Part shown: positions 1-64,000 of the stretch, piece by piece
Layout of the letters: each line of letters starts with the position of its first letter
Numbering within the stretch: the stretch's first letter is position 1
From: Tetradesmus obliquus
Taxonomy: Eukaryota; Chlorophyta; Chlorophyceae; Sphaeropleales; Scenedesmaceae
Assembly (NCBI GenBank): GCA_030272155.1
Contig: CP126197.1
Span: 1,488,001-1,552,000, forward strand
DNA: 64,000 nucleotides
Direction of reading: 5' to 3'
Notes under the pieces: generated by a model
What the model saw: the letters and a program-made list of their open reading frames with translations, nothing else
Databases searched by the model: none
What the model was told of the DNA's origin: nothing
Position numbers and translations under genes: made by a program

Positions 1-276
1 TGCGCACAGAATCTGGCAGCATTTGCCGCCACTACCGCTCACTCAATGAGGTTGCGCCGCCTCAAGCCTAGTCTACCCTAGTCTACCCTGCTGACCTTGC
101 ACATCAGTATGTGCTGCCGCCGATACAAGCACTGCTTGGCAACCCTGCATGCTGCTGCAGTTGCTGTGCCATGCTAACAGTGGCATCATTTAGTCTGCAT
201 GCAGCGTACCCTACAAACGCATGCGCACCATAGCCTACAAAGAAACAGGTAACGTACCATACAAACACCCATCCTG
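1..276. other. Non-coding sequence at window edge
   Basis: No gene is seen here. On the minus strand this lies downstream of the GH5 stop codon and is probably 3' UTR or intergenic. A short direct repeat (tagtctaccc, twice) sits at about 69-89. Confidence 0.4.
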
Positions 277-915
277 TCAGCCGCTGGTGGCAGGCAAGGT
301 CTGCGCTCCCACATTGCTGGCAGCAGCTGCCGGCACAGCTCCAATGCTGCTGCCAGCAGGAACGGTCACACTGCTGCTGCTGCCACTGCTGCCACTGGTG
401 CTGGCAGTGCTGCTGCTGCTGTTGCTGCTGCCAGCAGGGACGGCCGCACTGCTGCTGCTGCCGCTGCTGCCACTGGTGCTGGCAGTGCTGCCCCGGCCAG
501 CAGTATGGTTGCTTCCATGCACAGGATACCTCAGGCTAGCCGGCAGGCTCTGCAGCAGCTGCCGCAGCCGTGGCCGGCACTCGTGCTGCGACACACACCT
601 CACACCCACACCGCTCACAGGATCAAACACCTCGCTCACATTGAACCAGGCCCATCCCCAGGCCCCTGCGTAACCTGTCTGGTGCAAATGCAAGTAGTTT
701 GCGGGCTCTACAAGTGGGCCTTTTGGAGATGCAGAGGCCAGAACCTCGTTCCAGTGCTCACCCACAACCACTGGCTTGTCTAAGCACCAGTGGGACTTAG
801 GGTTTCGGAACATGTTGATGTCGATGTCGCGCTGTGGCTCGCCCCAAATGGGGTAGCCATGCACAGAATAGAAGTCCAGTACGCCCTGGGGGTCGCCTCC
901 AGCAGCGATCTGTGA

Positions 916-970
<55 letters not shown>

Positions 971-2825
971 GCAGCAGCAGCAGCAGCGGCGACGGCAGCG
1001 GCGGCGGCGGCAGCAGCAGCAGCGGCACGTCAGCAGGGCATCATAGCCATCACCAACACAAGTATAGCATGCATTGGGGGTCCCCTCCACCAGCAACCTG
1101 TGAGTGTGGCTGCGGCAGCAGCAGCAGGTGGAGCATATAATTGTGGCTGCTGCTTCACACTTGCGTTGGGAAGATTTCTACTGGTGTTTCACAGCACAGC
1201 CGCGCAGCAGCTTCTCACCAGCACGCTGTCCATGCAGAAGTTGCACGGCGCGCTGCCGCAGTCGCTGCAGCACTGATGCGTTGGAAGTTGGAAGTCGTCA
1301 CGACAGTTGTCACGATATGAGTCATATCATTGTGATCATTCTACTTGTAAGTGGTTATCACTAGAAACATGCCACCCTCACCAGCACGCTATCCTTCCAG
1401 TAATTGAACGGCGCGCTGCCGTAATCGCTGCGGCCTTCCTTCAAGTTGGGTATGGCCACATCGCTGTTGTAGGGCATGGAGTGCGCCCCTACAGTGACCT
1501 TGGTGCCTAGCGCTGCGCGCTTGATGGCGCCTGCTACCCTGTTGACAAAGCGCAGCAGCTTTGTGTGGGTGACCTGCAGAAGAACAAAGAAGATGGGCAA
1601 ACAAGATGGGCACACAGCCGTTTCCACTGGTGGTGTAGAAAAACAAGTGCGGCTAAGGGTGCATTGGTTGCCAGAACAGAGGTGTACTGGATCCTGGCGC
1701 TGCGCGCTTGATGGCGCCTGCCACCCTGCTGACAAAGCGCAGCAGCTTTGTGTGGGGCACCTGCAGGGCGAGAGGTCAGGCAAGTCATATTCATACAGCT
1801 CAGATCAGTCATCTCGGCAATGGAGGGCATCAGATTGAATTCACAGTTACGTGCAGATTGACCGTGCGTCAAGCCTGGTTCACAACACAAACTCTCACAC
1901 GGACTGGTTCTACTGCGACGCAGCCAAGGTGGCGCTGACAAGCCATGTATGCGCACAAGGCATCACAGTCTTGTGTACACTCTTGCTAGCTGCTGCTGCT
2001 GCTGCTGCTGCTCTTACCTGCTGGGTGGTCAGCAGCTTCAAGTCCGCAATCTGCCTCTTGAGGAAGTCCCACTCACTGGGGTAGTTGTCAATCACCTGCA
2101 GGGCATAATTGCACGCGTGGCAACAGTCACAACTACAAGGGGCTCGCCTTGCTGGGCGCAATGCTTGCTGCTACTGTTGCGCATTCCACAAGCTGCCAGG
2201 GCTTGCTCAAACCAACCACCACCACAACAGGAAACTGCCGTGCTGCCATAATATGTACCCCATCTCAGCTGCGCAATAGCTTGCAAACAAGGCTAACTCT
2301 GTCTGCAACAAATGATGGAGTTCCATAAAACCTCAAACCCTGCAGCCTCACATCGTGGTACATGAAGTTGTTGAACTCGCCATCATCTAGCGTGAAGTGC
2401 CAGCCCCTGTAGCGCGCAGTCAGGCCCCCTTTGCTGTCTTTGTGCAGCGATGCATTGCTGCTGCGGCTGGGCTGGCTCAGGCAGGGCCAGGACTTGGAGC
2501 CCCAGCTGTAACTGCCCCAGGACATGTTGTACTGGTAGTTCTGCATCAGACAGGCAGGAGGGCGCATGGCGGGGGCAGAGAAGCAGCAACAGCAGCAGCA
2601 GCAGCAGCAGCGTACACGTGGTAGTCACTGTTGTGCTGATAGGTCTGCGGGGGGGGGGGGGGGGGGGGGGCGAGGCGCATGGGTTGGCGCAGAGATGCAG
2701 CAGCAGCAGCAGCAGTGGCTAGGCTGGCTCAGGCAGGGCCAGGACTTGGAGCCCCAGCTGTAACTGCCGCACGACATGTTGTACTGGTAGTTCTGCAGGC
2801 AGGCAGGCGGGTGCATGGCGGGGGC

Positions 2826-2865
<40 letters not shown>

Positions 2866-2866
2866 C

Positions 2867-2920
<54 letters not shown>

Positions 2921-4991
2921 GTATCAGCGACTGCCTGGACATGCTCAGCAAGCCCCTGCATGCAACGGCACTCAGAACGTATAGTTGCACATAGTAAAGC
3001 AACACAATGTTTCACTGAAACCTCCTGGCAGGAGGCTGGCTGCAGGTGGGAAGGCTGCCACATGCTAGAATGTCAAAGAGCGCGCAGCACAGGCGCGTGA
3101 AACTACACCACTTGCACTACGTGCACGCACCGAGTGAATGCACACACCCTGCCGGAAATTCAGCTGCCCGCTCAACCACAATCCTACATCATCTCACACC
3201 TTGCAAAGCCGCCAGAAGTGTGACATGCCCTCCGGCTCACTCAGCACCTCAAATGCCAGCACAGCATTCAGGAACCTCGGACCACCCGGCACCACTGATC
3301 TCGGCAATGCTTCTGATCATTAGGCTTGTTGTGAGCGCGCGGCGCACCAAGATGTGTGCATGCCCCAAGATGTGTGCATGCCCCAAGATGTGTGCATGCC
3401 CCAAGATGTGTGCATGCACCAAGATGTGTGCATGCACCAACATGCCAGGTGCCAAAGTCACGACCAACATCAAGGTGAAGCGCACCTTGTACAGCCGCCA
3501 GAAGTGTGACATGCCCTCGGGCTCATTCAGCACCTCAAACGCCAGCACAGCATCAAGGAACCTCGGACCACCCGGCTGCATTCTTTCCTGCAAGCCCTTG
3601 ATCATCGGCAGTAGCGCATTGCCAATATAAGCATCTGTAGCTCTGTCATTACTCATCATGAGGATGGCTCGCGCGCGGTGCGGTTCAGGGTTGAGCCGCC
3701 GCACTGCCAGCACATCGTGTGACCAGAGGGAGATGCTCAACAGCAGGCCGTGCTGCTGGTAGGCTGTGGATAGTAGCCATTTGAGGTCTGTCATGAAGCC
3801 TGCGGGAAGGCCCAGCACCATGGGCTGGCCAGTGGCCTGCGGCATGCATTGCAGCGTCGGCACCGTTGTGGTTGTTCATGTGTAAGTCCATAGCTACAAA
3901 GGACTTGGCCAGCACGGTGCGCGCTGTCACTGTACACTACCTGAAAACCTGCTGTAGAGCATGCCACATGTGTGTAAAAGCAGCAAGTCTGGAGCAGCAA
4001 TGCACAGGCCAGCACAAGTACAGTCTCAATTGCTCCACCTTGGCAGCACAGCAAAGCCTGCCATGCATCACACCTGGTCATAGCCCCAACTCGGGCTCCT
4101 CCTGCCATCAATGTGCAGCCAGAACCGCACCGAGTTGGCCCCTGTTGCTGCTATCTCAGCAAGCGCCTGATCTAGCACACTGCGAAGCGCATCAGCAGTC
4201 AGGCCATAGGTGTTGCCCTCAAAAGGCAGGAACTGCACGTTGCCCAAGTTCACGCCTGTCAGGAATAGGTCGCGGCCGTTGTGCTGCAAGAAGCCGCCGG
4301 CAACACCCGGCAGACGGCTGCATACTGGCTGTGGGGCTGTGGCATTCAAGCCAGCTGGTAAGGCACGGGCTGGCTGTGGGGCTGATGTGGCGTTGAGGCC
4401 GACTGGTAGGGCAGTGCCTGCAGCGGCAGCAGCAACAACAGAGGCAGCAGCAACAACAGAGGCAGCAGCAACAGCAGCAGCAGCAGCGACAGCAGGTGTG
4501 GCAAGCTTGGTTTGCAGCAAGGGCTGGCTGTGGGGCTGATGTGGCGTTGAGGGCAGTTGGTAGGGCAGTGCCTGCGAGGGCAGCAGCAACAGCAGAAGTG
4601 TTTTACTCTGCAGCTGGAGGGTCGACACCGGCAAGACCTGAGATGCTCATGCACCTGCACCTGCAACCTGGGCCCCACACCATCATGGTCATGCCAGTTT
4701 GTTTGGTGTGCGGCAAAAGTTAGGAACGCAGCCAATACATCTCTGTTGATGTGCTGGCAAGCCTGCAACGTTGCAGTGCTCATGGTATGATGGGTGAAGA
4801 TTGGCAGCTGTCGGTGCGGCACATGAACTGCAGGCAGCAGTAAGTTGCATTGCAGCAAGTCCAATGTTCTGTCATGTCAAGCGCTGTATAACCTGGCGGA
4901 CAAGGCGGCCCTCACCTGCCGGAGTGACTGCCACACCAGCGGCGGCTGCGGGGGGTGTAACAGCTGCTGCTGCAGCTGCTGCTGGTGGTGG

Positions 4992-5025
<34 letters not shown>

Positions 5026-5354
5026 GGCCCAGCTTCCGATGCTGCTCCACCTGATGAAGGGTGCAGCTGTGCTGCCGGCTGCCCCGGTGCTGTTCCTGCT
5101 GCTCGTGCCAGTGTTGCTCCTCTTGCTGTTGCTGGTGCTGCTGCTGCTGCTGGTGGTGACGCCTGCCACACACTGGCAGCAAAGCCAGTGCCCTGGGAGC
5201 CAGCAGGCACTGGCACGGCTGAACTGGGGTGCATGACACCCAGCAGCAGGACAAGGGTGGCGTAGCAGCCTGCCGCCTGCTCATATGCCAGCAGCAGCGC
5301 AGCAGCATTGCGTAACGTGCAGATTGCTGTTGATGATGAAACTTGTGCCAGCAT
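277..5354 (-). CDS. Glycoside hydrolase family 5 (endo-mannanase/cellulase-like)
   Basis: Seven exons join in frame: 5354-4916, 4417-4074, 3836-3486, 2540-2352, 2095-2018, 1573-1382 and 909-277 (741 aa). Exon 1 starts at an ATG and has a hydrophobic stretch at residues 29-45 that could be a signal or anchor, then Ala/Pro/Thr-rich linker. Exon 2 carries the TGVNLGN and SVRFW motifs typical of the GH5 barrel. Exon 3 ends with LNEPEG, where Glu366 is the expected acid/base. Exon 7 has SVHGYPIW and then VVVGEHWNE, where Glu582 is the expected nucleophile. GH5 enzymes cleave beta-1,4 glucans or mannans; the substrate cannot be told here. The tail is Ser/Gly-rich with an internal repeat. Five of six introns are phase 0. 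A donor-like site near 771 could shorten exon 7, so the C-terminus is uncertain. Partial exon copies lie in four introns. Confidence 0.85.
350..491 (-). repeat. In-frame tandem repeat in GH5 Ser-rich tail
   Basis: Two neighbouring copies of about 65-75 bp encode the Ser/Gly stretch followed by VPAGSS in the C-terminal tail. The copies differ by a few substitutions and by extra Ser codons. Confidence 0.7.
918..1023. repeat. CAG/CGG triplet repeat in GH5 intron 6
   Basis: About 17 uninterrupted CAG units are followed by mixed CAG, CGG and CGA triplets. On the sense (minus) strand this is a CTG/CCG tract lying just before the exon 7 acceptor, where a polypyrimidine tract would normally be. Confidence 0.85.
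1209..1268 (-). repeat. Intronic copy of GH5 exon 6 3' end and donor
   Basis: This matches 1377-1436 (end of exon 6 plus its GTGAG donor) with scattered substitutions. It lies about 168 bp further into intron 6. It keeps the donor-like GTGAG. Confidence 0.8.
1697..1767 (-). repeat. Intronic copy of GH5 exon 6 5' end and acceptor
   Basis: This matches 1510-1579, the CTGCAG acceptor and first about 65 bp of exon 6, and lies about 187 bp upstream on the sense strand within intron 5. It keeps an acceptor-like CTGCAG. Exon 6 is thus flanked on both sides by copies of its own ends. Confidence 0.85.
2649..2670. repeat. Homopolymer run of 22 G
   Basis: Twenty-two consecutive G on the plus strand (C on the sense strand) in GH5 intron 3, between the true exon 4 start and its intronic copy. 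The length may be affected by sequencing error. Confidence 0.9.
2716..2840 (-). repeat. Intronic copy of GH5 exon 4 5' end and acceptor
   Basis: About 125 bp matching 2463-2595, covering intron sequence, the CAG acceptor and the first codons of exon 4 (NYQYNMS). The copy changes the following Trp to Cys and then dissolves into CAG repeats. Offset is about 250 bp, inside intron 3. Confidence 0.85.
3208..3293 (-). repeat. Intronic copy of GH5 catalytic exon 3 3' end
   Basis: About 86 bp matching 3493-3578 with roughly six differences, 285 bp into intron 3. The copy would read LSEPEG where the true exon reads LNEPEG, so the acid/base Glu is kept but the Asn before it is Ser. It is followed by a GTGTGAG donor-like site. 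Confidence 0.9.
3350..3439. repeat. 18-bp minisatellite, five copies
   Basis: Five tandem copies of an 18-bp unit, aagatgtgtgcatgcccc; the last two carry a c-to-a change near the end. It lies in GH5 intron 3, just past the exon 3 donor. Confidence 0.9.
4516..4571 (-). repeat. Intronic copy of GH5 exon 2 5' end and acceptor
   Basis: This matches 4362-4417, the start of exon 2, at an offset of 154 bp inside intron 1. The copy has its own CGCAG acceptor, but using it would leave the reading frame. The true acceptor at 4418 keeps the frame into the GH5 domain. Confidence 0.8.
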
Positions 5355-7632
5355 GCGTGGCTCTTTGCAGCTGCCTGGGTGCCTTCAAGACTTGATGAGG
5401 AATTGCAGGCTAAGTGAAGGACGTAATCAAAGAATTGGGTTTTCTATGCTACCATGCAATGACACCTGCAGTTGCCTTAAAACTGCCCACATCACTGACC
5501 CTGCTGCGCTTCTATTGCTTGGTTCTGGTGTGCCCTAGCCCCACCTGTGACGACCAAGACATCATGATCGCACTGATACACTTCAACCAGCTCAGAACAG
5601 CTGTGCAGGCCCTTCTACGTGCATGCAGACAAGACAGGTGTTGAAAACTGTACTGGCTGTCACAAGCATGTCGTCCTCAAGTGCGTACACAGCATTGCAG
5701 GCGCCCTACTCAATTTCGCAGGTGTCCTGGCAGAAGCACACAAGCTAGGCAGGCATAGCAGCCATATGATGGAATCGACCTCGTCAACGCCTTTTGAGCG
5801 TATCCAATGTGCGAATGTACCAACGTTGGCGGGCACCGGCTGCCGTTTGTACTTCTAACGGGCCTTCTCTCGTGAGCGATGCGTGCGATCCTACTGCACC
5901 CAAATCCGAAATCGGGATGGTTTTATAATAGCAGTAAATACGAATCACGTGCTCACGCCCAGCGCGCCATCCGTTCATGTTGTTAAAACAGCGGTTATGG
6001 ATGATGCAGTGCACCCCTTGCGCCACTCCCTCGCCCCCACACATGTCATGCCATGCCAATCCATGCACAGCTCGACCTCTTAAGCCAGCTACTGGCAGCT
6101 TTAAAAGCCTGCAGCGCTGCTAAAGTCAGGGAGCAACCAGAGAGCTGCCGGCCAGGAGGAACATTGTGCATGCAAAGCCGTGCGGCGAAACCACAGAGCA
6201 ACTGCATGCTGCCTCCTGTTAGCATCTGCAAGACATTTCACTGCGAAAATAATTGCTGGATCGGGCATACCCACGAAACAGACAGCCCAATCTTGTCAGT
6301 CAAACTCAACACGGAGCTGCTTAGATGCCTGCCTGCCTAACAGTCGTCCTGCTGGGTGTAAGTCAGCTACATCTATCACAGCGCAGGTGGTCACTTGTTT
6401 GTTTGGCTGGTTGCTTGCAGTGCAGAGCAAGAGCAGCAACAGCATCAGGTGAGTAAACACGCTCACGATGCCACTGTACGCCACAAGCCTTCCTCAAATC
6501 AACCTACAGCAGCATGCACAAGAACATGCTGCATCACAATGCTCAAACACCATGCCATCCCACACACAGCAGCGCAGCACCTAGGTGTTGTGATTCCAGC
6601 CCGTTGCATCCATGCCTAACCTACATGGTAGGAGCAGCAGGGCACAACGGAAACAGGCACATGCCTAAAGCAGCTCACCACAATGAGCTGCCAGACATGC
6701 TGCAGCGGAACCAATCATTGCGCGCGTGACACACAGCAGCACATTGCTTCAACGTGACGTGATGTCAGATGATACCACACACAGGAACAGCATAACGTCA
6801 AGAGACTCCAAGTCCATTGCTGGCCTGTAGCCAAGAAAGCATCCAACCATCGCTACCAGGAACGTGCGGTTGCCTAACTACCAACTACCTGTGTGCTGCT
6901 GAGCCCCTCCGTCCACTTCAAAACAAATACTCGCACCCCATCAGGTCGGATGGGACACGAGCCACGTCAGCTAGCTGTCAAGTCACAGTCGTCGGTCACA
7001 TGCAGCTGCCTACGTCTCGCCCCTGCTTGCCTAGCTGTGCACCGTGCTGTACCTAGCTATGCTAACGCCGGCACGCCCGTTCAGAGTTGTCTGTCGAAGT
7101 GTGTGAGGTGCCTGCCAGGTCATGATCTGTCGTCCCACCAGTGCGCGCAACAAAAGGTCAAGACAAGGACACCACGCATCGGTGCAGACACACTACAGGC
7201 GCATCCCAGGCAACTGGGCATGCTGCTGCTGCTGCTGCTGCTGCCAGCCTTTCCCATAACAGCAGCCAACGTGCCATGCGCAGCAGCCCATGCACCGCAG
7301 CCGTTTGAAACCAAAGCAGTGGGCCAATCACAACAGGTATGTACTCATGCTGCCCAGTCAGTTGTCAGTTGATCACCATGTCGGCAGCACTTGACCCAGC
7401 CCCCCACCCCCAGCCCTGCACCAGGCAGCTGCACCTGAACCACCAGCATGCCACCTGGCCACTGCCACCACCCAGCAACCCCTGCAAGCAGCGCCGCCGC
7501 AACCATACTGCTGCAAGAAAATGTGCCTCATCGATCACCCCCACCCCCCTGCTGGTGAAACAGCCAGCCACCGTCTCTGCCGCCACCAACCCAGTTGCAG
7601 CATGGCAGCTGCCACCAACAACAGCCGGCACT
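5355..7632. other. Intergenic region, GH5 promoter side
   Basis: About 2.3 kb between the GH5 start and the stop of the large coiled-coil gene, both on the minus strand. It should hold the GH5 promoter and the 3' UTR of the coiled-coil gene. I see no convincing gene or clear core promoter element. Confidence 0.4.
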
Positions 7633-10600
7633 TCAGTTGTAGCCGTAGCTGCTGCCGACTGACCGCGTGGGCGACCCACTCGGCGACCCTGTCTCAGCAG
7701 CCCAGCTGCGCCGCAGCGCAGACAGACCGCCAGCACCAGGGCCAGCCGCACAGCTCGCCCCGCTGTACAGTGCGCTGCTGCCGCCTGTATTCAGCAGCAT
7801 GCTGCGCTCACCCAGCCCCAGCCCTGAGCTGCCTGCCCCACCTGCACCAGCCTGCATTGGCAGCAGCATGCCTGGGCCGCCACTGCCAGCTGTGCTGCCT
7901 GCGCTGCAGGGGCGGCCGACCAGAGCTAGCTTGCGGCGCAGCGCGTCAACTGTGCGCGCCTTCTCGGCTGCATCCTCCTCGTTGCGCTTGCAGCGCTCCA
8001 TCAGCGCAGCAATCTGCAGCAGCAAAGTGGCAGAAACACAACGCAACAGTTTGGCTCAGCAGGACGCCACGTCTATGTGCGCAAACGTCCACGCCTAACA
8101 AACAAACTTGATACACAGCCGCGCCGCCCAGCCTGCAACCTAGCTTCAGCCTCAGCAGCAGCCACTATAAGTACGTACAGCAGTTGTCACAAGCCCCAAA
8201 CCCTGTCCTCCCTGCAACCTCGCAAGCTGCTGCTCACCTGCGCATCCTTGCCCAGGCGCATCGCCTCCCAGGCCTTGAGCATGTGGTTGAGCTCCCGCAC
8301 CTCCTGGCCCTTCTTGTCTGCAGCTGACTGCGCCAGCGCCAGCTGCTGCTGCACCTTGTCCAGCTCAGCGCGAGCCACCTCTAGGCTAGCCAGCGCCTCC
8401 TGGCGCTGCACTGCAGCCTCGGCCTGTGCACGCGCTGCGCCGTCAGCAGCAACCTGCAGGGGCAGCGTGCAGCATCCAGTCAAGCACACGTTGCGGTGCA
8501 TTCGGCTTAGGCAATGACTGCAAACGAGGATTACAAATTGCTGTCGGTGCAAGACCTTCTCAGTGAATGCTCATATCAGCCCAAGATGCTTGTACCAGCA
8601 ACAGATGCCGATTGACGCTGCATAAAAATGCTACTGTATCTTGAACCATGGGTGCCGCAGTTCCGCACCTTCAGTGCCGCCAGGCGCTGCGAGTTGGCTG
8701 TGCCCTGCTCAATGGCACGCGCCAGCTGTACCTCCAGGTCCCCGCAGCGCGCAGCGGTGGCCGCCTGCTGGTCTGTCTTGGCTGCCAACGCAGCCTGCAG
8801 CCAGCAGCACGTGCAGCAACGAGCAAGCACGCCAGTCAGCTCCATGACCCCACAGCACCAAGCACTGTCAAAACACCATATTGAGCAAGCCAGTCGCAGC
8901 CGCTGCGTGAAGCATGCTGCAGCAACCAACAAACAATACAGCATACGCACGTATGCCAATCCAATGCCACAGCCAAACCCCTCCTGCAATGCAGCCCACC
9001 TGCAGCTCCTCCTGCTCCACCAGCTGCCGCTTCAGCCGGCCGTACTCCTCCACCTGGCGCCGGATCTCCGCCTCAATCACGCCCTGCTGCGCAGCCCGGC
9101 CCTCCAGCTGCCCGCGCAGCGCGCGCACCTCCTCCTGCGCCTTGCCGAGCGAGGACTGCTGCGCAAAGATCTTGTCTGATTGCGCCCTGCAGCAGGAGCA
9201 GAAATCAAGCAGGCCAAAATTCAGGGCATGTTGATGTGGCGGGTGAGGCAAGCAGGCATTTGTACGCGGCAACCCTGCTAGGACATACTCATTATCCGCC
9301 CATGCATGCGCGGTAAAGCTGTCAAGCAGCACAGCCGGGCACAGGCAGCAGGTCAGCAATGCAATACACTAGTGCAGACATGCGCGCAGCAGCCCTAGCT
9401 GGCACTTGCAACTCACTTTAGCGTGCTCTGCAGCTGCGCCAGCTCATCAGCCTTGCCTGCCAGCCGCGCCTCCTGCTCTGCGCTGCGTGTTGCTGCAGAG
9501 GCCAGCTCGCGTGCCTGGCGGCCCAGCTCAGACGCTACCATGTCAATGAGCTCAGACATCACCTGCGGCACAAGGATAACCAAACAATAATATCACACCT
9601 GAGTTTTCTTTTAATGCTATCTCAGCATGGCAAGCGGCAACTGCTGGGAGCGTGTGCCTAAATAGCCAGACCATCTGCAACTAGAAGCCGCAGCTCGCTG
9701 GCGACTATGTGCGCAGAAGCAGAGCAATAAGATGGAGGTGCTAGTGCTAGCGCTGTGAACAGTGCGAGCTGGATGTTCTGTGCTCTGCTGCCTACCGTGA
9801 TTGGTGCAGTCCCTGACTTTGGTGGCTCCAGGATGGTGTAGCTGCTGCTGCTGCTGACACTGATGAGCAGCTGCCGCAACACACCAGCCAGCCTTGCCAC
9901 TTGACTCTCCAGCTGGCGCAGTTGCTGGCGCTCGGAAGCTGCAGCATTGCAAGCCTGGGCACACAACACAGAACAGCAGGCAGGCGATGGTGACTATGTT
10001 ACAGAGCAATTCAGCAAGGAATCGACACCAGGCTGCTAACAAGATGCGCAGGTCAGTCAGTGCTGGTTTGTCAGCACAGGCCAGTCAGAGAAAATTGTAT
10101 GCTCAGGGCAGTCCCTGCCACCAAATCCGCTCACCTGCGACACATCCTGGTGAGCAGCATCGGCTGTTTGCCTGCAGTTAGCAGCCTCCTGCTTGGCTGC
10201 TGACAGCTCCGCCTGGCAGGAAGAGAGGCGGCTCGCTGCTGTTGCTGCCGAGTCTGTCAGCCGGCTGATCTCCGACTCAGACAGCTCCAGCTGCTTCTGC
10301 AGAGATGATGCCTGCAGGAACACACAAAACAGGTCAATACCACACATGCATACACACCAGGGCCAACCAGTCTCAGACAGCCAGCCAGGATGCATGCTGG
10401 CGGCTACACGATGACGCGTCAACGCTGCTCTGCCGCACCCTGCAATGGCCTGCCCCACTCACCTTGCTGTTGGCGCTGTTGAGCTCCGCCTCCAGCGCCT
10501 GCCGCCGCACCTCAGCAGCAGCAAGCCCGCTCTCCTTGCTGGCCAGCTGGCTCTCCAACGCCTGCAGCTGCGCGGCAGCGCGCGCCTGCACCGCAGCCAG

Positions 10601-13600
10601 CGCAGCTGCACTGGACGACAGCTCGCCCTTGCTGTCCAGCAGCTGCTGCTGCAGTGCTGCTGCGTCGCTGCGCGCCAGCTCCAGCTGCGTGACTGCCTGG
10701 CCCAGCTGGAAGTTGAGCTCCTCGATCTTGTGGTCCTTCAGCTTGCTGGACTCCTTCCAGGCAGACACCACCTGCACATACACACGACGTCACATGCATA
10801 CCAGGCGATAGTGAGCAGTGGCACTGCTGGAGTCTGCCAGAGCTGCTACAGCGGCAGCACACTATGGCTGGCGCGCTGCCGGCATCAACACAACCTGCAG
10901 CACGGAAAGCTGCCGGAACTGCTGCCTCAGCAGCCGGTGCTCCTCTGCTATGCTGCATGCAGGTGCTTTTGCTGCTGCGGATTGCCGGCTGCACCACGCG
11001 CCTCACCTTGCCGACACCATTGTGTGCTGCAACTGCGCTCTTGCTGCTTTGCCTGCTCAAGCCGCGCAGCATGCTGGGGCTGCTGGCTGTGCCTGGGCTG
11101 CCGCTGCTGCTGGTTCTGTGTGCCAGGCTGTAGCTTGGAGTGGTTGACCCGCTAATGCCAGGGCTGTCGCCTGACAGGTGAGACAGATCCAGCTTCAGCT
11201 GCTCAATGAGCCTGTCCTTGCTGGCGAGCGTGTCCTGTGCTGCGCCAAGCTGTGCTGCCATGTCTGAGGCCTGCTCTCGCAGCGCACGCAGCAGCCTGCC
11301 GTGATCAGCCAGCTGCTGGGTCAAGTCAGCATTGGCCTGCAGGAAAGCAACCGACAGCAGCATCCCTTTCAATGAGGTTAACCGGCCCATTGCGCATTGC
11401 ACAGCAAGCCCGACCCATCACACTGCTGGCTCCGCTGCCTGTGAAAAATACAGGGCTAATCACAGCGCAGGGGTATGTGCCGGTGCTGTGGTTTCTTGAA
11501 ATGACATTGTGCGAGCTGAGCATGTGTCGTGCTATAGCTGATGGATACAACAGGGGCTTTTGCACATGCAGCCGAGCTGCTTACCTTGGCCAGCTCTGCA
11601 CGCTTGGCGTTTGCAGCGTCCAGATCAGACGTAAGCCGGACAATCTGCTCCTGCTGTGACACTACACGCCCAGCAAGTGCAGCCAGGCTGTCATCGTCAC
11701 CAGCTGCCTCCTCTATGCTGCGTTCTGACACAGGGCTTTCTGCACCACCTGTCCCGCTGTGCAGCAAGCGCTGGCTAGCCTGGCGCCGCATTGCCTCCTT
11801 CTTCGCTTGTGCCTGCGACAAAACAGGAGATGAACCGGTCAATAAGCATGCATATGGTGAAATCAGCTCCTCACCGACCTTTATTTGTAGAAGCAGGGTC
11901 CATCTGGCATGAATGATCGCACCGACAGAACAACCGGCGAATGGCCCTGCATAGCGACTCTTATCCCTCTGAAATCAAATATAAGTATTTGAAGATGCTG
12001 TGCAGCTATACAGATACACGCTTTGTGCAATCGGCGCCAACGGGCCGAACATGTGCAATATGCAATTCGCAGCTGTATAGTATTATTTACAACAGTTTAA
12101 ACCAAACATAGTATGTGCAAAGTATGATTATACGTACAAAAGTGCGACACCAAGCATGCACCGGTTCAAACACAGGATGATGGTGAGCTGAAGTACAACA
12201 ACACGTCACGTGTGCTATGCATCACCCCAAACAACACATTCACCACCCTCAGCAACGAATGATCAAGCATCAGCCAGCTGAATGCAGGCATGAAACTGCT
12301 GACGAAGTACACCTTACCTGCATGGCACTGCTGAGGGCCTCTGCCTGAGCACGAGCCTCTGCTGCAGCAGACATTGCTGCTGCAGCTTCCTCTTGTGCAG
12401 CGTGCAGTGCTCTCTGCACAGAATAACACAACAACGAACTTTGATGAGCGCAAACATGATTATGTTGATTGCTATCAACATGTCATGCAGATTCAGCGCT
12501 GCAGGCTTTGCACCGCAGCTGTCTGAGCAATTGGAGAAGCAGAGAGGAAGGCTCTGGACTTCAGCCCTTTCTGTTGCAAAGTTGCCCAGTCCACACATAT
12601 GAGCATCTGCATACGGTTGACGGCAAGCATCAATTTTTCATGCAATGTGCAGTGCTGCAGACTGTACCAAACAGGGACTGCAGAAGCCAACAACTGCTGG
12701 CCTGCAGCCCCCTGTGCTGGACCATCGCATGCCTCACCTTGTAGTGCGCCTCTATTTCTGCCTGCATGCTTGCATCATCATCCATGGTTGACAGCCCTGA
12801 ACCAGCGTCCTGCAGGAGGGCACCTGCCTGAGCCGCAGCAACAGCTGCTGCTGCCTCACGCAGGGCTTCCAAGTCTGTGCGTTTCACACCAACACAGCAG
12901 GCACAACACCATCAGCATCTGGATATTGTTGTGGTTTTGGCGCCTAATCCAGCGTAGTAAGTTGGAAGTAAGCAGCTGCATGCGAGCTGCACTGTGGACA
13001 TCAAACGCAGTCCAAGTACCCAGGTGCCTATCCTGCTCATTGCATGTGCTACCGCTGCACAGCTGTGCAGACATACTTGTCTCAAGACGGATTCCACAGT
13101 CCTCCCGTTTGCAGAGTGCTGGCAATGAGAGTGCAAGTGGCGAGTGAGATGCTGCTGACTGTGTGTGTAGTGCTGACAGGCAAAGGTAGATTCATGCGAA
13201 GACGAAAAAAGACATCAAAGTATGATGGAAATTAAAAAACATTGAAATGCTGCACAACACGACAACCGTCATCGCAGCACTGCTTAGCAGTCGGGTTTAC
13301 GTACGAACGAGCACCGCAGTCTGACCTTGATCCTGAGCATTGCTTACGACCTTGCTATGCACAAAGCGCCCGGTAAAATAACGGCAACATGGGACAGGAG
13401 CAGACCAAGCCTTAGGGACAAAGTCAAACCTGTTTTGACCGGCACTCACCAAGAGACCGGCTGACCAGAGGCGACACAGTGCAACTGTTGGCCTTCGACA
13501 ACGACTCCACATGCTTCTTGAGCTGACAGATCTGCAAGCACAGCAACCACGGCAGAGTCAGTTGAGAACATGCGCAGGCCACGAGGAGCAGCACCAACTG

Positions 13601-16600
13601 CAGGACCACAAGGAGCAGCAGCAGATTGCCACAGCAGCAAAACAGGTGGACCCTCACCTTGGCATCCTGAAGCGCCTCGCGCTGCTGGCTTCTTGCGCGC
13701 TGCAGCTTGAGCTTGCGGTGTGTTGCTGTAAGCCGCACAACAAGGTCCCTGTTCTCTGCTGCCAGCATCGCCTCGCGCCCTGCTGCAGCAGCTACGCCAC
13801 GAGCTGGCCGTGTGCCAGCTGCAGTTGCCACTGTGGCACCCTCGGGAGCGCTACCACCGCTGCTTGTGGTGCTGCAGGCAGGCAACTGGGCACCTGGAAG
13901 GGACTCCAGCTCAGATGAGCGCCTGCAAGCACAAGCCAGCAAAAACAGAGCAAAGAACATTGCACAGTCGTTGATATATACATCCACAACAGATAGCACA
14001 GTCAGCAGCGTACATAACAGGCTAGTCGACAACCTGTCCCACTGGGTGGTACCATCACAAGCTCAGCAGCTTTCATGGCGTGCGCACCTGCTGTGCAGCT
14101 GCAGCCGCAGCTGCCGCGCTTGCTGCTGCATCTCAGCAGCTGCTGCAAGCGCCTCTTGCAGCTCCTTCTTGCTCTGCGCCAGCTGCTGTGCCATGCTGGC
14201 CAGCTCATCCTGCTGCCCTGCAAATGGAGAACCTGCAAGCACAAGCTGCTGTATCGAGGCCTGCGGGCTCAGCTGCTGCGATGGCATGCTCACAACATCA
14301 GCTGCAGCACCAGCTGTGCTGCTGCGAGGTGTGAGCTGCTGCTCGCCCTGCTGTTGCTCAGGGAGCTGCTCCCGAAGCTGCTGCGCCTTCTGCAGCAGAG
14401 ATGCCTTGTCTTCCTGCAGGGATTGCACCAGCTGCTTCTGAGATGCCAGCTCCTGCAAGTTGAAACGCAGCAATTGCAGGCAGCAGGTTCAGAGAAAAAG
14501 CCCCAGCCAAGCACAACACACCGCCACTGATCCTGCAGCACACACACTCCATTAGCTCCTTTCACAGGGGCGTTGCATAGCAGGATCTGCATCGTTGATT
14601 TGCTGCATGTACTGCTACCCAGCAGTTCACACACGGCTACCAACACCGCAAGCTCACCTTTGCTAGCGCTGTTGCGCGTCGCTGTGCGCGCTGCAGCTTG
14701 TCCGTGGACTCTAGCAGCGCCTGCTGTGCAGCAGCCCTGGCAGCCTCAGCCTCCAAGAGCTGCTGCTGCAGCACTGCCAGCCTGTCCTGCAGCCCTGGCA
14801 GTTGTGCCAGCTCAGCCTTGGAGGAGGCCTGCAGCTGCAGCGCCTGCAGGATAATACGCATGTGCAGCATGCAGCATCAAATGTCAGTGCATGCGAGCCA
14901 ACACACTTGATGTGTCATGCAGACGCAGATGCCTGGTTCAAGCATGATGCACCTTGACTCTGGCTCATGCTGCCACATACATTGTTCCCTTGAGGCAGAG
15001 CATTGCAAGTCACAAACACTTGGAACTTGCGTATGTTGTTTCTGTGCTGCTCGCATGCGTGATGCCGCACCTCTTGGAGCTCTTTCTGCAGCTGCTGCAC
15101 CCGGCCTGCCCACTGGCCCTCCAGTGCAACTGACACACCAGCAGCCTCTTGCTGCGCTGCCTCACACTGCTGCTGCGCTACATGCAGCTGCTGCTGCAGC
15201 TCAGCAACCTGCTGCCTCAGCTGCTGGTTGGCTGCATGCTGCTGCTGTAGCTGCTCCTCAGCTACTTGTGTGCGCGCGGAGAGCTGGCGTGTGAGAGCAC
15301 CAATGCTGCTAGCTGGCTGCGCAGGGCTAGCTGGTGCAGCGCTGGCTGCTGCTGCTGCACTGATGTTGGTGCTGCTCTCAGCAGCAGCTGCGCCGCTGCT
15401 GGCGAATGACAGCTGCTGCTGCAGCTGCTCAAGCTCGCTCGTTGTCGCATCTTGCTGCTGCTGCAGCTGCATACACTGCTGCCGACTGCTGTCCAGTTGC
15501 GCCTGCAGCTGCACCAGCTGCTGCTCTGCCTCCTGCTGCTGCTTGGTCTTATCCTCCAGCTGCCTCTTCACATCACCCAGAAGAGCCTGCAGCTCTGCTG
15601 CCTGGTCAATCTCTGCTGCAAGCTGCTGCTTCAGCCGTGAAGCCTCATCCGCTGCAGCCTGTGCTTTTGCGCTTGACTGTTGCGCCTCAACACTGTGCTG
15701 CTGTACCTCCTTTGCTGCATCCTCCAGCTTCTGCTGCATCGCCTCAACATCACTCTCTGCTGAAGCCCTGGCAGCAGCAGCTTCCTCTACAGCAGCCTTT
15801 GCAGCTGCCAGATCAGCTTGCAAAGCACACACAGCAACCTGCTCTTGCTGCAGTGCTGCACTCGCAGCTGCATCAGCAGCTTCTAGCTGCTGCACCCGCT
15901 GCTCAAGTGCTGCAGCCTTCGCTTCAGCTTCCTGCAGCTGCTTGCGCAGCTCATCACCAGCCGCTCTGCTGCGTGCTAGCTGCTCATGCTCGGCTCCCAA
16001 TGCCGCATCACTGACCTGTGCAGCAACATCTGCTGCCGCAGCTGCCTGCTCATCTGCTTGCAGCACCAGCTCCCGTAGCCGTGCTGCATCCTCCTGTGCG
16101 GAAGCAGCAGATGCACGCGCTGCCTCTAGCTGCTTGCAGGATTCCGCATGCTGCTGCTGCACCTGCTTTAGCTTTGCCAGCCTGTCAACTGCCTGCTTCT
16201 GGCTCGCCTGCAGCTCTTCCTGCAAGTCCTGCAAGGCGTGGGAGGCCTCAGCTGCTGCTACTGCAGCTGCTTCCTGTGCTGCAGCAAGCTCGTCTGCTGC
16301 AGCTGCCTTTGCAAGCTGCAGCTCCTGCTGCTTGCCATCTAGCAGCTCCTGAAGCACCTGACTCTCCTGCTGGGCGTCACCCAGCTGCTGCTGCAGGCAT
16401 GCGAGCTGCTGCTGCAGTTGCTCAATAGTGTGTTGCTGCTGCTGAAGCTGCTGGTTTGCTGCTAACCGCTGCTGTTCTACTGCCTGCTGGGCATGCTTCT
16501 GCTGTTGGGATTCGTTGGCTTTGTCATCTGTTGCTTGGTGCTGCTCCTCGTCCTGTTCTTGTTGGTGTGCCTGGGCTGCAGCTGCTGCTGCCGCAACCTG

Positions 16601-19600
16601 CTGCTGCAAAGCCTGCTCCACTTCCTGCAGCTCCTGCTGCTTAGTGGCCAGCTGCTGCAGTGCAGATGTCAACTCCAGCTTCGATTGCATCAGCTCTAGC
16701 TGCGACTGACTAGCCTGCCGCAGCGCATCATGTAGCTGTGTGCGAGCTAGCGCCAGCTCCTTCTGAAGCTGCTCGGCCTGCTGCTGCGTTGCTGCTGAGA
16801 TCTCTGCTATCGCAGAGTGGCTGCTGCTCTCCGCAGACACTGCAGCTGACTCGAGCTCCTTCTCTAGCTGCTGCAGCCTGCTATGCTGGTAGCCATCCAT
16901 TGTTTGCAGCCTCTGCTGGTGGCCGCTGCTGCTGCTGCCCGACTGCGATGGATCACTGTCAGCAGACGCAGCAGCAGCGGCAGCTTTGGCAGCAGACGCG
17001 CTCACAGCCACAAGCTCAGCCAGCTGTGCCCTCAGCTTATCTGTTTCCAACCTCTCCTGCTGTAGCTGCACCTCCAGCTCTGCCACATGCTGGCTGCCCG
17101 CTGCAGCACTGCTGGCCTCAGCAGATAGCTGCTGCAGCTGAGACTGCTCTGCTGGCTGAGCTGTTTGGCCCTGCTCCAGCAGCAGTATGGCCTGCTGCAG
17201 CTGAGTCACCTTTTGATCCATGCTGGACTTCTCCTCAATCCATGCTGCTTCAAGCTCCTCTAGCAGCTGCAGCTGTTGGTCGCTTTCAGCCAGCTGCTGC
17301 TCCGCTTCGCCCAGCTGCTGCTGCAGCTGCTGCACCTGCTGCTGCAGGCCCTCCGCCTGCTGCGCCTGCTGCGTGTTTTGCTGCTGCAGCTGCTGCAGCT
17401 CGTTGTGTGCATCTGCCAGCTGCTGCTGCAGCTGCTGCGCCTCCTGCAGGACACAGCCAGCATGAACAGCAGTACAGCAGTTGGCAAAAGGAAGGCCAGA
17501 CCCAGCACATGCTGCTTCCATGTTACAATAAGCTTGATGCCAATTGGTTGGAGTGATGCAGGACTTCACTCCGGCTCTCCAAGCTGCTTCCAGCAAGTAC
17601 ATGTCAGGAAGCAAAGCAGAGGAGGCACTCAGCCAGCACAGCCAGCCCAGCAGCTCACCTGAGTTGCTCGAGAGAGCTGCAGCTGAGTGGCCACCAGCTG
17701 CTGTGCAGCAGCAGCATCATCACCCCCTCCCTGCTGGCCAGCAGAAACATCAGCCAGCTGCTGCAGCAGCTCATCCTTATCCCTCAAAGCCTCTGCCAGC
17801 GCAGCACGCAGCTCCTGAATACGCTGCTGTTTCGCATCGGCAGCAGAAGCAGCAGCTGCTGCAGCGCCAACGGCATCAGCCGCCCCTGTGAGGGACCCGC
17901 TGCTTGCGCGTGCCTGTGCAGCGATGCTGCTGCCTCCAATGCTGCCCCAGAATGGCAGCGGCGCAGTGGGCGCATCAATGTCTGCTGCAGCTGATGATAG
18001 TGCAAGCGTGAGCTCTTGAATGCGTTGGAGTTTAGGATCAAATCCCCGACCCTGCAAGCCCTGGCCAATGCCCAGATCCAGTGCCAATGCAGGTGCCACT
18101 GCTCCTGTCACGCTGCTGCGGTTGGGCTGCACACCATGCCTTGCTGCTGCTGCTGCTGGGCCGGGTGTACCAGTAGGAGTAGAGACAGTTGATGCTGCGC
18201 TGGCAGCGTCAGTCAATGCTGCAGCCAGTGCAGCACGCAGCTCCATGATGCGCTGCACTTTTGGATCTGCCTCATCATGCTGCTGACCAGCCCCAGGAGC
18301 AGCAATGGCAGCTGCAAGGCTCTCACACACCCTCACAGGCTCCGCTGCTGCTGCTGCTGCTGCTGCAGGCGCTGCGGGTGCTGCCGCCTGCAGCATCTGC
18401 TGCAGCTGCTGCGCGAGTGCTGCTGCTGCCAGCTGCCCCTGCGCTGCTTCTGCAATGGCTGTCTTCTGCAGCAGGCTGCTTTGGAGTGCTGCTGCCTGCT
18501 GCTGTGCCTCTTGCATGGCAGTGGTGGCCTGGCGCAACTGCTGCCTGCACTCAGCCAACTCCTCTGACATCTGCTGCACCTGCAGTACATTGGCATCAGA
18601 CCAGGTTGTCAGTGCCTTGTGACTTGCAAGAGCCGTATAAACTACAGGTATGACAGTGCGAATCGATACACGTGCAAGCATCACATGTGGGCGCAGCCGC
18701 CACAGCAGGACACATGCATCATCATTTCTGGCTTGCTGCATCAAACACGCCATCGGACTGTAACGGCCCTTGTCCATTTGTATGATTCAGCTCACCATCC
18801 GCACAAAGCATATTCTGGGCTGCACAGAGATCCATATGTATGTACTACGCAAAAACGCAACAAGCAGCTGGACAGCTGGCTGGCTCACCGTGCCCTCCAG
18901 CAAGCCCACAAACTACATTCTGAGCTGCTATCAGATACAACATACATACTGTCACAGTTACACACCGTCACACCACGCAGCTAAGCAGCCGGCTCACCGT
19001 GCCCTCCAGGCGCTGCCCCTCCTGCAGCAGCCTGCTGCTGGTCACCCTGCTGCCCCGCATGCCTGCCTCAGCTGATGCCAGCTGGCCCAGCAGCTCATGC
19101 TCATGCTGCTCAAAGGCAGCAAAGCGGGCCTTGAGCTGCTCCAGCTGCTTTTTAGAGGCGTCTGCTGCGTGCTGCGCTGCGTCCCTGCCGCTCTGTGCCG
19201 ACTGCAAGCAGGCAGGGCAAAGCACAGAGAGGGCAGCAGGGTGTGGATTAGTTGAGCTTGTCAAAGCCGTGTTGGTGGGTTATTCATGTGGCTGCCTGGT
19301 GCCAGCAGATAGGCACGGCAAGTCAACACGAGTCACAGCAGGAGAGAGAAATCAACAGCTCGAGGTGCAAGAATAACACAGCTGCATCAGGGGCGCCAAG
19401 AGCTGTCTGCGGCTGCACACTACTAGCATACTCAGCCAACCAGCATGCAATGCACATCTTCATCAGTCACCTCCTTATCAACACACCAGCACATGCATCA
19501 GCTGCCAACCATACATACACCAACACCACCACAAGAACACAGCAGCCCCACACACCTTCAGCTTCCCCTGCACCTCAGCCAGCTCAGCAGTCAGCCCTGC

Positions 19601-22600
19601 CACTTTCTCCTGCAGCTTCTTCCTCTCCAACCCAAGCCCACTGCAGCGCTCCTCAAGCTTTGGCAGTAGCGCCTCTGCCCTGCCCTGCTTGCATTCCAGC
19701 TCAGCACACTTTGCCTCTGCTGCTGCAAGCTTGGCTTGCGCTGCATCCCGCTCCTGCTGCATCTTGCGCAGCCGCGCACCGCCCCCTTGCAGCTGTTGCT
19801 GTGCTGCAGTGAGGCGCTGCTGCTGCTGCCGCGCTGCAGCTTTGAGCGACAGCAGGGACGTCAGCATAATGCGGCGCCGCGCACGTACAATGCGCAGCAT
19901 GCGGCCTGCGCGCTTGGCCTGCCGCAGCCTGTGGAAAACAGAAGCAGCAGGAGCAGCAGCAGCATGTCAACAGGCAGCAATGGTACGCTTGTAGCTGAGC
20001 ACAATCACCTGAGCATGTGCTATGTTTCACTTCCACACTGTCACAGGAAATGGTCAAACATGCTGAGCACCCCAGAACAGCATGTGCACTGTTATAACAA
20101 ACAACAGCCAGCAGCTGCACCCACCAAATGCCTCCCTGCAGGTTCAGCAGCTTGCTCTGCGCTGTCACACCACGCAGCTCCAGCTCAGCTGCCTGCGCAG
20201 CAGCCCGCTGCTGCTGCAGCTGCTGCTGCACCTGCTCCAGCTGCTGCACCTGTCCCTGCAGCTGCTGCACCTCTGCACTGCGCTCGCTCAGCAGCTGCAT
20301 GGCATTTTGCAGCTGCTGCTGCAGCTGCCGCGCCAGCTGCTGCAGCGAGGCAACTTGCGCTGCAGACTGCTGCTCCTGCGCTGTGAGCCGCTCAGCTGCT
20401 GCCGCTGCTGCCTGTGCGGCTGTTTGCTGCGCCTCTTGCAGAGCTTGTTCCGCCTGCTGCTGCGCCTGCAGCGCTGCCTGCCTGGCTGCACTGAGTTGGG
20501 ATGTCAGGTCGCCTTGCTCCCTCTGTGATGAGCCAAGCACCTGTGCAACAACAGCATGACACATGCTTCGGTGGTTCGCTGGCTGGCTGCTTTGCAGCGT
20601 TGTAAGCAGGGTTTAGGGGTTAGGAATATGCAAATGCAGATGCTGCCGAACATCACTTTGGCTGCACAGATTCCGATGATCACGAGATCCCATGATTGTC
20701 AGAAGAATGCAGCACAGCACAAAACTCTCTGCGAATCATCAGTCACCAGGTACAGATGACTGCGCAGCACATGGCACTCACCACATGCAGCTCTGACCGC
20801 AGTGCATCTGCCTGCTGCTGTAGGAGCTTCAGCTGCCCCTGCAGCTCCTGCACTTGCCGCTCTGCTGACTCCTTGGCGGAAACAGCAACTGTCAGGTCAG
20901 CGCGCATCTGCTGCATTTGCTGACTCAGCGCTGCTGCTTCGCCAGCCTGCTGCGCTGCACCTGCAGCAGCTGCTGCAACAGCAGTGTGCAGCAGCTGCAC
21001 ACACTCCTGCAGCTGCTGCTTGGCTGCAGCAGCTGCTGCTGTGCATGATGCACCGGTGCGGGGTGAGGGCAGCGGGGTATGCTGCTGCGGTGTCTGGCTG
21101 CCTGGCTGCTTTGCTGCAGATGCCATGTTGGCATGTACACTGGTTACTGTCGCCATGAGGTCACGCAGTGCTGCTTGCATTGATGCCTGCAATATGGCAT
21201 GGCAGCAGATGCCATGTTAGCACACAGCAACAAGCAGTCTGCTAATCTACACCAGCACAGGTGTGCACAATGAGGAAAATGCTTCTACAGGACTACATGG
21301 TGGCCACAGAATACACAGCACGTCATCTGCATTACATCGAATCATTTGAGACCGTGCCAGGAGCATTGCAGCAACACTTTATCCAATTCCAACAATTTGG
21401 TACACGCCTGCTCAGCCTGCTGCTGCTCTGTCACTGCCAGCAGAGCAGTCACAGTCAGCTGCGGCAGCTGCACCATGACTGGCATAGCAGCCTCCATTGA
21501 CTCCAGCGGTGCAGCATCCATCCTGGGCAGCCGCAGCAGCTCCTGTGAAAGCTGCTGGTGCAGCTGCCAGCACAGCTGCAGCTGCAGCGTCTGAGACTGC
21601 GAGACCGACAGGCGCAGCTGCTGCTGCGACTGCTGCTGGCAAGTGCGGGCAGCCTCCTCGGACGCTGCCTGGACCTGCAGGCGCACAGTTGCCACATCGC
21701 ATGCATACAGCAGGTGAAACGTGTGTCGGTATACTCTGTCGTCCGAATGTCGGCGAGAAACAGAAGATTGCAGGTGCAAAACAAGCATGTTGGCCGTGTG
21801 CGACAACCATGATGCGCAGTGAAGTGTCATGCTAGCACAGCATTGCTGTTTCTCCAAGGGCTGTCAGCAATTGCTGCGCGACACCACCATCACACCCACC
21901 TGCACCAGCATCTTGCGCAGCAGCGCCTGCGCCTGCTCAGCCACGCCACGAGCCAGTGATGCATCAGCACGCGCCTTGTCCAGATGCTGCCTCAATCCTC
22001 GGACCTCATCCTTGAGCTGCTGCCGCGCAGACTCCTGCTGCTGCTGCTCCTGCTGCAGCTGCTGCTGGCTGGCGCTCATGGCTTGCTGTGCACTGAGCAG
22101 CTCGCGGCTCCAGGTAGCCTCCCGCACCTGCGGCAGCAGCGCAGCCGCCAGTGTGGACAGATGTTACAGCAAGTGCTGCAGTGTTCCATGATGGGGACTG
22201 CAGTAAATGCCGTGATAGCACATGGCTGAGCAAGTGCGAGGACTGACTGTGCAGGCCCGCCCCATCAGCAGGCAGCAGGTAACTCCTAAGGCACTGTTGA
22301 GCTGCAGCAGCCAGCCGGCGCACAGCCAGGCAGACGAATCAACAACACAAACACACACTCTGCATGCGACGCATCTGCAGCTGTGGTGCGCGCAAACGGG
22401 TGCCAAATGCGGCTGCGGCTGCGCCTGCCAATGATATCCAAATCCTGCTAAATTCCCTGAGCTAAAGCCTCTGCTGGTGCTGCAAGCCGGGCCCACCTGC
22501 TTTGACTCCATGAGGTCACCCAGTGCTGCCCTGAGCTCCTTGATGCGCTCATCCTTGGCCTGCACGCAGCACAGCACGACAGAACACAACGAGGTGTCAC

Positions 22601-25600
22601 TAGCCTGCTTGCAAGCACTCGACTGTGATTCCCCTGTCAACAAAACATATCTTGAAGAGACCGGGCGGAGATGCTTCAAAGGTTGCAGCCAAGATAGGGT
22701 AGGGCCTGCATCACACCAGCAGTCGCACAGCTTGCAGACAAAATGACAAAATGACAAAACAAAACCCACCTCAGCGCTGCTATGAGAGAAGCAGAAAACC
22801 ACTGCAGATATCGCATATAGGTGCCATTGGCGCCTTGCTGGCAGTGCATGTTGCAGGCAACTACACACGGCTTCTTGCTTTCGCCAGGCACCCACCTCAG
22901 CACTGCTCTGGATGCTCTCCTGCCGCAGCTGCAGCTCCCGCACTTCAGCATCCGCCTGCTGCGCCTGCTGCTGCGCCAGCGCCAGCTGCTGCTCTGCTGC
23001 CCTTGTGGCTGCCAGCGCCGCGCCGCGCTGCTCGTCTGCCTGCTGCAGCTGCTGCCTGCAGTACTGCAGCTCCTGCCGGCAGCTGTCAAGCTCACGCTGC
23101 AGCTGCTCCGCTGCTGGCCCAGCCAGGCAGGCGCCTGTGCTGGGGACCTGCGTGTCAATTGAACATCAGCCAGAGCACATTGGTGCTGTCAGTCATGCTG
23201 TTGAGCAGGTACATGTGGGCAGGTGTGGCATGTACGTGCAGCCGCCTGTTTGTTGGTTGATGTGGAACCCGCCATGCATAAAGCAGTACACAATCAGCAC
23301 ACAAGCGTTGAGCACTGCTGTTATCATACCACAGGGCAAGGCAGCAAGCATTCGCGCACCTCCACAGCAGCCTGCTGGTGCTCAATCACGAGCTCCTGCT
23401 GCCGCCGCAGCTGCTGCAGCAGCTCAGCGTCCGTCAGCGCCGCAGTCAGCTGCTCGATCTCGTTTGTGGCAGCCTCTAGGGCCTGACCAGCAGCAGACAG
23501 CTTGCTGTCGGCCTCCTGCCGCTCTGCTGATAGCTGTGCCAGCTGCTGCTGCAGCTGGTGCACAGCAGAATGGGCCTCAGACTGCACGGCGGCTTCTGCA
23601 CGCTCATAGTTGATGGAGAGCATGTGCACCTGCAGCAGGTGAAAATGACGGCAGCAGCAGCAGCAGCAGCAGGAGAGCAGGCTTGGCGACAACTTTGTGT
23701 CTGTTCAACCGCAGCATCCCACAGGTGCAGATGTAGCTTCACACAGCTTGATGCAGTTGGGGTTGCAAAAGCTACGGCTACGTCGCTGCCGCAGCAACAG
23801 CAGAAGTAGCATCAGCAGCCACCTTCCCTTGCAGCCAGCGCTGGCACAACTTGCGCATGCCAAACATCACAAACAGCAGACCCACCTGCGCCAGCAGCTC
23901 CCGCACCCGCCCTGCCACTGCTTCCGCATCCACAGCAGTCACCAGCTTGGCAGACAGCAGCCGTCCAGTCAGCGCCTCATACCCCTCGGCATCCAGGCTG
24001 AACCCTGTGACGGCTGAACCCTTGCCCTGCTGGTCTCCCTTGAACCCTAGCGCTGCCGCGAGGTTGTGAGGGCTTAGCGCGGAGTGCACGCCTAGGAGTG
24101 CATCGCGGATGGAGTTGGCAGTGGCGGCTGCAGCGTCAAGGGCTTGATGGGCGTCGAGCAGCTCGTGCTGCTGCACAGCTAGCTGCTGCTGCTGGAACTC
24201 CTGCAGGGTGGAATGCACGACAAGTTGCCAGTGAGCAGTGGTTCAACTGGTAGGGTTCTTTGTGTATCATTGAAGCAAATGCAGTGAGCTGCAGCGCAGC
24301 GTATGCTGCCCTACTGATGCAGCTGCCACGGCAGTGACAAGAACCACTCAACCGCATGCATACGTATGACCCGCACAAAATCGCGCATGCTAGTCGTAAT
24401 ACATACATACACGCGCAACACTGGGCATATGCAGAACATCAAGCATGACATGTTGACGCCCCCGCACCTGCAGCTGCGCTGCCACGCTCTTCTCGCGCGC
24501 CTCCAGGCGCTGGCCCATCATGCCGATCGCGTCACGCATCTGGCTGACTTCTGCTTCAGCCACCTCCAGCTTTGCCTCAAGTTCACCTACAAATGCACCG
24601 CACACAGCATGGCAGCATTAGCACCACAGCCAGCACATCAGGTCGATGACGTGGCCATGTACAGCAGCTGCCTCTGCCCCCTCCAGCTTCAAGTTCACCT
24701 GCAAACCCACGCAGACAGCACAACGCAGGGTTGATAAGGCACGGGTCTAGTAGTTGGCTAGGTGCAGCATCAAGAAGTTAGCAGCTTGAGCACCCTAGCT
24801 TAGCCACCTCCAGCTCACCTGTGCGTCATGTGTGCAATACGTAACAATGGGGTGTGTGGACACCTTTCAATGAATGGTGCACTGTGCACAGCACAGAGGA
24901 GTGCATGGCTAAGTACAGCATGAAAAGAAAGTGAAGCACACACAGGACGGCGCTGCAATTGGTACATCACAGCGCACCTTTTGCCCTCTCGGCAGCAGCC
25001 AGTTGTGCTGTGAGTGACGCCTTGTCAGCGGCAGCCTGCACTGCAGCGGCACGCCCCTGCTCCAGCTCCTTCTGAAGCTCAGCCAGCTGCGTGGTCACCT
25101 TGAGCTGCAATTCCTGCATAACACACCAGTCAAAAATCACGAATACAAACAGTGTGTGCACGGCCTCCAACGGTGGAATGGAGTGGTGGTTGTCGCATGA
25201 GCGAGGCCAGAAGCAGCGCAAGTTGTTACACCATCAGTTGGAAGGCCGAAGCTCAGCAGGAAAGCAGCACTGACAGATCCTGAACAACAGCAGGGCACCT
25301 CTATGCCCTCACCTGCTTCTGATTGACAGACTCCATCAGCCGCTGGCTGAGCTGCTGCTGCTCAGCTTCATGCTGCTGCTTCAGCGCTGCCACCTCTTCT
25401 CGCAGCTGCTGCATCTCCTCTAGCTGCTGCTGCGCCTGCTGCAGCTGCTGCGCGGCCTGCTGCAGCTGCTGGTGCAGCGCGCGCCGCTTCTGCTGCTCCT
25501 GCTGTACCAGGGACTGCTGCTGCGCGCGGAACTCGGCGACGTCCATGGCTGCTGCCCGCAGCTGCTGCCTCTCCTGCTCAAGCACCTGCGGACGCAGAAC

Positions 25601-27139
25601 ATGTTGCATGGCAGCATAAGTGTGTGTTAAAAAGGCCTGTGGACCTGCTGCAGAGCATGAACACATGCCTGCATAGCATGCTGGTATGCTCTCAACCACC
25701 ACAACTCACATCTGGCAAACATAGAATGACAAACAGTGAATGACAAGACCAGGCGCTTACGTCAACAGAGTGATTGCCTTCACATGCACGCAAGCAGGCT
25801 TTTGACATACTCTGCTAGTCCAGTGTCAGACAGCGGCTGATTGTGAGGCTAGCGTGGTGTGCCCTGCAGGCAAAAACAAAATAATGCATTATTGTGTGCA
25901 TACGTTGGCACTCTGCCCCGCTCCCACCTGTTTGGCGTCCTCCATTTCTCCATCAGCAGCAGCCCGCACTTGCTGCAGCTGCTCCCTGTGCTTGGCAGAT
26001 GCCGCAGACTGCTGCTGCAGCAGCTGCTGCACCTGCTGCTGCAGCTCCGCCACCAGCCGCTGCTGCTGCTGCAGCAGCTGCTGATCCTGGTGCCGCTGCT
26101 GCTGCTCGTGCTGCAGCTGCTGCTGCAGCCCATGCTGCTGCGGTACTGGCAGTGCAAAGGGAGCTGATGTGGCACCTTGCTGGTTGTAGCTTGTGCCTGC
26201 TGACACACCCATCTGCCCAGACACCTCGAGGCCAGTGCCAGACATGCGGCCAGAGTACAGCTGCTGGTTGCTGCTGCCAGCTATCACTGCTGCACCTGAG
26301 GTAGCAGCAGCACCAGCACCAGACAGCCGGCTGCTGAACTGCCCAGAGTGCTCCACTGCAGGCAGCGCTGCCACAAGCTGCTGCTGCTGCTGCCGCTGCT
26401 CGTCGTGCGACATGCGGTACTCTGCACTGCTGCACCTGGGCTGCTGCGGTGACTGTGGCTGCTGCTGCTGCTGCTGTTTGTAGCGCTGCTGCTGCGGCGA
26501 CTGCGGCAGCTGCTGCTGCTGCGGCTGAGTGTGGTGGTGCTGCAGAGTAGAAGCAATAACAGACATGAGCAGCAAGCTCTTATCTACTACATCAGCCAGT
26601 TGCCCTACATAACCATGCAACAGGCATGCTTGCATTGCACAAAACAGGCGCATGTGCCCGGTCAAGCGCAGCACCCTAGGCCAGATGCCGCATGTCACCT
26701 GCAACTGCACCTGCAGCCAGTCATCGCTGTGCTGCGCATCTCACCCTCAAGTTACCAATCAAGGCATAATAGTAACAATAACAGCGTCCCACCTGTGCCC
26801 TGTTTCGTGCAAGCTCCAGCTCCATCATCGCTGTCTCAAGGCTGTAGCGCAAATCCGCCACGCTCTCAATCGTATCTGCATCCCCGCCTGCCCTGCCGCC
26901 ATCATCAGCGGCAGACCCAGCATCCTGTACATGCCCGCCGGCAGCACCTGTCGTTATAACGTTATTGTTATAACCAGGTGCGGCCGCGCCGCCCCTGCTG
27001 CGGTTTGTGGAGGCAGCAGCCGCCTCAGCGCTATCTCTAGAGATCCAATCAGAGATGCGCTGCCACTTTTGGCGCTGATCTACAAGCGCCCTGCGTGCTG
27101 CAGGCACGTGCTGCTGGTCCTGCCATGCCACCTCATCGC

Positions 27140-27176
<37 letters not shown>

Positions 27177-27542
27177 AGCTGCTGCTGCTGGGGGCGGCGC
27201 AGCTTGCCGCCCGCCCGCCACCACTGACACTACTGTGTGGCCGTGCTGGTCGCCTGCTGCAGCTGCTGCTACTGTGTGTGGGTGCCGCTTCAGCCGGGAG
27301 TGCTGCTGTTGTGCGGCCCTAGGCGAGCCGTGCTGCTGCTGCTGCTGCTGCAGGTGCTGGTCCAGCTGCTGCTGCTGTGCGGCAACTGGGCTGCCTTGCT
27401 GCGAGGCATACGACAGCTGCTGCGACTGGCGCAGCAGCATCTGCTGCACCTCAACACTGCCAGAGCCTGTCCTGGCGTGCCCACTTAGCCTGCTGGGTGA
27501 GGCGTCTGCATCAGCAGTGGCTCCTGCAAGCATCAGCCCCAC
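7633..27542 (-). CDS. Very large Gln/Ala-rich coiled-coil protein
   Basis: About 33 exons with GT-AG borders give roughly 3800 aa. Approximate exons: 27527-26793, 26545-25930, 25590-25315, 24587-24470, 24205-23887, 23632-23357, 22130-21898, 21188-20780, 19930-19555, 18585-17662, 17443-15071 (791 aa, the largest), 14455-14090, 13925-13660, 11337-11008, 10771-10463, 9188-9000, 8455-8240 and 8017-7633, plus smaller ones between. Nearly the whole product is heptad-like with LQQQL runs, as in long coiled coils; a basic patch (RMLRIVRARRR) lies near 19880. A motif like QRIQELRAAL recurs at about 18.25, 18.03, 17.82 and 22.54 kb. The C-terminus is Ser/Gly-rich and ends SSYGYN. No motor or enzyme domain was recognised. 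A structural, centriolar, flagellar or Golgi-tether role is only a guess. The start is not fixed, and a split into two genes is possible. Confidence 0.7.
18882..18900 (-). repeat. Intronic copy of an exon 3' end and donor
   Basis: An exact 19-bp match to 18991-19009, which spans the end of an exon of the coiled-coil gene and its GTGAG donor, 109 bp away inside the following intron. Confidence 0.65.
22764..22781 (-). repeat. Intronic copy of an exon 3' end and donor
   Basis: Matches 22890-22907 at 17 of 18 bases, including the exon end (codons SSAE) and its GTGGGT donor, 126 bp away within the next intron of the coiled-coil gene. Confidence 0.6.
24679..24822 (-). repeat. Two graded intronic copies of an exon 5' end
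   Basis: Copies at about 24679-24709 and 24803-24822 resemble the exon start at about 24561-24597 (acceptor followed by GTGAACTTGAG). Spacing is about 116 bp each time, and the farther copy is shorter. Confidence 0.55.
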
Positions 27543-27604
27543 GACAGCAAGGATTATGTTGCGGCCCCAGCAGAACTAATCAACTGTGCGGCAACATACA
27601 CTCA

Positions 27605-28870
27605 CGAAGCAACATATCATGCACACTGCGCGGTGCTGCTTTGTTGCAGGGAACAATCTGCAAGACATATAGTGGCATTAAAGCTGTGGAGTCAGGTTGT
27701 TGCTGGCTGTAGGTGACTGTGCATGCTGCACTGCTGGCGTTGCCTGCAGCCTGCAGCCATACGCTGCTGGCTAACTGCAGGTCTAACCACACCTTTTGCA
27801 CGGAGCAGCTTGGCGCTGCCTCTGCTTGCTGCCACATCCCCTAAAATGGGGCGATGCCGGTGTGCTGGCTTGTCCCGCCGCGCTTGGTCTGCTGCTGTGA
27901 CCACCTTGTCAAGTGCGAGAGCCTCCTGCAAAAGACACAACAGAACACAGAACCGCCAGTTGTTTGGCTCGTGAGTGCTGGGAGGACAGCAGCAGCAGGT
28001 AACACCACTAGCTGCTAAAGAGTTGCCTATTCTGTGCAGGAGCTTCGTGGTACCAGTTCCAACACTGGGCAGCTGCAGGCCCGGCATAAGCACATCAGAC
28101 TGCTGCATGCTGGCCGTGCCACTGCAGAAAGATGATGTGCAACGTTGCGATGTGCAAGACTGTGTGGGATGTGGGCATTGTGTGTTCTGGCATATGCTTT
28201 TGCTGCACACGACTCACTCGCGGGTGTAGCTGCCTGCTTGCTGCTGGTAAGTGCCGCTTCCAGTCCTCAATGGAGAACTCCTAGAGCAACAAGACAGCAG
28301 ATTCGTTGTAACTGCAGAGCCTAACAAATATGAAGGTGTTTGTTGCTTGCAGGAATGCAAGCAGATGCTACTCAAGCACTTGACTGTCGCGGTACTGCAC
28401 TGTCTGCCAACAACAGCCAGCAGCAGTAGCAGGTTGAGTGATGCCTGCTGCTTGCTTCAATACGTCAAGAAACATGTTCCGCAAGCATTTGTAACCTCAT
28501 GAGGGTGCAACCTACCGACGAAGAGGCCATCAGGCTTGGCTAACTGCACTTGCGCAACAATGCTGATGGTGTGGCCATCTTCACGCGTCTCCCATGTCCA
28601 GTAGGGTGCGACTTACGATAAAAACAATATTAAACAAGGTCTGCAATCTAGCAGCGCTCTGTGCAATGTGATGTTCCCATCGCTGTTCTGGTTGACGGGC
28701 GCCCAATCATCGGGCATCACTAAGCCACCGATCCACGCTTGGTTTCAAACGGCCATGCTCTGAATGATGGCGATCAAGGGTTTGGCCGGCTGGCAGGTGC
28801 GGTCAAGCATCAGGATGTTGTAACAGCTCGGCAGGCCTTCCTCATTTGGCTTTCTGCAAACTCGTTGGAT
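27605..28870 (-). other. Candidate exons upstream of the coiled-coil gene
   Basis: Several minus-strand pieces look coding but could not be joined in frame. They include 27928-27798 (contains HRHRPILGDVAA), about 28270-28207 (FSIEDWKRHL), about 28605-28505 (TWETREDGHTISIV) and about 28855-28645 (LPSCYNILMLDRTCQ and then MPDDWAPVNQNSDG). The last piece is open except for one in-frame TGA at about 28750. They may be N-terminal exons of the large coiled-coil gene or a separate, possibly broken, gene. No family was recognised. Confidence 0.3.
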
Positions 28871-29063
28871 GCAACGGATGACTGTTTTGTTGGCTTTTCA
28901 GCTTGTTCTGCATGCGCTAGACGCTGTTTCGATTTGCTGTGGCCGGCCCGGACTCTGCATCATGCTTGACATCAACAGTACGCTATCTCGTTCACGAAAG
29001 CAGATCTAACACTGTAACTTGATACTCTAAGATAGTACAGCGCTGCCGTGGTCGGCTGTACCC

Positions 29064-31799
29064 ATGGGGTGTGCTTGCTCCAAGAGCTTGCAGGAAGTCG
29101 ACCACGAGACCGCGCAAATCAGAGCTAGGCACTCCCCAGTGCCAGATAATGGTGGGTTTGCGTGCTACTGCTAAGCCTGCATGTCGCCCTGAACATATCC
29201 CCCGGGCGTCTTCTGCTTGCCTGCTAGCTCACCTGAAAGCGAGGCACTAGTCCAGTCATGTCACGTAGTCTTGATGTCATGACTATGGTGGTTGCTTGAG
29301 TGCAAGGACGGCTTGCAGCAGCGGGCTTGCAGGGCAGCTTTTCAATGTGCATGCACCTGCTTGCTGTTCACACACCCTCCTGCTGTTGCTCTCTCCTCCA
29401 AACCTTGAACACTTTCCTCATGCCTGATGCGCTGCAGGACCAACCAGTGCTGCCTTTCTGCAGCTTGCGAGCTTTCAGCCAACAGCAGCAGCAGTAGATA
29501 CCCGCTCCCGCCGGGCAAGCAGCGCGAGCAGCAATGCATCTGCCGCCCTTGGCACCAGCGGCAGCAGCACCGGCCTCTCCCCCTCTCAGTGGAAGCAGGT
29601 CCGCAGCCTGTTGCGGTCAAACACAAACCCTCACTATCATCAGATACAGCAGCTGCAGGTGCTACCTGCAAATCGGCTGCAGCAGGCGCAGCTTGATGCA
29701 GCGCAGCATTTGCGGCCAGACGCCCGTGATGCGCTGCATGAAGCCATAGCAGCAGCATCCACAGCAGCAGCCAACTCAGCCGCACAGCACCTGCACCGCC
29801 ATCGCCATCGCAGCAGCAGCAGCAGCCGCCGGCACCAGCGCGACCAGCTGCTCGTGCAGCAGCTGTCAGCTGGCGGCGGCCTTGCAGGAGGCTTCAGCAG
29901 CAGCAGCAGCAGCAGCACAAATGCACGGCAGCTGGCCTCACTGCATTCGGCTCCAGCTGGAGTTGGCTCGGTTGAAGCACCATCTGCGCTGCAGCCAATC
30001 AGCAGCAGCGGCAGCAGCAGCAGTACCCTGCAGCACTTGGGCCTCAGCAGCAGCCACAGCAGTAGAACTGGCCATGGCCCTGCAGCAGCAGATGCGCTCA
30101 CAGCAGGGCAGCTGCTGGCACTATGTGGGGCTGTGGTGCAGGAGGATGCCTCGCTAGCTGCTGCAGGCGTGCAGCCGCTGCTGCTGGCTTCTCTGTGTCT
30201 GATTGAAAGTGGCGGCTGCCCACATGCGCAGCAGTACAGGGACCACCTGGGGGATGTAGCGCTGGGGCTGTGCCAGGTGGGTTGGACGCTTGTTGTTTGG
30301 GGCGCTGTGGGGTGTGCTGTGGGGTGTTGCGGGGCGCTGTGGGGTGTGGCAGGGGGTTGTGCGGTGTTGCGGGGTGTTGTGGGGCGTTTTGGGTTGCCTG
30401 GCGCGCTGTGCAGTGGTGCTGGGACCACCTGGGGGATGTTGCTTTGGGGCTGTGCCAGGTGGGGTGGTGTTTGGGGCGCTATGGGGTGGTTTGGGACATT
30501 GTGGGGCGCTGTGGGGTGTGGCAGGGGGTTGTGCGGTGTTGCGGGGTGTTGGCGGCTGTTGTGGTTTGCCTGAGGCGCTGTGCAGTGGTGCTGGGACCAC
30601 CTGGGGGATGTTGCTCTGGGGCTGTGCCAGGTGGGTTGTTGTTTGGGGCGCTGTGGGGTGTTGCGGGTAGCAGTGACCCATGCTGTGGGTGGGGTGGGGT
30701 TTGTTGCCTTTGGCGCTGTGCGGTGGGGTTTGTTGCGCGGGGTGTTGTGGGGTGCTGTGGGGTGTGACAGGGGGGTCGTGGGGTGTTCCGGGGTGTTCCG
30801 GGGTGTTGCGGGGTGTTGGCGGGCGTTGCGGGGCGATGCGGGGTGTGGCAGCGGGGTCGTTGGGCGCTGTGGGGTGTTGTGGGTGCCAGCTGCACATACT
30901 GTGCATGACATGCCCAGCTTTTGCAGGACGTGCAGGACGCACAGATGGTTTACAGCAAGGAATTGGGTTGGCAGGGTGACATGTGCAATGCCTGTCCAGT
31001 CAGTTGTATGTGGACTGCTTTGCCATGCTTGCAAAGCACAGTCAGCGCGAGACTGGCGCAACAGGCGAAAGCTGTGCTCAGTTTCCCCCACCTGCTGCCT
31101 TCTTGCCATGATGCTCAGTGCTTACGCTGTCTGCCTGCCTTCTGCCTTCCTTTGTGTTACTGTTTTTGTGTCTGCTTCGCAGATGCTGCTATCAACAGCG
31201 CAGTGGCTGGCAGGCATCAAAGGCTTTGACCGCTATGGCAGCTGCCCCACAGCAGCAATCCTAGAGCAGCCAAAGGCCTGTGTATATTATGCAGCAGCAT
31301 ACCTCTCCATCCTAGCGCAGCACGACGGCTGCAGGCGCGGAGAGGCATTCATAGTTAAGGCTTACCATGCAGGGCCCAAAGGTGTAAACTCGGCAGCAGC
31401 AGCAGCATACTGGCAGAAGTATGCAAAGGCGCGCTACTGCATGCGCCAGGTTGCGCGCTGCATGGCTGATACGTTGGCAGCAGCTGCAGTGGCTGCTGGC
31501 CTGCCGCTGCAGCTGCAAGGAGACTGCTGCTCAGATGTGGTGAGCCAACAGCCAGGGCAGCAGCAGCAGCAGCAGTATGAGGGCAGAGGCAGCAGCACCC
31601 AAGAGCAGCAATCGGAGCTGCAGGTATGGGCGCGTGCAGCCAACTTGATAGCGGCTTTATCAAGCAGCTGGGGGTTGCAAAAAGCAGCTGCTGCTGCAGC
31701 TGGCCAGACGGCAGCAGAGGGGGCAGCTACTAGCAGTGCAGCCAGCCTCATGTTACACATCTTCCCGCATTGGTCCTCAAATAACAACAATAACAAAGC

Positions 31800-31834
<35 letters not shown>

Positions 31835-32260
31835 TGGCACAGCAGGCATCTCTGCCTCCTCTGGCGCCGCAGCAGCAGCATGTTGCAGGCAGCAGTGGCA
31901 CTGGCACAGGCGTAGGTATTCTGAGACGCTGGCGCAGTGGCGGTGCTGCTGCTGCTGCTGCAACCTGCAGCACTACCGAGGGCGGTGACGGTAGCAGCAA
32001 GGCTGCTGCTGGCAGCAGCAGCAGCAGCGGTACGCCCTGCAGCCCTCCTGTAGCTGCAGGCGCAGCTTCTGTAGCCAGCAGCTACGGTGCTCTGGCGCTG
32101 GTGCCTGTGTCGCGTGCTGCATTCACAGCCGCCCTTCAACGGCTCAGTTGCATTGATTGCGCAGCGACAGCCACAGCACTGAGCAATGCAGCAGCGCGTG
32201 CAGCAGCGGCGGCTGCAGCTGCTGCATCAGAGGAGCGCAGGCGAACCAGGCTGGGTCTCC

Positions 32261-32292
<32 letters not shown>

Positions 32293-33294
32293 GATGCTGC
32301 AAGAGGCTTGCACAGCTCGGCGCTGCAAGCGCTGCCATGTGTAATGCACATCATCGGGCACGGCGAGTCGCTTGCATCTATTGCAGCTGTATGTGGCGTA
32401 AGCATCTCAGACATCTGCGCAGCCAACCCGGACCTGCCAACCTTGGACATCCGCAACAACAGCAGCAGCAGCAGCAGCGGCATTCCGAGCGTGCAAGCCA
32501 GCGACTGCATTGCGCTGCCTGTGCCGGCTATCCCTCCGCGGCTGCATGTTGTGCAGCACGGTGATACGCTACACGGCATTGCACGCATGTATCGGCTTCC
32601 GTTGGGGAGGCTGCTGGCTAAGAATCCCGAGCTGGCTGATCCTTCGAGGCTGCAGCAGGGCTGGGTGGTAGTGCTACCAGGGCTCAAAGGTGACAGCAAG
32701 AGTGGCTCAGCAATGGAGTGGCTGGCAGAGGCAGCAGCAGCGGCAACAGCAGCAGCGCCTGCTGCTGCAGTGGATGAGTGTGTAGGAGAGGTGCTGGCAG
32801 GTGGGCCGGCGCAGCAGCAGCAGCAGCAGCGGGATGCTGAGCGGCAGCAGCACAACACAGGGCAGGACCAGGTGCTAGCTGCGGCACAACCTGCAGCAGC
32901 AGCAGCAGCAGCAGCCGGATTTGCTGTGCAAGAGGATGACACAGCCCCTGCAGGGCTCGACAGCAGCGGCAGCTCCCCCATTGCCTCCTGGGCACATGTG
33001 GGATGGCGCAAGCCAGCAGCAGCAGCAGCATCCAGTGGTGCTGCCGGCGTTGCTGCTGCACAGCTGCTGCCGTCGGTTGGCAGCGGCGCATTCATGTTTG
33101 CTGTCGGTCAAGGCAGCAGCAGCATCCATGCAGCGGTGGCGGCAGCAGACAGCTGTGCAGCGGTTCAAATGCCTGCAGCCCAGCCGCACCATTGCTACTC
33201 TGCAAAGAGTGGCAGCAGTAGCAGCTGGTCAGGCACTAGGGCTTCAGCAGCGGCAGCAGCAGCAGCAGCTCACAGCGTGATGAAAGCTGCTTAG
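29064..33294 (+). CDS. Lytic-transglycosylase-like protein with two LysM domains
   Basis: Three exons, 29064-29151, 29438-30276 and 31183-33294, join in phase to 1012 aa. Exon 1 starts MGCACSKS, which fits the plant MGCxxS pattern for N-myristoylation plus palmitoylation. Exon 2 ends with a soluble lytic transglycosylase (SLT) core: LIESGG with the expected catalytic Glu286, then GLCQ. Exon 3 continues with ACVYYAAAYL and YHAGP (370-374), equivalent to the usual YNAGP. After long Gln/Ser/Ala-rich linkers come LysM 1 (about 695-742) and LysM 2 (about 762-810, starting LHVVQHGDTLHGIA). SLT domains cut peptidoglycan glycan strands and LysM binds GlcNAc polymers. A cytosolic-face lipid anchor is odd for such a protein, so location and activity are open. 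A poly-Ala/Ser tail ends at TAG. Confidence 0.8.
30239..30890 (+). repeat. G-rich tandem repeat with copies of the exon 2 end
   Basis: Intron 2 of the LysM gene begins with a three-unit tandem repeat of about 170-180 bp. Each unit carries the end of exon 2 and its CAG/GTGGG donor (true copy 30239-30284; further copies 30421-30464 and 30593-30638), followed by ggggtgttgcgggg-type sequence. The G-rich sense strand could form G-quadruplexes in DNA or RNA. Confidence 0.85.
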
Positions 33295-35352
33295 GCAGCA
33301 GCGCCTGCGAGCTGTTTGACTGCAAACTGTATGGTGTGTTTGTGCATGCCGCTTGCTGGCCGTCTAGGTGTTGCAGACTTGAGCCGAGGTGTTGCTGTGA
33401 TGTCATGAGCAATGCACTCGTTGTCTGTACGTGCTATACACATGTTCTGGTGACTTGATTTGTGTAGAGGCAACGTTGGTGTTATCTCTCCCTATTGAAG
33501 CTTTGTTGCCCAAGCACACCTGAAATTTGAAGGGTATGTCGTGACTTGCAGCTGGTGCCTGTGTACATGTGCCATGTGTCTATCTGTACACACAGGTGGC
33601 TGGTCTCTCTGTTGCAGCTTGCTGTGTGCCAGAACAGGCGGAAGGAACAAACACCGCTGAGCATGAAACAACTGGAGCGAGTGCAGCTTGTAGGCTTTGC
33701 TTTTGTCTTTGACTGTTGTATCATTAATGCCACGCAATGCATATGTTGCAGGAGCTTCAGCCGCCTGAAGATGATGCAGCAGCAATGTTGACGTTGGGTG
33801 TGCATCGAGTTTGTACGCTGCTTACGCACTAGGTAGCAAAGCTTGTGGCTACCAGTATGAGAGTTGAGTTGGCTGATCATGCCAGATAGCTGTATCTGGG
33901 TCAGCGGAGTTTGCAAAGCGTTGGCTGCAGGTCACCTGCTGAGTCATCGGCGCGGCCTAGATGTGCTGTTGTGCATGTGCATGTGCTTGGCAGGTGCATG
34001 TGCAAGAACTGGCTGTTCTGAACAGCATTTTGCTGTTGACAAAACGTTGTATTGAGGTTGCATGTTGCTTGTAAGCGGGCGAGCAAGTGGTGGCACTGCA
34101 TGTTGACGGAAGGGTTGCAATCAGGTGCATGTCAGCAGTGCAGCAACACAACATATGAAACGAAAACTCTCCCTTTACAACATGTTGCGTGGCCTGTGAA
34201 GGGAGCAGCACTGTAGGTATGGCCCCCACCCTGTGCGTCCAAGTGAGCTGTGCCTGTGTGCCGTGTATGCGCCTCAATCACTCAGTGGCTGGCGCATCTG
34301 TGCATGGGGGATCCTGCTGTGCGCATGCTGCCATGGGCACAGCTGCAGCTGCAGCAACACACCAGGCCCTGCGTCTTTGTTCCTGGGGCTCTTTTTAAAA
34401 CGAGCGCGATACACCGCTGACATGGGGTACCTGCAGGTGCTAGCATGTGTACACATGGTGTTTCAACCTGGAAGTCACGGTAGATTGGAGAAAGGAGTGC
34501 AGGACAGTAAGGCTTGTGGCTGCAAGAATTTGCACAGTGTGCAGCACTCGACTATGGTGCTAGTACGTACTAGCATGTATACAGGATGCGCTGTAGGGAC
34601 CCCTTGCAGGCATATCTGGCAGGCTGGGTAGGCTTGCTTGACAGCAGAGAGGCTTACTTGGCAGCTGGGGAGGCAGTCTCTCTAGAGATACTCAAACAAA
34701 ATGCAGAAGATTAGCAAACGTCTATGCTTGACAACCTCGATGTCACGAGCATTGTAATTGCTTCCTTGTCAGACAGCTACCGGAAGATGTTACACCAACT
34801 CCGGTTGCTTGCATATGTCGGCCCGAGTGATGTCGTAGGTTCAGTCGCGTTATTGCATGTTTCTATCAAGTTGTGTGATGTATTGCGGCCTGCTTATGCT
34901 GAAAGTTCTAGGTGCAAGCGTGTCGTGGTGCTGCAGTCTGATTGTTTTTCACCTAGGATTGGCACAAAGGTTATAGCTGGTCCTATCAACTCATCATAAG
35001 GTGCAAAGCAATGGTGACCGCAATGCATCATAAAAATCAACTTTAGTTTCTACGAAGTACTATGTGAAAACTGGAGTCGAATCCATCCATCCATTACTAA
35101 AAAGAAATACGGTCCGTCAGTCAGAAGCCTGGCTTAGGACCTGGCCGTTGAACCCCAGGGCGTCTGCGGAACTCCGTGAACACAGCAGTGCAGCGTCGTA
35201 TCAAGATCAGGTTTTTTTACCGCACACCTATGAGATGCAACGACTTGCGATCAGTGCTGTTCCTTAATGCTCCAGTGAACTGCTGTCGCGGTTGTACCCA
35301 CCAAGCACTGCGTCATTGACTGTGGAGTTTGAAGGATGCGTCTAAGCTGTAC
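33295..35352. other. Intergenic region
   Basis: About 2 kb after the LysM stop codon. A TGTAA, the usual green algal polyadenylation signal, is at about 34070 and could end this gene's transcript. An open frame at 34724-34999 has no supporting features. Nothing else was recognised. Confidence 0.4.
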
Positions 35353-35885
35353 ATGAGGTGGTGGACAGTGATCAGCGTGATCTTGCTGGCCATCACTGCC
35401 ACGGCTGCAGCAACCACCACACCCAACAGCAGGGCGTCTCTGCAGCGGCAGCAGCACGCTGCGAGGCAAGCAGATCGCGATGATCGACACGAGGAAGGTG
35501 AGTGGTGCCGGTATGGATGTTGTGCGGGCACTGATGTCTTCAGAATGTTCGCGAACTTATGCAGAGCGAGCAGTGATCGTCACTGTCAGGCAAGGTGGGC
35601 TGCGCTAAACGCTTCCATTCCTGCTGCCGATTGTTGATATTGCAGTGGGAGTTTCACCCGCTGCAATTGGAGCTCCACTCGCCAGTTCACCTGCAACAGA
35701 TGCAGCTCAGCCAGCAGCAGCTCAGACACCAGGTGCGTCAACAGCAGCAGCACAGCCAGCACAACAGACGATGCTGGAATGTTGGAATTTCCATGAAAGC
35801 AGCTTCTGGATGTTTGATGTTCAGCTTGACGTCTTCCAGCAGCTCATGTATGATGTTGCCTGCCTGCCTGCCTGCCTGCCTGCAG
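35353..35885 (+). CDS. 5' exons of a predicted secreted protein (truncated?)
   Basis: Exon 1 (35353-35497) starts with an ATG and a strong signal-peptide-like segment, MRWWTVISVILLAITATAAA, and ends at a consensus GTGAGT donor in phase 1. Exon 2 begins after the TTGCAG acceptor at 35645 and reads on in frame through an Ala/Gln/Pro/Thr-rich stretch into ECWNFHESSFWMFDVQ. It ends near a CTGC repeat (about 35863-35885), where CAG/GTGCTG could be a donor. No family was recognised. Just downstream, the sequence becomes the Helitron helicase relic and the tandem duplication, so the 3' part of this gene may be lost or displaced. Confidence 0.45.
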
Positions 35886-36020
35886 GTGCTGCCACAGAGC
35901 CAGTGGGCCAGCTGCCACCCAATGTTCAGCAGCGGCAGCAACAGTTCCTTGCCAGCATGCTCTCTGCACCGCAGCCTGTGCAGTCTGCCTACCAGAACCA
36001 AGCCCACATGCGCTGCTGTA

Positions 36021-36845
36021 GGCGAGGATTACATACGCCTGCCTGATGAGGTCGTGTGTGGCGGAGGGCAGCAAGAGGGCACTTTGCAGGAATTGATAGA
36101 TGCTGTGTATGGGGTAATTGACAGCCAAAGCGGTGATGCTGCACGACAGCAGTACATTGTGGAGCGTGCGATCCTTACGCCTCTGAATGATGATGTTGAT
36201 GCAGTGAATGATCTGATGACAGCAAGGATGTGTGCACCCCGGCCTGACGGTGTTCAGGTTGAGAGCCGTGTGTACAGCACAGCTGACTCAGTGGTGCGCG
36301 GTGAGCAACAAGGTCACCTGTATCCATCAGAGTTTTTGAACACTCTGCGCATGTCTGGCTTGCCGCCACACAAGCTGCGCTTGCACGTTGGGTGCCCTAT
36401 CATTCTGCTGCGCAACATGTCTGCAGGATTGGCGAATGGCACACGCATGGTGGTCACGAAACTCATGGACAACTTCATCCAGGCAAAGGTGGCCACAGGC
36501 CCTGTAAAGGGCCGAGTGGTGTGGCTGCCATGCCTGAACCTGCAGCCCTCTGATGCACAGGCTATGCCTTTTGATATGTGCAGGCGCCAGTTTCCAGTGC
36601 GCGTTGCATATGCCATGACAATCAACAAGGCGCAGGGGCAGACCCTCAAGGCAGCAGGTGTGTACCTGCCTCGCCCTGTGTTCTCGCATGGTCAGTTGTA
36701 TGTTGCCTTCTCGCGGGTTGGCATCTGGAGTGCCCTCAAGGTGTTGGTGGTTGGGGGCTTCCGTGCAGCTACTGCGGCTATTGCAGCTGGTGTGTACACT
36801 AAGAATGTTGTGTATCGTGAGGTGTTCCAGGGCATCGGGGTTTGA
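36021..36845 (+). pseudogene. Helitron-type helicase C-terminal relic, copy 1
   Basis: About 274 codons similar to the C-terminal part of PIF1-like Helitron helicases. Recognisable motifs are NGTRMVVT, RRQFPVRVAYAMTINKAQ, then GQT and GQLYVAFSR (helicase motifs V and VI). The Walker A and B motifs, the Rep nuclease and the zinc finger expected upstream of these motifs in a complete Helitron protein are absent, so it cannot move on its own. The frame is open to TGA at 36843-36845. A possible acceptor (CTGTAG) precedes it. Helitron termini were not found. Confidence 0.8.
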
Positions 36846-37010
36846 GCTTCACACTCGGCACTGGAACAGTGTGCTTGAGGAACTCGGCCCTGGAGCTCTG
36901 GCATGTATATATAATCTATCATGCTGCAGCTGCAGTGGTTGCGGTAGCTGCAAATGTCACATGCTGCAACAAGCCGCTGGCCACGTTTTGCTTATGTAAC
37001 ACACCAACTG

Positions 37011-37165
37011 TAGCTGGTGTGTAGACGCAAGATGTTGTGTAACATGAGGTGTTCCAGGACGTTGGGGTATGAGCACCACACTTGGCACTGGAGCAGTGTG
37101 CCTAAGATACTCAATAGATGCCGCTCTGGCATAAGTGACTATGCTATATGCGTGCAGCTGCAGTT
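37011..37165 (+). repeat. Degenerate second copy of the helicase 3' end
   Basis: Resembles 36784-36940, covering the last codons, the stop region and downstream sequence of the helicase relic, at an offset of about 226 bp. The same pair occurs in the right-hand unit at 41009-41165 and 41236-41390. Confidence 0.7.
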
Positions 37166-37919
37166 ACCAAAGCTGCCTCACACCAAAGGGTTCGGACAGA
37201 TGTCAGGCCACCTTTGTCCCGCAGCAGCACACCTGAACAACACAATGCACCTCCATGCCTGTCTTCCGTGCCAGATGCGAGTGGCGGAGCCACGGGTAAC
37301 TGCTAGTTGCTCGAGTGTCGGAACATCGCCTTCTTCAGCTCACTCTGGTGAGCTGCAGCACGTCAGCAGGTTGTCCACGGTATAAGGAGTTGCAGTAAAG
37401 GGTGCAACATGCATGCAGGTCAAACATTACAAGCACAATGCGACATACGTTGCAGTAGCAGCACGATGTAACATAATGCACACTTTAATCAGATGGGGTG
37501 TGGCACAGCTGCTCTGTTTTTAGCAAGTGCTGAGATCTTTGTGAGGCACTCAGCAAACCAAACGCTTGATAAGACTGTCGAGCCCCTGTACCAGTGCCTG
37601 CATACGTCATGTAAATGTTTGTTACCTTGGACTGCACATCACTTGCTTAACAACATATCCCGGTCAGCAACCCTCCCATCCTCGCCCGCCCAAACCGCCG
37701 ACACCCAAGACCCGTGTCAACCCCAGCCGTCGCCGCTGCGTAAACAAAGAAAGACCAAAGCAGCCGCCACCAATGTAGCGCGCCAAACCACCCTGCGCTG
37801 CAGCCACACGCACCGGAAATGCCACAGCCGCAACAGCACCAGCACATACACATGCTGCCACCAACACTGTGCATTCCTGCAGTGCGCCGCATCTCCTGCC
37901 TCGCCTGCTGCTGCTGCAT

Positions 37920-38099
37920 CTACTTCTTCTTGCCTCCACCCTTGCCCTCCTTGAGCTTGATGACCTCTCCCTCGTAGCGGATGCCCTTGCCCTTGTATGG
38001 CTCAGGGGCCCGCTGGCGCCTGATGTCTGCGCAGTACGCGCCCAGCGCCACCTTGTCTGCACCGCCGATGATGAGGACGGTGTTCTTCTCCACCTGGAT

Positions 38100-38166
<67 letters not shown>

Positions 38167-40023
38167 GTCTGTGTTTAGCACAAGCTTTTTGAACCAGCCA
38201 GCACAACATGGCACTCACCCTTTACAACATGGCACCACTGCAGGCAAGCAGTCGTTGGCTGCACACACAGCTGCCGCACCCGCAACAGACTCAGCAGCAA
38301 GCACGCACACATGCATGCCGCCAGGCAGCAGCCGCCAGTCGAACCAGGCAGCCAGGCAAGCAAGCAACCGAACATGTAGCTGCCACGCTCTCATCCACCA
38401 CAGCACCTAGCCAGCCAGCCAGCCAGCCGATCACGCAGGGTCTCGCTGCCCGCCAGCTGATGTGTGATGCCGTCTGGGATACACTGCAAAGCATGGCATG
38501 ACCAATTGCAGACACGCAACCTCCACACCATCCATACAGCCTCACAGCACAACGCCGCACCTTGACTGTGATGCCTTCTGGGATGGCCAGCACGCGTGGC
38601 TTGCTGTAGCCCACGTTGAGTGTGAGCTCCTTGCCTGCCACACTGGCCCTGTAACCAGTGCCCACCATCTCCATGCGCTTCTCAAAGCCGGCAGACACAC
38701 CCACCACCATGTTGTTGGCCAGCGTCCTGCAGGTGTCATGAAGCAAAACAAAGAGCAGCAGCAGCAGCAGCAAACGATGAGAGGGAGGACGGCCAGCCAG
38801 CAGTTCCACCGGTGCAAAACCGAGATGGTCCTCGCCGACAATGACAGCCTGCCGCTGGACAGGTGCCGCTGGCAGCACGTTGGCACGCCTGCAAGCGCCA
38901 CAGCCGCACACGTGCTGCGCCCACAATCCCTCAGCACGCAGTGTCATGTGCTATCTCCCGCTCATGGGCACACAATTCAGGCAGGTGCCTCCATGCTAGC
39001 CCTGGCCCTGGTCCTGCAGCAGCTGGCTGCGCAATCCTTGCTGACTGCTGCCAAGGCCGTACACAGCACCTCACTCAATGCTGCGGCCTCCTGTAAGCAC
39101 TGCAAGCACCAATATGTTGAGCACCTCTACACGGCTGCTGCAATGGCTGTGCGTGGCATTGCACGTCATCACACAGCTACCCAGCAAGCAGAGCTGGCAC
39201 TGACACTGCAGCCATCCTCTGCAGGGTGCGCCCTGCATCCCCTGCACACTGCATCCTCTGGCTGCCTGTGGTGGCTGCACCTCAGGCACAGCACCCAGCC
39301 GACATGCACCGCCAGCGACACCCCATCATGCAGTGCTGCTGCTGCTGCCGCCGCCGCGTGCGCCTGGCTGCTGCTGCTGCCGCCGCCGCGTGGGCCTGGC
39401 TGCTGCTGCTGCTTCTACTGCTGCTGCTGCGATGCCACTGCACATAAGAAGTGCTGCAGCTGCACAGCCTGATCAACATCCGCTGCTGCAACAGCACGTT
39501 GCTGCTGATGCTGCTACTCCAGGGGTCTGTTGTGTCTCTCACCTGGACAGGCCGTGCATTGCTGACCCCCGCTTTGTCTGCTCTGTGCGTGCGACAAGAA
39601 TTTTGCCCTCCTTCTACAAAGGCCAAAGCAGTACGCGCAGTGCAACACAGCAGCAGCAAAAACTTGAGGAGGCTGTACAAGCAGGTGCCTGCATGTCCTG
39701 CGCTGTTCCTGCGAAGCTGTCAGCTTGAGTAGCCGTGATGTCAAGGCATGAACGGTTCGTCCGCTGCAACACTGTCAGCTGACAGCTCAGGCTGCCATGT
39801 CACATTTCAGCACGCAGACTCACTGTCTGCGTGCCCCAGTCAATCGCTAGATGCGAGAGTGCAACCTATAACATTTCATCAGTGTATTGCTGAGCCAACA
39901 CTGCTGTTGTGCTTCACCACTGCTCTGGCTCCTGCTAACGCTCCAGCAGCTGCTGCTGTTGCTGCTCACCTCTACAAGTGAGACCTCTGGCACGAAGGTC
40001 CACTGAAGCTCGCCCTTGGGACC
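37920..40023 (-). pseudogene. 5'-truncated copy of plastid-type ribosomal protein L6
   Basis: Holds copies of L6 exons 2 to 5 (40023-39970, 39613-39543, 38726-38561, 38093-37920), all intact at splice sites. Exon 1, with the start codon, transit peptide and first L6 residues, is missing because the duplication breakpoint lies in intron 1. Upstream on the sense strand is the right-hand helicase relic instead. It should not make a normal L6 unless a new promoter and start are used. Confidence 0.8.
38104..38166. repeat. (CAG)n tract before the last L6 exon, left copy
   Basis: About 21 uninterrupted CAG units; on the sense (minus) strand a CTG tract ending some 8-10 bases before the acceptor of exon 5. 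The identical tract in the right copy is at 42329-42391. Confidence 0.9.
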
Positions 40024-40245
40024 CTGCATAACACCATGATGCAATTGAGCTGCTGCTCAAGCGTCGATCGGCCCTGAGTGCGCTGCCATTGAGGCCTGAG
40101 GCTGTGGCCAAGCTGTCGGAAGGCTGTGCAGTGTCCTGGCTGCTGCTACTCGGTATGCTACTGCAACAGTTCCTTGCCAGCATGCTCTCTGCACCGCAGC
40201 CTGTGCAGTCTGCCTACCAGAACCAAGCCCACATGCGCTGCTGTA

Positions 40246-41070
40246 GGCGAGGATTACATACGCCTGCCTGATGAGGTCGTGTGTGGCGGAGGGCAGCAAG
40301 AGGGCACTTTGCAGGAATTGATAGATGCTGTGTATGGGGTAATTGACAGCCAAAGCGGTGATGCTGCACGACAGCAGTACATTGTGGAGCGTGCGATCCT
40401 TACGCCTCTGAATGATGATGTTGATGCAGTGAATGATCTGATGACAGCAAGGATGTGTGCACCCCGGCCTGACGGTGTTCAGGTTGAGAGCCGTGTGTAC
40501 AGCACAGCTGACTCAGTGGTGCGCGGTGAGCAACAAGGTCACCTGTATCCATCAGAGTTTTTGAACACTCTGCGCATGTCTGGCTTGCCGCCACACAAGC
40601 TGCGCTTGCACGTTGGGTGCCCTATCATTCTGCTGCGCAACATGTCTGCAGGATTGGCGAATGGCACACGCATGGTGGTCACGAAACTCATGGACAACTT
40701 CATCCAGGCAAAGGTGGCCACAGGCCCTGTAAAGGGCCGAGTGGTGTGGCTGCCATGCCTGAACCTGCAGCCCTCTGATGCACAGGCTATGCCTTTTGAT
40801 ATGTGCAGGCGCCAGTTTCCAGTGCGCGTTGCATATGCCATGACAATCAACAAGGCGCAGGGGCAGACCCTCAAGGCAGCAGGTGTGTACCTGCCTCGCC
40901 CTGTGTTCTCGCATGGTCAGTTGTATGTTGCCTTCTCGCGGGTTGGCATCTGGAGTGCCCTCAAGGTGTTGGTGGTTGGGGGCTTCCGTGCAGCTACTGC
41001 GGCTATTGCAGCTGGTGTGTACACTAAGAATGTTGTGTATCGTGAGGTGTTCCAGGGCATCGGGGTTTGA
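40246..41070 (+). pseudogene. Helitron-type helicase C-terminal relic, copy 2
   Basis: Appears identical in sequence to the relic at 36021-36845. It lacks even the short upstream exons found before copy 1, because the duplication starts at 35938. It keeps helicase motifs V and VI only. Confidence 0.8.
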
Positions 41071-42144
41071 GCTTCACACTCGGCACTGGAACAGTGTGCT
41101 TGAGGAACTCGGCCCTGGAGCTCTGGCATGTATATATAATCTATCATGCTGCAGCTGCAGTGGTTGCGGTAGCTGCAAATGTCACATGCTGCAACAAGCC
41201 GCTGGCCACGTTTTGCTTATGTAACACACCAACTGTAGCTGGTGTGTAGACGCAAGATGTTGTGTAACATGAGGTGTTCCAGGACGTTGGGGTATGAGCA
41301 CCACACTTGGCACTGGAGCAGTGTGCCTAAGATACTCAATAGATGCCGCTCTGGCATAAGTGACTATGCTATATGCGTGCAGCTGCAGTTACCAAAGCTG
41401 CCTCACACCAAAGGGTTCGGACAGATGTCAGGCCACCTTTGTCCCGCAGCAGCACACCTGAACAACACAATGCACCTCCATGCCTGTCTTCCGTGCCAGA
41501 TGCGAGTGGCGGAGCCACGGGTAACTGCTAGTTGCTCGAGTGTCGGAACATCGCCTTCTTCAGCTCACTCTGGTGAGCTGCAGCACGTCAGCAGGTTGTC
41601 CACGGTATAAGGAGTTGCAGTAAAGGGTGCAACATGCATGCAGGTCAAACATTACAAGCACAATGCGACATACGTTGCAGTAGCAGCACGATGTAACATA
41701 ATGCACACTTTAATCAGATGGGGTGTGGCACAGCTGCTCTGTTTTTAGCAAGTGCTGAGATCTTTGTGAGGCACTCAGCAAACCAAACGCTTGATAAGAC
41801 TGTCGAGCCCCTGTACCAGTGCCTGCATACGTCATGTAAATGTTTGTTACCTTGGACTGCACATCACTTGCTTAACAACATATCCCGGTCAGCAACCCTC
41901 CCATCCTCGCCCGCCCAAACCGCCGACACCCAAGACCCGTGTCAACCCCAGCCGTCGCCGCTGCGTAAACAAAGAAAGACCAAAGCAGCCGCCACCAATG
42001 TAGCGCGCCAAACCACCCTGCGCTGCAGCCACACGCACCGGAAATGCCACAGCCGCAACAGCACCAGCACATACACATGCTGCCACCAACACTGTGCATT
42101 CCTGCAGTGCGCCGCATCTCCTGCCTCGCCTGCTGCTGCTGCAT

Positions 42145-42324
42145 CTACTTCTTCTTGCCTCCACCCTTGCCCTCCTTGAGCTTGATGACCTCTCCCTCGT
42201 AGCGGATGCCCTTGCCCTTGTATGGCTCAGGGGCCCGCTGGCGCCTGATGTCTGCGCAGTACGCGCCCAGCGCCACCTTGTCTGCACCGCCGATGATGAG
42301 GACGGTGTTCTTCTCCACCTGGAT

Positions 42325-42391
<67 letters not shown>

Positions 42392-44609
42392 GTCTGTGTT
42401 TAGCACAAGCTTTTTGAACCAGCCAGCACAACATGGCACTCACCCTTTACAACATGGCACCACTGCAGGCAAGCAGTCGTTGGCTGCACACACAGCTGCC
42501 GCACCCGCAACAGACTCAGCAGCAAGCACGCACACATGCATGCCGCCAGGCAGCAGCCGCCAGTCGAACCAGGCAGCCAGGCAAGCAAGCAACCGAACAT
42601 GTAGCTGCCACGCTCTCATCCACCACAGCACCTAGCCAGCCAGCCAGCCAGCCGATCACGCAGGGTCTCGCTGCCCGCCAGCTGATGTGTGATGCCGTCT
42701 GGGATACACTGCAAAGCATGGCATGACCAATTGCAGACACGCAACCTCCACACCATCCATACAGCCTCACAGCACAACGCCGCACCTTGACTGTGATGCC
42801 TTCTGGGATGGCCAGCACGCGTGGCTTGCTGTAGCCCACGTTGAGTGTGAGCTCCTTGCCTGCCACACTGGCCCTGTAACCAGTGCCCACCATCTCCATG
42901 CGCTTCTCAAAGCCGGCAGACACACCCACCACCATGTTGTTGGCCAGCGTCCTGCAGGTGTCATGAAGCAAAACAAAGAGCAGCAGCAGCAGCAGCAAAC
43001 GATGAGAGGGAGGACGGCCAGCCAGCAGTTCCACCGGTGCAAAACCGAGATGGTCCTCGCCGACAATGACAGCCTGCCGCTGGACAGGTGCCGCTGGCAG
43101 CACGTTGGCACGCCTGCAAGCGCCACAGCCGCACACGTGCTGCGCCCACAATCCCTCAGCACGCAGTGTCATGTGCTATCTCCCGCTCATGGGCACACAA
43201 TTCAGGCAGGTGCCTCCATGCTAGCCCTGGCCCTGGTCCTGCAGCAGCTGGCTGCGCAATCCTTGCTGACTGCTGCCAAGGCCGTACACAGCACCTCACT
43301 CAATGCTGCGGCCTCCTGTAAGCACTGCAAGCACCAATATGTTGAGCACCTCTACACGGCTGCTGCAATGGCTGTGCGTGGCATTGCACGTCATCACACA
43401 GCTACCCAGCAAGCAGAGCTGGCACTGACACTGCAGCCATCCTCTGCAGGGTGCGCCCTGCATCCCCTGCACACTGCATCCTCTGGCTGCCTGTGGTGGC
43501 TGCACCTCAGGCACAGCACCCAGCCGACATGCACCGCCAGCGACACCCCATCATGCAGTGCTGCTGCTGCTGCCGCCGCCGCGTGCGCCTGGCTGCTGCT
43601 GCTGCCGCCGCCGCGTGGGCCTGGCTGCTGCTGCTGCTTCTACTGCTGCTGCTGCGATGCCACTGCACATAAGAAGTGCTGCAGCTGCACAGCCTGATCA
43701 ACATCCGCTGCTGCAACAGCACGTTGCTGCTGATGCTGCTACTCCAGGGGTCTGTTGTGTCTCTCACCTGGACAGGCCGTGCATTGCTGACCCCCGCTTT
43801 GTCTGCTCTGTGCGTGCGACAAGAATTTTGCCCTCCTTCTACAAAGGCCAAAGCAGTACGCGCAGTGCAACACAGCAGCAGCAAAAACTTGAGGAGGCTG
43901 TACAAGCAGGTGCCTGCATGTCCTGCGCTGTTCCTGCGAAGCTGTCAGCTTGAGTAGCCGTGATGTCAAGGCATGAACGGTTCGTCCGCTGCAACACTGT
44001 CAGCTGACAGCTCAGGCTGCCATGTCACATTTCAGCACGCAGACTCACTGTCTGCGTGCCCCAGTCAATCGCTAGATGCGAGAGTGCAACCTATAACATT
44101 TCATCAGTGTATTGCTGAGCCAACACTGCTGTTGTGCTTCACCACTGCTCTGGCTCCTGCTAACGCTCCAGCAGCTGCTGCTGTTGCTGCTCACCTCTAC
44201 AAGTGAGACCTCTGGCACGAAGGTCCACTGAAGCTCGCCCTTGGGACCCTGCATAACACCATGATGCAATTGAGCTGCTGCTCAAGCGTCGATCGGCCCT
44301 GAGTGCGCTGCCATTGAGGCCTGAGGCTGTGGCCAAGCTGTCGGAAGGCTGTGCAGTGTCCTGGCTGCTGCTACTCAGCACGCCCGCCCGGTATTGGAAC
44401 TATACCAGTTTCTGATGCAAGAACATTGCAGTCTTCATTTGACTGACCTTCACTTTCAAGTTCTGGCCCTTGAGGTCGATAGTGACGCCCTTAGGGATGG
44501 CCACTGGCTTCATGCCAATGCGGGACTCCTTGCATACTACATTGAGGCTAGTTCTGCTGGCTGGCTGCACGCGCTGCCCTGTGAACGCCCTGCTGCGCAG
44601 GCCCTGCAT
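42145..44609 (-). CDS. PRPL6: Plastid-type 50S ribosomal protein L6 (uL6)
   Basis: Five exons, 44609-44448, 44248-44195, 43838-43768, 42951-42786 and 42318-42145, join in phase to 208 aa. The ATG opens a Ser/Arg-rich presequence of about 26 residues, fitting a plastid transit peptide. Mature L6 then starts [15 protein letters not shown]. Other uL6 landmarks follow: [47 protein letters not shown] and [13 protein letters not shown], ending in a Lys tail before TAG. L6 sits near the sarcin-ricin loop and the factor-binding site of the large subunit. The bacterial type in a nuclear gene with a presequence points to the plastid ribosome. Intron 4 ends in about 21 CTG units before the acceptor. A TGTAA at about 41650 may be the polyadenylation signal. 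This is the only copy with exon 1. Confidence 0.92.
42329..42391. repeat. (CAG)n tract in L6 intron 4
   Basis: About 21 CAG units on the plus strand, a pure CTG tract on the sense strand, placed where the polypyrimidine tract of the exon 5 acceptor should be. Confidence 0.9.
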
Positions 44610-45538
44610 CTTTGCTGCTCGTTTCTACAAGGCGAGCAACTGGGACGGACTGCAGATGCAGAAAAAAAGGCAGATTCAAAGGAATAATATTCTGCAACCA
44701 AGTCACGCGAGTTGACTACCTCGGGGCAAATGTGGCTACGGGTCACTGGTGGCTGGCTGCGCTTTAGTCGCGGTTCTACACAAAGCACAGGCGGACGCCG
44801 CAAAATTGTAAATCGTAACGATAACAAACATGGAAGCTTTCGGCAGTGCATAGGCTGCTGGTGGCAAACACGCTCCACTACCACTCTCGGAGGTGCACGA
44901 CAGGCAGGCTTACTAGGCATGGGCTCTGGCTGGCTCAAATTCCTCAGCAGGCAGCTTCATTTCAGCATGCAGAGACTGACATGTAAATCTAAGTATCTTG
45001 GTCAACCTTCGAATATCCCTGGTGAAAGCACAGCTGCAGAGCTAGCTTGCCAACAAGGCAGAGAGCAGCGCCACACTGCCAGTGCACTGGGGCCCAATGT
45101 TTTGACCTGGTATGTGGCCCATCGTGCACAGTACGCTTCAAGGCGCAAAAGACAGGACTGTGCTTTACAAGCTTCACACAAACACAACAAAACAAGAACT
45201 ACACAAGCTATGATTTTGCTGGCGTTTCGCTCACAATCATTCCGCTCTATGCAGCTGCTGCGGCAGTTCCTCGCGTGTGCGCTCAACAAGCGGTTTTCAC
45301 TCTCATTTGATTAAGCTCAGATGATGGACTGTTATCGTTACAACGTACTAAACATTGCTTGGACAGGCAGACCGCACAGCCAGTCACTAGGTTGGGGCAG
45401 AGGTGCAGTGTCATCTGCAACCAGGGTTTGGTGCCCTGTGTATGGCACAGCTAACCATCAGAGCGGGATGCCTTCCGCTGCACAACAAAAGTATTTCGCG
45501 ACATTTCGTCCTAGGACACTTCGGTCACGCGCCAAAAA
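44610..45538. promoter_or_regulatory. Divergent intergenic region between L6 and RAD51C
   Basis: About 930 bp separate the L6 start (minus) from the RAD51C start (plus), so promoters of both genes should lie here. I could not identify a specific element; the region is less repetitive than its surroundings. Confidence 0.45.
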
Positions 45539-46187
45539 ATGCGGAACACCGTTCCAAGCCTGTGCGTGGTGGCCTTGCCGTTGCCTCCTTACTTGCGACA
45601 TGCCTTGTTGGCTGCTGGGTTGAGTAGCGTCTCCGATGTCCGTAGCATCACGCAGCAGGAGCTCATGCAAGGCAAGTACAGCAACTGCTGTGCTGCTGCA
45701 CACTGTACTGCATGTGCTTGCTGTTGATTTCCTCAACTGAGCCCGGCAAGACAGGGGAAAGCAATGGCACTGACTTTCGACGTTGGTACTGCAGTCACTG
45801 GGCTTGCTCCTGATGACGCAGCTGAGGTCTTGCGGTTGGCAGCGCAGCAGGCAGCACCAGGCTGGAGGTTGGCAGGTGTGGCCTGGTGCATCTTACAGAT
45901 GAACTGTCATGCTTGGCTTGGATCCACGATGCACTAGAGTGTGGACGTCACTCGTGGGCTACAGCTTGCTTTGATCTTTATTCCGCACAGCAGCAGCCAG
46001 CATTGTTGCGGGTGTGCAAGGCAGAGACAACTGTACACGCAAGCAGCGCTGCTGCTTTGTTCAGCAATATTCAAGCTCTGCATTGTGCTTTGTTGTGTGT
46101 GCTGCTTGCTGCTGCCAACACCACAGGCGCTGCAAGTGCAGCAGACCTGCTAGCACAAGAAGCAGCACCAGCTGGAGCTGCTGCTTC

Positions 46188-46223
<36 letters not shown>

Positions 46224-48693
46224 CCGCCGCAGGATCAGCACAAGCTGTGCTGCATTAGATGCTCTGCTTGGCGGTGGTGGAGTGGCATGCGGCACAGTCA
46301 CAGAGTTCTGTAAGCAAGCAGCTTCTCGTGAGCATTGGCAGCAGCTTCCATGCACTGCTAAGACGTATAGCTGGCAGCACCCACAGGCACCACAGCGCAG
46401 TGTGCTGCTGCACAGCATCTGTGCATAGATGGATCTGTGTGTTCTTGTGTGTACATGCGCATGTGGCTTGCAGAAGATGCTCTTCAAAGATGCTGCCATA
46501 CTTGCTGTGTGTTTGGCTGTGCAGTTGGTGTGCCTGGAGTTGGAAAGACACAAGTGGGGTGAGCAGCTGAACGTATAAGCAGCAAGAGCAGGCATAGCGG
46601 GACGCACGCAGCTAGCTAAAAACTGCAGTATGGAACGCTGCCATATGCATGTTTGACTTGAATGCTTGTTGCCTGCATCCACATGAGCAAATCTGGCAAC
46701 TCTGCCAAGAGCAGCATCCGCGACTGTGCCCAAAACAACCAGCTTGGCAGCTGAATTTCCATCACTGTCAGTTCAGGTGGCAGTTGCCGAGTCCTCAGGG
46801 CTGCTGCTGCTGCTGCTGCTGCTGCGCTGCTGCTGCTGGTGGTGGCCTACAGGATGCAGCTGGTGGTAAATGTGCAGCTCCCACCATCACTTGGGGGACT
46901 GTCTTCACAGGCCATGTACATTGGTGAGCTGCCAAGCACTTGTAGCACACCAGCACTGCAGGCCTTGACATACGGCGAGCGCAGGCACCAGCCTAACAGT
47001 GTCAAAGATAGTACAGCACAGTGCAGCGCACCGGTACACAGCCTGCTGCTGGCACAACAGCTCGTGAGGAGTCAATGCTGCTGCAACAAGCAGCAGTAAT
47101 GCCATTAGTGCTGCTGCTAGTCGTGCTGTTGCTGCTGCTGGTGCTCTTGTGCCTGCCGCAGACACCGAAGGTTCTTTCATGACGGACCGGCTGATTGACA
47201 TGGCCATAGCAGCAGTCCAACGAGTACAGCAGCAACAGCAGAAACCGCCAGCAGCTGCGGAGCAGCAGGTGGGCGTTCCTTGATTGCAATCTCGCCACCA
47301 ACACATCTACCTCTGGATTTACCAGCGTTTAGCCGCTGATGCATAGCTGCATGTGGCCCGATTCAGTGAGGGTTTTAACATGGTGGACAGGAGGCTAGCA
47401 CTACAGCATGTCGTGACCAACACAGCTCTGATGCCTCTGCCCCTGCTGCTGCCACTATGTCTTCATCCTGCTGTCTCTAATATGCAGCAGCAGCAGCAGC
47501 AGCAGCAGCAGCCACCCTGCTCTGTGGAGTCGCTGCTGTCAGGCATCCTGCACTTCCGGGTGCAGCATCACATGCAGCAGCTGGCACTAGTGCGCTCACT
47601 GGACCTGCTGCTGCAGCAGCACCCACAGGTGGGCAGCAGCTACAGAAGCAGCAGCAGCAGCAGCAACAGCAGCAAGATGTCGATGTTTTGTGCAGCTGGC
47701 ATTGGTGCGGTCCCTGGACCTGCTGCTGCAGCAGCACCCACAGGTGGGCAGGCGACGCAACAGTGGAAGAGACGTGCACATGTCTGCAACGGCTGTAACA
47801 CCCTTGATTGTTCAACAGCTGAGCCGCAGCTGCTGTCACAACGCAGCCAGTACGACAGTCCAGACAGCAAGTATGCTACCCCGCCTCAAGTTAGCACCTG
47901 CAGAATCCATACTATGCTGCTATATCCTCAGAGATATACGGCCCTCAGGCACATTGCTTGCTGCGTCTCCTGCATCCGCTGCATTCTATGTGCTTGCTGC
48001 CAGGTGTCGCTGCTGGTGCTGGACAGTGCCATCTATCACTTCAGGCCGTCCCTGGGGCAGGCCATGCAAACGAGTAAATTGCACACCAACCCCTTTGCAT
48101 GAGAAGACTTTGTTGCGGAGATCTGATCTGATTAGGCGCACTGTCTGCTACATGTGCTGCTGCCAGGTGTCGCTGGTGGTGCTGGACAGTGCCACCTTCC
48201 ACTTCAGGCAGGCCTTCCCTGATGCCGGCCAGCGGGCGCGGCTGATGACAGCCATGGCGCAGCAGCTGGCTGCACTGGCTGAGCAGCACGGCGTGGCAGT
48301 GGTCATGATGAATCAGGTGGGCGAGTGTGCTTCACGTGCAATGATCATATGCCCAGATTATTCATGTATGTGCAGGGTGTGTCGTATTCACATGCATAGT
48401 CCGCATTGGCAGTTGCTGGCCTGATTTGCGTTGCGTTGCTGCCGTTTCCAACCGAGCTGCTGGCTGCGCTGCCTGCAGGTTGTCATGCGCATCGCTGACT
48501 CAGCGTCCAGCATCGCAGCAGCAGCCAAGAGCAGCAGCGGCCTGTCCTCTTCTTCAGCAGCATGGCTGGCTCCTGCGCTTGGTGAAGGGTGGGGCCAAGC
48601 AGCATCATGCAGAGTGGCGCTGTTTTGGGAGGGCAGCCAGCGCTATGCGCTTTTGAGCAAGGCAAAGGATGTGCCACTGCAGCAGCAGCAAAG

Positions 48694-48724
<31 letters not shown>

Positions 48725-48775
48725 GGGCAGCAGCTGTGTGTGCCGTACAGCGTGAGTGCCTCGGGGCTCTGCTGA
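45539..48775 (+). CDS. RAD51C: DNA repair protein RAD51C homologue
   Basis: Nine exons, 45539-45671, 45795-45875, 46127-46309, 46525-46558, 46853-46923, 47162-47268, 47488-47628, 48167-48316 and 48479-48775, join in phase to 398 aa (human RAD51C is 376). The N-terminus has the helix-hairpin-like LPPYLRHALLAAGLSSVSDV. Walker A is GVPGVGKT at 134-141, on a 34-nt exon, followed by MQLVVNVQ, AMYIDTEGSF and Walker B LVVLD (253-257). The last exon has LAPALGEGWG, as in RAD51C. This RecA-family ATPase works in RAD51 paralogue complexes in homologous recombination. Intron 1 appears to use a GC donor (CAAG/GCAAGT), since only that choice keeps the frame. Intron 7 holds copies of both its flanking exon ends. 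Poly-Gln insertions are lineage features. Confidence 0.9.
47691..47750 (+). repeat. Intronic copy of RAD51C exon 7 3' end
   Basis: Matches 47576-47635, the end of exon 7 with its CAG/GTGGGC donor, at an offset of 115 bp. The last 30 or so exon bases are nearly identical, so it is a plausible alternative donor. Confidence 0.9.
48001..48063 (+). repeat. Intronic copy of RAD51C exon 8 5' end
   Basis: Matches 48164-48226, the CAG acceptor and first codons of exon 8 (Walker B region), at an offset of 163 bp. Reading on from this copy leads to a stop at about 48100, so only the downstream copy gives the full protein. Confidence 0.9.
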
Positions 48776-49226
48776 TCAGCAGCAGCAGCAGCAGGTCGAA
48801 GCAATCGCACAATGAGCATGAGGAAAGTGGGTGCATGTGAGCCCAGTCACTATCATAGTGAGATGATCTCAGATGGTGTGAGCCACCACACGAGCACACG
48901 GTTGCTATTTCATGTTGCTGTGTTGCAGCACGAGACCAAAGCATTTTTTGAATGTGGTTTCATCGACTGCATCAAGTGGCCAACCTATTGTGACTCCAAG
49001 TGACAAATGTACCATGGCGCTGGCGTTTGGCTTTTGGATGTGCATCTGGCGGTGAGATGGTTATTGGCGAGACGTGAAGCTGCTCTGTGTGCATGCACTG
49101 CTGCATGCTTTCACGCCTTCAGTTGTCGGCTTACGAGTGCTGTGCCCTCATGGCATAATGCTGGGCCAGCATTGCTGGCAGCACGCCCGAGTACTACACA
49201 TGAAATGTAACACCATGAAGCCGTGA
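48776..49226. other. Convergent intergenic region
   Basis: Lies between the stop codons of RAD51C (plus) and the smaller coiled-coil gene (minus). A TGTAA at about 49206 could be the RAD51C polyadenylation signal. No gene is seen. Confidence 0.4.
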
Positions 49227-51155
49227 TCATCCTGTATTGGAAGCCCGTGAGGCTCTCCGCCCATAACCAAACTCAAATGCAGCAGCTGTGACACCGCTAC
49301 TGCTAGCCCTGACTATGCTGCTGTCTAGGCCGCCCGCACTGCTGCCAGCAGCTGCGCCTAGCCCTGCCACACCGCTGCTGCTCATGCCGCCGTTGGCTGT
49401 GCAGTCTCTCTCCCAGCGTGATCGCCAGCTGGCTGCCTCACGCTTGGCAGATGCCAGCTCCGCCCGCAGCTTGGAGCACTGCAGGCACACGAGAATGGCA
49501 GTTACAGCAGTGCCTGTCAGCAGATCTTGTGCCGCTTGCCTGCAGTCAGCTGGCGCTGATGCATGAGCTGCTCGTCTCCATCATCATCATAACAGCAAAA
49601 AAATAATGAAAATATTCCTGGAATAGGGATAATCATGTTACCATTTAAGCCATAGCAAGCCGTCGCCATCGGCCCTGCTCGTTTCCATGAAGCATGTGAC
49701 AAAAGTTGCAAATTCTGGGGACACAAAGCTGCTCGCGCTAAAGAGTGCAGTGGGTTCTCAAACATGTAGCCGGAAATTTGTGGGCCACAACAATGTCGTA
49801 CTGCTGCCATCCTGAAGGCTGATTCTGCAGCTGCACCGAACGTGATCCTGCAAAGCATACAGCCTCATCTCACCTCTGACTCTGCAGCCGCTCTAAGAGC
49901 CTCCTGCTTCTCTGCAGCTGCCTCAGCAATCCTGCAGCGCGCCGACCAGCTGTCCTGCAGCTGCTGCGTCTCCTGCTGTAGCTGCTGCTGCGCGGCCTGC
50001 TGCTGCAGCTGCAACGTGGCCTCCAGCTGCTGCGCTGAGCTGAGCCGCGCTGCCTGCAGCTTGGATGCCTCTGACTGCTGCAGCAGGGACACCTGCAGGC
50101 ACGAATAAGCCATGGTGCTCATGTGCACTCCGTTGAGAGCGTGGTAAGCTTGAGGTCAGCATCTACCCTAGCGCATGCTGTGATAGCTAGTAGCTGCTGT
50201 ACGGCTGCTTAAAATGTCTGCAGCACTTTAGTATTCATAGCAGTGTACGCGTGTTGCATGCTGCTGCTCAGCGAGCTAAGCTAAAACTTCTGCCGCATGT
50301 CCACACATGCACTCAGCTGCAGCAGCCCACTGTTCAACAGTTGTAACGGCACACCACCTTACCTGCTGCTGATGTGCCTTGTGCGCTGCTGCCAGCGCCG
50401 ACTCAATGCTGCCGCCAACAACTGCAGCAGCGTCAGCTGTCAGCTGCTGCACATACTCCTGCTGCTGGCGCAGTGCTGCTGCCTGCCCTGCTTCCAGCAA
50501 GGCCTGCACAGCATCAGAGTATGCCTGCACCAGCTGCAGCAGGCGCTTGAAGTCCATATCGCGAGCACTGCCCAGCTCCTGCAAGTGCATACACAACAGC
50601 AGCCTCGGCTATTGCTCGTTGCATGAGCCACACATGCAGACAGCAGTTCAAACCACTTCATGTGGCGTAGGCAGCTGCTCCTGCAATTGTGCTGCAGCAC
50701 AGTCACAGCTGCAATACTCTGCAGTGACCTGAAGAACCGGCTGATTCGCACCATTCTCACCTTGAGCAGGGCCGCCCTGCGCTGCTCCAGCTGACCAAGC
50801 ACGTGCCTGTTGGCTGCAGCTGCCTGACGTGCTGCTGCTGCAGCCTGTGCCTGCCACAGGGGCCCGTGGGCTGCCTCCAGCCACCTGCTGGGGCCCTGGC
50901 CACTGTTTGGGGACCATGCTGCTGGTGCTGACACTGCAGCGAGTGAAAGCAGAGCACACACGTAGGGTTTCAAGTTCAAGCATGCTTGCAGGAACGACCA
51001 AACACTGCTCTGCAATGTTCCAGGAGTGCTGCTGTTGTCCTGCAAAGAAGCCATCCTGAAGTTAGTGCTTGCCTGCTTGAGTCAACTGCTCACCTTGGTG
51101 TTTGGGTTGCCCTGTTCTCAGGACCATTGGGAGAGCACCTGCCTGTTCCTCTTCT

Positions 51156-51194
<39 letters not shown>

Positions 51195-51498
51195 GCTGCA
51201 TCGTCCAGCTGCTGCTGCGATAGCTGCTGCTGTGCTGGCTTTGCCTGCATGGTGCTCGCTCGCTTGTCAGCTGTTGGAGGCTTGCCCACAATTGAGTTTC
51301 GCTGCGAGCTGCCAACAAAGCTGATTGCCCCGCTCCTGCCATGCTGCCGTTCCTTGCTGCTGCTGTCTGTAGTTGGCTGCTGTGGTGCAGCTGCGGCTGT
51401 TGTAAGAGTGCTGGGGCTGTCAAAGAGTGGTGGCAGGTCTGCACCAGCATCTTCACTGCCGATGTCTGGGCCTGCAGACTTGGGCTGAATGCGAGGGT
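49227..51498 (-). CDS. Coiled-coil protein of unknown function (3' part)
   Basis: Five exons join in phase: 51498-51094, 50933-50761, 50578-50363, 50092-49874 and 49478-49227, about 420 aa. The first of these has a low-complexity region with poly-Ala and a Glu run. The rest is heptad-like, rich in Gln, Ala and Leu (for example RLLQLVQAYSDAVQALLEAG), and the C-terminus is Ser/Gly/Ala-rich. The 51498 exon starts in phase 2, so there must be at least one exon upstream; a likely one ends at 51840 before a GTAAGA donor and encodes FDDDWGLSRREVQQKGDK, but its phase needs an extra exon in between. No enzyme domain was seen. It is smaller than, but in style like, the giant coiled-coil gene at 7.6-27.5 kb; no direct homology is claimed. 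Confidence 0.65.
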
Positions 51499-51840
51499 CT
51501 TTAGAAAGCACAAGGCTCCAAGCTGCCTGAAGTTTGCATGCAATGTATGGTGCAAAATAATTAGCACAGTGCATGCAGCGGCCACTCATCAACTGGGTAC
51601 TGCAGTCACAGGCGTCCGTGGCTGCTGAGGACTGTGCTACTGCCTGACTTACCTGTGAAATGTTCAAGTATGACATGTTGCAGCAAGCAATGTTGCTGAA
51701 CACTTCACATATCTCCAAGCCACCAAACACAGCAGTACAAAGGAACTTCTGACACCTGTAATGGGTTCATGCCCGTAGCGGCAGGTGCCTGATGACAAGT
51801 AAAAGGTTGCAATGGGCGTGTAAGGTGTCGAAATCTTACC

Positions 51841-52569
51841 AATTCACGCTTGTCCCCCTTCTGCTGTACTTCACGTCTGCTCAAACCCCAGTCATCATCA
51901 AATGTTTTATCGCGCCAGCACGTGCACCTGTGCGAGTCGTGCTGCATGCAACGCCTCTTTAGGCACAATCTGTGAGGCAGGCTATTGCGCGAGGGGCTGG
52001 TCTGCTGCATACGGTGGTTCCTTGGCACGGCAGTTCCGACAGTCCACGCTAGGCTGCTGCTGAATCCCTGATGATACTTCATTAACACGTTGATCAGTTA
52101 TTATTGTGACCTGCTGTGCTGTAAAGCACCGGAGTGGGGCATCTTGCGAACACCGTTTGCAAACAGCCAACAGCCTCGCTTGACTTGCTCGCATTAAGAG
52201 AGAGGGAAATGAACTAGAAATTATACATGTATTGCAAGCGTCTTGCTCTGCCAGGCCACCGCCCAGCAACCGGAGTGCAGCGTCAGGTGGGAACTTGCAC
52301 AGCAGCAGGCACACAGCAGCAGTCAGGCAGCCGGGTGGGCCGCGTGCCGCTACGAAGCCCCAGCAGCCAAGCACCGGCAGTGAATTTTATACGATGTTTG
52401 TACTTTGAGGGTTTCGTGTAGTGGTGGCTGCCAGCACTTGACACAAGTCAGCAATTTCCCCCAACACCAGTGGTAATGTTATGCTGCCCGTATCATCTGT
52501 CTGTTGCAGCTTCCTGTGCACATACGCGTCAAACTGTGGGGCGGGAAGTTGTATTGCTGCTACTTGTTC
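51841..52569. other. Divergent region with unresolved 5' exons
   Basis: Separates the minus-strand coiled-coil gene from the plus-strand OPR-like gene. Promoters of both and the first exons of the former probably lie here. No clear core promoter motif was found. Confidence 0.35.
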
Positions 52570-53884
52570 ATGGCACCCTGTTGGTTTCACTTGCAGGGCT
52601 CACACACAGCTGGTGTTAGAACAGCATGCTGCAGCACTGCTGCACATTATGGCAGCATCACATACAACCCGCAGCAGCAGCAACAACATAGCCTACCTTA
52701 CATCGGCAGCATATGCGGCAGCTCCAGCGGCACTGGCTTGCGGCTACAGCATGGTTGCCACAGGCTGGCCCACCCAGTTGCTTGCAGGAACAGCACTGGC
52801 GGCAGCGGCAGTGGCAGCAGCAGCAGCAGCAGTTACAGTGGCAACCCAGCCAGGGACAGCGTTGACATAGGCCTCTCAATCTTAGAGGCTGACAGCTGGC
52901 AGCAGCTGTATGATGTGTTCTATGGGTACCGCAGCACCCCCAGCTACCAGCACTGCTATGCCATTCTGCTGCAGCTGGCAGAGCAGCTACCAGAGATGCA
53001 GCTGCAGCCAGGCATGAGGTCTGACACTGAGCTTGCAGGAACAGCAGCAGCAGTAGCTTCTGCCGTTGGTTTGCAGCAGCCAGGGTTGCCTGGCAGCAAC
53101 AGGAGAAACAGCAGTGGCAGCTGGAAGGCGGTATGGCAGGCGCTACATGCGCGTGGGAAAGTGCAGTCGTGGACACAGGTCACAAGACTAAGGGTGAGTA
53201 AGCTGCTGCAGTAGCGGCGCGCAGCAACGGCTGCGTGCAATACCAGCTGGGAAGCAGCTGCGTGCAGCGGCAGCAGCGTGCAGCAGCAGCAGCGTGCAGC
53301 AGCTTTGGCCCGAGAGTCACGTGTCTGTGCACCTGCTTCAAGCAAGTTGGCTCGCAGCGAGGTTGCATTCCAGCGGCAGCTGTCTTTTCTCCGCAGAGAT
53401 ATCCATATCGCAGGTTCTTGCAGGAACCCCACTGTTGCCGCCATTCCTGCAAGCATGACCAGTCAGAAGACTGCTCTGCTTGCTGTTGCTGTGTTTGCGC
53501 AGGCGCTGGTGCGTGACGTGCTGCGTGCCATCCAGGTGCAGATGCACCTGTACGAGCCGCATGAGCTGCTGGACCTGGCGGAGGCGGCTGTGCAGCTGGC
53601 ACGGCCCAGCCAGCTGTGGATGCAGGTGGGTGGGGTGTTATAACACAGCAGATGTAACGTGGTGTGATCCTCCTTGACATTGACATGCGGTGCCTTGAGA
53701 AGTGTAAGCGCTCTGTTCTTATTGCGGGGTCTGAGTGCTTCGTTTGACTGTGCCACCCTCCTCCTTCCAATCTCTCTTGACCCACGCACACCATCTTGTC
53801 CTCTGTCTGAAGTGCTATCTGCCTGTCCAGCACTCATTTGACACTCCCTGCTGCCCATAATGCAGCCTTCTTTGGTCTCTCAAC

Positions 53885-53919
<35 letters not shown>

Positions 53920-54842
53920 TGCTGCTGTTGCTGCAGGCATGGATGGGTGCGCTGCTGCCATACATGAAGCAGCTGCAGCTGGGGCAGCTGGCCCGTGCAG
54001 GGGCTGCGCTGCTCGCGTATGGCGGCAACCCCAGCAAGCCCTGGGCAGGGCTGTGGTTCGTGGCACTGCAGGTGAGAGTGGTTTTGATGGAAAAAAGCAG
54101 CGTATCACTGCAGCAGAACGCTGCATGCTGATGCATAGTTTGCAGTATGTTCTGGTTGCGCAGCTGCTGACTTTTTATCCTATGTAATGGTTCCCTTCAA
54201 GCATACCATGTTCACATCTTTACGCCCCTGGCTCCATTGTATATGCCATTCCGCGATGCATCGGCTGCTTCCGGCTGCCGCACTTGCCTAGGTGCACCTC
54301 GTCCTCATCGCCTTTGTTCTGCACTGCACTGTCTGCCGTCTGTGCCTTTGTGCGCCGCGTGAAATGTGTCCCACAGCCGCACTTGCCTAGCTGCAGCGCC
54401 AGGGAGCTCGCCCTCATCTCCTATGCCCTTCAGCGCTGGGGCTGCAAGCCACCCAACACCTGGAGCCAGCTCTTCCTGCAGACCCTAACACACAACATGG
54501 CAGCCATGGGCATACAGGAGCTGCTTGCAGTGCTTGGGGCCTGTCTAACCCTGGACCTCAAACCCTCAGCTGCTTGGCTGCAGGGTTTTGAGGCAGCTAG
54601 CCAGGGGCAGCTAGGGTTGTGCAGCCCTAGGGAGTTAGCGCTGCTGCTGCAGGGGCTGGCACTGCTTGGGTATCAGCCATCTGCTGCTGCTGGCGGCTGG
54701 CTGCAGCAGTACCTTGTAGCAGTAGATGAAGGGCTGCGGGAGTGGGATGTGCAGAGCTTGGGCACAATGCTGTCTGTGCTGGGGCAGCTGGAAGCGGGAC
54801 TGGAGGCAGTACAGCTGTATGACAGAACAAGCAGCACAGCAA

Positions 54843-54878
<36 letters not shown>

Positions 54879-57800
54879 CAAGCAGTAGAAGCAGCAGTGG
54901 CGGCGACTCCAAACTGCTTGCTGCACTTGCAGCGCATGCTGAGCCGCTCATCGAGTCAACTCCAGATCCTGGGGCACTGGTCAAACTTCTGCGTGGCTTT
55001 TTCACCTTGAACTTCACACCTGCTGATGCCTGGCTGGACCTGTTGCTGGATGAGGCAGCTGAGAAGATCAGTGTGCACAGCACGTCAGTGCGGCAGAAGT
55101 TCTATGCGAACAGCAGCAGCAGCAGCAGCAGCAGAAGTGACAGTGAAGGCGTCCGTAGCATGCTGCTAGACAGCAGCAGCGGCTCTGCCATAGGCCCAGC
55201 TGGCAGCGGTGCCGGCAGCAGCAGTGTCGACAGCAGTAGCAGCAGCAGCAGCTGGGTGGATGCATCTGCTGACGAAGAGCAGCAGCAAGCAGAAGATGGA
55301 GAGCCGTGGCTGCTGCAGGCTGGATCCTTTCAGCCTGGCAGAAACATAAACCTTGCACGCAGGAGCTTAGAGTCCAGCTGGCAGTTGCAGTCCAAGGTTA
55401 ACGGTAACAACCGCAGCAACGGCGCAGGCAGCAGCAGCAGCAGCAATGGCAAGGGCATAGACCAGCAGTCATTACTCAGCAACAGCAGCAGTAGTTTGGC
55501 GGCAGGCTGGGGTAGCAGTGGTGCGGCTGTGCCTCTTGCTGCTGGTGGCACGGCTCCCGGAGCTGCAGTGGGGGTGCAGTCACTTGCAGCAAGCAGTGTG
55601 GTGGTGGGTCAGGTGCTGGGTCTGCTGTCTGTTGTTGAAGCCATGAAACTACCTGTTGAGCAAAGCTGGGTGGCAGACGTGATGCGGTCGCTGCAGGTGG
55701 GCGCACGCGTGCATGTGTGGTTTCTGCTAGCATTGCCTGTGTGCTTGTGCATGAATGTTGCTGGTACTGAGCAGTGTTGATGCTGTTGAGCAGCTCAGCC
55801 GCACTAGAGTCAAGTCTGGCAATGCTGTACTTGCTGACTGCTGGACATTTGCTGGTCCAATGCTTCACTTGCATGCCAAACACACGTGTAGCGTGTCAGC
55901 ATCCTTTTCCACACAAGCTGCACTGTGCTCTGCTGCGGCGGCACATACCATAAACCACAGACCTGCTGCAGGGCCACTGACACATTGTGCGCGAGCTGCA
56001 GCAGCTGTATGCTGTAGTGCTGGCTGTGCTGCTGCACAATCCACCCAACACTGCTGTTGTGCTGCTCATGCTCATGCTGCTGCAGGGCCACTGCCGTGTG
56101 GTGGACCTGCCTGAGCTGCAACAGCTGCTAGCGCTGCTGGAGTCGTACGGGCCCCAGGTGCTGGAGCCGGAGGGCGTGGATGAGCTGCTGGTGCAGGTGG
56201 GGTTGTTGGGCTTCAGCTGTTGTGCTTACTCCGTATGATCGTAGCTCACAATTTGCTTCTCTAGCACCGTGGCATGCTGTCACACTCTGTTCGTGCTAAG
56301 GCAGCTGGGCACGTGCTGCTGGTGTGCACAACCCACTGCATCATGGTGCATTGCCACAGCGGAGTAATGCTCGTCTCACCCTTTCTAACTGCATTCCACA
56401 TCACACATATGAAGAGCGTTCGTCTGCTCGCAATTGCTGCTGTGCTGCCGACATCTTACAGTGCCACGTCAATGTACAGTCAAGTACAGCAGGCTGACGC
56501 CTCAGGACATGCTGTGCCTGGTGGGGTTGGTGCCAACACCACATATATCTGTGTCCCTCTGCTCGCATTCTCTGCTGTGTTGCCGACCTGTCTTGCAGTG
56601 CCACGTCAACTACAGCAGGCTCACGCCTCAGGACATGCTGCGGCTGCTGGGGTTGCTGGCGGGCAGCCAGACGCGCCCCAACAACATATGGTGGCAGGGC
56701 TTCCTGTCTACGCTTCAGGTGCGGATCAGACCAGCTAGTGTGCTACCGTGATGCTGGCTGGCGGGCTGGCCATCATGATGTCGCTAACAAAACGCGTAAC
56801 CGACCGCAACCGGCCTTAGCATCAGCTGCGCATGCCAAGCCACATGCCGCTGCCACTTACCCTGCTGCTGTGCTGCTTGGGCCTGCAGATGCAGTTGCCA
56901 GTGCTCACTCCCGCGCAACTGGTTATCGCACTGGCCAGCATGTGTGAGATGGGTGGGCGGCCGCCACAGGCCTGGCTGGCGTCACACGAGACAGCGCTGC
57001 TCAACACGAACTCTCGCGCGCCATCGGATGAGGCGCTCAGCCCAAAGGTACGTGCATGTTGTTGTACATGCGCATCCGCTGTTGTCTGTTCTGTGGTACT
57101 TGCCTTGGCCTGATGGTGTTATGACTTCAGATGTGCACAGTACCCTATCGGGCCTGCTTGCAGCTCGCCTCACTCATGCAGCAACGTCCGCGCCCCACTG
57201 CAGTGACTGCAGAGGCCTCACACCCATCGTACCGCTGTCAACTGTGCTGCACAATGCAACTACGTGCACGGTGTGGTGCCCTGCAGGGCTGGCTGCTGGC
57301 TGCTGCTGCTGGAGTGCTACAGCTGGTTGATGTACCGCCCCTGTACTGCACTGCTTCACTGTGCTTCAGGGCTGGCTGCTGCTGTTGGAGTGCTACAGCC
57401 AGCTGATGTACCGCCCCACAGCTGACTTTGAGGGTGCGCTGGAGCGCTATTGCCTGGGTGTACTGCCTGGGCTTGGGCCTCAGGCCCTTGCTAGCTTGGT
57501 GAGCAGCGCGGCTCGGCTGCAGCTGCCGCTGAGCCCGCAGCTGGAGGATGCCATCATAACACGGCTGGAGCAGGTGAGGCATGCAATGATCTGCTGAGCT
57601 CAGCTACAGTGCAGCCCTTGTTCCGATGATTTTGCAAGCACTGGTGTTTGCATGTGCGATTGTTGCTATGAGCATGCTGAAGCGCACATGAGCATGTGCA
57701 TGTTCTTTGCCTGTGGTTCGAACTGTCTGTGCGCTGTGTGGTTGCTTCAAGCTATGTATGCATGTGTGTACACGTGCGTGTGTGCGTGCGCATGCGCGTG

Positions 57801-58663
57801 TGCGTGTGGGCTTGTGCATGCGGCGCGCGCGTGTGTGCGAGTGTGTGCAACGCGCGCGCGTATATGTGTGTGCTTGCGCGCGCTAGTGTTCGTGTCCGCG
57901 TGTTGGGCTTGTGCGCGTGCACCGGCATGTGTGCGTGTGTGTGTGTGGGCTTGTGTGAGCGTTGGCGCGCATATGTTGATACGCGCACATTTGTGTGGCC
58001 TTGTGTGTGTGCTGGCATGTGTGGGCTTGTGTACGTGTGCGCGTGTGGGTTTGTGTGCTTGCGCACACGTTTGTGGGCTTGTGTGCGTGCGTGTGCGTGC
58101 GTGTGCGTGTGTGTGCAAGCGTGTGCGGCGCGCGCACGTGTGCGTGCATGTGCCGGGCGCGCGCGTGCGCATGTGCGTGCGTGTGCGGCGAGCGCGCACG
58201 CGTTTGTGCAAGTGTGTGCGGCGCCGCGCACGTGCGTATGTGCGTGTGCCTGCGGCGCGCGTGTGTGGGCTTGTTTGAGTGTGCGCACGTGTCGGCTTGT
58301 GTGTGCATGCGCGTGCATGTGGGCTTTTGTGCGCGCGTGTGTGCGTGTGCGTGCGCGCGTATGGGCTTGTGTGCGTGTGCGTGCTCGCGTGTGGGCTTGT
58401 GTGCGCGCGCACGCGCGTGTGTGGACGTGTGTGCTTGCGCGCGTGGGCGTGTGTTTGTATGTGCATGCGCGCGCGCTTGCGGGCTTATGTGTGTGTACGT
58501 GCGCATGCGCATGCTTGTGCGTTGTGCATGTGTGCGCGTCACGCACTGTGCGGCCTACTGTGCGCATGCGCGCGCGTGCTTTCGCGTGTGCGTGTGAGTG
58601 TGTGTACGCGTGACGCGCACGTGGGCTTATGTGTGCTTGCGCACGCATATGGGCTTGTGTGTG

Positions 58664-58728
<65 letters not shown>

Positions 58729-61700
58729 GCGCGCCTGCTCTCGTGTGTATGTGCGCGCGCGCCTGCTCTCATGTGTATGTGCGCGCACATATGTATGTGC
58801 GTGTGCGTGTGGGCTTGTGTGCGTACATGCGCGTGTGTGCATATGTGCGTATGTGCGTGCGCGTGCGCGGGTGTGCATTTGTTTGTGTGTGATTCGGTGC
58901 GTGCACGCGTGTGCGCGTGTTTGAGGCCGTGTGCATGGGTGTGCAACACTGTGGCTGTGTGCGCGGGTGGGGGGTGTTTTGTGTGCTGACTCATGCATTC
59001 ATGCACCTATATGTTCTTCTGAGCGTGAATGCACACGTGCCTGCTGGTGTGTGCATATCTATGTGTGTGCGAGCCTTCCAACGCGGCGCGAGCGCATGCT
59101 CGCGTGAGTGTGATTCTGCATTGGCGTGTGTGATTGTGGATGTGCATGTGCACGCATGTGTGCGCGCTCGCATAAGCTCATGTGTTTGTGCATCCGCGCA
59201 GGCATGTGCATGCATGCGTGCACGCGGGCGTGTGCTTGTATGTGGTGGCATGCTTGTGCACGCATGCGGGCGTGCTGGCGCTTGTGCAATCATGTGGGCG
59301 CCCGTGTGTGCACGTGTGTGTGCTTGTGCATCTGCGGCACATGTTTCTGCACGCGTGTGTCCGTGGTGTGTGCGCGCGCCCATGTGTCTGCCGGGCGTGT
59401 GCGCGCATACATGTGTGTGCATGCACGCGCCCATGCGTGTGTGCGCGTGGGTGCGTTTGTGCATGTGCGCGTGCGTACCTGGGTACGCACTTGTGTGGTT
59501 TTGCATTTGTACTTTGTTCATGTGTTGCGCGTGCGCACGCCAAGTGTGCACGCGTGCATGTGTGTTGTGTGTGCATGTCATGGAGACATTGCTCTACCAG
59601 GCCAGTGTCTCAGCTGTGCTACAGCGCGGATGCATACTCGTCTAAGCATGCATGCACACACGCGTGTTCCTGTGCGGGCATGCTTGTCGTGCGCGCCTGT
59701 GTGTCTCATCGTACATGTGTGGATGTGGTTTTGTATGCGTGCTTGCGTGCCCGCTCGTGTGTTCTTGTAGTGTACATGCGCACAGGTGCGCGTGTACGTA
59801 TGTATCGCGCTGTGCATGCGTAGGTGTGTGCGCTTGTGTGCGCGTGCGTGATAGCGCGTGTATTGCACATGCGTGCTTGGTCTGCATGCGTGTGTTTGTC
59901 CGCACACATGTGTGCTTCTGCCTGCATGATTGCGGCGCGTGAGCAGGCGGCCGGCCATCCTTGGGCGCGGGTACAAGGTTGGGTACGCTTTAGACCATGG
60001 AGTTGACAAGGTACCCTATATGCTTTCGATTGTTGTGGTCATGGCAACAAACATGCTGCAACAGTCACATAAGCGAAGCTCTGGGGACACAGCTGTTGCG
60101 CACCACAGCCTACCCCATGCAACATTCTCTGTCTGCTGCTGCCTGCTGCTGTACCCAGGTGCTGCCTCGCGCTACTTCAGAGGAGCTTCAACAGCTGGTG
60201 CAAGGGTTGCTGCTGCTGGATGCACAGGTACCTGTCACCGATGATTGCAGCATGCCGTTGGCAACAGGTGTTCTTGCAGTGCATCTTCATGAATATCGAC
60301 TGCGCTCACCAGGCTGTGGCTATAAGTTTGCGATTGCTGCACTATGCAAGCGTGTGCTGCTGTTTGGTCTGCGGCATATGCGCATGTTGTTGTTTGCACG
60401 GCTTCAAGTCAGACAGCAAGTAGCTACAGCCATGGATGCTGCTGTTCAGCCAGAGGGCCAACTGATGCATTTGCTGCTGCCGCCGCCGCCGCCGTCCGCT
60501 GTTGCAGCTGCCGTCGTCCTGCTTGCACTGCCTGTGTGAGGTGGCTCGGCCCCACCTGGCGACGTTCAACCCCAGCGCTACATGCAGCTTGCTGCAGGTA
60601 ACTTTCCTAATCTCTGGCGGCCGGAATGTTGTTGGTATTGGGCATGTGTGTTGTGTGGCGTTTAACGCCAGTGCATCTGTGCTTGCTGAAGTGTTCACAT
60701 TACAGAGCACACAAACTCTTGCTGCCATCCTTGCGTGTATGCGCGTGCATCCTTGGCAGTGTAAAGGGACGCAGGCACCCTGTGCCTTCAATACAACGCG
60801 CGTTTGCTGTGGGATTGCTTGAACCTTCAGTTGTATTGTGCTGCCACACTTTCCACTTCATATGACCTGCAGCTGCTGGCTATAGCTGGGGACTCCCCGG
60901 CATCGCCAGGATGGCTGGAGGCCGCCTTATCAGCGCTGCAGCCGCAACTGCCCACCCTGGAAGCCCTCGCAGCGCTACTGCTGCTGCAGAGCCTCAAAGC
61001 CTTCAGGGCCCAGCCGCCAGCAGACTTCATGGCAGGCCTGCAGCAGCGGCTGCTGCGGCTGGTGCACAAGTTTGATGCCATGGGCGTGGCAACGATGCTA
61101 GAGGGGCTGGTGGCGGCTGGGGCCCCGCCGGGTGATGAGCTGCAGGCGGTGCTGGCAGCACACATCAAGAAAGGGCTCGCGCGGCCTAGCCAGGTGGGGC
61201 GCAATATCACAGCTTCACGCCTTCTATCAGATCTTTGCTAATGCTGCATACATCAAGCCATCCACTGCAAGCATGCAAGCATGAAGTGTTTATCGCAGTG
61301 TGCACAATGTGCCTCAGCCAGCAGGCGGTTCAAAAGGTGGTGAGGAACAGAGCCACACAACTTGCATGAGCCAGGACTTGCACGCTGTGCATGCTCAGCG
61401 CATGCAACTGTGACTTCTCTTCTTCATGATCACGCAACTGCTTATATGCACTGTTGCTGCTGCTGTTGTGTGGTTCAACTACAGGGCATGGGCGCCACGC
61501 CGGTGTGGCTGTGCCTGGAGTCCCTGCTGGCAATGCAGCAGCCGCCAGCCACACCGCTGCTGCTTGATGAGCTTCTGCACCAAGTTTCCCAGCAGCTGCA
61601 CCGCAAGGGCACAGCCAGCAGCAGCAAGATGGCGCAAACCCTGCTGCCGCAGCTCGCTGCTGCTGTGACCACCGGCGGGGTTTGGGGTTCAAGATCTGGC

Positions 61701-62804
61701 TATACTCCAAGCCCGGGGTTGTGCAGTGCACTGTGTGGTGCGATGCTAGAAGATCCAGGGAGGCTGCCCTCACTGCTTTGGCTGGATTTGCTGGTGCGGT
61801 TCAGTGACCTGGCAGCTGGCAGCTCTGGTTTAGGGTTCAGACCTAGTGAGGCGTGGTGCAGGGCTGCGTCTCAGCAAGTGGTGGCTGGCTGGGGGCAGCA
61901 GCAGTGGGCTGGAGCTCCACCAGCGCAGCTTGCTGCATTACTAATGGCGCTTGGGAAGCTGCGGCATGTGCCTGGGCATTTGCCTGGCTGGCCTGACCAA
62001 GCACTGCAGCAGCTGTCGGTTGTTATGCAGAGGATGGACGGGCATCAGTTGTCAGTTGCGTTGTTAGGGGTCGCTCAGCAGCAGGCAATGACAGAGATGG
62101 TTGTCGCTGCAGCGGACGCTGCAGCAATACAAGGCAGTGGCGGCATGCTCGGCAGCAGCCACTCCATCAGCAGCATGAGCAGCAGCAGCAGCAGTACAAG
62201 CTTCACCAGTGCCAGCGGCACAGACAGCAGCAGGGATGAAACGTCCAGCAGCAGCAGCAGCAGCAGCCTGCAAGGCTTCGTAGCTGTGAGGCCGCAGCTG
62301 TTGGCAGCAGCAGAAGCTGCCAGCTTTGCTCAGCTGCAATCTATGGAGGGCCCTGATTTGGCAGTGCTGGGCCATGCATTGCAACAGCTAGGGGCCAGCC
62401 CACCACCGCAATGGATCGCTGCTTGGTCTGCAGCAGCAGCAGCGCAGCTCCCGGGTATGTCAGGCCAGGCAGGTGTGCTGCTGCTGTCTGCTGCAGCAGC
62501 CTTCCAGTCGCGGCCAGATGCAGCATGGCTGCAGCTGGTGCTGCAACACTGCCAGCAGCACCTGCCAGCACTGCAGCTGCAGGAACTGGTTGCACTGGCT
62601 AGGTCTTTGCAGCTGCTAGGGTACAGGCTAGATGAGGGTGTGGCGATGCGGCTGGCGAGGGCAGGGCAGGCAAGGGCAGCAGCAGCAACAACATTAGGGC
62701 TGGATGGGGCAGGGAGGGGTCTTGGTGAGGAGGGGTGGGAGGCGGCAGCTAAGCAGCGTGCTTGCTTGGAGCTTCAGCAGGTCTTGGCTCGCATAGCTAG
62801 CTAG
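52570..62804 (+). CDS. OPR-like helical repeat protein, probable organelle RNA-binding
   Basis: Twelve exons, 52570-53193, 53503-53625, 53937-54071, 54377-55696, 56086-56196, 56599-56718, 56889-57047, 57370-57573, 60159-60227, 60508-60597, 60873-61193 and 61485-62804, give 1531 aa; every intron is phase 0. The product is built from about 38-residue helical repeats such as ELALISYALQRWGCKPPNTW, LALLGYQPSA and ALQQLGASPPPQWIAAW. The PPPxW signature is that of octotricopeptide (OPR) proteins, which in green algae mostly act on single chloroplast or mitochondrial mRNAs. No RAP or nuclease domain is seen at the C-terminus. Ser-rich inserts interrupt the repeats in exons 4 and 12. The ATG at 52570 is the first in frame; the N-terminus could hold a targeting sequence. 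Four exon starts have intronic copies. The RNA target is unknown. Confidence 0.8.
54277..54312 (+). repeat. Intronic copy of OPR exon 4 5' end
   Basis: Shares gccgcacttgcctag with 54376-54390 at an offset of 99 bp, followed by weaker similarity into exon 4. It lies in intron 3. Confidence 0.65.
55963..56025 (+). repeat. Intronic copy of OPR exon 5 5' end
   Basis: Shares ctgctgcagggccactg exactly with the exon 5 acceptor region at 56077-56093, offset 114 bp, then about 40 bp of weaker similarity. The acceptor-like CAG is preserved. Confidence 0.7.
56433..56530 (+). repeat. Intronic copy of OPR exon 6 5' end and acceptor
   Basis: Nearly 100 bp resembling 56567-56664, covering the pyrimidine tract, the CAG acceptor and the first about 60 bp of exon 6, at an offset of about 135 bp. 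A small insertion in the copy shifts its frame. Confidence 0.85.
57286..57345 (+). repeat. Intronic copy of OPR exon 8 5' end
   Basis: About 60 bp matching the exon 8 start at 57367-57417 (GWLLLLECY region), including a TGCAG acceptor. The copy has a small insertion of Leu/Ala-type codons and lies about 80 bp upstream. Confidence 0.85.
57640..59940 (+). repeat. GT/GC-rich simple-sequence tract in OPR intron 8
   Basis: About 2.3 kb of nearly uninterrupted alternating purine-pyrimidine sequence (gtgtgcgtgcgcgtg type) fills most of the 2585-bp intron 8. It includes a pure GTGC array of about 15-17 units near 58664-58728. Such sequence can adopt Z-DNA. Long open frames across it on both strands are by-products of the repeat. 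Confidence 0.9.
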
Positions 62805-64000
62805 ACATTGTTTGGTGCAATCCTCAACACCTGATTCCGGCTTGGAGCTTGAACAGGTTCTGGCTCGCATAGCTGGTTAGGTGAACAATCGCTGAGCGTG
62901 TTGGTCCGTGTGTGGTATGCTTGCTAGGTTCCCTAGATCTAGGGAATCTAGATGACTTGAGTGTTCAGGAGACCTTGTGAGCAGCAAATGAATTATCAAT
63001 TGTTGCGGACATATTGTTACTCAGCATGCGCCGGGCTCCGGATTATTTAGGCTGCGGAAGCCAACGGGGTGACAGCAGCACATAGCGCTGCACTGTTCCT
63101 TGGTCGTGTTGGGGCCTGCAGCAACTGCTGCAGGTCACCTGCACCAGTGGTGCCTAGGCCTGTACAGGTGTACAACCGTTGGCAGTTTATGCCCACAATC
63201 TGTGGGGTTATGAATGTGCAGAGCGTGGTGTCGTTGTTGCAACAATGTAAGATGTGTTATGTCACAAACTTGTCACTGGCCTTTTGCACGTTGGGGTTGA
63301 AACAGCCGGATCACCCGGCCATGTTTTCCGGCCTTGTTCAAACATCAGGGGCTACATGCATGCTGTCCGGCCTTTTGTCAGGTTTCGTAAATATTTCAAA
63401 TCCGAGAGACGGCGGGTTACTGCTGATGCTTGCAAGGTGGTGTATGGCCAGGTGGCTTGGGTGTTGTAGCATGAACGGGGCATGGTTGCTCCCGCAAGAA
63501 GGTGACATGAAAGGTGTCAAAGCATCTTGCAAGCTGGAAATTGCCCAACAGGTAGGCAATAGTTGCGGCATGGCAAATCCTGCATCGCATGTTGCCCAGA
63601 GGGACTGTACAAGCGAGTAGACTGGTAGCAGTGCATACAAGCACAGCACGTATCAGCAGCAGGCATGCGTTGAAGGCCATTTCTCGGCTTGCAGGAAACC
63701 GGTGCCTGGCACAAGAGGTGAAACTGCATGACAAAACAGGTGAAACCATGCATTTGAATAGGGTTCAGACTTACCACATGCGCAGGTTCAGCCAGCAACA
63801 ACACGCAAGTGTTCCTAAGAGGTTTTAATTTGTTGCCTGTGGTGCTGTCGCTGGAGGTGCTGCTGTTCTGCCTAAGCAGGCCTGCAGGCACGCGGCACAC
63901 AACAAGCAGCAGGGTTAGACAGCTGACGTGCATCGATCCCTGCATGCTGGTTTGTAGTTGCCAGTGCTGCAGATGCACATGGCCGGTGATGACATGCATG
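62805..64000. other. 3' region after the OPR gene
   Basis: No convincing gene is seen. A TGTAA at about 63246 may be the OPR polyadenylation signal. Open frames at 63069-63620 (plus) and 63517-63999 (minus) show no recognisable domain. Confidence 0.4.
62841..62882 (+). repeat. Copy of the OPR gene 3' end including stop codon
   Basis: Resembles 62764-62804, the last codons and TAG of exon 12, 77 bp downstream in the 3' UTR, with about six differences and its own TAG. Confidence 0.8.

What the first reader, a model, noticed from the sequence alone, without database searches (positions are those of the whole stretch)
277..62804. Recurrent inward duplication of splice junctions across unrelated genes
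At least 14 exon-intron junctions in five genes have a second, partly decayed copy inside the adjacent intron, in the same orientation and about 75-290 bp away. Each copy spans the splice site, with exon and intron sequence. They occur at donors (GH5 exons 3 and 6; LysM exon 2 twice; RAD51C exon 7; two in the giant gene) and at acceptors (GH5 exons 2, 4 and 6; RAD51C exon 8; OPR exons 4, 5, 6 and 8; one in the giant gene). Such density suggests a high rate of short local tandem duplication in this genome. A neutral reading is survivorship: a duplication across a splice site can be spliced out, while one inside an exon cannot. A functional reading is redundancy or alternative splice sites. Either way the introns carry sequence derived from their own flanking exons, which also bears on intron growth.
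Basis: partly seen in the sequence, partly recalled or inferred. Interest (0 to 1): 0.9.

Follow-up and report, generated by a model that had tools for sequence, protein, structure and literature searches.

The report
Exon-edge repeats inside algal introns
In the stretches examined of this alga-like genome, about one tested splice junction in seven has extra copies of the exon's edge inside the neighbouring intron, typically about 125 bases away, and the exon-derived part of a copy stays close to the working exon even where its intron-derived part has become unrecognisable, which ordinary duplication and decay do not predict.

Summary
Real, and wider than the window. In 314 kb of this genome 77 of 572 tested exon edges have a same-strand copy in their own adjacent intron; controls gave 0 (shuffled), 1 (reverse complement) and 2 (unrelated intron) of 572, and 0 of 170 mid-exon pieces. 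Copy junctions keep a preferred distance: 61 of 75 nearest copies lie 99-163 bp away. Tandem units of period 95-165, at least 80% identical, span an exon/intron boundary in 17 of 18 cases, none intron-only; this beats one null clearly and a length-matched one only marginally (P 2e-5 and 0.03). The main surprise is decoupling: exon halves are about 91% identical whether or not the intron half of the same unit is still recognisable (rho 0.10, n=73; my neutral simulation 0.79). Best reading: tandem duplication across splice junctions, then exon-limited refreshing of the copies from the live exon. The refreshing is inferred and its template unknown. Constraint on the copies, exon-only copying at birth, plain survivorship and an assembly or polishing artefact remain open. 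Homologous RAD51C and PDH-E1 alpha proteins lack the copies.

The parts
1377..1434 (-). GH5-type gene: exon edge at donor (junction 1381/1382)
   Evidence: donor ..GTGCTG|GTGAG
1214..1271 (-). intronic copy of that donor edge, 163 bp downstream in the gene
   Evidence: 84% over 58 nt
1506..1579 (-). GH5-type gene: exon start at acceptor (junction 1573/1574)
1693..1766 (-). intronic copy of that acceptor edge, 187 bp upstream in the gene
   Evidence: 93% over 74 nt; intron half not found again past the copy
2457..2611 (-). GH5-type gene: exon start plus about 55 nt of intron at acceptor
2709..2860 (-). intronic copy of that acceptor edge, 252 bp away
   Evidence: 91% over 155 nt including CTG repeats
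3483..3576 (-). GH5-type gene: end of the exon that encodes ..AFEVLNEPEG.., donor AAG|GTG
3197..3290 (-). intronic copy of that donor edge, 286 bp away
   Evidence: 93% over 94 nt, ends 3 nt into the intron; a genome search with this piece gives these two places only
4363..4442 (-). GH5-type gene: exon start at acceptor ..CAG|GCACTG
4517..4596 (-). intronic copy of that acceptor edge, 154 bp away
   Evidence: 89% over 80 nt
30225..30276 (+).
30407..30660 (+). two junction copies, copy junctions 182 and 354 bp into the intron, inside a G-rich tandem array
47577..47636 (+). RAD51C: exon edge at donor (47628/47629)
   Evidence: homologues run on without the copy
47692..47751 (+). intronic copy of that donor edge, 115 bp away
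   Evidence: 93% over 60 nt
48152..48231 (+). RAD51C: exon start at acceptor ..CTGCCAG|GTGTCG
47988..48064 (+). intronic copy of that acceptor edge, about 163 bp away
   Evidence: 84% over 81 nt
56558..56658 (+).
56423..56532 (+). intronic copy, 126-135 bp away
   Evidence: 78% over 112 nt
57371..57417 (+). OPR gene: exon start at acceptor ..TTCAG|GGCTGG
57295..57341 (+). intronic copy, 76 bp away
   Evidence: 91% over 47 nt
62764..62804 (+). exon edge in the same predicted gene (predicted exon ends at 62780)
62840..62880 (+). copy, 76 bp away
   Evidence: 85% over 41 nt
24551..24609 (-). giant gene: exon start at acceptor (24586/24587)
   Evidence: weak
24668..24720 (-). weak intronic copy, 112-117 bp away
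   Evidence: 78%, E 1.6e-4; score 32

Best explanation
Introns of this Scenedesmaceae-like alga grow by tandem duplication of segments of about 95-165 bp (mode 110-130) that straddle a splice junction, roughly 50-60 nt of exon edge plus 70-80 nt of intron, sometimes repeated into arrays. The copies lie in the intron and are, on this reading, spliced out and neutral as protein. Afterwards the two halves of a unit part company: intron halves drift apart, while exon halves of the copies stay about 90% like the live exon whatever the state of the intron half. I read this as repeated, exon-limited refreshing of the copies from the live exon, by conversion templated either by the chromosomal exon or by its spliced transcript. 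Shown: the copies, their preferred spacing and the decoupling of the two halves. Suggested but not settled: a preference for boundary-spanning units. Inferred: that refreshing happens, and its template.
For: 77 of 572 junctions with a copy against 0, 1 and 2 of 572 and 0 of 170 in controls. Preferred spacing. 17 of 18 tandem units of period 95-165 span a boundary and none is intron-only (nulls). Exon-half identity 0.908, 0.921, 0.922 and 0.908 in units with none, weak, mid and strong intron-half similarity (36, 17, 12 and 8 units); rho 0.10, p 0.42; 36 of 73 units have no intron half left, against 9% in a neutral simulation of 400 units with rho 0.79. The 42 units whose copy is not predicted as exon agree (rho 0.17, p 0.27; 24 of 42 without intron half). 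Adjacent copy-copy comparisons, both intronic: 25 of 46 have no detectable intron-half homology at 12.6% exon-half divergence, a level at which simulated intron halves are all detected (60 per setting); the 21 others show 7.3% against 14.5%. 38 of 73 nearest units do show the intron half again past the copy, which supports a tandem origin for those. In 22 units with clear intron-half homology identity steps from 0.97 (last 10 exon nt) to 0.79 (intron nt 11-20) at the junction; that set was chosen for exon half at least 0.93.
Against: No conversion event was seen directly, and there are no RNA or raw DNA reads. When units are ascertained on the intron half instead, the two halves are equally diverged (0.898 against 0.876, the 16 of 38 with a recognisable exon half), so young units show no asymmetry. 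Against length-matched random stretches the lack of intron-only units is marginal (P 0.03), and below 80% identity two intron-only arrays of period 143 and 158 exist. Spacing is not always near 125: 8 of 96 gapped pairs have offsets under 90. Differences between two intronic copies are skewed to third codon positions (0.082, 0.090, 0.173) and stops are few (6 in 2456 codons), which could mean constraint rather than refreshing. There is no clear 3' bias of copies along genes (12/132, 21/153, 23/150, 21/137 by quarter), against a simple reverse-transcription route. Gene models come from my own HMM without RNA support.
Confidence: 0.38

Rival explanations
1. Neutral survivorship: tandem duplications fall at random; those in exons are purged and those spanning junctions or in introns survive and decay.
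For: Donors and acceptors are hit equally (37 and 40). Copies carry frame-shifting indels (19 of 135). About half of the units are recognisable tandem duplications (38 of 73). Exon-to-copy pairs decay more slowly than intron-to-intron pairs, which biases detection towards exon edges. Against stretches as long as the arrays, finding 17 of 17 genic units on a boundary has P about 0.03.
Against: Exon-half identity does not fall with intron-half decay. Simulated neutral decay leaves 9% of units without an intron half, against 49% observed. No intron-only unit among 18 tandem units of period 95-165 (P about 2e-5 against random 125-nt units).
Confidence: 0.18
2. Functional constraint: the exon-derived halves in introns are kept by selection, as decoy or alternative splice sites, exon-definition elements or occasional cassette exons.
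For: Copies keep good sites: GT in 28 of 31 donor copies, AG in 22 of 24 acceptor copies. Third-position skew and few stops. My gene finder calls some copies exons (for example 47696-47743).
Against: Inner ends show little excess of the opposite splice site (above 7 bits in 23% and 12%, against 16% and 7% at random places). RAD51C of a relative has no insert at its two junctions; PDH-E1 alpha 1ni4 has nothing matching the copies. 19 of 135 copies are frame-shifted. Third positions of copies are themselves far more similar than the intron halves, which coding constraint alone does not explain.
Confidence: 0.2
3. Exon-only copying at birth: repair by template switching inserts a piece of exon edge, cut near the splice site, into the intron, so that half of the units never had a homologous intron half.
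For: 11 of 18 nearest units with exon half at least 95% identical show no significant intron half past the copy. Homology often ends 2-9 nt past the junction even at 93-100% identity. Units without an intron half come from junctions with fewer copies (mean 1.56 against 2.3-2.5 for clear tandem units).
Against: Units without an intron half have about the same spacing as the others (median 125.5 against 134). DNA copying has no evident reason to stop at splice sites.
Confidence: 0.14
4. Assembly or polishing artefact: divergent haplotypes joined locally, or consensus correction with RNA reads that makes exon-like stretches in introns look like the exon.
For: A Scenedesmus relative is likely diploid with separated haplotypes (PMC7955037, passages). 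Differences between exon and copy show third-position skew, as between homologous alleles. No raw reads can be checked here.
Against: 107 gapped pairs in 314 kb, on both contigs sampled, many in arrays (up to six copies found, where my search stopped) with regular spacing, in an assembly of 17 contigs.
Confidence: 0.1

Closest known systems
Intron gain by tandem duplication of a coding stretch with a proto-splice site (PMC2891723, passages seen; potato RdRp case PMC4974935, listing and start of abstract)
   Same: Local tandem duplication of exon sequence with splice-site motifs; one copy becomes intronic and the protein is restored by splicing.
   Different: Here existing introns are lengthened. 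Units straddle an old junction, occur in arrays, and the exon halves stay conserved while the intron halves drift.
Short tandem duplications by patch-mediated double-strand break repair, as described in rice (Vaughn and Bennetzen; recalled, not read)
   Same: Abundant short local tandem duplications, sometimes with a spacer.
   Different: Sharp 110-130 bp preference and decoupled halves at splice junctions; neither is a feature I recall from that work.
RNA-templated double-strand break repair (PMC12065846, abstract and outline seen)
   Same: Copying limited to spliced exon sequence would stop at splice junctions, as the high identity does here.
   Different: Its known genomic scar is whole-intron deletion, which I did not look for. 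Here exon pieces inside introns would be overwritten. Only a model here.
Introners and introner-like elements (recalled)
   Same: Recurrent intron change by short insertions of roughly 100-200 bp in algae.
   Different: No repeat family seen: 16 of 574 predicted introns have any match more than 20 kb away in the 314 kb sample.

Membership tests
Plain neutral tandem duplication | Similar stretch as long as the offset (both halves of the unit duplicated) | tested here: inconclusive
   38 of 73 nearest units show the intron half again past the copy; 35 do not
Plain neutral tandem duplication | Both halves of a unit decay together | tested here: not met
   rho 0.10 against 0.79 in simulation; rho 0.17 in the 42 units with copies not predicted as exon
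Plain neutral tandem duplication | Units also found wholly inside introns | tested here: inconclusive
   0 of 18 for period 95-165, id at least 80%, P 2e-5 or 0.03 by null; at other periods 1 of 8; below 80% identity two, periods 143 and 158
Intron gain by tandem duplication | The two copies bound a new intron whose length equals the offset | tested here: not met
   In the cases looked at copies lie inside larger introns: GH5-type intron 1574-2017, RAD51C intron 47629-48166
Introner-like elements | Inserted sequence belongs to a dispersed family | tested here: not met
   16 of 574 introns with a far match; one spacer-bearing stretch searched genome-wide gives only itself; the RAD51C spacer is CAG-rich and matches simple repeats, so it says nothing
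Duplicated cassette or mutually exclusive exons | Each copy has both an acceptor and a donor | tested here: not met
   Opposite site above 7 bits near the inner end in 23% of donor-type and 12% of acceptor-type copies, against 16% and 7% at random
Duplicated cassette or mutually exclusive exons | Copies appear in the protein | tested here: inconclusive
   Homologues lack them for RAD51C and PDH-E1 alpha; the alga's own mRNA was not available
RNA-templated repair | Copied tract ends at the splice junction | tested here: inconclusive
   Step at the junction, but heterology-limited DNA conversion would also stop there
RNA-templated repair | Reverse transcription of transcript; exact intron losses | not tested
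   Needs related genomes and reads

The most novel reading that the evidence does not exclude
Spliced transcripts act as repair templates often enough that exon-like pieces lying in introns are repeatedly overwritten up to the splice junction and no further. The intronic exon-edge copies would then be natural recorders of RNA-to-DNA information flow in an alga, and the same process would silently correct the live exons.
Probability: 0.13. Interest if true: 0.95.

Novelty: new variant of a known kind. Interest (0 to 1): 0.72.

Why it matters
If right, it shows a route of intron growth at splice junctions with a preferred unit length, and a way in which sequence exchange respects exon boundaries that DNA itself does not mark. 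Because each unit carries an exon half and an intron half of the same birth date, the many units that such a genome should hold would make exon-limited exchange measurable. It also warns gene finders: copies with good splice sites are easily mis-annotated as exons, as my own HMM did.

Tried and rejected
Simple tandem duplication with later decay of introns: rejected as the whole story by the decoupling of halves, though about half of the units are recognisable tandem duplications. An early impression that nearly all copies are exon-only was wrong: a wider search of the intron half recovered homology in 38 of 73. An early impression of a 7-fold rate contrast came from choosing units with well-kept exon halves; copy-copy pairs with a detectable intron half show 2-fold. 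The claim that duplication is confined to boundaries was weakened by a length-matched null run while checking this report (P 0.03 instead of 2e-5); I lowered the best explanation from 0.40 to 0.38 and exon-only copying from 0.15 to 0.14, and raised survivorship from 0.15 to 0.18 for it. Genome searches for spacers: one search found only itself; (3.5 kb) found matches outside itself to two stretches of the query only (about 131-214 and 2589-2787), not assigned; one search is dominated by CAG-type repeats. Mini-exons: little excess of opposite splice sites. A 3' bias that would point to reverse transcription: not clear. Pfam did not recognise the GH5-type protein, but it matches solved endo-mannanases (E 4.8e-20). 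Paper searches (open-licence PubMed Central only, listings and starts of abstracts seen) listed no report of junction-straddling repeat arrays of this kind; a Sphaeropleales comparison (PMC12571836) holds neither 'intron' nor 'tandem' nor 'exon' in its text, and the stwintron paper PMC8469720 was seen in passages only.
Full report
WHERE IT IS. The window is G000:C7:1488001-1552000 of a 104.66 Mb, 17-contig genome. The nearest relative found for its RAD51C protein is from Scenedesmus sp. NREL 46B-D3, 79% identical over 99% of the query, so I take it to be a scenedesmacean green alga (inference). I added 200 kb of flanks and 50 kb of contig C1. Coordinates outside 1-64000 below are relative to the window start.

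GENE MODELS. I trained a two-strand gene HMM on the 314 kb (last round 50 genes, 574 introns, median intron 197 bp; commonest donors GTGA and GTGC, acceptors TGCAG|G). Independent checks: the RAD51C exons give a protein that aligns without gap to the Scenedesmus protein (97% over 87 aa) and straight across the junction to solved RAD51C chains. The C1 gene with three copy-bearing junctions is PDH-E1 alpha; in the alignment to 1ni4 two of the junctions are crossed without gap, and at the third (donor 10727) the solved chain lacks seven residues just past the junction, which come from the next exon and are not the copy. Serinc and short-chain dehydrogenase genes with copies are recognised by Pfam. 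The GH5-type gene matches solved endo-mannanases. The models are still ab initio and small exons are unreliable.

THE OBSERVATION. Local self-comparison finds 200 pairs in 264 kb and 22 in the C1 sample. Exon edges of 60 nt (exons of at least 75 nt, genes with at least three of them) were then compared with their own adjacent intron, up to 700 nt: 77 of 572 score 50 or more; reverse complement 1 of 572; shuffled intron 0 of 572; unrelated intron 2 of 572; mid-exon 0 of 170 (edges of the same exons 19 of 170); far edge of the same exon 1 of 280. In the 346 introns long enough, edges give 70, the intron stretch next to the junction 25 and a deeper intron stretch 26. Donors and acceptors are alike (37 and 40), in 22 of 36 genes. 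Density varies: 48 of 175 junctions left of the window, 6 of 148 in it, 13 of 161 right of it, 10 of 88 on C1.

ANATOMY. 135 of 147 copies reach to within 12 nt of the junction. The nearest copy junction is 99-163 bp from the real one in 61 of 75 cases; of 135 successive spacings in this set 62 lie at 110-130 and none under 90. The looser BLAST set does hold shorter ones: 8 of 96 gapped pairs have offsets under 90, among them two in the window at 76. For nearest copies up to 190 bp away, donors have 50 (sd 12) nt of exon and 81 (20) nt of spacer (n=31); acceptors 59 (15) and 70 (22) (n=34). Exon and spacer parts are negatively correlated (-0.42), so the sum is the preferred quantity. Small exon parts are under-detected, so the apparent centring on the junction is only partly established. 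Arrays are shown; for example near -99068 the exon edge and two copies are identical over 44-45 nt, while the intron half of the nearer copy differs by about 20% and that of the farther one is not recognisable.

HOW FAR IT GOES BEYOND SURVIVORSHIP IN PLACEMENT. Among full tandem units at least 80% identical, period 95-165, one per 300 bp kept, 17 span an exon/intron boundary, 1 is intergenic and 0 are intron-only. At other periods up to 450 there are 8 units: 5 spanning (three of them with only 3-9% exon), 1 intron-only, 1 exon-only, 1 intergenic. Below 80% identity intron-only arrays of period 143 and 158 are seen. Random 125-nt units are 34% spanning and 31% intron-only, which makes 17 of 17 improbable (P about 2e-5, and the same with detected repeats collapsed); random stretches as long as the arrays are 61% spanning and 14% intron-only, which makes it only marginal (P about 0.03). 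Copies predicted as exons could inflate the spanning class.

THE TWO HALVES. In 73 nearest units the intron half is found again past the copy in 38 (p at most 0.03) and not in 35. Exon-half identity is 0.908, 0.921, 0.922 and 0.908 in units with none, weak, mid and strong intron-half similarity (36, 17, 12, 8 units); rho 0.10, p 0.42. A neutral simulation of my own (400 units; ages uniform, copy and introns neutral, third positions of the exon at 0.7 of the neutral rate, indels 12% of substitutions, ascertained on the exon half) gives rho 0.79 and 9% without an intron half, against 49% (36 of 73) observed. Leaving out copies predicted as exons (42 units) gives rho 0.17 and 24 without an intron half. 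Between two adjacent intronic copies, where both halves should be neutral and equally old, 25 of 46 have no detectable intron-half homology at 12.6% exon-half divergence, and the other 21 show 7.3% against 14.5%. Against this, units ascertained on the intron half show equal halves (0.898 and 0.876; the 16 of 38 with a recognisable exon half), so the asymmetry is absent in the young. Over all copies the intron halves keep a residual in-register similarity (0.49-0.56 in four 20-nt blocks against 0.39-0.41 in controls).

WHAT THE COPIES ARE LIKE. GT is kept in 28 of 31 donor copies and AG in 22 of 24 acceptor copies. Indels against the exon occur in 25 of 135 copies, frame-shifting in 19; 6 stops in 2456 codons. 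Exon-to-copy differences by codon position are 0.069, 0.052 and 0.164 (65 pairs); copy-to-copy 0.082, 0.090 and 0.173. Neutral single changes would give nonsynonymous to synonymous 2.7; observed 136 to 170 over all pairs and 82 to 83 for copies not predicted as exon. With a constrained exon and a neutral copy I would expect about 1.5 (my estimate), so some constraint, or refreshing from an evolving exon, or faster third-position mutation is needed. Inner ends show little excess of opposite splice sites.

MECHANISM. Shown: duplications of exon edges into the adjacent intron with a preferred unit, and exon halves whose similarity is decoupled from the intron halves. Inferred: the exon halves are refreshed from the live exon. 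A chromosomal template would stop where homology ends; a spliced-transcript template would stop at the junction by nature. RNA-templated repair is reported in human cells (PMC12065846, abstract and outline). Absence of a clear 3' bias is against a simple cDNA route. Why duplication prefers about 125 bp is unexplained; I have no mechanism for that which I would defend.

VERDICT. Nearest known kind: short tandem duplication and intron gain by tandem duplication (PMC2891723, passages); this differs in lengthening old introns and in the behaviour of the exon halves.

Noticed in passing
35938-40151 and 40163-44376: A 4,214-bp stretch is repeated in tandem with 100% identity, 11 bp between the copies; very recent duplication or assembly duplication.
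   Followed up: partly
C7 1388001-1488000 (100 kb left of the window): Junction repeats are much denser there (48 of 175 tested junctions) than in the window (6 of 148).
   Followed up: partly
C7 1444644-1445431 (-43356..-42569): An 82-bp repeat, 99.6% identical over 706 nt, lies almost wholly within a predicted coding exon.
   Followed up: no
57992-58858: Long stretch of GTGTGC-type low-complexity repeats inside a predicted intron.
   Followed up: no
47696-47743: The RAD51C donor copy is bounded by AG and GT and is 48 nt long, so gene finders may call it an exon, as mine did; the relative's protein lacks it.
   Followed up: yes
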